Source: a virus
Virus record (IMG/VR): IMGVR_UViG_3300037847_002635
Coordinates: 1 to 31,388 of that record
Strand: one strand, 5' to 3'
Length of the DNA: 31,388 nt
This document shows, piece by piece, positions 1-31,388 of the stretch. Each line of letters starts with the position of its first letter. The first letter of the stretch is position 1. The notes below the pieces were generated by a model, which saw only the letters and a list, made by a program, of their open reading frames with translations, ran no database searches and was not told the DNA's origin. Both the position numbers and the translations under genes were made by a program.

Positions 1-128
1 AATGGTAGATGTTAAAAAAATACTTGCACATTTAAATGAAGTATTTGAAAAGAAAAATGACCTTATACCTACTTTTAGTTTACATGGTAAAGAGTATGGT
101 TTTATACCTTCATTAGATGAAATGACTT
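1..128. repeat. Left copy of the near-identical end repeat
   Basis: These bases reappear at 31261-31388. The first 77 positions are identical. The copies differ at window positions 78, 83, 94 and 110 (31338, 31343, 31354 and 31370 in the other copy). The repeat lies inside a coding frame that continues across the junction, so it marks the closing point of a circular or circularly permuted genome rather than a separate element. Three of the four differences change the amino acid, which suggests two strain variants joined in assembly. Confidence 0.9.
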
Positions 129-493
129 TAGGGGAGTACATTGATTTAGATGAAACTATGACTGACTGGGAAAAGATGCACAAAGCTATGGGGGTTTTAT
201 ATAGACCAGTTATTTACAAAAAAGGTAGCAGGTATAAGATAGAAGAATATACAGGTGCAGAAAATAATGAGAAGTTTAAAGATATGCCATTAAACATAGT
301 TATGGGTGCATTAGTTTTTTTTTGGAATTTAAACAACGAATTACTACAAACTACCCTGAACTATTTGAAGAAGGAAACGAGGGAAACGAACATGGAAGCA
401 CACAGAATTTTGCAAGAAAGTGGGGGTGGTATTCAAGCATCTATGGACTTACTAAAGGGGATGTTTCCAAATATGACAGTATCACTAAATTAA
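2..493 (+). CDS. Tail assembly chaperone, 3' part of a gene split by the window ends
   Basis: This frame is the continuation of the frame that starts at ATG 31094; the ATG at position 2 is codon 57 of a 219-residue protein. The sequence is soluble, helical and lacks membrane segments. Its tail-gene position and the overlapping -1 frame (322-579) match the G/GT tail chaperone arrangement of siphoviruses, in which a short and a frameshift-extended form bind the tape measure during tail assembly. The terminal part after residue 107 of the window frame (VFFWNLNNELL and following) lies in a region read in two frames. The function is inferred from architecture; the short form could instead be a neck protein. 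Confidence 0.6.
   Translation: MVDVKKILAHLNEVFEKKNDLIPTFSLHGKEYGFIPSLDEMTLGEYIDLDETMTDWEKMHKAMGVLYRPVIYKKGSRYKIEEYTGAENNEKFKDMPLNIVMGALVFFWNLNNELLQTTLNYLKKETRETNMEAHRILQESGGGIQASMDLLKGMFPNMTVSLN
316..334 (+). other. Candidate -1 ribosomal frameshift site
   Basis: A run of nine T (315-323) contains the heptamer T TTT TTT (316-322) exactly in the X XXY YYZ phase of the upstream frame. Six bases later the heptamer T TTA AAC (328-334) is also in that phase. Slipping back by one base at either site enters the frame that ends at 579. That frame has no ATG of its own before its conserved part, so translation has to enter it by slippage or from TTG 322. Confidence 0.65.
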
Positions 494-579
494 ATGTACA
501 CCAATGTTTAATGTTTTTGGCATTTGAAAAAGAAAAAGTACAATTAGAAAGACAGCAAATAAAAAGTAAACAAAGATGA
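322..579 (+). CDS. -1 frame extension of the tail assembly chaperone (T-like part)
   Basis: This is an 85-residue frame, shifted -1 relative to the chaperone frame and overlapping it by 172 nt. Its C-terminal half (WGWYSSIYGL, then TKLNVHQCLMFLAFEKEK) resembles conserved proteins of Bacteroidetes phages as far as I can recall. It has no ATG near its start. Fused through the T run it would give a product of about 248 residues including the 56 residues encoded at 31094-31261. The overlap region uses codons rare in this genome (ACG in one frame; GGA, TCC and ATC in the other), as expected where two frames are both constrained. Its stop overlaps the next start (576) by 4 nt. Confidence 0.6.
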   Translation: MEFKQRITTNYPELFEEGNEGNEHGSTQNFARKWGWYSSIYGLTKGDVSKYDSITKLNVHQCLMFLAFEKEKVQLERQQIKSKQR

Positions 580-1031
580 CAAAGTTTTACGATGTACTGG
601 AAAAAATAAAAACAAAGCTGATAGCAGAACCATTTTGTAATACAGTAAGCTATGGTAGTTTAGATGATATAGATTTAAACAAACAAAGTATATTCCCTTT
701 ATCACATATAATAGTAAATAACTGTAACGTAGCCACAAACACATTAACATTTAATATTAGTGTACTTGCAATGGATATTGTAGATGAAAGTAAAAAAGAA
801 ACTACAGATATATTTGTAGGTAACGATAATGAACAAGATGTATTAAATACCCAATTATCTATACTTAATAGATTAATGGCATTATTACAAAGGGGTGATC
901 TATATACAGAAGGTTATCAAGTAGAAGGTCAGGTAGGGTGTGAACCATTTGTGGACAGGTTTGAAAACAAACTTGCAGGATGGGTAGCTACATTTGATTT
1001 AATTGTACAAAACGATATGACAACATGCTAA
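576..1031 (+). CDS. Putative tail terminator or completion protein
   Basis: A 151-residue soluble protein. The ATG overlaps the stop of the chaperone extension, and its end overlaps the next gene by 7 nt, so the genes are translationally coupled. The block FPLSHIIVNNCNV, followed by LAMDIVDESKKE and a NDNEQDVLNTQLSILNRL segment, is of a type I recognise from flavobacterial phage structural clusters, where it remains uncharacterised. Size and place between the chaperone and a gp10-like protein fit a tail terminator. The specific role is inferred from position. Confidence 0.5.
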   Translation: MTKFYDVLEKIKTKLIAEPFCNTVSYGSLDDIDLNKQSIFPLSHIIVNNCNVATNTLTFNISVLAMDIVDESKKETTDIFVGNDNEQDVLNTQLSILNRLMALLQRGDLYTEGYQVEGQVGCEPFVDRFENKLAGWVATFDLIVQNDMTTC

Positions 1032-1570
1032 CAAAAGGGAAAAAAGCAAGAACAGCTTTAGATAAATTTAGAAGGTTTGTAGTACAAGAAAGTAAAAACA
1101 ATCTTAAAAAACAAAACAAAAACGTAACAAGTAACTTACTTAATAGTATAAGTTCTAAATTAAAAGAAAGTGAAAATAGTTTTAGTTTAGAATTCTTTAT
1201 GGAAGAATATGGATATTACCAAGACAGGGGTGTAAAAGGAAAAACAAGCACATACCCTGAAATAGCAAAATTTGGTACACTTGCAAAATTTGGTAGTGGT
1301 AAAGGTAAAAAAGGTGGTCTTACTGAAGGTATAAAAAATTGGGTAAAAAGAAAAAGATTTCAATTTCAAGATAAAAAAACAAAAAGATTTTTAAGTTATA
1401 ATTCTACAGCATTTCTTATAACAAGGTCAATATGGAACAAAGGGTTAAAACCAAGTTTGTTTTTTACCAAACCTTTTGAAAAGGCATTTAAGCAACTACC
1501 TGAAAAGTTAGTAAATGCTTATGCACTTGAACTTGAAGATTTTATTAAATTTAGTTTAAGCAAAAAATGA
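1025..1570 (+). CDS. HK97 gp10-like head-tail joining / tail completion protein
   Basis: A 181-residue, very basic protein. The N-terminal helix is rich in Lys and Arg (residues 1-40). A middle block EYGYYQDRGVKGK is followed by a Gly/Lys-rich loop and then IKNWVKRKRFQF. The pattern 'YY-x-x-x-G-x-x-x' plus a flexible glycine loop and an amphipathic C-terminal helix is typical of gp10-like neck and tail-completion proteins. It overlaps the upstream gene by 7 nt and the downstream gene by 4 nt. Assignment rests on this pattern and on context. Confidence 0.5.
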   Translation: MLTKGKKARTALDKFRRFVVQESKNNLKKQNKNVTSNLLNSISSKLKESENSFSLEFFMEEYGYYQDRGVKGKTSTYPEIAKFGTLAKFGSGKGKKGGLTEGIKNWVKRKRFQFQDKKTKRFLSYNSTAFLITRSIWNKGLKPSLFFTKPFEKAFKQLPEKLVNAYALELEDFIKFSLSKK

Positions 1571-3186
1571 GTACAAAAATAAATTCAAGAAGCCCATTTT
1601 ACATAACAGCTACTGAACCTACAGTATCAGAAGGTGCATTTAGTTGTAATACAGCAGGACTTGCAAACTTTAGTGTAGAAAGTAATGGTACTATTATAAA
1701 CCCAACAATACTTAAAGGCACAATTATAGCACAAGATCATATAGAGTTTTCACCATTGGGTGCAAGTGATTCAGCAACCCCAAGAACTGTAAACTACACA
1801 ATAAAAATACCTGATAACTTTACAAATACTACAGATGGCACAATAATATGCCCACAAACATTTACACAGTTACCCCCAACTACTTGTGTAGCATCAACTA
1901 ATAATAACATGGCAGTATTTACTACAGGTTCACCTATTGGCAACCTTACAAACGTATCTACAGGTAGTACAGTTTCACTTGGTAGTTTCTTTTCAAATGG
2001 TACAAGTGCAACTATTACAAGCTATGAGGTTTTAAATTATCAAGGTGTAGCAATAGATGCAGTTCTTACAGGTACAGTACCAAACCAAACACTTACTTTT
2101 TCTACTTCATCATCTTGTGTAAGTGGTACATTCAAAGTAAGGGCAAGAAATAGTGTAGATGCCTGTATAACAGATAGTAATGATTTTACAGTAGCTTCAG
2201 CATGTACAAAATCTTTACATTGTACAACACAAGATGCTACTACAGATGCAATAGCTTTAACAGGTGGTGCAGTAAGTTCTACAGGGGTAGTATCAATTCC
2301 TATTTATAGTGTGGGTGATTTAACAAGAGTAAACATAAAAACTATAGCAGGGGTATCGAACACTACAGATATAACAAGTGATGTAAGTGCAGGTAATGCA
2401 GTATCAGCTTTAAATAACACTACAGGTTCAAATAGGGAAATAGTATTAACATTTAGGTTTGAAGTACCATCAGGTTATAGTAATGCAGGTGCTTTTTTAG
2501 ATTGTGATGATACATTTGACCAACCTGCAACAACCACACCTGAACTTGTTTGTACAGATGATATTATAAGCTATCATGGTTTTAGAATTACTACAAATGG
2601 TGGAATAGAAAAAGGTAGAGTAGATGTAAATGGGGTAACTGCTGCACTTATAAGAACTACTACAGACCAAAGTGATGGTTTAGGTGGATTCAAAAGTTCT
2701 TTTGATACTGTAACTACAGCCCAACCAAGAACAATAAAAATATCTTTTATAGTACCAAGTGGTTTTAGTAATACTGGGCAAATATTAAATGCAAGTAATG
2801 GAGGGTGTGATGTTTCAGGATTTACCCAACCCCCAATAAGTAACCCTTGTGATATTACACACCCAAACTTTCTTTTGTCTGTAGATTCTTTTAATGCGAA
2901 AAATGGTTTTTGTGATAGGGCTGAACCTTATCCAATAAACAATTCAGTAACTATAAACAGTTCAGATACTTCAGAAAGTAGTATAGTAGAAGGTAATATT
3001 GTATGTCATAATGGAAGCACACTAAATGGTGGTAATGAATATTTTGCTGTATCAGCCACAGGTGGTAGGGCAGGTAAAACTACTGGTACATTTATAGTAA
3101 TTAGAATAGATGAAAATGGTGTAATAACTGACATTGATAGAAAAATAAATTGTGGTAGTGATATAGGATTTGATAATGTAATATAG
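1567..3186 (+). CDS. Large repetitive tail structural protein with Ig-like beta repeats
   Basis: A 539-residue beta-rich protein with no enzymatic motif. At least three homologous units are visible, each ending in a strand pair of the form R-x-I/V-x-x-x-F/I-x-V/I-P-S/D-G/N-F/Y-S/T-N followed by a Cys-containing loop and F-x-Q-P. They lie at about residues 78-100, 290-325 and 390-425. Regularly spaced cysteines accompany each unit. Ser, Thr and Asn are very frequent. This fits an exposed tail or fibre component. CpG is almost absent (three in the whole gene). The ATG overlaps the previous stop by 4 nt. Confidence 0.55.
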   Translation: MSTKINSRSPFYITATEPTVSEGAFSCNTAGLANFSVESNGTIINPTILKGTIIAQDHIEFSPLGASDSATPRTVNYTIKIPDNFTNTTDGTIICPQTFTQLPPTTCVASTNNNMAVFTTGSPIGNLTNVSTGSTVSLGSFFSNGTSATITSYEVLNYQGVAIDAVLTGTVPNQTLTFSTSSSCVSGTFKVRARNSVDACITDSNDFTVASACTKSLHCTTQDATTDAIALTGGAVSSTGVVSIPIYSVGDLTRVNIKTIAGVSNTTDITSDVSAGNAVSALNNTTGSNREIVLTFRFEVPSGYSNAGAFLDCDDTFDQPATTTPELVCTDDIISYHGFRITTNGGIEKGRVDVNGVTAALIRTTTDQSDGLGGFKSSFDTVTTAQPRTIKISFIVPSGFSNTGQILNASNGGCDVSGFTQPPISNPCDITHPNFLLSVDSFNAKNGFCDRAEPYPINNSVTINSSDTSESSIVEGNIVCHNGSTLNGGNEYFAVSATGGRAGKTTGTFIVIRIDENGVITDIDRKINCGSDIGFDNVI

Positions 3187-3187
3187 T

Positions 3188-4177
3188 ATGGCTTTAAAAA
3201 GTGCAAGATTAGAAATTTATATATATAGTGGTACAGCAGGTAGCTATACTTCAAGCGATCTAAAATATACTTTAGATAAAGATAGGATTACAAGCCAAAG
3301 TAATATAATTTTTGAAATAGGTAATTTAGTAAGGGATTATATTACCCATGATTTTAATAACGATTATGCAAGTGTTACTAAATGGGTTACTGTAGTTAAA
3401 AGATTATTTGATTCTACTACAAGTTTAGAATTTACAAGTGGTTCACCAGTAACTACTAACTTTTTAGCGTTAGATGGGTTTGGTACTTTTGAAGATGAAA
3501 TAAACCCCCAACTATCTACCAATGCTTTAATATCAGCAGACAATATATATTTACCTGAAAATACAGCAGGTAAGTTACCAATATTTGCAGAAGGTGTAGG
3601 TAAGGTTGTAATAGATAGTAGCACAACACAAATAACAGATAGTGGTAATACTAACCAAAAAATACAATACATAACCATACCTGCTAACACAAGCACAATA
3701 CAAGTATTTGATACAGATGATTCAACTGTAAGAAAAACAATTACAGTAAACAACGTATGTGAACCTAAATACACTTCTTATAAGGTAACATTTGTAAATA
3801 AGTTTGGTGCTTATGAAGATTTATATTTTTTCAAAAAAACTACAGAAACTTTTACAGTATCAGATGAAACACACAAAACAAATAATATAGATGTATCAAC
3901 TGTTACTTACCCAACTTACAAAGGACAACAGCAAAGGTATAACGTAAATGCTATTACAAACTTACAAATGAATACAGGGTTTATAAAAGAAGATGCAACT
4001 AAAACTATAGAAGAATTATTTTTAAGTGAAAATGTATATATAAGGTTTGAAGGTAAAACATTACCTATAATACCAAGAAGTAAATCATTTTTACACAAAA
4101 CAAGTTTGAATGATAAACTAATAAATTATACAGTAGATTTTGAATTTGCATTTAATCTTATAAACAATGTTAGGTAA
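3188..4177 (+). CDS. Tail structural protein (distal-tail or tip component, uncertain)
   Basis: A 329-residue protein with a beta-rich N-terminal half and a conserved-looking block around residues 195-225 (CEPKYTSYKVTFVNKFGAYE, then a Phe/Tyr-rich strand). I recognise this block from flavobacterial phage tail clusters without a known function. It starts two bases after the previous stop and overlaps the next start by 1 nt, so it belongs to the same operon. Order between the repetitive tail protein and the 737-residue tail protein suggests a tail tip location. No enzymatic motif is visible. Confidence 0.5.
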   Translation: MALKSARLEIYIYSGTAGSYTSSDLKYTLDKDRITSQSNIIFEIGNLVRDYITHDFNNDYASVTKWVTVVKRLFDSTTSLEFTSGSPVTTNFLALDGFGTFEDEINPQLSTNALISADNIYLPENTAGKLPIFAEGVGKVVIDSSTTQITDSGNTNQKIQYITIPANTSTIQVFDTDDSTVRKTITVNNVCEPKYTSYKVTFVNKFGAYEDLYFFKKTTETFTVSDETHKTNNIDVSTVTYPTYKGQQQRYNVNAITNLQMNTGFIKEDATKTIEELFLSENVYIRFEGKTLPIIPRSKSFLHKTSLNDKLINYTVDFEFAFNLINNVR

Positions 4178-6390
4178 TGGTTCAACTGCAATTATTTATA
4201 GAGGGAGAACAAGTAGAATTACATGATAATGAAAGTGTAACACTTACACAGTCATTACAAGATATTTTGGATATACAAAAAGTATTTACAGAATTTACAA
4301 GAACTTTTAATGTACCTGCTTCTAAAAATAATAACAAAATATTTAAACACTTTTACAACCCTGATTTATTAGCAATTAATTTTAGCCCAAAGGATAAAAA
4401 GAAAGCAGAATTATTTTTAAACTACAAGCCATTTAAAAAAGGTTTTGTTAAGTACGAAAGTGTACAAATGACAAATAACGAACCTGAAAACTACAGATTA
4501 ACTTTTTTTGGTGAAGGTATAAGTATAAAAGATTTATTTAAAGATGATAAACTACAAGATATTACAGAACTAAACAAGTTTTTAACTTATTCAGGTAGTG
4601 AAGTAATAGCACAAATGCAAGATGGCAGGGATTATAATATAAATGGTGAAGATGTTACAGATGCACTTATATACCCCCTAATAACACATACAGATAGATT
4701 AATATATAATAGTGGTGATGATACAGCAGGTACTAAAAACTTATATGTGGGTAGTAATTCACATGGTTTACTATTTGACCAATTAAAACCTGCATTTAGA
4801 GTACATGGTATTATACTGGCAATACAAAAACATTATAATATAACTTTCAGTAATGATTTTTTTGTAAATACAAATCCTGCTTACTTTAACTTGTACTTAT
4901 GGATGCATAAACAAAAGGGTACTATATTAAATGAAGATAATGCACCTACAGCTTCTTTACATAGTGGTGCTTGGACTGGTATAACTTCTACTTATGATAC
5001 TTTTGATCCTATAAGGGCTTTGAGTTTAAAAGGTAATCCTACACTTGGAGTACCCACAGGTTTTTATGCACAAGGCAACCAATATAAAAACAATAAATTC
5101 TATACAGGTAATAGGTTTATGCAACTTGAAGTAAGTGTAGATGTTGGTGTAGAATACACTATTGAAATACAACAAACATTAGGTGGTAACAGTTCAGTAT
5201 TCCATGAAAGTACACAAACCAGTACAGGTACAGATAAAGTAATAAAATTATCAGACCAAAAGAAGTTAGAAAAAGGTTTTGCATATAGTGTAAGAATAAG
5301 GTGTTCTTTAGGTAAAACATTTACTGTAACCATGAGTATATTTGAAAGCACAAAAACCAATGGTAACTTTGCGAGTGCAACAAACACATTTGATACTACA
5401 GTAACAAAAAATATATTCTTAAAAGATAATATGCCTGATATTAAGGTAATAGATTTTTTAACTGCACTATTTAAGATGTTTAATTTAACTTCTTTCTTTT
5501 CAGATAACACAATAAAAGTACAACCCCTACAGGATTTTTATGCAGCAAGTACAGTAGTACATGATATAACAGAACATTTAGATTTAGAAACTTCAGAAGT
5601 TACCCTACCCATACCATACGATAATATTAGTTTTAATTATGCAGGTAACGAAACATTTTTTACAGCTTTTCATAACCAATATACAGGTATTAAATGGGGG
5701 CATTTAAGCACTTCTATATTAGAAGAAGTTACAAACAAAGAATATAAAATTACACTACCATTTGAACACATGAAGTTCGAAAGGTTAAGAAATGTAACAG
5801 GTAATGCAAACACAGATATACAATGGGGTTGGAGTGTAAACACAGAACAAGAAAGCATACTTACAAAACCCACACTATTTTATGCACATAAAATTACAAG
5901 TGGTACTGCTATAGGAGTTTTAGAAAGTGTAGGGGGTTCAGTAACAAGTGTAAACAATTATTATATACCTTCTAATTTATCTGATCCTACAAGTGATACA
6001 CAAAGCATACATTGGGGTGCAGAACAAAATGAGTACACAAATGCAAGTGCAGATAAAAGTTTATTTGCTACTTACTATAGGGATTACATTACAGAAATAT
6101 TTGATGATAGTAGAAGAATATTTAAGTTCAAAGCATACTTACCAATAAGTATTTTACTGAATTTACAACTAAACGATAGAATAATTATTTTCAATACGTT
6201 ATACAAGATTAACAAGATTGTAACAAATTTTGAAACAGGTTTAAGTAACCTTGAACTGCTAAATGAAATTAGTGATTTTGATGTACCAATAGATAATGTT
6301 ATAAATGATGCAATAAAAACTATAGATAATACTGCACTAACAGCAGATAGTACAATAGTAACAGCAGATAATACAATATTTAGATTATGA
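4177..6390 (+). CDS. Large tail protein, putative tail tip/hub component
   Basis: A 737-residue protein. The N-terminal region (about 1-120) contains VFTEFTRTFNVPASKNN followed by a FKKGFVKY strand, a segment typical of large tail proteins in Bacteroidetes phages. The middle is Ser/Thr/Gly-rich beta material. Near residue 655 PISILLNLQLNDRIIIF begins a conserved-looking C-terminal domain. The last 25 residues are low-complexity with alternating IDNTALTAD-like units. No hydrolase motif is apparent. It is the largest protein of the tail operon and stands before the tape measure gene, which supports a tip or hub role by inference only. Confidence 0.5.
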   Translation: MVQLQLFIEGEQVELHDNESVTLTQSLQDILDIQKVFTEFTRTFNVPASKNNNKIFKHFYNPDLLAINFSPKDKKKAELFLNYKPFKKGFVKYESVQMTNNEPENYRLTFFGEGISIKDLFKDDKLQDITELNKFLTYSGSEVIAQMQDGRDYNINGEDVTDALIYPLITHTDRLIYNSGDDTAGTKNLYVGSNSHGLLFDQLKPAFRVHGIILAIQKHYNITFSNDFFVNTNPAYFNLYLWMHKQKGTILNEDNAPTASLHSGAWTGITSTYDTFDPIRALSLKGNPTLGVPTGFYAQGNQYKNNKFYTGNRFMQLEVSVDVGVEYTIEIQQTLGGNSSVFHESTQTSTGTDKVIKLSDQKKLEKGFAYSVRIRCSLGKTFTVTMSIFESTKTNGNFASATNTFDTTVTKNIFLKDNMPDIKVIDFLTALFKMFNLTSFFSDNTIKVQPLQDFYAASTVVHDITEHLDLETSEVTLPIPYDNISFNYAGNETFFTAFHNQYTGIKWGHLSTSILEEVTNKEYKITLPFEHMKFERLRNVTGNANTDIQWGWSVNTEQESILTKPTLFYAHKITSGTAIGVLESVGGSVTSVNNYYIPSNLSDPTSDTQSIHWGAEQNEYTNASADKSLFATYYRDYITEIFDDSRRIFKFKAYLPISILLNLQLNDRIIIFNTLYKINKIVTNFETGLSNLELLNEISDFDVPIDNVINDAIKTIDNTALTADSTIVTADNTIFRL

Positions 6391-6542
6391 TAGAACACAT
6401 ATTAGATATGTTAGAAATAGCAAAACAAGAAAAGAAGATAGGTAAGTACACTTATATAGCACTTGGTAAGCATAATTTACCTACAAGTTTTGTAGAAGGT
6501 TATAAACAAGTAAAATTAAATATATGGCACAAAAAGCAATAA
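6387..6542 (+). CDS. Small hypothetical protein (51 aa) between tail protein and tape measure
   Basis: ATG 6387 overlaps the stop TGA of the upstream gene (ATGA) and the frame runs 51 codons, overlapping the tape measure start by 19 nt. The protein is basic and helical (MLEIAKQEKKIGKYTYIALG). Start/stop overlap of this kind recurs throughout the genome and supports real translation. It may couple translation into the tape measure gene. I recognise no family. Confidence 0.5.
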   Translation: MIEHILDMLEIAKQEKKIGKYTYIALGKHNLPTSFVEGYKQVKLNIWHKKQ

Positions 6543-8251
6543 TACAGGTAGACATACAAGAAGGTGCAGCGAAGAAAGACCTAAAAGATTTAAAAGAAGG
6601 TATTGATAAGGTCAATAAAGCACAAGTAAACCAAACTAAAGCTACAAAAGAAGCAAGTAAAGAAATGGTTAGTTATGGTGGTGCAGTAGATGGGGTTACT
6701 GGTGGTGCTGTTACAAAGTTTAGAGCATTAGCAGGTGGTATAAAAGCTGCAACTGCTTCTACAAAAGCATTTAGGATTGCCTTGATAGCAACAGGTATAG
6801 GTGCATTTGTTGTTGCTATAGGTACACTTGTTGCCAACCTACAAAATAGTGAAGCAGGATTTAACAGGGTACAAAAACTTCTAAAACAAGTAGGTGTAGT
6901 TGCAGGTAATGTTACTGATATATTCTTTTCATTAGGTACTTCTTTATTTGGTTTAGTTACTGGTGATTTTGAATTGATGACTAAAAGTTTTGATGAAGCT
7001 ACAGATAGAATAAAAAACTTTGGTGAAGAAACTAAAAGGGAAATAAAAATACAGGGTGATCTTGCAGACCAACAAGCTGAACTTACCAAAATAGAAAGAC
7101 AACTAACTGTAGATAGAGCAGAAGCAAATAGAAAAAGAGCAGAGTTATTAGAAAAATCAGCAGATAGAGAAAACTTTACTGCAAAACAAAGAATTAAATT
7201 TTTAGAAGAAGCAGGTAAAATAGATGAAGAAATTACAAATGCTGAAATAAAAGCTGCTGAAATAAGATTAAATTTAAAGGTAGAAGAAAACAAATTAAGT
7301 GAAAGTTCTAAAGAAGATTTAGATGAAGAAGCAAGATTAAAAGCAGAACTTACAAATCTTGAAACAGCAAGGTTAAGAAAACAAAGAGCAGTTACTGCAC
7401 AAATAACTACAGCATTACGAGAAGAACAAGCTGAAAGAAAAGCTATAAGAACCAAAGAGGAAGCAGAACAAAAAGCTGAAGATGCAAAACTACAGGCAAA
7501 GATAGAAAAAGAAAAAGCAGATGAACTTACAAGGTTAGAAGCAATAGATAAAATACAAAAAGAATTTAAACTTAAAAAAGAAGATGAAGAAGCTATACTT
7601 GAAAGTGAAAAGTTAGAATTAGAACAAGCAAGGAAATTACAAGAACTTACAGATTTAGAAGCTACAGAAGAACAAAAAGCAAGTATAATTAGTTTCTTTG
7701 GTGCTAAAATACAAAAGGCAAAAGATGATGAAGCTAAACAAGAAAAAGCAAGGGAAGAATTACTTACTAAACAAAAGTTAGCTCTAACTTCAAATACACT
7801 TGGTCAGGTATCACAGTTATTAGGTGAAAATACAGCAGCAGGTAAAGCAGCAGCAGTAGCACAAGCTATTATAAATTCTTATTTAGGTTTTACAGAAGTG
7901 TTAGCCAATAAAACAACTATACCTGAACCTTTTGGTAGTATACAAAAAGTAGTTAGTGCAGCATCTATACTTGCAAGTGGTATAAAAACTGTAAGGCAAA
8001 TCACAAGTGTTAAAACACCTAATACTGGTGGTGGTGGTATAAGTGTAGGTAGTGCAAGGGGATCAACAGCAGCCCCAACACCTGCAACACCCCCTGCATT
8101 TAATGTAGTAGGTGCATCAGATACTAACCAACTTGCAGAAGCAATAAGTGGTAGGGAACAAAAACCTGTAAAAGCATTTGTGGTTAGTAGTGATGTAAGT
8201 AATGCACAAAGTTTAGATAGGAATATAATTGAAACTGCAAGTATTGGGTAA
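6524..8251 (+). CDS. Tail tape measure protein
   Basis: A 575-residue protein dominated by long coiled coil (about residues 1-50 and 170-430; rich in Glu, Lys, Ala, Arg). A hydrophobic segment is present at about 85-108 (IALIATGIGAFVVAIGTLVA), with a second weaker one near 125-150. The C-terminal part is Gly/Ser/Pro-rich. This combination is characteristic of tape measure proteins, which fill the tail tube and set its length. At roughly 1.5 angstrom per residue it would correspond to a tail of about 85 nm. It overlaps the 51-aa gene upstream. Its stop overlaps the first box of a late promoter candidate at 8250. Confidence 0.85.
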   Translation: MAQKAIIQVDIQEGAAKKDLKDLKEGIDKVNKAQVNQTKATKEASKEMVSYGGAVDGVTGGAVTKFRALAGGIKAATASTKAFRIALIATGIGAFVVAIGTLVANLQNSEAGFNRVQKLLKQVGVVAGNVTDIFFSLGTSLFGLVTGDFELMTKSFDEATDRIKNFGEETKREIKIQGDLADQQAELTKIERQLTVDRAEANRKRAELLEKSADRENFTAKQRIKFLEEAGKIDEEITNAEIKAAEIRLNLKVEENKLSESSKEDLDEEARLKAELTNLETARLRKQRAVTAQITTALREEQAERKAIRTKEEAEQKAEDAKLQAKIEKEKADELTRLEAIDKIQKEFKLKKEDEEAILESEKLELEQARKLQELTDLEATEEQKASIISFFGAKIQKAKDDEAKQEKAREELLTKQKLALTSNTLGQVSQLLGENTAAGKAAAVAQAIINSYLGFTEVLANKTTIPEPFGSIQKVVSAASILASGIKTVRQITSVKTPNTGGGGISVGSARGSTAAPTPATPPAFNVVGASDTNQLAEAISGREQKPVKAFVVSSDVSNAQSLDRNIIETASIG

Positions 8252-8280
8252 CAAAACAAATAAATAATTATTGTTATAAT
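8250..8280 (+). promoter_or_regulatory. Late promoter-like element, copy upstream of the prohead protease gene
   Basis: AACAAA begins at 8250, TTATTG at 8268, and ATG follows at 8281, with TTATAAT between TTATTG and ATG. The 18-nt and 31-nt distances are the same as in the copies at 9789, 13359 and 16273. If TTATTG acts as a -10 box, transcription would start at or close to the ATG. Confidence 0.6.
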
Positions 8281-9636
8281 ATGGATATAATAGAACTTTT
8301 TATAGATGAAGAAGATGAAGTAAGTGGCATTGATGCAGTAAGTTTAGTAGAAAACCCTGCAATAGAAGAAGATTTTATAGCACTTAAATCACAAGAATAT
8401 AAGTTTGCAGAAGTAGACAAAGAAAAACGTATAATTATGGGTGCAGCACTTGTACCTAACAAACCTATTTTAAGAACTAAAAATGATGAACCTTACTATA
8501 TATATTTCAGTAGGGAAACAGTAAGAAAAGCAAGTGAACTATTTTTTATAAGAGGTAACAGTAAAAAATCTACACTTGAACATAAAGTACCCCTTGAAGG
8601 TTTAACAGCAGTTGAAACTTGGATAGTAGAAGATTTAGAAAAAGACAAAAGCAGGTTGTATGATATGGAAGTACCTCTTGGTACATGGATGTTATCAATG
8701 AAAGTTTTAAACGATGATATTTGGAACAACTACATAAAAACAGGAAAAGTAAAAGGTTTTAGTATTGAAGGTTACTTTGCAGACAAGTTAGAAAGACCAA
8801 ATGAACCAAACAAGTTAGAACAAATACAAGAAGAAGAAGCAGAATTTTTATTAGGACAAGTAAAAGCAATAATAAAAAAAGATAAAAGATTAAAGAAGGG
8901 TAAAAGAATTGAATTTGAAAGTTATAGTGATTACCCCAATGCAGTAAAAAACAACGCACAAAGAGGTATAGATTTAAATGCAAAAGTAAATAATAAATGT
9001 GCAACCCAAGTTGGAAAAATTAGAGCTTCACAATTAGCACAAGGTAAACCTATAAGTATAGAAACTATAAAAAGAATGTATAGCTTTTTATCAAGAGCAG
9101 GTGAATACTATGATGAAGGAAATACAGAAGCATGTGGTACTATTAGTTATTTACTTTGGGGTGGTAAAGCAGGTTTAAGATGGAGTGAAAGCAAACTAAA
9201 AGAACTTGAAATGTTAGCTGAAGTTGGTAAAAGAGGTGGTATAAAAAAAAGCCCTAAAGCCCCAAAATCAGATACACCAAACCCCAAACCAAAAGGAGAA
9301 GGTACAGCAAAAGGTGATGCTTCTACAAGTAGGGGTGCAAAAGTATCTAAACAAGATGAAGAAACTTTAAGACAAAAAGCTAAAGAATTTAACGAAAGAT
9401 ATAAAAAGAAACTTGGTTATGGTGCAAACGTAGGAACACTAAAAGCTGTTTTCCAAAGGGGGTTAGGTGCATTTAATGTTTCCCACAGCCCAAAAGTTAA
9501 AAGTGCATCACAATGGAGTTTTGCAAGAGTAAATGCCTTTTTATATTTACTTAAAAATGGTAGACCACAAAACCCAAAGTACACAGGTGATTTTGATTTA
9601 TTACCTGCTAAACACCCTAAAAGCCCTAAAAAATGA
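8281..9636 (+). CDS. Prohead protease (XkdF/S78-like) fused to two C-terminal phage modules
   Basis: A 451-residue protein with three parts. Residues about 45-170 form an XkdF-like protease domain (KRIIMGAALVPNKPI, LEHKVPLEG with His101, KGFSIEGYF with Ser161); His101 and Ser161 are the probable catalytic pair that trims scaffold and capsid during head maturation. Residues about 213-312 carry the phage module beginning SDYPNAVKNNAQRGI, with GKIRASQLAQGKPIS and SYLLWGGKAG. Residues about 355-451 match the DUF5824 pattern (RGLGAFNVSHSP, WSFARVNAFLYLL). The linker is Pro/Lys-rich. The role of the two C-terminal modules is unknown. An ATGA overlap joins it to the next small gene. Confidence 0.75.
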   Translation: MDIIELFIDEEDEVSGIDAVSLVENPAIEEDFIALKSQEYKFAEVDKEKRIIMGAALVPNKPILRTKNDEPYYIYFSRETVRKASELFFIRGNSKKSTLEHKVPLEGLTAVETWIVEDLEKDKSRLYDMEVPLGTWMLSMKVLNDDIWNNYIKTGKVKGFSIEGYFADKLERPNEPNKLEQIQEEEAEFLLGQVKAIIKKDKRLKKGKRIEFESYSDYPNAVKNNAQRGIDLNAKVNNKCATQVGKIRASQLAQGKPISIETIKRMYSFLSRAGEYYDEGNTEACGTISYLLWGGKAGLRWSESKLKELEMLAEVGKRGGIKKSPKAPKSDTPNPKPKGEGTAKGDASTSRGAKVSKQDEETLRQKAKEFNERYKKKLGYGANVGTLKAVFQRGLGAFNVSHSPKVKSASQWSFARVNAFLYLLKNGRPQNPKYTGDFDLLPAKHPKSPKK

Positions 9637-9782
9637 GAACACTATATATAGATGAATACAAACCTTGTAACACAGATGGTAAAAGAGCATGTTTATGCCC
9701 TGATGGTAAAACCTATTCAAGAAGGTGCTGTGATGGCAGTTTTCAAGCACAAGGTATAGGATCAGTTACAGGTACAAGTTAA
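9633..9782 (+). CDS. Cys-rich microprotein (49 aa)
   Basis: ATG 9633 overlaps the protease stop (ATGA). The 49-residue product has five cysteines, including CLCPDGKTYSRRCCDG, and ends in GIGSVTGTS. Paired cysteines suggest metal binding or disulfides. I recall similar small proteins beside capsid genes in Bacteroidetes phages, without known function. It lies inside the protease-scaffold-capsid block, so a capsid-associated role is a reasonable inference. Confidence 0.7.
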   Translation: MRTLYIDEYKPCNTDGKRACLCPDGKTYSRRCCDGSFQAQGIGSVTGTS

Positions 9783-9788
9783 AAATAC

Positions 9789-9819
9789 AACAAACAAAAC
9801 TAAATTTTATTGTAATATT
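9789..9819 (+). promoter_or_regulatory. Late promoter-like element, copy upstream of the scaffold gene
   Basis: AACAAA begins at 9789, TTATTG at 9807, ATG at 9820; TAATATT lies between TTATTG and ATG. Spacing is identical to the copies at 8250, 13359 and 16273. The element sits in the short gap between the Cys-rich microprotein and the scaffold gene. Confidence 0.6.
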
Positions 9820-10455
9820 ATGAAGGCAGATAATATGTTAGGAAAAATCAAAGAACTGTTAAACATTGAAGCACAAGTAGAAAAAGTAGAACTTGAACAA
9901 GCAACATTAGAAAATGGTACTGTTATAGAAAGTGAAAACTTTGAAGCAGGTAGTGAAGTGTTTATAGTAACAGAAGATGAAAAGGTAGCTTTACCTGTTG
10001 GTGAATATACTTTAGAAGATGGTGAAAAATTAATAGTAAAAGAAGAAGGCATTATAGCTTCTATTGGTGCAGAAGAAGAAAAAGAAGAAGAACCTAAAGA
10101 AGTTGCTGCTGAAGAAAATTTAAATACTGATAATATGAAAAATAAAGAAGTTGTACAAGAAGTACAAGAAAATCTTGAAGAAGAAAAGAAAGAAGAAATG
10201 CAGTATGCAACTAAAGAAGAGCTTGCTTCACTTCAAGATGAAATAAAAGAAATCAAAGGAATGATTGAAAAAATGGGTAAAAAAGAGGAAGAAATGAGTG
10301 CTGAAGATAAACCCATAGAAGAAAAAGAAGAACTTTCAGCAGTTGAAAAAGTAAAACATAACCCTGAAGAAGAAGTAAAAACTGAACCTGTATTTATGAG
10401 CAGAAGAGGTGAAACAACTTTTGATAGAGTTATGCGTAGAATTAATAACATATAA
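9820..10455 (+). CDS. Capsid scaffolding-like protein
   Basis: A 211-residue, strongly acidic protein. An N-terminal domain (about 1-90) with short beta strands (GSEVFIVTEDEKVALPVGEY) is followed by a Glu/Lys coiled coil (about 95-165) and a basic C-terminal tip (SRRGETTFDRVMRRINNI). Acidic coiled-coil proteins directly before the major capsid gene are usually scaffolds, and the basic tail would contact the capsid. A second possible start is Met6. It follows the protease gene, which would degrade it during maturation. Family assignment is by composition and position. Confidence 0.65.
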   Translation: MKADNMLGKIKELLNIEAQVEKVELEQATLENGTVIESENFEAGSEVFIVTEDEKVALPVGEYTLEDGEKLIVKEEGIIASIGAEEEKEEEPKEVAAEENLNTDNMKNKEVVQEVQENLEEEKKEEMQYATKEELASLQDEIKEIKGMIEKMGKKEEEMSAEDKPIEEKEELSAVEKVKHNPEEEVKTEPVFMSRRGETTFDRVMRRINNI

Positions 10456-10466
10456 TAATTTAGAAA

Positions 10467-11387
10467 ATGGCAACGAGTATTAGCACCAGTTATAGTGGCG
10501 AATTTGCAGGCAAGTACATCTCTGCAGCACTACTTTCTGGAAAAACTTTAGGTGAAGAAACAATAACAATTTTACCTAATATAGTGCATAAGCAAATTAT
10601 GCAAAAAGTAAGCAGTAATGATATCGTAAAAAATGGAGTTTGCGACTACAGCGACAGTTCAACTTTGACCTTAAGCGAAAGAACGCTGACTTTAGAGGAT
10701 TTTATGGTAAATGTTACTGTATGTAAAAAAGATTTCTTAAACACATGGCAAGCAGCAGAAGTTGGTTTAGGTGGTTTAGGTAGAGAGTTACCAAAATCTT
10801 TTGCAGATTTTATTATAGGACATTTTTCAGCTAAAGTGGCACAAAGAATGGAAACTAATATATGGGCAGGAGTAAATGGTACAGCAGGACAATTTGATGG
10901 ATTTAAAGCACTTCTTGCTGCTGATAGTGATGTAGTAGATGTAACTGCTACAGATGTAAATAGTGGTAATGTTATTACAGAATTAGGTAAAGTTGCTGAT
11001 GCAATTCCAAGTGCTGTTTATGGACAAGAAGATACTACTATATGGGTAGCAACAAATGTTTACAGAAGCTATATTAGAGCATTAGGTGGTTTTGGTGCTT
11101 CAGGATTAGGTGCAGCAGGTTATGAAGATAGAGGTAACAACCAAATCATAACACCTGCATACTTTGATGGTATTAAAATTTCACATGCACAAGGTTTAGG
11201 AACTAACGAAATGGTTGCAGGACAAAAAAGTAACTTTTTCTTTGGTACTTCTTTACTAAATGACTTGAATGAAGTAAAAGTAATTGACATGAGTGATATT
11301 GATGGTTCACAAAATGTTAGATTTGTAATGAGATTTCAAGCAGGTGTTCAATTTGGTGTAGGTTCTGATTGCGTTCAGTACACATAG
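10467..11387 (+). CDS. Major capsid protein (HK97 fold expected)
   Basis: A 306-residue protein located directly after protease and scaffold. It has the features of a HK97-fold capsid protein of the flavobacterial phage type: an N-terminal arm, a helix with SFADFIIGHFSAKVAQRMET, then a A-domain-like region (IWVATNVYRSYIRALGGFG) and a C-terminal strand block (RFVMRFQAGVQFGVGSD). No long pro-region is seen, which is expected when the scaffold is separate. The first 75 codons contain seven CpG in about 230 nt, while the remaining 700 nt contain about two. A terminator follows at 11413. Confidence 0.8.
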   Translation: MATSISTSYSGEFAGKYISAALLSGKTLGEETITILPNIVHKQIMQKVSSNDIVKNGVCDYSDSSTLTLSERTLTLEDFMVNVTVCKKDFLNTWQAAEVGLGGLGRELPKSFADFIIGHFSAKVAQRMETNIWAGVNGTAGQFDGFKALLAADSDVVDVTATDVNSGNVITELGKVADAIPSAVYGQEDTTIWVATNVYRSYIRALGGFGASGLGAAGYEDRGNNQIITPAYFDGIKISHAQGLGTNEMVAGQKSNFFFGTSLLNDLNEVKVIDMSDIDGSQNVRFVMRFQAGVQFGVGSDCVQYT

Positions 11388-11412
11388 AATACTAATTAAT
11401 TAACTATAAAAG

Positions 11413-11448
11413 GGTAGGTAGGGTTTATATCTATCTACCTTTTTTTTT
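11413..11448 (+). terminator. Rho-independent terminator after the capsid gene
   Basis: GGTAGGTAG (11413-11421) pairs with CTATCTACC (11431-11439) as nine base pairs with one G-U, closed by a nine-base loop and followed by nine T. Confidence 0.85.
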
Positions 11449-11462
11449 AAAAATATAATATT

Positions 11463-12011
11463 ATGGCATGTAATTTAACAAGGGGTAGAAAAGAACCATG
11501 TAAAGATGTAGTTGGTGGTATTAAGGGTGTATACTTTTTTGATTTTGGATCAATAACAGCAGGTTTTGATGGTGTTGATACAGATGTAATAGATGATTTA
11601 GGTGCAGTTACTTGTTTTAACTATGAAGTAAAGGGTAACAGTAGTTTTGAACAAACTATAACAAGTTCAAGAGAAAATGGTACAACTTTTTTCGAGCAAA
11701 CACTAAATCTTACACTAAAAAAACTAACAGTACAAGACCATAAAGAGCTTCGTTTAGTGAGTTATGGTAGACCTCATGTGGTAATAGAAGATTACAATGG
11801 TAATGCTTTTATGATGGGGTTAGAGCATGGTGCAGATGTTTCAGGTGGTACTATAGTTACTGGTGCAGCTATGGGTGATTTAAGTGGTTATACACTTACA
11901 CTAACAGCACAAGAACTAAAACCTGCTAACTTTTTAGAAGGTGCAACTTCAGCAAACCCATTTGCAGGGTTATCTAACACAGTAACAGTAACAGAAGGTA
12001 CAAACAGTTAG
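11463..12011 (+). CDS. Major tail tube protein
   Basis: A 182-residue protein. The start MACNLTRGRKEPCKDVVGG followed by IKGVYFFDFG is, from memory, typical of tail tube proteins of Bacteroidetes phages. The remainder is beta-rich (FEQTLNLTLKKLTVQDHKEL, YTLTLTAQELKPANFL), consistent with a tube subunit. It is separately bounded by terminators at 11413 and 12037, as expected for a protein needed in high copy. A TATAAT-like AT-rich stretch lies directly before the ATG, but the full late element is missing here. Confidence 0.75.
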   Translation: MACNLTRGRKEPCKDVVGGIKGVYFFDFGSITAGFDGVDTDVIDDLGAVTCFNYEVKGNSSFEQTITSSRENGTTFFEQTLNLTLKKLTVQDHKELRLVSYGRPHVVIEDYNGNAFMMGLEHGADVSGGTIVTGAAMGDLSGYTLTLTAQELKPANFLEGATSANPFAGLSNTVTVTEGTNS

Positions 12012-12036
12012 GATTTGATTTTTTTGTTTTATGGAA

Positions 12037-12063
12037 GGGTGGCAATAGCTGCCCTTTTTTTTT
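12037..12063 (+). terminator. Rho-independent terminator after the tail tube gene
   Basis: GGGTGGC (12037-12043), loop AATA, GCTGCCC (12048-12054), then nine T. Seven pairs including two wobbles. The sequence resembles the hairpins at 12520, 13328 and 30173. Confidence 0.85.
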
Positions 12064-12065
12064 AA

Positions 12066-12095
12066 TGCGAATTTACTGTTCGCATATAGTTCGCA
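12066..12095. promoter_or_regulatory. Clustered TTCGCA repeats, candidate operator
   Basis: TGCGAA (12066-12071) is followed by TTCGCA at 12079-12084 and again at 12090-12095. The first forms an inverted repeat with the second (7-nt gap), and the last two are direct repeats of TTCGCATAT/TTCGCATA type with an 11-nt period, about one helical turn. Three CpG within 30 nt are striking in a genome that almost lacks CpG. A protein-binding site is the best guess. Confidence 0.45.
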
Positions 12096-12212
12096 TATTT
12101 GTATTGTCAATATTGGCATACAATTAATAAGAGGTGTTAAGAGCATCACAAAGTTTTCAATAATATAGATAAATTAAAAAAAGAATTAGTTACAGTAGAA
12201 GATTGTGATAAT

Positions 12213-12497
12213 ATGCTTGAAAAATTAGAAATAGTAGATTTTTTAGTAGGAATAGCAAATGAAGCATATCAAGATGATTTTGTAGAAAGGGCTGAAGAAT
12301 TAGAAATTGTTATAGATAATATTAAAGAAAAATTTAATATACCAAAATTTAGTTCTTTAGGGTATGAAGATGAATGGAAATGGCATTTATGTGATATAAG
12401 AAAAAAATTACTTGAAAAAAGAAAAAATAATCCAATTTACCAACTTGAAAATAATTTTAAAAAATCAATTTTATATGGTGGCTTTTTTAGAAAATAA
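12213..12497 (+). CDS. Hypothetical 94-aa acidic protein (moron-like cassette 1)
   Basis: A soluble, helical 94-residue protein (LEIVDFLVGIANEAYQDDF, then a Glu/Lys-rich helix, C-terminal FKKSILYGGFFRK). I recognise no family. It stands alone between terminators at 12037 and 12520, inserted between tail tube and head genes. The reading frame stays open upstream to 12141 and reads as a plausible helix (DKLKKELVTVEDCDN), but no ATG, GTG or TTG is present there. The ATG at 12213 is therefore the choice, or an unusual start is used. Confidence 0.6.
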   Translation: MLEKLEIVDFLVGIANEAYQDDFVERAEELEIVIDNIKEKFNIPKFSSLGYEDEWKWHLCDIRKKLLEKRKNNPIYQLENNFKKSILYGGFFRK

Positions 12498-12519
12498 GTA
12501 TGTGTGTTTTTAATTTTGG

Positions 12520-12547
12520 GGGTAGCAATAGTGTTACCCTTTTTTTT
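12520..12547 (+). terminator. Rho-independent terminator after moron cassette 1
   Basis: GGGTAGC (12520-12526), loop AATAGT, GTTACCC (12533-12539), then eight T. Seven pairs including one wobble. Confidence 0.85.
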
Positions 12548-12548
12548 A

Positions 12549-12660
12549 TAACATATTGTTACAGATATAACATTTACATATAAAATTGTTACAAAACTAT
12601 ATTTATTTGGTTGTCAACAAGTTATTAACTATATTGTATGTGAACTGTTAAGTTCAGTTC
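12549..12660 (+). promoter_or_regulatory. Promoter with TAACA/TGTTA half-sites before the cysteine-peptidase-like gene
   Basis: A host-type promoter is visible: TTTG (12606-12609), 20 nt, TATATTGT (12630-12637). Upstream lies the perfect dyad TAACA-TAT-TGTTA (12549-12561), with further half-sites TAACA at 12568 and TGTTA at 12587, and a direct repeat ATTGTTACA at 12555 and 12585 (30-nt spacing). In the leader GAACTG (12642-12647) and CAGTTC (12655-12660) form a six-base-pair inverted repeat. The arrangement suggests an individually regulated gene. Confidence 0.5.
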
Positions 12661-12692
12661 TTTGAAATATTGTTTAACTAAATTATTATAAA

Positions 12693-13085
12693 ATGGAAAA
12701 TGATTATATTTATGATGATGGTGGCAGACACCAGTACTTTAGAATGAAGTACAAAAAAGACAGAATTGGTGATTGTGTAGTAAGGGCATTAGCAATAGCT
12801 ACAGGTGAAGATTACCAAGATGTTAGAACAGAACTTTGGGAAACTTCATTTAAAAATGGATACATGCCAAACTCTAATGAAAACTATGAGCAGTTTTTAT
12901 TGAAAAGGGGTTTTATACCTGAAAAAAAGATTAAGGGTTTTAATCTTGGTAGATACCCTGCTTGTCAAGATTGCACTTATGTAGTTAGGTTGTCAAGGCA
13001 TGTGGTATGTTTAGATCAAGGGCTTGTAAGGGATATATGGGATTGCAGGGCTTGGTATCCATATAAAACTTGGAGAAAGCCATAG
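12693..13085 (+). CDS. Papain/C39-like cysteine-peptidase-fold protein (moron-like cassette 2)
   Basis: A 130-residue protein. The motif GDCVVRALAIATG with Cys28 near the N-terminus, SRHVVCLDQG with His103, and DIWDCRAW with Asp114/Asp117 resemble the Cys-His-Asp layout of small papain-like or C39-like peptidase-fold proteins common in phages. Four further cysteines (91, 94, 106, 118) could bind metal. It has its own promoter region and its own terminator (13093), and is not part of the neighbouring structural operon. The substrate is unknown. A late accessory role is possible, such as host takeover or anti-defence, but this is only suggested by context. Confidence 0.6.
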   Translation: MENDYIYDDGGRHQYFRMKYKKDRIGDCVVRALAIATGEDYQDVRTELWETSFKNGYMPNSNENYEQFLLKRGFIPEKKIKGFNLGRYPACQDCTYVVRLSRHVVCLDQGLVRDIWDCRAWYPYKTWRKP

Positions 13086-13092
13086 TAGTTAT

Positions 13093-13115
13093 GGGGGTGG
13101 AAACACCCCCTTTTT
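13093..13115 (+). terminator. Rho-independent terminator after moron cassette 2
   Basis: GGGGGTG (13093-13099), GAAA tetraloop, CACCCCC (13104-13110), then five T. Seven perfect pairs. Confidence 0.9.
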
Positions 13116-13139
13116 AAAAATTAACTTAAAATTATAAAA

Positions 13140-13316
13140 ATGAAAAATAAACAAGAAAATAAAAAATTTTGGTTGTATTTAACTGAAGATGAAGTTGAAA
13201 CTGTGATAATTGCATTACAGGAATCAAAATTACCTATAACAAGAGATAATGGCTGGAATGAGGAAAGTCGAAAGGTTGAGGAAAAAATACAACAGGCAAA
13301 ATTTAGACAACGATAG
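13140..13316 (+). CDS. Hypothetical 58-aa protein (moron-like cassette 3)
   Basis: ATG 13140 opens a 58-codon frame ending TAG 13316. The product is charged and helical (FWLYLTEDEVETVIIALQES, then NGWNEESRKVEEKI). The leader is A-rich, as in other early-type genes here. It is bounded by terminators at 13093 and 13328. I recognise no family with confidence. Confidence 0.6.
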   Translation: MKNKQENKKFWLYLTEDEVETVIIALQESKLPITRDNGWNEESRKVEEKIQQAKFRQR

Positions 13317-13327
13317 GTAACCAACAA

Positions 13328-13354
13328 GGGTAGCAGAAATGTTGCCCTTTTTTT
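13328..13354 (+). terminator. Rho-independent terminator after moron cassette 3
   Basis: GGGTAGC (13328-13334), loop AGAAAT, GTTGCCC (13341-13347), then seven T. Seven pairs with two wobbles. Confidence 0.8.
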
Positions 13355-13358
13355 ATTT

Positions 13359-13389
13359 AACAAAATAGAAGTACTTTTATTGTATATAT
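13359..13389 (+). promoter_or_regulatory. Late promoter-like element, copy upstream of the portal operon
   Basis: AACAAA begins at 13359, TTATTG at 13377, ATG at 13390, with TATATAT between TTATTG and ATG. It lies five bases after the T run of a terminator, so a new transcript has to start here for the portal operon to be expressed. Confidence 0.65.
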
Positions 13390-13731
13390 ATGATAGTTTT
13401 ACAAAGTTCAGGTAGTAGCCAAACATTTAGTTTTATTCCAAGAACATACACTTCAGGAAACACTTATACAATTAAGATAAACAACGAAAGCACAAACAAA
13501 GAAGTGTTTAGTCAAACATCTACAAGTTTTACAGAAGTAAATTACTATTACCAGTACAGCAATACTTTTACTTTAGTAGAAGATACTTTTTATACTTTAG
13601 AAATTACAGAAGGTAGTACACTAATTTTTAGAGATAAAATATTTTGCACTAATCAAACAGTAGCAGATTTTACAATAAATCAAAACCAGTACACTACCAA
13701 CACAACAACTAACGAATTTGTATTTATATAA
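13390..13731 (+). CDS. Small virion-type protein (113 aa), Ig-like, upstream of portal
   Basis: A beta-rich 113-residue protein containing the block LIFRDKIFCTNQ near residues 78-89, which I recognise from small proteins preceding portal genes in flavobacterial phages. The C-terminus is Thr/Asn-rich (YTTNTTTNEFVFI). It begins right after a late promoter candidate and stops two bases before the portal start. A head decoration or head fibre role is a plausible inference; no motif proves it. Confidence 0.55.
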   Translation: MIVLQSSGSSQTFSFIPRTYTSGNTYTIKINNESTNKEVFSQTSTSFTEVNYYYQYSNTFTLVEDTFYTLEITEGSTLIFRDKIFCTNQTVADFTINQNQYTTNTTTNEFVFI

Positions 13732-13733
13732 AC

Positions 13734-15707
13734 ATGGATAACATACACATAGTAAACTTATCGACCTACAACAAACCTAAAGTAGTAGAAGATAAAAGAA
13801 AAGAATGGGTAGCTTATGGTGATGATAACAATTACTACAAATACCTTATAGACCTTTTTACAAGTTCTACAACAAACAATGCAGTAATAAATGGTATAAG
13901 TAATATGATTTATGGCAAGGGTTTAGATGCACTTGATAGTAATACAAAAACAGATGAATATGCAGCACTTAAAAGTATATTTAACAATGAGTGCTTAAAG
14001 AAAATTGCACTTGATCTTAAACTACTTGGTGAAGCATGTTTTCAAGTTTTATACCAAAATGGTAAAGTAATAAAAGCTGAACATTTTCCAAGACAAACTT
14101 TAAGACCTGAAAAGATGAATGAAGAAGGTGATATAGAAGCATACTATTATGCACCTGATTGGGAGAAGGTAAAACAAAATACCAAACTAAAAAAAATTGC
14201 AAACTTTGGTTATGGTAATGGTACTGAACCTGAAATTAAAGTAGTTAAAAAATATGTATCAGGTTATGATTATATATGTCCAGTAGATTATCAAGGTGCA
14301 TTGGCTTACTGTGAATTAGAAAGTGAAATATCTGATTTCCTTATAAATGATGTACAATGTAATTTTAGTGGTACTAAAGTAGTAAACTTTAACAATGGTG
14401 TGCCTGATAGGGAAAAACAGCTACAGATTAAAAGTGAGGTTATGGCTAAACTTACAGGTAGTAGGGGTGAAAAAGTTATAGTAGCATTTAACAACAATGC
14501 AGAAAGTAAAACTACTGTAGATGATATACCTTTAGATGATGCACCTGCACACTATGAATATTTAGCTAATGAATGTATTAGAAAAATACTTATGGGGCAT
14601 AGGGTTACAAGCCCATTACTATTAGGTGTAAGAGATGGTAATAGTGGTTTAGGTAATAATGCAGATGAAATTAAAACTGCAAGTTTATTGTTTAACAACA
14701 TAACTATTAAACCTTATCAAGACCAAATAATAGAATGTGTAAACCACATATTAGCAGTAAATGAAATAAGTTTAAAACTTTACTTTAGAACCTTGCAACC
14801 TTTAGAATTTATTGATACAGATAATGCAGTAACACAAGAAGCTAAAGAAGAAGAAACTGGTGTAAAGTTAGCCAGTCAAGTAGTAAATAAAGATTTTGCT
14901 ATTATAGATGATAGGTTAGCATATAGCACACCTGAAAAAGCTGAAGAAATGGCAAAAAATATTGGCTGTGAAGGTATCCATGTGCATCAGTATATGGACA
15001 AAGAATGGTATATGCCTTGTGAATTTCATAATAAAGAAGATTTACAAAAATACAAATGCCCAAAGGGTTACAAAAAAAACTACCAAACACATAGGTGTGA
15101 AAAAATGACTGAAGCAAGTGATGAACAATTATTAGCACTTATTGAAGGCAAAGGTGAAGATGAAAAAGAATTACTTAAAAGTGGGTATGTATTAGTAGAT
15201 GAAAGAAAAGTAATAGATTCAGAAGAAAATGATTTAGATGAGCAATTACAACTTGCAAGAGTACCAAGAGATACAGCTACAAACAAAAGTGAATATGATG
15301 GTAAAACAAATGATGGTGAAGATTATATAGTAAGATACCAATATGCACCCCAAGCTGTAAGTAATAATTCAAGAGAATTTTGTAGGAAAATGGTAAGTGC
15401 TGCCAAGATATATAGAAAAGAAGATTTAGATAAAGAAAGTGGTGCAAATAAAGAACTTGCTGCAAAAAATGAAAGCACTTATAACTTATTTTTATGGAAA
15501 GGTGGGGCAAACTGCAAACACTATTGGTTAAGAAAAACTTACATGAAAGAAAAAGAAGGTGTAAAGATTGATCCCAATAACCCGAATGCAATACCAATAT
15601 ATAGGGCTGAAAGAAATAAAAAAGGAATAACACCCCCTAATGAACCAAGAGAAGTAGGAATAAAACCTGCTGATTTACCAAACAAAGGATATAAAAACCC
15701 AAGATAA
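13734..15707 (+). CDS. Portal protein fused to C-terminal head-associated modules
   Basis: A 657-residue protein. Residues about 1-380 form a portal domain: an N-terminal YGDDNNYYKYLIDLF, the helix LDLKLLGEACFQVLY, the segment RKILMGHRVTSPLLLGV and the stem-like IKPYQDQIIECVNHIL. Portals form the dodecameric DNA entry ring and contact terminase. A second part (about 405-450) contains GIHVHQYMDKEWYMPCEFHN and CPKGYKKNYQTHRCEK. A third (about 530-620) has SREFCRKMVSAAKIYRKEDL and FLWKGGANCKHYWLRKTY, resembling C-terminal modules found on MuF-type minor head proteins. No separate MuF gene is visible, so the fusion may combine both tasks. It overlaps the connector start by 1 nt. Confidence 0.75.
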   Translation: MDNIHIVNLSTYNKPKVVEDKRKEWVAYGDDNNYYKYLIDLFTSSTTNNAVINGISNMIYGKGLDALDSNTKTDEYAALKSIFNNECLKKIALDLKLLGEACFQVLYQNGKVIKAEHFPRQTLRPEKMNEEGDIEAYYYAPDWEKVKQNTKLKKIANFGYGNGTEPEIKVVKKYVSGYDYICPVDYQGALAYCELESEISDFLINDVQCNFSGTKVVNFNNGVPDREKQLQIKSEVMAKLTGSRGEKVIVAFNNNAESKTTVDDIPLDDAPAHYEYLANECIRKILMGHRVTSPLLLGVRDGNSGLGNNADEIKTASLLFNNITIKPYQDQIIECVNHILAVNEISLKLYFRTLQPLEFIDTDNAVTQEAKEEETGVKLASQVVNKDFAIIDDRLAYSTPEKAEEMAKNIGCEGIHVHQYMDKEWYMPCEFHNKEDLQKYKCPKGYKKNYQTHRCEKMTEASDEQLLALIEGKGEDEKELLKSGYVLVDERKVIDSEENDLDEQLQLARVPRDTATNKSEYDGKTNDGEDYIVRYQYAPQAVSNNSREFCRKMVSAAKIYRKEDLDKESGANKELAAKNESTYNLFLWKGGANCKHYWLRKTYMKEKEGVKIDPNNPNAIPIYRAERNKKGITPPNEPREVGIKPADLPNKGYKNPR

Positions 15708-16210
15708 TGGCAGAAGCACTATTAATAACAAGAAAAGATGTAGTAAAATTTACTTCAGTTTCAGGTAATCTTGATACAGATACTTTTATAATGAGAGTAA
15801 AGATTGCACAAGATAAACATATAGAAAATTATTTAGGTACAGATTTACTTGAAAGTATACAGGCAAAAATTGTAGCAGGTACACTTACTGGTGATTACCA
15901 AACATTGGTAAATGATTATGTGAAACCCTGCCTTATACATTGGACTATGGTAGAAATGTTACCATTTAGTGCTTATACTATAGCAAACAAAGGTGTATTT
16001 AAACACAATAGTGAAAATGCAGAAAATGCTTCTAAAGAAGAAGTAGATTACCTTTTAGAAAAAGAAAGAAATACAGCACAATACTATACAAACAGGTTAA
16101 TAGATTATTTAAGTTTTAATGCACCAAGTAAGTTCCCTGAATACTACACTTCTACAAATGAAGATGTACACCCTGATAAAGATGCAAGTTTTGAAGGTTG
16201 GGTATTATGA
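15707..16210 (+). CDS. Head-tail connector (gp6-like adaptor)
   Basis: A 167-residue, mostly helical protein. It contains QDKHIENYLGTDLLESI near residues 35-52 and a helix YVKPCLIHWTMVEMLPF near 66-83, followed by KEEVDYLLEKERNTAQYYTNRLIDYL. Helical proteins of this size and pattern directly after the portal are head-tail adaptors that bind the portal ring after DNA packaging. The start codon overlaps the portal stop by 1 nt, and the stop overlaps ATG 16207. Confidence 0.65.
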   Translation: MAEALLITRKDVVKFTSVSGNLDTDTFIMRVKIAQDKHIENYLGTDLLESIQAKIVAGTLTGDYQTLVNDYVKPCLIHWTMVEMLPFSAYTIANKGVFKHNSENAENASKEEVDYLLEKERNTAQYYTNRLIDYLSFNAPSKFPEYYTSTNEDVHPDKDASFEGWVL

Positions 16211-16329
16211 AATATAAAGCCAAAGAAAATAACATTAAGAAACTTACAGAATACTTAAACAAAAAAGTATATAACAAAAACCAACAAAATTTATTGTATA
16301 AATATGGCAAACACAATAAACTGGGGTAG
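16207..16329 (+). CDS. Possible 40-aa basic protein downstream of the connector
   Basis: ATG 16207 overlaps the connector stop (ATGA) and 40 codons follow, ending TAG 16329. The product is very Lys/Asn-rich (MKYKAKENNIKKLTEYLNKK). It overlaps the next gene by 26 nt and carries the complete late element (16273-16303) inside its coding sequence. It could be real or merely an open leader. Confidence 0.35.
   Translation: MKYKAKENNIKKLTEYLNKKVYNKNQQNLLYKYGKHNKLG
16273..16303 (+). promoter_or_regulatory. Late promoter-like element, copy upstream of the fibre operon
   Basis: AACAAA begins at 16273, TTATTG at 16291, ATG at 16304, with TATAAAT between TTATTG and ATG. Together with the ATG this contains TATAAATA, the consensus of T4 late promoters, but the upstream box and fixed spacing are extra. 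Confidence 0.65.
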
Positions 16330-16525
16330 AATTTATTGCTTTACAGAATTTGGTGATGAAGATAACACCATAGCAGAAAGCATACCAAGTTTTAGTTCAC
16401 CTGAATGTTTTTTGTTGCCATTAACAGGTAGTTTAATAGAAACTAAAGCATTTACTGTAGATACAACTGTACAAAGAGCAGATTCACTTACATTAACTGC
16501 TGACCAAACAGAAATAACACTATAA
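16304..16525 (+). CDS. Conserved small structural-cluster protein (73 aa)
   Basis: A 73-residue protein starting MANTINWGRIYCFTEFGDED, a start I associate with short conserved proteins between connector and fibre genes in flavobacterial phages. The C-terminus is Thr-rich (LTLTADQTEITL) like the end of the 737-aa tail protein (TALTADSTIVTAD), hinting at a shared short motif. No function is known to me. It is the first gene after a late promoter candidate. Confidence 0.55.
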   Translation: MANTINWGRIYCFTEFGDEDNTIAESIPSFSSPECFLLPLTGSLIETKAFTVDTTVQRADSLTLTADQTEITL

Positions 16526-16537
16526 AAAAAATATAAT

Positions 16538-17377
16538 ATGTCGAAAAAACAAGTAGATTTAGGAACTGCAAATCAGGGTGATGGTACACCTATTAGGACT
16601 GCATTTGGTTTTCTAAACGATAACCATACTGAATTATATTCTTTATTGGGTGATGGTACAACACTATCAGTTACAGGTGATGTAGCAATAAGTTCAGGTG
16701 CAGCAACAATACAAGCAGGTTCAGTAGAAAATTCAATGTTAGCAGATGATGCAGTAGGTGCAGATGAACTTGCAAGTAATGCAGTAGTAACAGCATCTAT
16801 AGTAGATGACAATGTAACACCTGCAAAAATTAACATTTTAGATGATTCATTAGCAGCCACAGATGCACATATAATGGTAGGAGATGGTACAGATTTTTCT
16901 AACGTAGCAGTAAGTGGTGATATAGCAATAACAAATACAGGTGCAACTACTATACAGGCAGGTGCAGTTGAAAACTCAATGATAGCTGACAATGCAGTAG
17001 ATCATGATGAATTAGCAAATAGATTTGCAAATAGAATAGAATTAAATGGTACAGGTAATTTATCAATAGAATGTGATGATGCAAGTGTATTTTTACTTAC
17101 AGGTAATGTTGCAACTGCTACCTATACATTCAATGATATGAAACAAAACCAAGTTATAGATTTAATTCTTTCAGGTACATTATCAAGTGCAGCAATTACA
17201 TTTGCAGGTGGCACAGGATTAGGAACTACAACCTTTAATAAAGTAGGTACTACAAGTTTAAGTACAAGTGCAACAAACCATATTTCTATGATATGTGTAA
17301 AAGAAGATAGTGGTAGTTCAATAGTAAATTATACAGTAAACACTTATACAAGTGATGATAACCCAGATGCATCTTAA
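16538..17377 (+). CDS. Tail fibre shaft-type protein with internal repeats
   Basis: A 279-residue Ala/Ser/Thr/Asp-rich protein. Two copies of a repeat of about 27 residues are visible (GDVAISSGAATIQAGSVENS and GDIAITNTGATTIQAGAVEN, each followed by ML/MI-AD-D/N-AV), with shorter related units between them (DELASNAV, DNVTPAKI). Such repeats build trimeric fibre shafts. The C-terminal part (about 170-279) is a beta-rich globular region. It heads a group with a tail-fibre-assembly-like protein and a lectin adhesin, which supports a fibre role. A weak AACAGA box lies at 16507, 31 nt before the ATG, without TTATTG. Confidence 0.6.
   Translation: MSKKQVDLGTANQGDGTPIRTAFGFLNDNHTELYSLLGDGTTLSVTGDVAISSGAATIQAGSVENSMLADDAVGADELASNAVVTASIVDDNVTPAKINILDDSLAATDAHIMVGDGTDFSNVAVSGDIAITNTGATTIQAGAVENSMIADNAVDHDELANRFANRIELNGTGNLSIECDDASVFLLTGNVATATYTFNDMKQNQVIDLILSGTLSSAAITFAGGTGLGTTTFNKVGTTSLSTSATNHISMICVKEDSGSSIVNYTVNTYTSDDNPDAS
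16676..16756 (+). repeat. Fibre repeat, copy 1
   Basis: An 81-nt unit encoding GDVAISSGAATIQAGSVENS and the next seven residues. It is similar to the 84-nt unit at 16916-16999. Confidence 0.7.
16916..16999 (+). repeat. Fibre repeat, copy 2
   Basis: An 84-nt unit homologous to 16676-16756, one codon longer, encoding GDIAITNTGATTIQAGAVEN and the next eight residues. Confidence 0.7.
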
Positions 17378-17379
17378 TT

Positions 17380-17868
17380 ATGAAAGCAAGAATAGTAAAA
17401 GGTAAAATAATAAAGTACCCAAAGTTACCAAGTAGTTTTGGCAATACAATAATAGGATTTGATAAATTAGATAGTAGTGTACACGAAAGTGCAGGTTTTT
17501 ATGATATTATAACACCAAGTTATGATAACAAAACACAATACATAAGTAACTTACACACCATAGATGATTATGAAGATGTAGATGGCAAAAAGAGAACTGT
17601 ATTTATTTATGATGTAAAAACTAAAACATTTAGTCAAACACTTGCAGAATTAAAAAAAGATAAATTGCAAGAATTAAAAGCAAAGGCACACACAAAACTG
17701 CAAGGTAGTGATTGGTATGTAACAAGAAAAGCAGAAAAAGGTACTGCAATACCTGATGATATAGAAACAGAAAGAGATAACATAAGAAGTACAGTAGATA
17801 CAAAAGAAAGCGAGATTAAAGCACTTACAAAAAAAGTAGATGTTTTTAACTACGATACAACTTTATAA
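17380..17868 (+). CDS. Tail fibre assembly-like protein
   Basis: A 162-residue protein. The C-terminal half has the signature LKKDKLQELKAKAHTKLQ followed by DWYVTRKAEKGTAIPDDI and ERDNIR, which matches the 'L-x-x-x-D-W-Y-x-x-R ... I-P-x-x-I-x-x-x-R' pattern of phage tail-fibre assembly and tail accessory proteins. It lies between the shaft-type fibre gene and the LamG adhesin, with gaps of 2 nt on each side. It may chaperone or join these fibres. Confidence in the family is moderate. Confidence 0.55.
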   Translation: MKARIVKGKIIKYPKLPSSFGNTIIGFDKLDSSVHESAGFYDIITPSYDNKTQYISNLHTIDDYEDVDGKKRTVFIYDVKTKTFSQTLAELKKDKLQELKAKAHTKLQGSDWYVTRKAEKGTAIPDDIETERDNIRSTVDTKESEIKALTKKVDVFNYDTTL

Positions 17869-17870
17869 TT

Positions 17871-19985
17871 ATGCCTACTAACAGAAGAATATTATCACAA
17901 GATGCAGCAGTAGCAGCCGTAACAGATTCAGCACAAGGTTTAGTTGCACGTATAGATGCAAACGATGAAGATAGTATAGAAAGTGGTGGTGCAAATACAG
18001 GTGCAGCGGGTACTACTATTTTTGATATAGCCAACCACGATTTAAATGTGCCTTTAATAGACAAGGGTACAGATTTAGTTTTACACCTAAATGCAAGTGA
18101 TACTAATTCTTATGAAAGTGGTGATGGATCAGTATGGACAGATTTAAGCAGCGATGGAAACAATGGTGCAATAGATGGTGCTGCCTTTGGAAGCGATTTG
18201 AGAGGGTATTTCGATTTTGATGGCACAAATGATGAAGTAGAAGTAGGTGCAGATGCAGACCTAACAAATAATACAAGTAATATTTCAGCAGAAGTTTGGT
18301 TTAATGCCGATAGTGCAAGTGGTACGGAATATATATTTTATCAAACTAATGGAACGGCAGGACAAACCCATCAATGGATTATATTTAGAAATGCTACGAA
18401 TATATATATTTATATTTATGGAACAGCTGGTAATACAACTTTAGAAAGTTTAGGTGGAATTACGCAGGGAGAGTGGACTCACGTAGCTTTTACTTATGAT
18501 GGCTCTAATGTAAAAGGTTATGTAAATGGAACATTAAAACAAACAACAGCAAGAACAGCAAATGTAAACTCTTCAACCGATGGAAAAACATTTCTTGGTA
18601 GTAATGGGAGTGGTAATTATTTTGAAGGAAAAATAGCAGTAGCAAGGTATTACAAAACGGCTTTGACTGCATCAGAAATAGCACAAAACTTTAGAGCAAA
18701 TTGTTTTTTAAGTTATAATTCTATTTATTCTACTGATTTAGTAACGAATTTAGATGCTGCTAATTACACAAGTGGAAATTGGGCAGATAGTGTAGGCAGT
18801 AATGATGGGACTTTAAACAATATGACTGCTGGTGATAATTTTGACAAAGAATTAGGCAACTATTTTGAGTTAAATGGTAGCAATGAATACATAAGTATAG
18901 GTGCAACTGGAACACTTGATACTGGTAACGTTAAAAGTTTTGAATTTTGGTTTCAAGCAGATGGAGCTTCAGCAGGGCATATTTTAACAAGGTCAACATC
19001 AAGTTCAAGTTTTAATCCAAGAGCTTATGCTTTTCGTGTAAATACCGGAAATTTTGATGCATTTTTTTATTCTGGAACCAGTAATAAATTTAGTGCAGGT
19101 GATGATGCATTTGCTGTTACTACAGGAGAATGGACTCATGTAGTCGTAACTATAGCAGGAACAACAAGTGGTAGTGCTGCAAAAGTTTATAAAAATGGAA
19201 TTGAAGTTGCATCAGGTACGCTAAGTGGGGATGTTGGTACAGATTCAAGTTTTTTGACTGACATAGGTAGAAGAAATTTTAGTTCTGCTGATTATTTTGA
19301 TGGCAAAATTGGTGCTGTAAAGTTTCATAGTTCAGCACTTACACCTGCACAAGTAGCACAAAACTATTTAGCTACAAAAAATGATTATCCTAATGGACAT
19401 AATGGTACACTAACAAGCGTAAGTTTAATAACAGGAACACCAAGTTATATAGATTTTACAGCAGGACAAACTTCAGGAGATTATATAGATTTAGGCAGCA
19501 CAATATCTTTCCCAAGACAATTTAGCGTAACACATTGGGTTAATTTTCACGCATTAACGACTCTTCAACATTTAAGTAGTTATTACGGGGGTGGACATTT
19601 GTATTATTTTAGAACTGATGGAAGTGCTGGTAAATTAGATTGGAATATTTATGGAACAGGAACAACTACACAAATAACTGCTTCAGATACACAGAATATT
19701 GTTTTAAACACCACAGAATGGCAATTAGTAACAGGAACTTGTGATTTTGATGGTACGATAAAAATATATATAGATAAAACATTATCGGCAAGTAAAACTA
19801 ATAATGCAACAGCACCAAACACTAAAACTGCAAGTGATGAATTGTATGTTGGTGGTTTAAACTTGTCAGATACTTATTCAATGGGTGCAGATTTTGGTGC
19901 ATTTAGATTTTACGATAAAGAATTAACTTCAGCAGAAATAGATGCAATATTTGATGCTGAAAAAGCAACATACGGAAGATCGTGA
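17871..19985 (+). CDS. Triple LamG/concanavalin-like lectin adhesin (receptor-binding candidate)
   Basis: A 704-residue protein with three LamG-like jelly-roll domains at about 68-275, 287-500 and 530-700. Each carries the family pattern: a strand with YFDFDG/YFELNG, then GEWTHVAFTYDG or GEWTHVVVTIAG (EWQLVTGTCDFDG in the third), then V-Y-x-NG, and ends in Y/H-x-x-x-LT-x-x-EI/QV. A fourth, truncated repeat start stands near residue 22 (GLVARIDANDEDS). Such domains bind glycans, so host recognition is likely. CpG density is several times higher than in neighbouring genes (about 27 in 1.86 kb), and codons such as ACG, CGT and GGA are frequent, indicating recent acquisition. Its TGA overlaps the next GTG start. 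Confidence 0.8.
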   Translation: MPTNRRILSQDAAVAAVTDSAQGLVARIDANDEDSIESGGANTGAAGTTIFDIANHDLNVPLIDKGTDLVLHLNASDTNSYESGDGSVWTDLSSDGNNGAIDGAAFGSDLRGYFDFDGTNDEVEVGADADLTNNTSNISAEVWFNADSASGTEYIFYQTNGTAGQTHQWIIFRNATNIYIYIYGTAGNTTLESLGGITQGEWTHVAFTYDGSNVKGYVNGTLKQTTARTANVNSSTDGKTFLGSNGSGNYFEGKIAVARYYKTALTASEIAQNFRANCFLSYNSIYSTDLVTNLDAANYTSGNWADSVGSNDGTLNNMTAGDNFDKELGNYFELNGSNEYISIGATGTLDTGNVKSFEFWFQADGASAGHILTRSTSSSSFNPRAYAFRVNTGNFDAFFYSGTSNKFSAGDDAFAVTTGEWTHVVVTIAGTTSGSAAKVYKNGIEVASGTLSGDVGTDSSFLTDIGRRNFSSADYFDGKIGAVKFHSSALTPAQVAQNYLATKNDYPNGHNGTLTSVSLITGTPSYIDFTAGQTSGDYIDLGSTISFPRQFSVTHWVNFHALTTLQHLSSYYGGGHLYYFRTDGSAGKLDWNIYGTGTTTQITASDTQNIVLNTTEWQLVTGTCDFDGTIKIYIDKTLSASKTNNATAPNTKTASDELYVGGLNLSDTYSMGADFGAFRFYDKELTSAEIDAIFDAEKATYGRS

Positions 19986-20128
19986 TACAAGATTTAAGGA
20001 CATACGGACTTTCAGCATTTGCGTTAATATTTAGTTCAATGCCACAAATAAATGTTTATTTGCAAACAGCAGTTCTTGTACTTACAATAGTTTTAGTAGT
20101 AATACAGATATACCAAAAAACAAAATGA
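19982..20128 (+). CDS. Small membrane protein (48 aa), lysis-cassette candidate
   Basis: GTG 19982 overlaps the stop of the adhesin (GTGA); the frame gives 48 residues with hydrophobic stretches at about 9-20 and 27-43 and a basic end (IYQKTK). Its TGA overlaps the ATG of the next membrane protein. The placement before a coiled-coil membrane protein, an M15 peptidase and a 3TM holin suggests a lysis or holin-accessory role. Confidence 0.65.
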
Positions 20129-20511
20129 TACCAAAGAATGGCACTTTTAGATTCTTATTACACTTTTCAGGTGCATTACTTGTGTTTTTTCTGATAGTAG
20201 GCATACTGGTATATTTAACAGAATACACTATACCTGAAGAAAATGCTTCTATAGTAAACACACTAATAGGTATGATAGCTGCAAGTGTAGCCATGATTAT
20301 TTCAACTATTACAGGTAGAAACCCTGATGAACTTGAAAGTGCAAAGAAAAAAATAAGTTCCCTTGAAATGAAAGTAGATATGCTTGTAAGCCAAAAAGAT
20401 AGTTTAGAAAATTTAGTTATAGAAATGCAAAAAGATAGTATAGAAAAGTTATCTTTGATGAGTACAGTATGGATTGATGATTTAAGAAAAAATGACACTA
20501 AAAAACTTTAA
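20125..20511 (+). CDS. Two-TM membrane protein with coiled-coil tail, holin or spanin-like candidate
   Basis: A 128-residue protein. Hydrophobic segments lie at about 9-31 ([19 protein letters not shown]) and 42-61 ([18 protein letters not shown]), followed by a coiled coil (about 68-115). The overlap with the endolysin start (20492) is 20 nt. Two transmembrane segments with a charged coiled coil fit a holin or an inner-membrane lysis accessory. No signal peptidase II site is seen, so a classical outer-membrane spanin is not supported. Confidence 0.55.
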
Positions 20512-20869
20512 ACTTGAAGAATTTGATAGCCCTGATTTTAAAGGTTCAGGTAAAAATATGGATGCTGATTTTATGCAGTTACTTGACAGGGCAAGAACTG
20601 AAGCAGGAATACCATTTAAAATCAATAGTGGATATAGAACAGAAAGCCATAATGCAAAAGTGGGTGGAAAACCTAAAACAAATACAAGCAAAGGAAGTAG
20701 CCACATGTATGGACTTGCAGCAGATATTGCCTGTACAGATTCTGTTACAAGACAAAAAATACTTACAGCACTTATTAAAGTTGGATTTACAAGAGCAGGT
20801 ATTGCCCAGTCATTCGTGCATGTCGATTATGATAATTCTAAACCAAATGCAATTTGGCTTTATAGCTGA
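20492..20869 (+). CDS. Endolysin, peptidase M15-like (D-Ala-D-Ala/L-Ala-D-Glu type)
   Basis: A 125-residue single-domain protein matching the M15_3 pattern: [13 protein letters not shown] near residues 42-54, [12 protein letters not shown] with zinc ligands His71 and Asp78, and FVHVDYD with catalytic/ligand residues Asp112 and His110. Members cleave peptidoglycan cross-links or stem peptides. There is no signal peptide, so it needs a holin; membrane proteins flank it. ATG 20492 gives the full N-terminal helix ([13 protein letters not shown]). Confidence 0.85.
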
Positions 20870-20892
20870 AACTGCTTTAGTAGGAAATACAC

Positions 20893-21273
20893 ATGATAAA
20901 ATTACTGTTAGGTTTATTAAAAGGTGGTAACAAAGAAAAATCTAATTTAGGTTCACTTGCTTGGGAAATAAGAGAAGCCATAAAAGGTAAAGAACTTGAT
21001 CCAAACGAACTTATACAAATACAAACAAAGATAAATGAAATTGAAGCAAAACACAGAAGTGTTTTTGTTGCAGGTTGGCGACCTTTTGTTGGTTGGGTTT
21101 GTGGTGTAGCACTTGCATATAATTTTATAATTAGAGATTTATTTATATGGGCTTTACAACCTGAAGAAGTACCCCCTGCTTTACAGATGGAACACTTGAT
21201 GACTGTACTAATGGGCATGTTAGGGTTAGGTGGTTTAAGAACATTTGAAAAAATCAAGGACAAAACAAGATAA
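20893..21273 (+). CDS. 3TM holin family protein
   Basis: A 126-residue protein. A charged N-terminal helical part is followed by SVFVAGWRPFVGWVCGVALA (about 56-75) and MTVLMGMLGLGGLRTFEK (about 103-121). This pattern, with WRPF-x-GW and GMLGLGGLRT-x-EK, is the signature of the holin family first described in gene transfer agents (GTA holin 3TM). It would open the membrane for the M15 endolysin. The ATG is 23 nt after the endolysin stop, and its stop overlaps the next start by 1 nt. Confidence 0.8.
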   Translation: MIKLLLGLLKGGNKEKSNLGSLAWEIREAIKGKELDPNELIQIQTKINEIEAKHRSVFVAGWRPFVGWVCGVALAYNFIIRDLFIWALQPEEVPPALQMEHLMTVLMGMLGLGGLRTFEKIKDKTR

Positions 21274-21407
21274 TGGCAAGACAGCAAATAAGCACTTATA
21301 AGGCAAGAAAAAAAGTAAAACGACCAAATGTGCATGCCAAGACCAAAACAAGCAAAATAAAGGGTTCTAAACACTACAGAAAGGCATACAGGGGGCAGGG
21401 TAGATAG
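21273..21407 (+). CDS. Small basic conserved phage protein (44 aa)
   Basis: ATG 21273 shares its A with the last base of the preceding stop. The 44-residue product is extremely basic (MARQQISTYKARKKVKRPNV, ending SKHYRKAYRGQGR). From memory, near-identical small proteins occur after lysis genes in many Bacteroidetes phages. Nucleic-acid binding or virion packaging is possible; the function is unknown. Confidence 0.65.
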   Translation: MARQQISTYKARKKVKRPNVHAKTKTSKIKGSKHYRKAYRGQGR

Positions 21408-21461
21408 CAAACTTGACTTTGTAAAAAAAAACGACTAACTTTGGTGGGTTAGTGGGAATAT

Positions 21462-21848
21462 ATGCCTAAAAAGAAATTAAGCAAAAGTAAACTTATTAAA
21501 AAACTTGATAGAATATTTAGTATATATGTAAGGTTGTTTAACGCTGATAAAAATGGAAATTGCAAGTGTATTACTTGTGGTAAACAACAACACTATAAAC
21601 AACTACATGCAGGACATTTTATAAGTAGAAGGCACTTATGTACAAGGTGGGATTTAAACAACGTTAAACCACAATGTGTATATTGTAATACTTACCAACA
21701 AGGTAGACAATATGAGTTTAGTTTACAACTTGGTAAAAAGTTATCACAAGATTTATTAAAAAAAAGCAAAGAAGTTTGTAAGTTTGCACCAAGTGATATT
21801 GAAGAATTAATTAACCACTACACTACAAAGGTTAAGAATATTACTTAA
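21462..21848 (+). CDS. ninG: NinG-like recombination nuclease
   Basis: A 128-residue protein with the NinG layout: basic N-terminal helix, CKCITCGKQQ (zinc pair), the core QLHAGHFISRRH, then NNVKPQCVYCNTYQQG (second zinc pair and HNH-like Asn). The helix following this and KEVCKFAPSDIEELINHY complete the family. NinG/Rap acts on recombination intermediates. It begins the DNA metabolism region after a 54-nt gap and is closed by the terminator at 21878. Confidence 0.85.
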   Translation: MPKKKLSKSKLIKKLDRIFSIYVRLFNADKNGNCKCITCGKQQHYKQLHAGHFISRRHLCTRWDLNNVKPQCVYCNTYQQGRQYEFSLQLGKKLSQDLLKKSKEVCKFAPSDIEELINHYTTKVKNIT

Positions 21849-21877
21849 TGTTTCTTATTTATAATTGTTTAAATGTG

Positions 21878-21902
21878 GGGGTATGAAAGTACCCCTTTTT
21901 TT
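21878..21902 (+). terminator. Rho-independent terminator after the ninG-like gene
   Basis: GGGGTA (21878-21883), loop TGAAAG, TACCCC (21890-21895), then seven T. Confidence 0.85.
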
Positions 21903-21950
21903 ATTCACTAATTTTTTGTAACTTGGTTGATAATTTTAAAATAAATAATT

Positions 21951-22298
21951 ATGGATAAAACACAAATGTATATTATAAAACAAAGTTCTATTAAGACAGC
22001 AGCAGATTTTTTTGCAAGGTGTAGTAATAGTGGATGCAAACATAGTGATGCTAATTTAGAAGATGTATTTAAGTTTGCAGATCGTATTGTAGATTGGGTA
22101 ATAAGTGAAGGTGTAAAAACTACTAACTTGGTAGATGACCTACCTAAAATACCTGATGAACAAAAAAAGTGGTTAAATAGAGGTACACCTGAATATAGTG
22201 CTATGATAGAGTACAAAAAAAAAGGTGGTAGTGTAAAACAAATCAGAAACCAGTTTAAAGTAAGTAAAGAAATTGAAACAGAATTATCAAAAATATAA
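21951..22298 (+). CDS. Hypothetical 115-aa protein upstream of the SSB-like gene
   Basis: A soluble 115-residue protein. Features are FFARCSNSGCKHSDANLEDV (possible Cys/His metal site), an aromatic helix FADRIVDWV, and a C-terminal block with MIEYKKKGGSVKQIRNQFKV that may be a helix-turn-helix. It stands 2 nt before the SSB-like gene. A weak -7-like TAATTTTA at 21931 could drive it. I do not recognise the family. Association with DNA metabolism is inferred from the neighbour. Confidence 0.55.
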   Translation: MDKTQMYIIKQSSIKTAADFFARCSNSGCKHSDANLEDVFKFADRIVDWVISEGVKTTNLVDDLPKIPDEQKKWLNRGTPEYSAMIEYKKKGGSVKQIRNQFKVSKEIETELSKI

Positions 22299-22300
22299 AT

Positions 22301-22630
22301 ATGTACAAAGTAGAAGGACAAATAAAACAAATAAACAATTTGCAAAAGTTGGAAGGCGATACAGGATTGAACCAAGTGCAAACCATGATATTAGAAACGA
22401 AGGATAAATACCCACAAAAATTACCTATTGAATTTTGGAATAAAACAATAGAAACTTTAAGCCAATATAAAGTAGGTGATACTGTTACTGTAAGCATGAA
22501 TGTAAATAGTAATAAATGGAAAGATAGATTCTTTGTAAAGCTAAAAGGTTTTAAAATAGAAACTGGTAATGAAGTTACCAATACAGAACAAAACCCTGAC
22601 AGGGAAATAGAAGTAGATTTACCATTTTAA
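22301..22630 (+). CDS. SSB-like OB-fold protein (DUF3127 pattern)
   Basis: A 109-residue protein. The opening MYKVEGQIKQINNLQKLEG, KYPQKLPIEFWN and the strand block YKVGDTVTVSMNVNSNKW correspond to the DUF3127 pattern found in Bacteroidetes and their phages, an OB fold related to single-stranded DNA binding proteins. The C-terminus REIEVDLPF is acidic and ends in D-x-PF, like the SSB tip that recruits replication partners. Together with the downstream helicase this supports ssDNA binding at the fork. Confidence 0.7.
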   Translation: MYKVEGQIKQINNLQKLEGDTGLNQVQTMILETKDKYPQKLPIEFWNKTIETLSQYKVGDTVTVSMNVNSNKWKDRFFVKLKGFKIETGNEVTNTEQNPDREIEVDLPF

Positions 22631-22635
22631 ATATA

Positions 22636-22659
22636 GGGGGTTTTTACCCCCTTTTTTTT
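22636..22659 (+). terminator. Terminator abutting the helicase start codon
   Basis: GGGGG (22636-22640), loop TTTTTA, CCCCC (22647-22651), then eight T (22652-22659). The next base is the A of ATG 22660. There is no room for a leader or promoter between hairpin and gene. Confidence 0.75.
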
Positions 22660-23574
22660 ATGATAATAAGAGCAACTGAAATAAAAAACAAACTTCTTGA
22701 TATAAAGTTTGGTAGGGTAAAAGAAGGTTTAAAAATTGGTATACCTGAAATAGATGAATACATAAGGTTAAAACTTAATGGCAATACTACACTACTTATT
22801 GGTCATGCAAACGTAGGTAAAACAAGTGTAGCAATTTACTTACTAACTGTATGGGCTGTACTACATAAAACTAAAACACTTATATGGAGTTCTGAAAATA
22901 CAGTAGATTCTATTGTAAGAAAGATAATAGAATTTAAAATGGGTAAACCTATAAGCGTAGCAAGTGAAGTAGAAATACAAACTGCACTTGGTTGGTGTGA
23001 TGACTATTTTAAAATTATAGATGTAGATGAATTGTACACTTATAAAGATTTACTTGCAGAAGCAAATGCAATCAAAGATGCTTGGGATTACAATTTATGT
23101 TTAATTGATCCATACAATAGTTTAGCTAAAGAACCCCAAGATATAAAAAGTTTGGGTGGTCATGAATATGATTACATGGTACTTACTGAATTAAGATTAT
23201 TTGCAAAGAAAAGGGGTATAAGTTTGTTTTTAAATTGTCATGGTAATAGTGAAGCATTAAGAAGAACACACCCAAAAAGCCATGAATATGAAAATTTACC
23301 TGTACCTTTAGGTATGGCAAGTATAGAAGGTGGTGGCAAGTTTGGCAATAGGTTTAATGATTGCTACTGCATACACAGATATACAGGACACCCTACCGAA
23401 TGGATGTTTACACACCTGCATGTTTTAAAAGTAAAGGAAACAGAAACAGGTGGTAGATGCACACCATTCGAACAACCAGTAAAAATTAGAATGAAAATAA
23501 ACAATGTAGGTTTTGAGTTCGCAGGACAAGATATACTACATAACAAAAAGAATATAAAACAGGTAATGTTTTGA
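22660..23574 (+). CDS. RecA-fold replicative helicase (DnaB C-terminal-like)
   Basis: A 304-residue P-loop ATPase. Walker A is GHANVGKTS with Lys54, the catalytic Glu is likely in SSENT (Glu79), Walker B is LCLIDPYNSL with Asp150, and LNCHGNSEALRR near 194-205 is a helicase motif 3/4 candidate. The C-terminal part is short, and there is no N-terminal primase-binding domain. This resembles the stand-alone DnaB-like helicases of small phages that load on host replisomes. It starts directly after a terminator hairpin and its stop overlaps TTG 23571. Confidence 0.75.
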   Translation: MIIRATEIKNKLLDIKFGRVKEGLKIGIPEIDEYIRLKLNGNTTLLIGHANVGKTSVAIYLLTVWAVLHKTKTLIWSSENTVDSIVRKIIEFKMGKPISVASEVEIQTALGWCDDYFKIIDVDELYTYKDLLAEANAIKDAWDYNLCLIDPYNSLAKEPQDIKSLGGHEYDYMVLTELRLFAKKRGISLFLNCHGNSEALRRTHPKSHEYENLPVPLGMASIEGGGKFGNRFNDCYCIHRYTGHPTEWMFTHLHVLKVKETETGGRCTPFEQPVKIRMKINNVGFEFAGQDILHNKKNIKQVMF

Positions 23575-23795
23575 TACATATAGTGATAACACTTTTGATA
23601 TTAACAACTGCAGCTATGTACTGGAGTAATATAGTAGATGGTAATGTAAGTATTGCACCTATCATTGGTTTGATGTTTGGCTGTTTATATTCTTACCAAC
23701 AATTAGAAGAAGAAACTGAATACACTTTACAATTTTGTTTATTTATAGTAAGTATTACAGTAGAATGGAAAAGTACAAATGGATTGAAAAAGTAG
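23571..23795 (+). CDS. Small membrane protein (74 aa)
   Basis: TTG 23571 overlaps the helicase stop (TTGA). The 74 residues contain hydrophobic stretches at about 1-20, 27-42 and 50-62 and a charged turn QQLEEETEY. In-frame ATG at codon 16 is a later alternative, but it would remove the first membrane segment. The end overlaps the sigma-like gene by 31 nt. The function is unknown. Confidence 0.5.
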   Translation: MIHIVITLLILTTAAMYWSNIVDGNVSIAPIIGLMFGCLYSYQQLEEETEYTLQFCLFIVSITVEWKSTNGLKK

Positions 23796-24313
23796 CCAAG
23801 TATCATAATGACTGGATTAAAATAGTAAATACTTTTGGTGAATATAATTATGCAGAAGATATAGTACAACTTTCTTATTTAGCACTTATGAGATATGCAA
23901 GTGAAAACAAAGTAATAAAAAATGGTAAGGTAAGCAGGGGTTATATGTACTTTACATTACGATCACTTTTTTACCAGTATTACAATAAAAAGAAAAAAGT
24001 AAAAAAATATAGTATAGATAATGGTGAATATGATATACAACTTCCCTACCAAGACAATATAGAAGAAAACGAAGCATACCACAAAATTTGTAATTTAGTA
24101 GATAATGTTACAGATACATGGCATTGGTATGATAAAAAATTATGGAAGCTATACAGCCAAACAGATATGAGTATAAGAAAACTTGCAAGTGAAACTAAAA
24201 TAAGTTGGGTAAGCATATTCAACAGTTTAAAACATTTAAAGAAAGACATAAAACATAAACTTGCAGAAGATTGGGAAGATTTTAAAAATAATGATTTTGA
24301 TAAAATAAAATAA
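23765..24313 (+). CDS. Sigma-factor-like DNA-binding protein
   Basis: The ATG at 23765 (MEKYKWIEKVAKYHNDWIKI) is preferred over upstream non-ATG starts and gives 182 residues. A region-2-like helix pair contains FGEYNYAEDIVQLSYLALM and GYMYFTLRSLFYQYYNKKKK, matching the organisation of ECF/sigma-70 region 2 (DIVQ..., aromatic helix). The C-terminal part holds MSIRKLASETKISWVSIFNS, followed by LKHLKKDIKHKL, a helix-turn-helix of region 4 type. It could direct RNA polymerase to the two-part late promoter element found in this genome. A transcription role is inferred; no test is possible from sequence alone. Confidence 0.6.
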   Translation: MEKYKWIEKVAKYHNDWIKIVNTFGEYNYAEDIVQLSYLALMRYASENKVIKNGKVSRGYMYFTLRSLFYQYYNKKKKVKKYSIDNGEYDIQLPYQDNIEENEAYHKICNLVDNVTDTWHWYDKKLWKLYSQTDMSIRKLASETKISWVSIFNSLKHLKKDIKHKLAEDWEDFKNNDFDKIK

Positions 24314-24699
24314 TGGCAAAGAAGAATTACAAAAAATACAAAGAGAAATACGATAAAAAAAGTAAAGGTGTAGGGGATACAGTAGAAAAAATTACAACGG
24401 CTACAGGTATAAAAAAAGTAGTTAAATTTATAGCAGGTGATGATTGTGGATGTGATGAAAGAAAAGATAAACTAAACTTACTATTTCCCTATAACAAACC
24501 TGAATGCTTTACAGAAGAAGAATATAATTACATGACAGAAAAAATAAACAATTCTACCATTACTGTAGAAGAACAAGAAAATATTTTAAAAATATACAAT
24601 AGGGTATTTAAAGAAAATGTTTCTACTACATCTTGTAGTTCTTGTTTTGTACATAATGTTTGGAACAAATTAAAAAGAATATATAAAGAATACGAATAA
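24313..24699 (+). CDS. Conserved early-type protein with Cys pairs (128 aa)
   Basis: A 128-residue protein. A Lys-rich N-terminus leads to GVGDTVEKITTATGIKKVVK and the Cys motif GDDCGCDERKDKLNLLFP, and the C-terminus has TTSCSSCFVHNVW. The two Cys groups may bind zinc. I recall the first block from uncharacterised proteins of flavobacterial phages. It overlaps the sigma-like gene stop by 1 nt. Confidence 0.55.
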   Translation: MAKKNYKKYKEKYDKKSKGVGDTVEKITTATGIKKVVKFIAGDDCGCDERKDKLNLLFPYNKPECFTEEEYNYMTEKINNSTITVEEQENILKIYNRVFKENVSTTSCSSCFVHNVWNKLKRIYKEYE

Positions 24700-24703
24700 A
24701 ACT

Positions 24704-24955
24704 ATGGAAGATTATATAAATAAGAAATTAAATAATTTAGATGATTTAAGAACAGATAAAGCATTACTTAATATTTGGAACATTATAAAAAAATGGAGTG
24801 AAGCAAAACCTGACCATCAAGAACTAAATATAATTAAAGAAGAACTTACAGAACTGGGTTTACTTATTGCAAAAAAGAAAGTAGAAGAAGGTAATTTAAG
24901 GACTGCATTAAGTGATTACAGGTTAAGGTTAGCAAAAGCAGAAAGTACAGTATGA
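24704..24955 (+). CDS. Hypothetical 83-aa helical protein
   Basis: A charged helical protein (INKKLNNLDDLRTDKALLNI, later IIKEELTELGLLIAKKKVEE). It is 83 residues and follows the Cys-pair gene by 4 nt. Its end overlaps ATG 24952. I recognise no family. Confidence 0.5.
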   Translation: MEDYINKKLNNLDDLRTDKALLNIWNIIKKWSEAKPDHQELNIIKEELTELGLLIAKKKVEEGNLRTALSDYRLRLAKAESTV

Positions 24956-25038
24956 TGATAGATTGGCAGCAGTTTGTTACTGGTTATGTAGTGTTAAGAG
25001 TTTTAGAATATTTAATAATATATTTTTATAGATTATGA
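24952..25038 (+). CDS. Possible 28-aa membrane microprotein
   Basis: ATG 24952 overlaps the preceding stop (ATGATGA) and 28 codons follow, ending TGA 25038, which overlaps ATG 25035. The product (MMIDWQQFVTGYVVLRVLEY, then LIIYFYRL) is hydrophobic enough for one membrane segment. The double start/stop overlap favours translation, but the size makes it uncertain. Confidence 0.4.
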   Translation: MMIDWQQFVTGYVVLRVLEYLIIYFYRL

Positions 25039-25184
25039 AAAAAGTAGTAGATGAAATGACTGGTTTAGTGTATGTACAAAATACAACTTCAGAAGAAAAG
25101 GTACAGTACATAAAACTAAAATCACAAATAAAAAAGATGATAAGTAAACTTGAAGAAGTTTTAGAAGATTTGAAAAATATATAG
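25035..25184 (+). CDS. Hypothetical 49-aa protein
   Basis: ATG 25035 overlaps the stop of the 28-aa frame. The 49-residue product ends in a coiled-coil-like helix (KSQIKKMISKLEEVLEDLKN). No family is recognised. A promoter follows at 25185. Confidence 0.5.
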   Translation: MKKVVDEMTGLVYVQNTTSEEKVQYIKLKSQIKKMISKLEEVLEDLKNI

Positions 25185-25215
25185 TTTGTAATTTGTTAAT
25201 AAAATAGTATCTTTA
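25185..25215 (+). promoter_or_regulatory. Host-type (Bacteroidetes) promoter before the exonuclease gene
   Basis: TTTG (25185-25188), exactly 19 nt, TATCTTTA (25208-25215), against the Bacteroidetes consensus TTTG-N19-TAnnTTTG. The leader then reads AACAATT directly before ATG 25228, an A-rich start context also used at 30216 and 30355. Confidence 0.7.
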
Positions 25216-25227
25216 TAAAAAACAATT

Positions 25228-25992
25228 ATGATTAAGTTGCTAAACAATGAAACTTGGGGTAAAGAAGAAATACTAACTGAAATGGTTAGTGATACTTTCT
25301 ACTATGAACATTTAGGTAAGTATGCTTTAAGCAGTAGTGCATTAAGTAACCTTTTAAAAAGTGCAAAAACCTACAGGCAAAGTTTGAATTTTGCAGGTGA
25401 AGAAACTACAGCACTAATGATTGGTAAGGTTTTTCATTGGATGATATTAGAACCCCAAAAAATGGACAATGTACAAGTATTAGATGTATCAAGTAGAAAC
25501 ACAAAAGCATACAAAGAAGCAAAAGAAAAACACCACCATATACTACTTAAAAAAGAAGTAGCAGATGTAGAACATATAGCAGATGCAGTTTTACAAAACG
25601 AAGTAGTAAAGGGTTATTTAAAAAATGCAGAATTTGAAGTACCTGCTATAGAAATGATAGATGGGTTACCTTTCAGGGGTAAGGCAGATATTATAAAAGG
25701 TAGAACAATTATAGATTTAAAAACCACTTCTACTAACCTAAAAGATTTTGGATATTCAGCAGATAAATACAATTATGATATGCAATGTTATTTGTACATG
25801 AAATTATTTAAAGCAACTGATTTTAAATTTATAGTAGTAAATAAACAAACAAAAGATATTGGTGTATTTGAAACAAGCCAAGAATTTCATGAAAAGGGTG
25901 GTACAAAATTTAAACAAGCTGTAAGTGTTTACAGGCATTTTTTTGAACAAGAAAATAATTTAGATCAATACGTTTTAAGAGGTATATTATGA
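25228..25992 (+). CDS. PD-(D/E)XK exonuclease (RecE/exonuclease VIII-like)
   Basis: A 254-residue protein with the family core: SSSALSNLLKSAKTYR near 35-50, GKVFHWMILEP with His70, then FEVPAIEMIDG, GKADII with Asp154, IIDLKTT with Asp163 and Lys165, and the helix YNYDMQCYLYMKL with Gln186. This is the layout of putative exodeoxyribonuclease VIII-like phage nucleases used in recombination. No RecT-type annealing partner is visible next to it; the SSB-like protein may serve instead. Its stop overlaps the next ATG. Confidence 0.8.
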   Translation: MIKLLNNETWGKEEILTEMVSDTFYYEHLGKYALSSSALSNLLKSAKTYRQSLNFAGEETTALMIGKVFHWMILEPQKMDNVQVLDVSSRNTKAYKEAKEKHHHILLKKEVADVEHIADAVLQNEVVKGYLKNAEFEVPAIEMIDGLPFRGKADIIKGRTIIDLKTTSTNLKDFGYSADKYNYDMQCYLYMKLFKATDFKFIVVNKQTKDIGVFETSQEFHEKGGTKFKQAVSVYRHFFEQENNLDQYVLRGIL

Positions 25993-26348
25993 AACAATTA
26001 CAAGAATTAGTAGAAAAAAGAATTAAAGAAATAAAAGAAACAGAAGTAGTAAAACAACCTAAAGAAGAAAGAAAAACTTTACCTGTATATTCAGGGGTGT
26101 TAAAATACTTTCCTGATGCTATAAAAGAAATAGCAAGATGCAGTTACAAAGGTAACCTACAACATAACCCCAATAAAAAACTACATTGGGATAGAAGCAA
26201 AAGTGGTGATGAACTTGATGCACTTACAAGGCATTTACTACAAGCAGGTACACTTGATACAGATGGTGTAAGCCATAGTGTTAAGGTAGCATGGCGAGCA
26301 TTAGCTTACCTGCAAAAAGAAATTGAAAGTGGTGAAGAAATAATTTGA
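25989..26348 (+). CDS. dNTP pyrophosphohydrolase-like protein (DUF5664 pattern)
   Basis: A 119-residue protein. Residues about 30-110 follow the DUF5664 (dATP/dGTP diphosphohydrolase N-terminal) pattern: VYSGVLKYFPDAIKEIARCS, KLHWDRSKSGDELDALTRHL and SHSVKVAWRALAYL. His and Asp/Glu residues in these helices would bind the metal. Homologues are thought to adjust nucleotide pools. The N-terminal 30 residues are a Lys/Glu helix. No purine-modification partner genes (PurZ type) are visible, so base replacement is not supported. Overlaps both neighbours by 4 nt. Confidence 0.65.
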   Translation: MKQLQELVEKRIKEIKETEVVKQPKEERKTLPVYSGVLKYFPDAIKEIARCSYKGNLQHNPNKKLHWDRSKSGDELDALTRHLLQAGTLDTDGVSHSVKVAWRALAYLQKEIESGEEII

Positions 26349-26509
26349 AACTTAATACTATACATGAATTTTACCTTCTTACCCTACAGGATATAGATGA
26401 TGGTGCAACCAAACAAGAACTACTAAAAATAGTAGAAATGTATGAACAGCAAGAAATGTATGAAGCATGTGCAGGTATGATAAAAGCAATAAAAGAAAGT
26501 TATGATTAA
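26345..26509 (+). CDS. Hypothetical 54-aa helical protein with TTG start
   Basis: TTG 26345 overlaps the stop of the DUF5664-like gene (TTGA). The 54 residues are helical (MKLNTIHEFYLLTLQDIDDG, EMYEQQEMYEACAGMIKAIK). Its end overlaps ATG 26502. No internal ATG gives a similar protein, so the TTG start is favoured. Confidence 0.5.
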   Translation: MKLNTIHEFYLLTLQDIDDGATKQELLKIVEMYEQQEMYEACAGMIKAIKESYD

Positions 26510-26933
26510 AAAAATTAAAGAATTAGTAGAAACAGAAACAGGTATAGAAGATATATCATTAAAGAAAAGAACACAACCTTATGTAGAAGCAAGGGTGTTA
26601 TATTCTAACCTTGCACTTAAACATACAAAGCTATCTTGTAAAAGAATAGGTGAAGAAATAAACAGGGATCACAGTAGCGTAGTACACCACAAAAAAGTAT
26701 TTACACAATGGCTACACCTTAAAAAGTTTTATGCACAAAACCTAAACAGCTACAAAACACTTGAAAGTATGTTAGAAGAAGAAAAGGTAGTAGATACAAA
26801 TGCTATAGATTTATACAGAAAGTACAAAAGAGAAAGTAAGATACTACTAAAACAAAACAAAGAACTTCTTAAAAAACTTGAAGAAAAGCAAAAAGAAATA
26901 GATAGGTTAAAAAAGTATGAACCTATATGGTAA
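26502..26933 (+). CDS. DnaA domain IV-like DNA-binding protein with coiled coil
   Basis: A 143-residue protein. Residues about 15-65 match DnaA domain IV: an opening helix with KKRTQPYVEARVLYSNLA, LSCKRIGEEINRDHSSVVHH, where RDHSSVVH corresponds to the DnaA signature (DHTTVLHA type). The rest is a long coiled coil (about 95-140). AAA+ domain and ATP motifs are absent, so it cannot act as a full initiator. It could mark the phage origin or compete with host DnaA. Similar domain-IV-only proteins occur in some Bacteroidetes phages. Confidence 0.75.
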   Translation: MIKKIKELVETETGIEDISLKKRTQPYVEARVLYSNLALKHTKLSCKRIGEEINRDHSSVVHHKKVFTQWLHLKKFYAQNLNSYKTLESMLEEEKVVDTNAIDLYRKYKRESKILLKQNKELLKKLEEKQKEIDRLKKYEPIW

Positions 26934-26954
26934 ACAATTATTAAAATAAACAAA

Positions 26955-27464
26955 ATGGACAACAGAGAAGAACAAGTATTAAAAAGAGATTACAAAATTT
27001 TAAAAGATGGAACATTACTAAACCCTTTTGGTAAAAGAGTAGGTAGTGTAAGTGGCAAAGGTTATTTAAAAATACAAGTAACATTGTTTGATTTAAAAGA
27101 ACAAAAAAATAAAGTAAAAGAAGTTTTTTTACATAGAATACAAGCATTTAAAAAGTATGGTAAACAACTATACAAAGAAGGGGTAAATGTTAGGCATTTA
27201 GATGACAATAAATTAAATAATAGTTATTCTAATATTGCAATAGGTAGTGCAAAAGATAATTACCATGATAGAGGATGGGAAGCTATAAATAAATTACAAA
27301 GAAAAGCTACTATGGCAAGTATGAAATATACAGAAGAAGATATAGAGAAAGCAAAACAACATTATAAAACATCTTTAAACCTAAAAGAAACTGCAAAAAA
27401 ATTTAACATACCACACACTACTTTGCACTATAGGTTTTACGGAAAGAAAAAACAAGTAAGGTAG
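26955..27464 (+). CDS. HNH endonuclease, free-standing homing type
   Basis: A 169-residue protein. A N-terminal strand block (ILKDGTLLNPFGKRVGSVSG) is followed by VFLHRIQAFKKYG with the first His, NVRHLDDNKLNNSYSNIAIG (second His, and the Asn-Asn of the HNH_3 motif) and KDNYHDRG. The C-terminal part (about 130-165) carries a helix-turn-helix (LKETAKKFNIPHTTLHYRFY). This is typical of homing endonucleases that spread between phages. It lies between the DnaA-like gene and the methyltransferase and starts with A-rich leader AACAAA before ATG. Confidence 0.75.
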   Translation: MDNREEQVLKRDYKILKDGTLLNPFGKRVGSVSGKGYLKIQVTLFDLKEQKNKVKEVFLHRIQAFKKYGKQLYKEGVNVRHLDDNKLNNSYSNIAIGSAKDNYHDRGWEAINKLQRKATMASMKYTEEDIEKAKQHYKTSLNLKETAKKFNIPHTTLHYRFYGKKKQVR

Positions 27465-27467
27465 TAA

Positions 27468-28097
27468 ATGAAAGTTTTAGAATTATTTGCAGGTAGTAGA
27501 AGTATAGGCAAAGTTGCAGAAGAATTAGGGTACGAAGTTTTTAGTACAGATGTAAATAATTTTGATGGTATAGATTATGTTGTAGATATACTAAACTTTG
27601 ACATAAATAAAATACCATTTGCACCTGACATTGTTTGGGCTTCACCACCATGTACTGCTTTTACAGTTGCAAGAATAGGTATTAACTGGCACAAAGACCA
27701 CACCCCAAAAACAGAAAAAGCAAAGTTTGGTTTGAAACTTGTAGAAAAAACATTAGATATAATAAATAAAATAAACCCAAAGTATTACTATATAGAAAAC
27801 CCAAGAGGTAAGTTAAGAAAATTAGATGTTGTAAAAGGTTTACCAAGAACTACTGTATGGTATTGTAAATATGGTGATACAAGGGCTAAACCTACTGATA
27901 TTTGGACAAATAATTTAAAAAGTATATTTAATCCTAATGGTTGGTTGCCAAGATCAGAATGTTTTAATGGAAATAAAAATTGCCATCATGAAGCAGCACC
28001 AAGAGGTAGTAGAACTGGCACACAAGGATTAAAAGGTAATTATGACAGAAGTAAAATACCTGTAGAACTTTGTAAAGAAATACTACTATCTGTTTAA
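27468..28097 (+). CDS. C5 cytosine DNA methyltransferase, small phage type
   Basis: A 209-residue protein with motif I LELFAGSRSIG, motif IV WASPPCTAF with catalytic Cys62, and motif VI YYIENPRGKLR (ENP instead of the usual ENV, residues 110-112). YCKYGDTRAKPTDIW resembles motif VIII, and RSKIPVELCKEIL motif X. The target recognition domain is very short, so the specificity is uncertain. It probably methylates phage DNA against host restriction. The genome's CpG scarcity raises the question of whether the target contains CpG. Its stop overlaps a late promoter box at 28096. Confidence 0.75.
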   Translation: MKVLELFAGSRSIGKVAEELGYEVFSTDVNNFDGIDYVVDILNFDINKIPFAPDIVWASPPCTAFTVARIGINWHKDHTPKTEKAKFGLKLVEKTLDIINKINPKYYYIENPRGKLRKLDVVKGLPRTTVWYCKYGDTRAKPTDIWTNNLKSIFNPNGWLPRSECFNGNKNCHHEAAPRGSRTGTQGLKGNYDRSKIPVELCKEILLSV

Positions 28098-28127
28098 CAA
28101 AACACTATTTTTTTTATTGTATATTTG
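28096..28127 (+). promoter_or_regulatory. Late promoter-like element upstream of the terminase cluster
   Basis: AACAAA begins at 28096 and TTATTG at 28114, the same 18-nt spacing as in the structural operons. Here the seventh base after TTATTG is not an ATG. TATATTTG (28120-28127) is a perfect match to the Bacteroidetes -7 consensus TAnnTTTG. The first ATG is 28148, leaving a leader of about 20 nt. Confidence 0.6.
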
Positions 28128-28147
28128 ATTAATCAACTTTTTTCAAG

Positions 28148-28480
28148 ATGACAAAGGAAATTGCACAGGAGTTAGAAAAGTATGTACAAACAATTAAAAA
28201 TAGATATTCAATAAAAAACAGGGCGGGTAATTATAACCAAGAAAGTTTTGACATAAAAGAAACTATACCAACTTCAGATCATACAGCAACAGTTATATTT
28301 GAAAAGAGTACAGGTAAATTTGCATGTTTCTTTTTTTACTACATAAATAAAGGATTATCAAAAGGGTGGAAATATTTTGTACCTACAGATAGCCACATAA
28401 CAGGAATGAGGGCTTTTGAATATTATAAAATAAACGTAGAAAGGGAAAACTACAAGTATAATTTTAACTATAGCAAATAA
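28148..28480 (+). CDS. Conserved hypothetical 110-aa protein before terminase
   Basis: A soluble 110-residue protein with a N-terminal helix (KEIAQELEKYVQTIKNRY) and a beta-rich middle (TATVIFEKSTGKFACFFFYY). I recognise no function. It is the first gene after a late-type element and stands 8 nt before the terminase small subunit, so co-expression with packaging genes is likely. Confidence 0.5.
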   Translation: MTKEIAQELEKYVQTIKNRYSIKNRAGNYNQESFDIKETIPTSDHTATVIFEKSTGKFACFFFYYINKGLSKGWKYFVPTDSHITGMRAFEYYKINVERENYKYNFNYSK

Positions 28481-28488
28481 ATACAGAT

Positions 28489-28722
28489 ATGGCACATGGG
28501 GGTAAAAGGCAAGGGGCAGGAAGAAAATCTAAAGCAGAAGAAATAGATTTAATAGAAAAACTATCACCATTAGAACCTGAAGCATTTGCAGCTTTAACTA
28601 AAGGAATACAAAAAGGGGATTTTAAGTTTGTACAATTATTTTATAATTACTGGGCAGGTAAACCAAAAGAAACAAAAGATATAACCATAAACGAAGATGT
28701 ACCTTTGTGGTTAGAAGATTAG
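28489..28722 (+). CDS. Terminase small subunit-like protein
   Basis: A 77-residue protein. The opening GGKRQGAGRKSKAEE is characteristic of small terminase subunits and their N-terminal DNA-binding helices, and the C-terminal half has FVQLFYNYWAGKPKETKDI. It would recognise the packaging site and recruit the large subunit. It is short for the family. It ends on the base before the large subunit starts. Confidence 0.7.
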   Translation: MAHGGKRQGAGRKSKAEEIDLIEKLSPLEPEAFAALTKGIQKGDFKFVQLFYNYWAGKPKETKDITINEDVPLWLED

Positions 28723-29889
28723 ATGTTTAAAAAAACACAAGCACTATATAAATTACTGGAGTTAAAGAACAGGGTAAGGATTGTATGTGGGGGTACTTCA
28801 GCAGGTAAAACAATTTGCATATTACTTATATTAATACAAGATTCAATAAAAAATAAAGGTAGGGAAGTATCAGTAGTAGCTTCTACTGTACCTGCACTTC
28901 GCAGGGGTGTACTAAAAGATTTTCTAAAGATTATGAAAACTACAAATAGATACAAAGAAGAAAGTTTTAATAAAACCACACTTAAATACACTTTTAGTAA
29001 TGGCAGCTATATAGAATTTTTTAGTATAGATCAACCTGATAAGATAAGAGGTAGTAGAAGAACAGATTTATTTATAAACGAATGTAACACTATACCAAAT
29101 GGTTTTGAAAGCTACCAACAATTAGCCATAAGAACTTCAGGTAAGATATGGTTAGATTACAACCCCACCAGTTTGTTTTGGGTAGACAAAGAATTAAAAG
29201 GGCAAGTAGATACAGATTTTGTAAGATTAACATACAAAGACAACAACACACTACCTGAAGGTATAATAAAGGAATTAGAAAAGGCAAGAGATAAAGCCAA
29301 GACAAGTAGCTACTGGGAAAACTGGACAAGGGTTTATTTAGATGGGCTTACAGGGGCTTTACAAGGTGTTTGCATACCTGATTGGCAAGAGATAGACAAA
29401 CTGCCCACAGAAGCTAAATTATTAGGTTATGGTATGGACTTCGGTTATGTTGATCCTACTACAATAATTGCACTATACAAATGGAACAATGCTTATATAT
29501 TTGATGAAGTATTATACAAAAGTAATATGGTGTTAAGAGATGTAAGTTTGTTTCTTACACAAAACAATATAAAAGAAAACATAATAGCAGACCATGCAGA
29601 ACCTAAAAGTATAGCTACCTTGTCAATGGATGGTCACAAGATATACCCCTGCACTAAAGGTAGGGATAGTGTTACCTATGGTATAAACATGATAAACCAA
29701 AATGAAATATATGTAACAAGTAATAGTAAGAATTTAAAAAGAGAACTACAAGGTTATGTGTGGGCAAGGGATAAAGAAGGTAACACAATAGAAAAACCAA
29801 CTGGGGTTCATCCAGATTGCATTGATGCATGCAGGTATATTTTAACAGACCATTTAAGTACCCCAAAAGGGGAATATTATATTTATTAA
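28723..29889 (+). CDS. Terminase large subunit
   Basis: A 388-residue protein with an ATPase domain (Walker A VCGGTSAGKTI, Lys29; Walker B RTDLFINECNT near 111-121) and an RNase H-like nuclease domain starting with GYGMDFGYVDPT (Asp239), continuing with YIFDEVLYKS, NIIADHAEPKS and the C-terminal HPDCIDACRYIL. It packages DNA into the prohead through the portal. The length and pattern match the PBSX/XtmB-type terminases. It lies directly after the small subunit, with no gap. Confidence 0.9.
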   Translation: MFKKTQALYKLLELKNRVRIVCGGTSAGKTICILLILIQDSIKNKGREVSVVASTVPALRRGVLKDFLKIMKTTNRYKEESFNKTTLKYTFSNGSYIEFFSIDQPDKIRGSRRTDLFINECNTIPNGFESYQQLAIRTSGKIWLDYNPTSLFWVDKELKGQVDTDFVRLTYKDNNTLPEGIIKELEKARDKAKTSSYWENWTRVYLDGLTGALQGVCIPDWQEIDKLPTEAKLLGYGMDFGYVDPTTIIALYKWNNAYIFDEVLYKSNMVLRDVSLFLTQNNIKENIIADHAEPKSIATLSMDGHKIYPCTKGRDSVTYGINMINQNEIYVTSNSKNLKRELQGYVWARDKEGNTIEKPTGVHPDCIDACRYILTDHLSTPKGEYYIY

Positions 29890-29905
29890 AAAAAATTAGT
29901 TAATA

Positions 29906-29937
29906 TTTGGTTGATAAGTAAAAAGGTTGTATATTTA
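29906..29937 (+). promoter_or_regulatory. Host-type (Bacteroidetes) promoter after the terminase operon
   Basis: TTTG (29906-29909), 20 nt, TATATTTA (29930-29937), close to TTTG-N19-TAnnTTTG. The A-rich leader ends at ATG 29957. Confidence 0.7.
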
Positions 29938-29956
29938 TATTATAAAACAATTAAAA

Positions 29957-30166
29957 ATGAGAAATTTAGAACAAATAGTATTTAACAAAATAAAAAATAT
30001 TACAACAAACGAAGGTGCTTTTGCTGATAAGAAAATAAAACCTTATGCTAATTATACTTTAGATTCAATTAAAAAATATACAACTTTTTATGATGTTATA
30101 GATGTAATTAAAAAAGGTTATGATATTGATTTGGCAATTAACACTTACCTTAAAAAAGGATTTTAA
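29957..30166 (+). CDS. Hypothetical 69-aa early-type protein
   Basis: ATG 29957 (MRNLEQIVFNKIKNITTNEG) is chosen because it follows a promoter and an A-rich leader; an upstream TTG at 29927 lies inside the promoter itself. The protein is basic and helical, with no recognised family. It is closed by the terminator at 30173, so it is a monocistronic gene. Confidence 0.55.
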   Translation: MRNLEQIVFNKIKNITTNEGAFADKKIKPYANYTLDSIKKYTTFYDVIDVIKKGYDIDLAINTYLKKGF

Positions 30167-30172
30167 TTTACA

Positions 30173-30194
30173 GGGGTAGCAATACCCCTTTTTT
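30173..30194 (+). terminator. Rho-independent terminator after the 69-aa gene
   Basis: GGGGTA (30173-30178), loop GCAA, TACCCC (30183-30188), then six T. The loop region resembles that of the hairpins at 12037 and 12520. Confidence 0.85.
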
Positions 30195-30215
30195 ATTAAC
30201 TTTAAAAAAACAATT

Positions 30216-30347
30216 ATGGAAAAACTAAATTTAACTGAAAAAAAATTACTTGATAATATATTGCAATATGCAGTAAATAGTGATGACTATGAAAGTTATG
30301 CACCAGTAATACAAAATATATATACAAAATTAAATTTAAACAAATAA
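30216..30347 (+). CDS. Hypothetical 43-aa protein
   Basis: ATG 30216 stands after AACAATT, the same leader as at 25228 and 30355. The 43-residue product (MEKLNLTEKKLLDNILQYAV) is helical and acidic. No promoter is obvious, so it may depend on readthrough. No family is recognised. Confidence 0.5.
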   Translation: MEKLNLTEKKLLDNILQYAVNSDDYESYAPVIQNIYTKLNLNK

Positions 30348-30354
30348 AACAATT

Positions 30355-30657
30355 ATGGATAAAATTATACAATATTCAGAAAATTTAAATTTTACTTCTG
30401 CTTCAGGTAAAACCTTTAGTAAAACAATTATTAGATTAAATAAGAAAATAAATCAATTAAGACAATCTATACACAATAGAGAACAAGATATAATAAATAG
30501 AGAAAAGGAAATAAAAAAGAAAGATGAAGAAATTAAAAAATTAAAACAAAATATAAATAAAAGAATAGCTGAAAATAATGCTATGGATGAACAATTAAAA
30601 AATTTAGAAACACAGATTATAAACACAAATTTTGAAACATGGAAGAATATAGATTAA
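30355..30657 (+). CDS. Coiled-coil protein (100 aa)
   Basis: A 100-residue protein, almost entirely a Lys/Glu/Asn-rich coiled coil (about 25-90). ATG follows AACAATT. Its end overlaps the start of the next membrane protein (30639) by 19 nt. The role is unknown. Confidence 0.55.
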   Translation: MDKIIQYSENLNFTSASGKTFSKTIIRLNKKINQLRQSIHNREQDIINREKEIKKKDEEIKKLKQNINKRIAENNAMDEQLKNLETQIINTNFETWKNID

Positions 30658-30800
30658 TTAAAATGGTAGTAAATGATAAAGAAAACAGAAAAACATTATA
30701 CAAGGTATTAGGTTATGCCTTTATATCTTTTGTAAGTTTTTTTAGTTTCTTGTATGGTACAATGTATTTTATTGTATGGATGGTAAGCATGAAACAATGA
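30639..30800 (+). CDS. Single-TM membrane protein (53 aa)
   Basis: ATG 30639 gives 53 residues with a long hydrophobic stretch at about 25-50 (GYAFISFVSFFSFLYGTMYF). It overlaps the coiled-coil gene by 19 nt and the next gene by 4 nt. Neighbouring genes are early-type, so a host-membrane function such as superinfection exclusion is conceivable but unproven. Confidence 0.5.
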   Translation: MEEYRLIKMVVNDKENRKTLYKVLGYAFISFVSFFSFLYGTMYFIVWMVSMKQ

Positions 30801-30994
30801 GTGCATGTTGGGGTGCTGATTGCTATGTATATTACAAACCAGTAGAACAAGGAAAGAACAAAATGGTAAAACTGGAAATGAATTTACAAGGTAATGTAGT
30901 AACAGGCAAAGAACTATATAAACAAAACAGTAAAGAGATAATAAAAAAAATTGAAGAACTATATGAATATATTTATAAAAATTATGTAACTTAA
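30797..30994 (+). CDS. Hypothetical 65-aa protein
   Basis: ATG 30797 overlaps the preceding stop (ATGA), the genome's usual coupling, and gives 65 residues starting MSACWGADCYVYYKPVEQGK. An in-frame ATG at 30776 would add seven residues. The product has two cysteines near the start and a basic/acidic helix at the end. No family is recognised. Confidence 0.5.
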   Translation: MSACWGADCYVYYKPVEQGKNKMVKLEMNLQGNVVTGKELYKQNSKEIIKKIEELYEYIYKNYVT

Positions 30995-31031
30995 AGTAAT
31001 TTCATTTGATTTTAATTTGGTTAATATGAAG

Positions 31032-31056
31032 GCAGGTAGAAATACCTGCTTTTTTT
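31032..31056 (+). terminator. Rho-independent terminator before the tail operon
   Basis: GCAGGTA (31032-31038), GAAA tetraloop, TACCTGC (31043-31049), then seven T. Seven perfect pairs. It separates the early-type genes from the late tail operon. Confidence 0.9.
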
Positions 31057-31062
31057 GTGTTA

Positions 31063-31093
31063 TACACTTTGGCTATAATTTTATTGTATAAGT
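31063..31093 (+). promoter_or_regulatory. Late promoter-like element, degenerate upstream box, before the tail operon
   Basis: TTATTG begins at 31081 and ATG at 31094, with TATAAGT between them, matching the other copies. The upstream box at 31063 reads TACACT instead of AACAAA. It lies just after the terminator at 31032, where a promoter is needed for the tail operon. Confidence 0.55.
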
Positions 31094-31388
31094 ATGAAAT
31101 TAGATATAATAGTACCTACTGATTTATCAGAAATAACTTTACAGCAGTATCAAAAGTTTGTAAAGATAGATACAGAAGAAAATAAAGATAGCAGTTTTCT
31201 AATGCACAAAACTGTAGAAATATTTTGTAACCTTGATCTTAAAAACATTGTAAAGATTAAAATGGTAGATGTTAAAAAAATACTTGCACATTTAAATGAA
31301 GTATTTGAAAAGAAAAATGACCTTATACCTACTTTTAATTTAGATGGTAAAGAATATGGTTTTATACCTGCATTAGATGAAATGACTT
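31094..31388 (+). CDS. Tail assembly chaperone, 5' part running off the window end
   Basis: ATG 31094 opens a frame (MKLDIIVPTDLSEITLQQYQ) that stays open to the window end and is the same frame as the ATG at 31262, which corresponds to position 2. It therefore supplies the missing first 56 residues of the chaperone at 2-493. The start follows a late promoter-like element and a terminator, so it opens the long tail operon. Confidence 0.7.
   Translation, partial: MKLDIIVPTDLSEITLQQYQKFVKIDTEENKDSSFLMHKTVEIFCNLDLKNIVKIKMVDVKKILAHLNEVFEKKNDLIPTFNLDGKEYGFIPALDEMT
31261..31388. repeat. Right copy of the near-identical end repeat
   Basis: Same sequence as 1-128 with differences at 31338, 31343, 31354 and 31370. 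In this copy the protein reads Asn, Asp and Ala where the left copy has Ser, His and Ser; the fourth change is silent. Confidence 0.9.

What the first reader, a model, noticed from the sequence alone, without database searches (positions are those of the whole stretch)
1561..3186. Extreme CpG scarcity across the genome
I counted 3 CpG in 1561-3180, where base composition would give about 35. Counts are similarly low in other genes I checked (about 2 in 16561-17280, about 2 in 25228-25992, about 5 in 22681-23570). Arg is almost always AGA/AGG, and ACG, GCG, CCG and TCG codons are nearly absent. This is stronger than AT-richness alone would produce. Possible causes are avoidance of a host restriction system, or methylation-driven deamination.
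Basis: seen in the sequence. Interest (0 to 1): 0.65.

Follow-up and report, generated by a model that had tools for sequence, protein, structure and literature searches.

The report
Phages that purge CG from DNA
This marine bacteriophage has lost most of its CG letter pairs, and close relatives have lost practically all of them, apparently because something in their bacterial hosts punishes that two-letter sequence.

Summary
The window, a 31.4 kb IMG/VR phage record of flavobacterial type, has 126 CpG where about 702 are expected (rho 0.17), in all codon phases and between genes. The finding's own gene has 3 against 47 expected. A relative whose terminase is 98% identical, record G016 (30,218 b, exact 98-b end repeat, so apparently complete), has 0 CpG against 690 expected. 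A second lineage, G024, has 2 against 717. Between CpG-free relatives G016 and G025, 1,075 substitutions made no CpG where 68-73 were expected; the same estimate fits CpG-normal relatives (189 seen, 194 expected). Loss took whatever route kept the protein: Arg CGN became AGR by transversion, and NCG became NCA or NCT near the normal ratio. This argues for selective avoidance, not deamination. The window's methyltransferase gene was not found in G016. Best explanation: a host-imposed, sequence-specific attack that reads CpG itself. The family also lacks whole tetramers (CATG, GATC, CTAG) phage by phage, as under restriction. No host or enzyme was identified, and 10 text searches showed no report of a CpG-free phage.

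The parts
1..31388 (.). Whole window: phage genome with CpG rho 0.17 (126 of about 702 expected)
   Evidence: G000 is a virus record of 31388 bases
1561..3186 (+). The stretch of the finding (539-aa gene 1567-3186, function not determined): 3 CpG, 47.1 expected
28723..29889 (+). Terminase large subunit; 98% identical in the CpG-free relative G016, 75% in CpG-normal L010, 68-69% in near-CpG-free G024 and G027
   Evidence: Pfam Terminase_3/3C
10467..11387 (+). Putative major capsid protein (name inferred from gene order; PHROG 11320 is of unknown function); nearest isolate kin Nonlabens phages P12024L/S, 31%
13734..15707 (+). Portal protein, used for the tree of CpG-free and CpG-normal relatives
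   Evidence: phrog_33693
17871..19985 (+). 704-aa gene lying in the CpG-richest patch (18001-20000: 29 CpG of 126), possibly a later arrival (inference)
26955..28097 (+). Insert of two genes: HNH_3 protein (26955-27464) and C5-cytosine methyltransferase-like protein (27468-28097, phrog_757); absent with a clean join in L005 and not found in the CpG-free record G016

Best explanation
The CpG scarcity is selective avoidance. These phages infect marine Bacteroidota (host group inferred) in which some defence recognises the CpG dinucleotide itself, or a set of motifs that together cover every NCGN context, and destroys or disables phage genomes that carry it. Lineages under full pressure (G016/G025 in the window's clade; G024/L461/L462 in another) have purged every or nearly every CpG by whatever mutation keeps the protein. 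The window's own lineage is under partial, intermittent or different pressure and keeps about 17%. Shown: the loss, its recency, its recurrence in two clades, the suppression of new CpG, the route of loss, and that the phage methyltransferase is not needed. Inferred: that the agent is a host defence acting on double-stranded DNA, and that it reads two bases. It could be a CG-specific restriction-modification system or a restriction system that reads methylated CpG.
For: CpG 0 of 690 expected in G016, 1 of 306 in G025, 2 of 717 in G024, 10 of 297 in G026; L461 2 of 244, L462 0 of 114. G016 has a 98-b exact end repeat and all ten NCGN classes are zero; non-ORF bases of G016 0 of 29.9 expected, of G024 0 of 66. 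Ongoing suppression: G016-G025 1,075 substitutions, 0 new CpG against 68-73 expected; G024-L461 2 and 0 against 30 and 33; W-G006 47 and 41 against 141 and 134; CpG-normal controls G036-G037 189 against 194 and G009-G036 214 against 193. Route: of ancestral CpG sites 0 of 154 kept in G016 and 0 of 171 in G024; at Arg positions AG 13, AA 4, TG 1, AC 1 (G016) and AG 13, AA 3, CA 2, CT 2, TA 1 (G024); at NCG sites CA:CT 10:7 and 13:8, against genome-wide NCA shares of 0.62 and 0.56. Precedent in the same family: CATG 0 of 82-95, GATC 0 of 71-93, CTAG 0 of 79-93 expected, different sets in different full-length phages. The portal tree needs 3 changes of the CpG-zero label, 2 forced by supported branches. 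GAC/GTC and, in other kin, TG/CA are low on both strands, which points to DNA rather than mRNA.
Against: No host and no CpG-reading system was found; two genome-contig scans gave only two distant capsid matches. I recall no restriction enzyme that cuts unmodified CG as a 2-bp site. The window itself keeps 126 CpG. Single transitions make up 65% of CpG losses in G016 against 47% for GpC, and 61% against 34% in G024; CA:CT is 14:3 in W and 17:3 in G028; TpG/CpA is 1.15-1.25 in G016, G024 and G025: all as deamination would also predict. Residual CpGs sit in different contexts in different lineages (ACGA in W and G006; GCGG and ACGG, with no NCGA, in a pooled set of G024, G025, G026 and G027), which could mean several longer motifs rather than one dinucleotide. 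CpG is its own reverse complement and nearly all genes lie on one strand, so RNA-level selection is not excluded for CpG itself. The sequences are metagenome assemblies; reads were not seen.
Confidence: 0.63

Rival explanations
1. Methylation-driven decay: cytosines in CpG are methylated by a host or phage enzyme and deaminate to TpG/CpA, as in vertebrates.
For: TpG/CpA mildly raised (1.18 in W); 54 of 74 aligned W CpGs read TG or CA in G016; transitions make up more of CpG loss than of GpC loss; the window carries a C5-methyltransferase-like gene with relatives at 72 viral loci.
Against: The methyltransferase was not found in complete G016 nor in G006. Arg CGN sites became AGR or Lys; TG or CA in only 1 of 19 (G016) and 2 of 21 (G024); NCG became NCT about as often as background there. 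Arg content is unchanged at 3.2%. A mutation-only steady state with 0 of 690 would need loss over 200 times faster than random gain (my arithmetic).
Confidence: 0.1
2. Several ordinary restriction systems with longer CG-containing sites (CCGG, GCGC, CGCG, TCGA, ACGT and non-palindromic ones) act together, so that no system reads CpG as such.
For: CCGG, CGCG and GCGC are at or near zero in most family members, also in CpG-normal G009 (CCGG 0, CGCG 0, GCGC 1); residual contexts differ between lineages.
Against: In G016 the non-palindromic contexts are emptied too: ACGA/TCGT 0 of 170, ACGG/CCGT 0 of 77, GCGA/TCGC 0 of 77 expected; ten contexts, in two lineages, would each need their own system.
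Confidence: 0.17
3. RNA-level selection: a host factor recognises CpG in phage mRNA, in the manner of vertebrate ZAP.
For: Nearly all genes are on one strand; CpG cannot distinguish strands.
Against: Other avoided words in the family are avoided on both strands (GAC 0.15 and GTC 0.08 in G024; TG 0.41 and CA 0.23 at codon junctions in L468); no bacterial precedent known to me.
Confidence: 0.05
4. A phage-encoded nuclease cuts host DNA at CpG, so that the phage must be CpG-free.
For: G016 and G025 share a small gene (G016 29214-29663), PD-(D/E)XK-like by eye, with no match in W or G006.
Against: It is 99% identical in the record of L253 (CpG 0.19) and 84% in L082 (CpG 0.15), which are not CpG-free; it has no Pfam or PHROG match; G024 has no homologue.
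Confidence: 0.04

Closest known systems
Restriction-site avoidance by phages of Type II restriction-modification hosts (Rusinov et al. 2018, PMC6286503; start of abstract in the listing and a term search of the text seen)
   Same: Short words vanish from phage DNA, differently in different phages; this family shows zero CATG, GATC, CTAG or CCGG.
   Different: The word is a dinucleotide, about 690 expected copies are gone, and no cognate system is known here. The term search of that paper found no 'CpG' and no 'dinucleotide'.
Modification-dependent restriction reading m5CpG (McrA, MspJI family, PsuGI; passages and reference titles of PMC12707154 seen)
   Same: Known bacterial systems can recognise a CpG-sized methylated target.
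   Different: Such systems need methylated CpG; no methylation evidence is available for these phages.
CpG decay in vertebrate genomes by m5C deamination (recalled)
   Same: Low CpG, some TpG/CpA gain.
   Different: Here the route of loss includes transversions near background proportion, and loss is complete in some lineages.
CpG avoidance by vertebrate RNA viruses under ZAP (recalled; PMC8844275 seen in a search listing only)
   Same: Would also be a host sensor reading CpG.
   Different: DNA phage of bacteria; other avoided words in the family are strand-symmetric.

Membership tests
Restriction-site avoidance | Target word absent or nearly so against expectation | tested here: met
   G016 0 of 690, G024 2 of 717; the window only partly (126 of 702)
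Restriction-site avoidance | Avoidance independent of codon position and present outside genes | tested here: met
   W; G016, G024 non-ORF bases
Restriction-site avoidance | New sites removed after they arise | tested here: met
   with CpG-normal pairs as control
Restriction-site avoidance | Host carries the cognate restriction system | tested here: inconclusive
   host not found
Methylation-driven CpG decay | Losses are C-to-T or G-to-A, also where transversions are equally open | tested here: not met
   with background (G016, G024); W and G028 lean more to transitions at NCG
Methylation-driven CpG decay | A CpG methyltransferase is present | tested here: inconclusive
   phage gene not found in G016 and G006; host unknown
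m5CpG-dependent (Type IV) restriction | CpG in the phage is methylated | not testable with these tools
   no modification data
RNA-level (ZAP-like) CpG avoidance | Avoidance confined to the transcribed strand | not testable with these tools
   CpG is palindromic; other words are strand-symmetric

The most novel reading that the evidence does not exclude
Some marine Bacteroidota carry a defence that recognises the bare dinucleotide CpG, a far shorter target than known restriction systems use, in phage DNA, strong enough to have driven at least two phage lineages to complete or near-complete genome-wide absence of CpG; sister phages avoid other two- or three-base words (TpG/CpA, GAC/GTC), so that a family of defences reading very short words exists.
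Probability: 0.35. Interest if true: 0.92.

Novelty: new variant of a known kind. Interest (0 to 1): 0.74.

Why it matters
A natural, apparently complete double-stranded DNA phage genome of 30 kb with no CpG shows that a dinucleotide can be removed outright without changing Arg content. It points to a host defence with an extremely short target, it makes a testable prediction about which bacteria those hosts are, and the CpG-free, CpG-low and CpG-normal relatives (terminase 68-98% identical to the window's) form a natural experiment for separating avoidance from deamination. If a CpG-reading bacterial system exists, it would be a new kind of defence and a useful reagent.

Tried and rejected
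Deamination as the main cause: rejected on the route of loss. The phage methyltransferase as cause: rejected because it was not found in G016 and G006 and the site is cleanly empty in L005. Phage nuclease as cause: close homologues occur in CpG-containing L253 and L082. Host composition as cause: 18 usable of 20 sampled Bacteroidia stretches have CpG 0.56-1.28 (L445 and L457 gave too little usable sequence and were dropped); these are not known hosts. Host by prophage or bin: the terminase alignment gave 0 of 47 candidates confirmed; the capsid alignment gave 2 of 55, one a 9.7 kb contig in a Bacteroidia bin and one in a Woesearchaeota bin; class search 11 of 395 genomes, mostly distant; family search 2 of 64, both already seen. 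Codon usage alone: rejected, depletion also lies across codon junctions and between genes. PDB sequence search of the methyltransferase: no match. W to G016 and G006 to G016 each show one 'new CpG' although G016 has none: it comes from joining local alignments or gaps. Literature: all 10 searches showed no report of a CpG-free phage in this open-access library; subscription papers are not covered.

Full report
What the window is. The window is a 31,388-base IMG/VR virus record. It has a large terminase (Pfam), portal and primase/helicase-type PHROG matches, a lambda NinG-like gene, an M15 peptidase and a DUF3127 protein, and no tRNA genes. Nearly all plausible genes lie on the + strand. The terminase is 47% identical to that of Flavobacterium psychrophilum phages, and the putative capsid protein is 31% identical to Nonlabens phages P12024L/S, isolated on a marine flavobacterium. 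The host group, marine Bacteroidota, is inferred from this.

The observation. CpG is 126 against about 702 (rho 0.17-0.18); 500 shuffles never went below 635. The finding's own stretch has 3 against 47. The depletion is in all codon phases and in intergenic bases. A protein-preserving codon model gives 494 where 116 are seen; shuffling synonymous codons with usage kept gives 260, so the effect goes beyond codon usage.

It is recent and lineage-specific. Relatives were collected with terminase, methyltransferase, capsid, helicase, tail, two portal and one nuclease query (8 of 8 viral scans; five of the eight were cut at the best 80). Of 407 loci held, which include overlapping pieces and duplicates of one record, 55 had rho under 0.2 and 79 under 0.35; the range was 0 to 1.75. 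Contigs with terminase 97-99% identical to the window have 0-0.17; those at 71-75% have 1.06-1.21. The window's residual CpGs fall on CpG in CpG-normal kin more often than its TpGs do (G036 17 of 37 against 89 of 761; G009 19 of 42 against 135 of 661), so they look like remnants and the direction is loss.

CpG-free relatives. G016 (record behind L017, 30,218 b) has 0 CpG, 690 expected. Its ends share an exact 98-b repeat, its circular join makes no CpG, and its genes are open and homologous to the window's. G025 has 1 of 306, G024 2 of 717, G026 10 of 297, L461 2 of 244 and L462 0 of 114. They come from different metagenomes, and G012, from the same metagenome as G016, has 225 CpG, so an artefact of one data set is unlikely. 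On a portal tree of 37 rows the CpG-zero label (6 rows) needs 3 changes, 2 of them forced by supported branches, and rows with low or normal CpG lie between the two groups; portals recombine, so this is not a species tree.

CpG is being kept out. With substitution rates taken from each pair and no knowledge of context, the number of new CpGs expected was compared with that seen: G016-G025 0 and 0 against 68 and 73; G024-L461 2 and 0 against 30 and 33; G024-L462 0 against 29; L461-L462 0 against 25; G024-G026 4 against 44; G024-G028 45 against 197; W-G006 47 and 41 against 141 and 134; W-L082 7 against 22; W-L253 21 against 46. For CpG-normal G036-G037 it was 189 against 194 and for G009-G036 214 against 193, so the estimate is calibrated; for the CpG-rich pair L468-L466 it was 55 against 28, an excess. 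Genes found only in G016 among the compared records are CpG-free as well, since the whole record is.

Avoidance, not deamination. Sites that are CpG in at least two of three CpG-normal kin (G036, G037, G009) were followed. In G016 none of 154 is CpG; in G024 none of 171; in W 14 of 152; in G028 10 of 180. At Arg first positions the outcome is mainly AG (Arg kept by transversion): 13 of 19 in G016 and 13 of 21 in G024; TG or CA, the deamination products, 1 of 19 and 2 of 21. At NCG codons CA:CT is 10:7 and 13:8, near the genome-wide NCA shares of 0.62 and 0.56; W and G028 lean more to CA (14:3 and 17:3). At codon junctions TG dominates, as synonymous C-to-T change predicts under either model. 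In all, single transitions make 65% (G016) and 61% (G024) of CpG losses against 47% and 34% of GpC losses; this result leans toward deamination and is told as such. Arg content is 3.2-3.25% in W, G006, G016 and G024 alike.

Not the phage's own enzymes. The window's C5-methyltransferase-like gene is part of a two-gene insert missing from several close kin; a protein search found it in 8 of 23 records, not in G016 or G006. The small nuclease-like gene shared by G016 and G025 is 99% and 84% identical in CpG-containing L253 and L082. L253 is itself mosaic: its last 2.6 kb, 95.2% identical to G016, has 1 CpG, while its middle has up to 15 per kb.

Why a host attack. The same phage family shows textbook restriction avoidance, different from phage to phage: G009 lacks GATC, CCGG, CGCG and GGCC; G036 lacks CATG, CTAG, GATC and CCGG; G031 lacks CATG; W lacks CTAG and GGCC. 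Against that background zero CpG reads as avoidance of a two-base target, because in G016 all ten NCGN classes are empty, including non-palindromic ACGA/TCGT (170 expected). Eight kin of G024 with portals 83-88% identical have CpG 1.03-1.55 and TpG/CpA of only 0.40-0.69; in the four tested, one of which is the largest, TG and CA are both low at codon junctions. GAC/GTC is low on both strands in G024, G027, G028 and W. Strand symmetry of these words speaks for recognition of duplex DNA. For CpG itself the strand test is impossible.

What is not known. No host, no enzyme, no methylation data and no reads. Two genome-contig scans and two genome searches gave no host. Eighteen usable Bacteroidia samples had CpG 0.56-1.28, so a CpG-poor host composition is not indicated, but the true host was not identified. 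Residual CpG contexts differ between lineages, which leaves room for several longer motifs.

Relation to what is known. Avoidance of restriction sites by phages is established (Rusinov et al. 2018, PMC6286503: start of abstract and a term search seen). Systems reading m5CpG exist (PMC12707154: passages and reference titles seen). Ten searches of the open-access library showed no report of a phage genome free of CpG. I therefore file it as a new variant of motif avoidance, with the agent unknown.

Noticed in passing
window 1-128 and 31261-31388: The two ends overlap by 128 b at 96.9% identity (4 mismatches), unlike the exact 98-b end repeat of G016: probably a circular genome assembled from two strains.
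   Followed up: partly
L465-L468, L470, L487, L504, L506: Relatives of G024 (portal 83-88% identical) show the reverse bias: CpG 1.03-1.55 and TpG/CpA 0.40-0.69; in the four tested, low at codon junctions on both strands.
   Followed up: partly
window whole; G024, G026, G027, G028: GAC/GTC (down to 0.07) and, in W and kin, GAG/CTC (about 0.3) are strongly avoided; in W coding-strand TpC is lower than GpA (ATC 0.33, GAT 1.04), which is not fully explained.
   Followed up: partly
window whole: CTAG is absent (0 of 82 expected) while close kin G006 is not on the list of CTAG avoiders: restriction pressure seems to differ between near relatives.
   Followed up: no
window 26955-28097: HNH gene and C5-methyltransferase gene form an insert; the methyltransferase is present in W, L082 and (partly seen) L002, and the insert is absent with a clean join in L005.
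   Followed up: partly
L364-L366, L378, L382, L148: Distantly related marine phages with CpG 0.06-0.12, TpG 1.4-1.6 and TpA about 0.5: a different, more deamination-like signature.
   Followed up: no
L428 10001-10825 (CP070803.1, labelled Woesearchaeota MAG chromosome): A relative of the capsid protein (49%) lies inside a 919 kb contig labelled Woesearchaeota; a phage insertion or a chimeric assembly.
   Followed up: no
L460 16409-18674 (Nonlabens phage P12024L): Annotated 2OG-Fe oxygenase (PF12851) close to a DNA methyltransferase: possible cytosine hypermodification in related phages (inference).
   Followed up: no

Follow-up and report, generated by a model that had tools for sequence, protein, structure and literature searches.

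A conserved two-box motif ahead of virion genes as the probable late promoter of a Bacteroidetes phage group, with a predicted ECF-type sigma factor as its proposed reader

A two-box element (AACAAA, a gap of 12 nt, then TTATTG; the dyad) stands ahead of structural and packaging genes in the virus record IMGVR_UViG_3300037847_002635 and is kept at the same genes in related phages. In this phage group the dyad probably serves as late promoter, to which a phage ECF-type sigma factor would direct the host RNA polymerase, giving five leaderless mRNAs and a leadered one for the terminase genes.

Results

The record and its likely host

The window, the whole stretch of 31.4 kb that was analysed, carries recognisable genes for structure, packaging, lysis and replication. 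Its two ends are near-copies over 127 bp (4 differences), indicating that the gene from 31094 runs on at the left end. By portal protein, the closest cultured relatives are the Nonlabens/Persicivirga phages P12024L and P12024S, and from this kinship the host very probably belongs to the Bacteroidetes.

A two-box motif at fixed spacing

The exact pair AACAAA-N12-TTATTG was found five times in the window, always on the + strand and never on the - strand (Table 1). A pattern scan re-found the four copies closed by N7-ATG (8250, 9789, 13359 and 16273) that the preliminary description had reported. As also stated there, the boxes at 28096 keep this spacing with no ATG at the end, while the copy at 31063 keeps TTATTG-N7-ATG behind a weak upstream box. 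The ATG of the gene after 28096 lies 28 nt downstream, and the weak box at 31063 reads TACACT in the window and TACAAA in many relatives. Three of the sites had been placed directly after a terminator or gene end; terminator-like hairpins precede 13359 and 31063, and the upstream box overlaps the TAA stop codon of the preceding gene at 8250 (gene end at 8251) and at 28096. All five ATG codons at a distance of 7 nt are the earliest possible start of their reading frame, there being no in-frame ATG, GTG or TTG upstream.

Table 1. Predicted late promoters and associated features in the window.
Feature	Position	Strand	Elements	Genes or remarks
Late promoter 1	8250..8283	+	AACAAA 8250-8255, TTATTG 8268-8273, N7, ATG 8281	XkdF-like head maturation protease gene
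Late promoter 2	9789..9822	+	AACAAA 9789-9794, TTATTG 9807-9812, N7, ATG 9820	acidic, scaffold-like gene and 306-aa gene at 10467
Terminator-like hairpin	13326..13349	+	hairpin and T-run	directly upstream of late promoter 3
Late promoter 3	13359..13392	+	AACAAA 13359-13364, TTATTG 13377-13382, N7, ATG 13390	small gene, then portal gene (13734)
Late promoter 4	16273..16306	+	AACAAA 16273-16278, TTATTG 16291-16296, N7, ATG 16304	downstream tail/virion genes
Host-type -7 box	21436..21443	+	TAACTTTG	best such box outside genes
Predicted ECF-type sigma gene	23765..24313	+		182 aa; proposed reader of the six promoters
Late promoter 5	28096..28150	+	AACAAA 28096-28101, TTATTG 28114-28119, 28 nt, ATG 28148	terminase genes (28489 small-subunit-like, 28723 large)
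Terminator-like hairpin	31028..31053	+	hairpin and T-run	directly upstream of late promoter 6
Late promoter 6	31063..31096	+	TACACT 31063-31068 (degenerate), TTATTG 31081-31086, N7, ATG 31094	tail operon, which runs on from the left end (2-8251)

The window was Markov-shuffled 300 times; no spacing between AACAAA and TTATTG then occurred more than twice, against five occurrences of spacing 12 in the real window. The sharing of one ATG distance by four of the five copies has p ~6e-5, with 40 distances allowed for. With a position weight matrix trained on the relatives, the window being left out, five window sites scored 22-33 bits and the best of 40 randomised windows 11.8. A pattern count with three mismatches allowed gave about as many matches in the window as in shuffles, with no excess, and was superseded by the exact and matrix scans.

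Conservation in related phages

The relatives comprised 96 IMG/VR contigs found through the portal protein and terminase. Together with the window they hold 150 dyads at spacing 12, with 92 distinct sites, and between none and five at each of the other spacings from 8 to 17; the controls gave three dyads in reversed sequence and none on the opposite strand. These counts are not independent, since the relatives share ancestry. In the near-complete relatives the dyad precedes six gene families, namely the protease, the scaffold-like gene, the small gene before the portal gene, a small gene before virion genes, the terminase small subunit and the first tail gene. The absence of the motif from related genomes would have spoken against the preliminary description; instead, about 100 contigs keep it at the same genes with fixed spacing, and thus show the conserved motif ahead of structural genes that characterises a phage late promoter.

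The downstream box and its distance from the start codon vary between clades. The -10 box is TTATTA in clades B and E and in G002. In clade E (for example G026, G031, L212 and L227) the dyad is kept at the same genes with TTATTA or TAATTT as the -10 box, and the ATG lies 15-20 nt beyond it, with an A-rich leader between. For promoter 2, relatives show an ATG distance of 7, 8, 9 or 20, and at the terminase site the distance is 27-34 nt in most relatives and is kept in nearly all clades. Members of the L109/L110/L113 clade (G018-G020) possess the sigma gene and almost no copies of the searched pattern, and the L103/L104/L115 clade has a remote sigma homologue and a different -10 box, AACAAA...ATATTTATA, seen by eye only. 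A scan of genome contigs with the protease as query found no relative.

The cultured phage P12024L carries AACAAA-N13/14-CGTTAA before structural genes, with the ATG 6 nt further on (once 5), and its first gene is preceded by a variant site. Its gp35 contains Sigma70_r2 above the Pfam cut-off and aligns with the sigma family of the window phage by hhalign (95.6%, E=1.2e-8); tblastn with gp35 retrieved P12024 records only.

A phage-encoded ECF-type sigma factor

The predicted sigma gene is unannotated and was missed in the preliminary description. Taken alone, its protein has no Pfam match at E<=0.01 and weak PHROG support (E=0.025). At the family level, Pfam Sigma70_r2 was detected in 17 of 32 members (best E 2.9e-5), the window protein not being among them, and the best PDB match of the family profile is 1h3l (ECF sigma region 2, DIVQE segment, E=0.048). 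The AlphaFold2 model of the window protein (pLDDT 78.7) has a region-2-like and a region-4-like domain, the latter formed by helices in residues 99-174 after a disordered linker (77-96). The best Foldseek matches of this model are ECF sigma factors (E=1.5e-3, probability up to 1.00), all E-values being above 0.001, and its region 4 domain superimposes on region 4 of E. coli sigma-E bound to -35 DNA (2h27) with TMt 0.80 and rmsd 1.7. Region 2 of an ECF (group IV) sigma-70 factor is thus recognised by Sigma70_r2 in the family, the 1h3l match and the fold; the second mark of that group, a linker-joined region 4 helix-turn-helix with regions 1.1 and 3 lacking, appears in the predicted model.

Of 38 near-complete virus records, the window included, 36 carry the sigma gene; this co-occurrence with the motif is partly built in, since portal, terminase or sigma matches had led to these records. 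The motif follows the strand of the sigma gene: ACAA-N13-TTATTR occurs 82 times on that strand and three times on the opposite one in G000-G015, and the ratio in the remaining records is 78:7. The -10 box changes at clade level from TTATTG to TTATTA and is CGTTAA in P12024L, but no sigma residue separates users of TTATTG from users of TTATTA.

A scan of 84,980 bacterial and archaeal genomes, which relies on short conserved segments and may overlook divergent members, found a single relative of the sigma family, in a Bacteroidetes MAG (contig of 5.7 kb). The family therefore looks like one of phages, not a common host ECF factor. The window sigma gave no tblastn match among isolate phage records. 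An autoregulatory promoter of the sigma gene was considered in several relatives (TACAAT-N12-TAATTA-N13-ATG) and not accepted, as the pattern appears to lie within a conserved upstream coding end and was not found before the sigma gene of the window. The product of 26502-26933, another possible regulator, has a DnaA C-terminal DNA-binding domain.

Host-type promoters and other readers of the dyad

The -7 box of host-type promoters has the consensus TAnnTTTG (PMC9723704). Host-type promoters had been proposed at 12606, 25185 and 29906, none of which proved to be an exact box of this kind. The box TAACTTTG at 21436 lies ahead of both the replication genes and the sigma gene and is a candidate early promoter. 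A scan of the window for E. coli-type sigma-70 promoters showed no excess, as expected for Bacteroidetes.

The dyad might instead be a late promoter read by an alternative sigma factor of the host, such as SM5 (TAnnTTGY), the phage sigma factor serving other genes. We regard this as unlikely. The host Bacteroidetes do possess several ECF sigma factors, SM5 of Flavobacterium has been described (PMC9723704), and TTTATTGT is one position off TAnnTTGY; however, the motif is found in phages with this sigma family, and neither TTATTA of clades B and E and of G002 nor CGTTAA of P12024L fits SM5. The SM5 box as described is not known to have a fixed AACAAA partner.

Less probable again is the binding of the dyad by some other phage DNA-binding protein, an activator that recruits the host sigma-A polymerase, the two boxes then not forming a -35/-10 pair. 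The DnaA-domain protein is among the possible regulators, and at the terminase site a host-type box, TATATTTG, follows the dyad at 28120, but this box is not kept in the relatives, and the other sites have no downstream host -7 box and leave no room before the ATG.

Distance to the start codon

At 136 sites of the window and 80 portal relatives, the distance from TTATTG to the ATG was 7 (102 sites), 8 (19), 9 (3), 20 (5) or another value (7). The minimum is 7, with no convincing shorter distance. In Flavobacterium, transcription starts 4-5 nt past the 8-bp -7 box (PMC6847099, PMC9723704), and the extended -10 form TTATTGTA stops 5 nt short of the ATG. By this geometry, distances that bottom out at 7 are expected if transcription starts there; TTATTG-N7-ATG has the feature of leaderless genes, a -10 box placing the start site at the ATG. 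Judging by the spacing, five late mRNAs should therefore be leaderless, starting within about 2 nt of the A of the start codon, and a leader of about 21 nt is expected on the terminase mRNA. As leaderless mRNAs make up about 5.5% in Flavobacterium psychrophilum (PMC9723704), five leaderless units out of six would be unusual.

The preliminary description had the promoter end at the start codon. The ATG itself does not belong to the promoter, since at the terminase site and in one relative clade the dyad lies 15-34 nt away with a leader between. A conserved 8-codon leader reading frame at the terminase site was rejected, its frame and start codon not being kept.

That same independence of dyad and ATG (clade E and the terminase site) argues for a promoter and makes a translation signal on a longer mRNA a very improbable reading of the conserved block. 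In most genes the block does extend to the start codon, and Bacteroidetes use non-Shine-Dalgarno signals. In clade E, however, the same genes have the block 15-20 nt from the ATG; moreover, it is found only ahead of the first gene of late blocks, and terminators lie directly upstream at two sites. In line with transcription starting at the ATG, genes with distances of 7-9 lack the host-like A at -12/-13, its frequencies being 0.12/0.02, against 0.65/0.57 in other genes with an upstream gap and 0.40/1.00 in genes with distances of at least 20 (n=10), a contrast partly forced, since the -10 box fills these positions at distance 7. T at -12/-13 is the opposite of the known host preference (PMC6847099), again against a translation signal. 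Chance in an AT-rich genome has a negligible probability, even though both boxes are AT-rich and the three-mismatch count of the window is about that of shuffles, as the exact matches, matrix scores and conservation are far above the controls and conservation at orthologous genes already refutes it.

Discussion

The claim of a two-part late promoter that is not of the host type is supported by conservation at the same genes and by the phage ECF-type sigma factor as a plausible reader. Early in infection, host RNA polymerase with host sigma-A would transcribe from a site such as TAACTTTG; this polymerase would also transcribe the replication module, including the phage sigma gene, in the middle period; and the phage sigma factor would later bring the host polymerase to the six late promoters. 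AACAAA would serve as a -35-like element with an ECF-like AAC core and TTATTG, usually followed by TA, as the -10 box, across the fixed gap of 12 nt. Transcription would start about 7 nt past TTATTG, at the A of the start codon at five promoters and about 21 nt ahead of the ATG at the terminase promoter. The computation shows the motif with its conservation, strand bias and structural-gene targets, and the sigma-like protein that co-occurs with it; the pairing of this sigma factor with the motif, the exact position of the 5' ends and the succession of early and late transcription are inferred.

In phages T4 (gp55) and SPO1 (gp28/gp34), phage sigma factors likewise turn the host RNA polymerase towards middle or late genes. 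Late promoters of T4 have just a -10 element, and both gp33 and the sliding clamp are required. Unlike T4, the present phages are of Bacteroidetes and have a two-box promoter, a sigma factor with region-2 and region-4 domains and sites locked to the start codon. Both gp55 and gp28/gp34 are essential (PMC9429907). Bacterial ECF sigma factors (sigma-E/RpoE; Flavobacterium SM6) have in common with the present protein the two-domain fold and AAC in the -35 element, and CGTTAA of P12024L resembles the CGT -10 of Flavobacterium SM6 (PMC9723704), but the present factor is phage-borne and TTATTG is not a usual ECF -10. Short phage-specific late promoters are also used by phiKZ, where transcription starts at the G of TATG (PMC4666361), and by AR9 (AACA-N6-TA/G); unlike the dyad, these are read by phage multisubunit RNA polymerases, and the AR9 leaders span 26-491 nt. 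The same geometry is known from leaderless genes of bacteria, whose -10 box lies about 10-12 bp ahead of the start codon (PMC3160421), but these use host promoters.

Phage sigma factors (PMC9429907), phage-specific late promoters (PMC4666361) and leaderless genes (PMC3160421) are each known singly. In the open-access literature searched, neither their combination in this phage group nor any promoter or sigma factor of the group was found, and late gene control in marine Bacteroidetes phages is little described. Tentatively, and with some doubt, we suggest that in a large group of Bacteroidetes phages the entire late programme depends on a phage ECF-type sigma factor and yields mostly leaderless mRNAs of virion genes. 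The motif and its candidate reader can be tested in a cultured phage, and an unannotated gene family is named as sigma factors; the pair may supply a sigma-promoter system independent of host sigma-A in Bacteroidetes. If the proposal is true, the switch between leadered and leaderless mRNAs could be compared at orthologous genes, since related clades have leaders, and late translation would in effect be shifted from the leader-dependent initiation of the host.

Genome ends and other genes of the window

The two ends of the window (2-128 and 31262-31388) are near-identical over 127 bp, with 4 mismatches. The map is therefore probably a circle or carries a terminal redundancy, the mismatches reflecting variation between strains. 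Among the other genes, the product of that carrying a DnaA-type domain is possibly a second regulator or a replication protein.

Additional features of the window
Feature	Position	Remarks
Cys-rich ORF, 49 aa, ACLCPDGKTYSRRCCDG	about 9634-9780	between protease and scaffold-like genes; shorter than the ORF list cut-off
Lysis cassette	20492-21273	M15 peptidase and GTA-type holin
DnaA C-terminal DNA-binding domain protein	26502-26933	PF08299, 3e-11; coiled-coil-like tail after the domain

Proposed late promoters in related viruses

In the window, the late promoter is separated by a gene (28148-28480) from the terminase small-subunit-like gene (28489); several relatives have no such intervening gene, and their small-subunit gene comes directly after the promoter. 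At the position of window 28114-28147, some relatives have an 8-codon ORF in the terminase leader, with its ATG 5 nt past TTATTG; its frame is not kept.

In three related records forming a distant clade (L103, L104 and L115), AACAAA is followed by ATATTTATA, about 5 nt upstream of ATG, and a remote homologue of the predicted sigma factor is present.

For P12024L (L166), a cultured Nonlabens/Persicivirga phage, AACAAA-N13/14-CGTTAA was detected at the structural genes (region 3000-27600), with ATG 6 nt further, once 5, and a CGTTAT variant upstream of the first gene. The promoter model is thus open to testing in a cultured phage.
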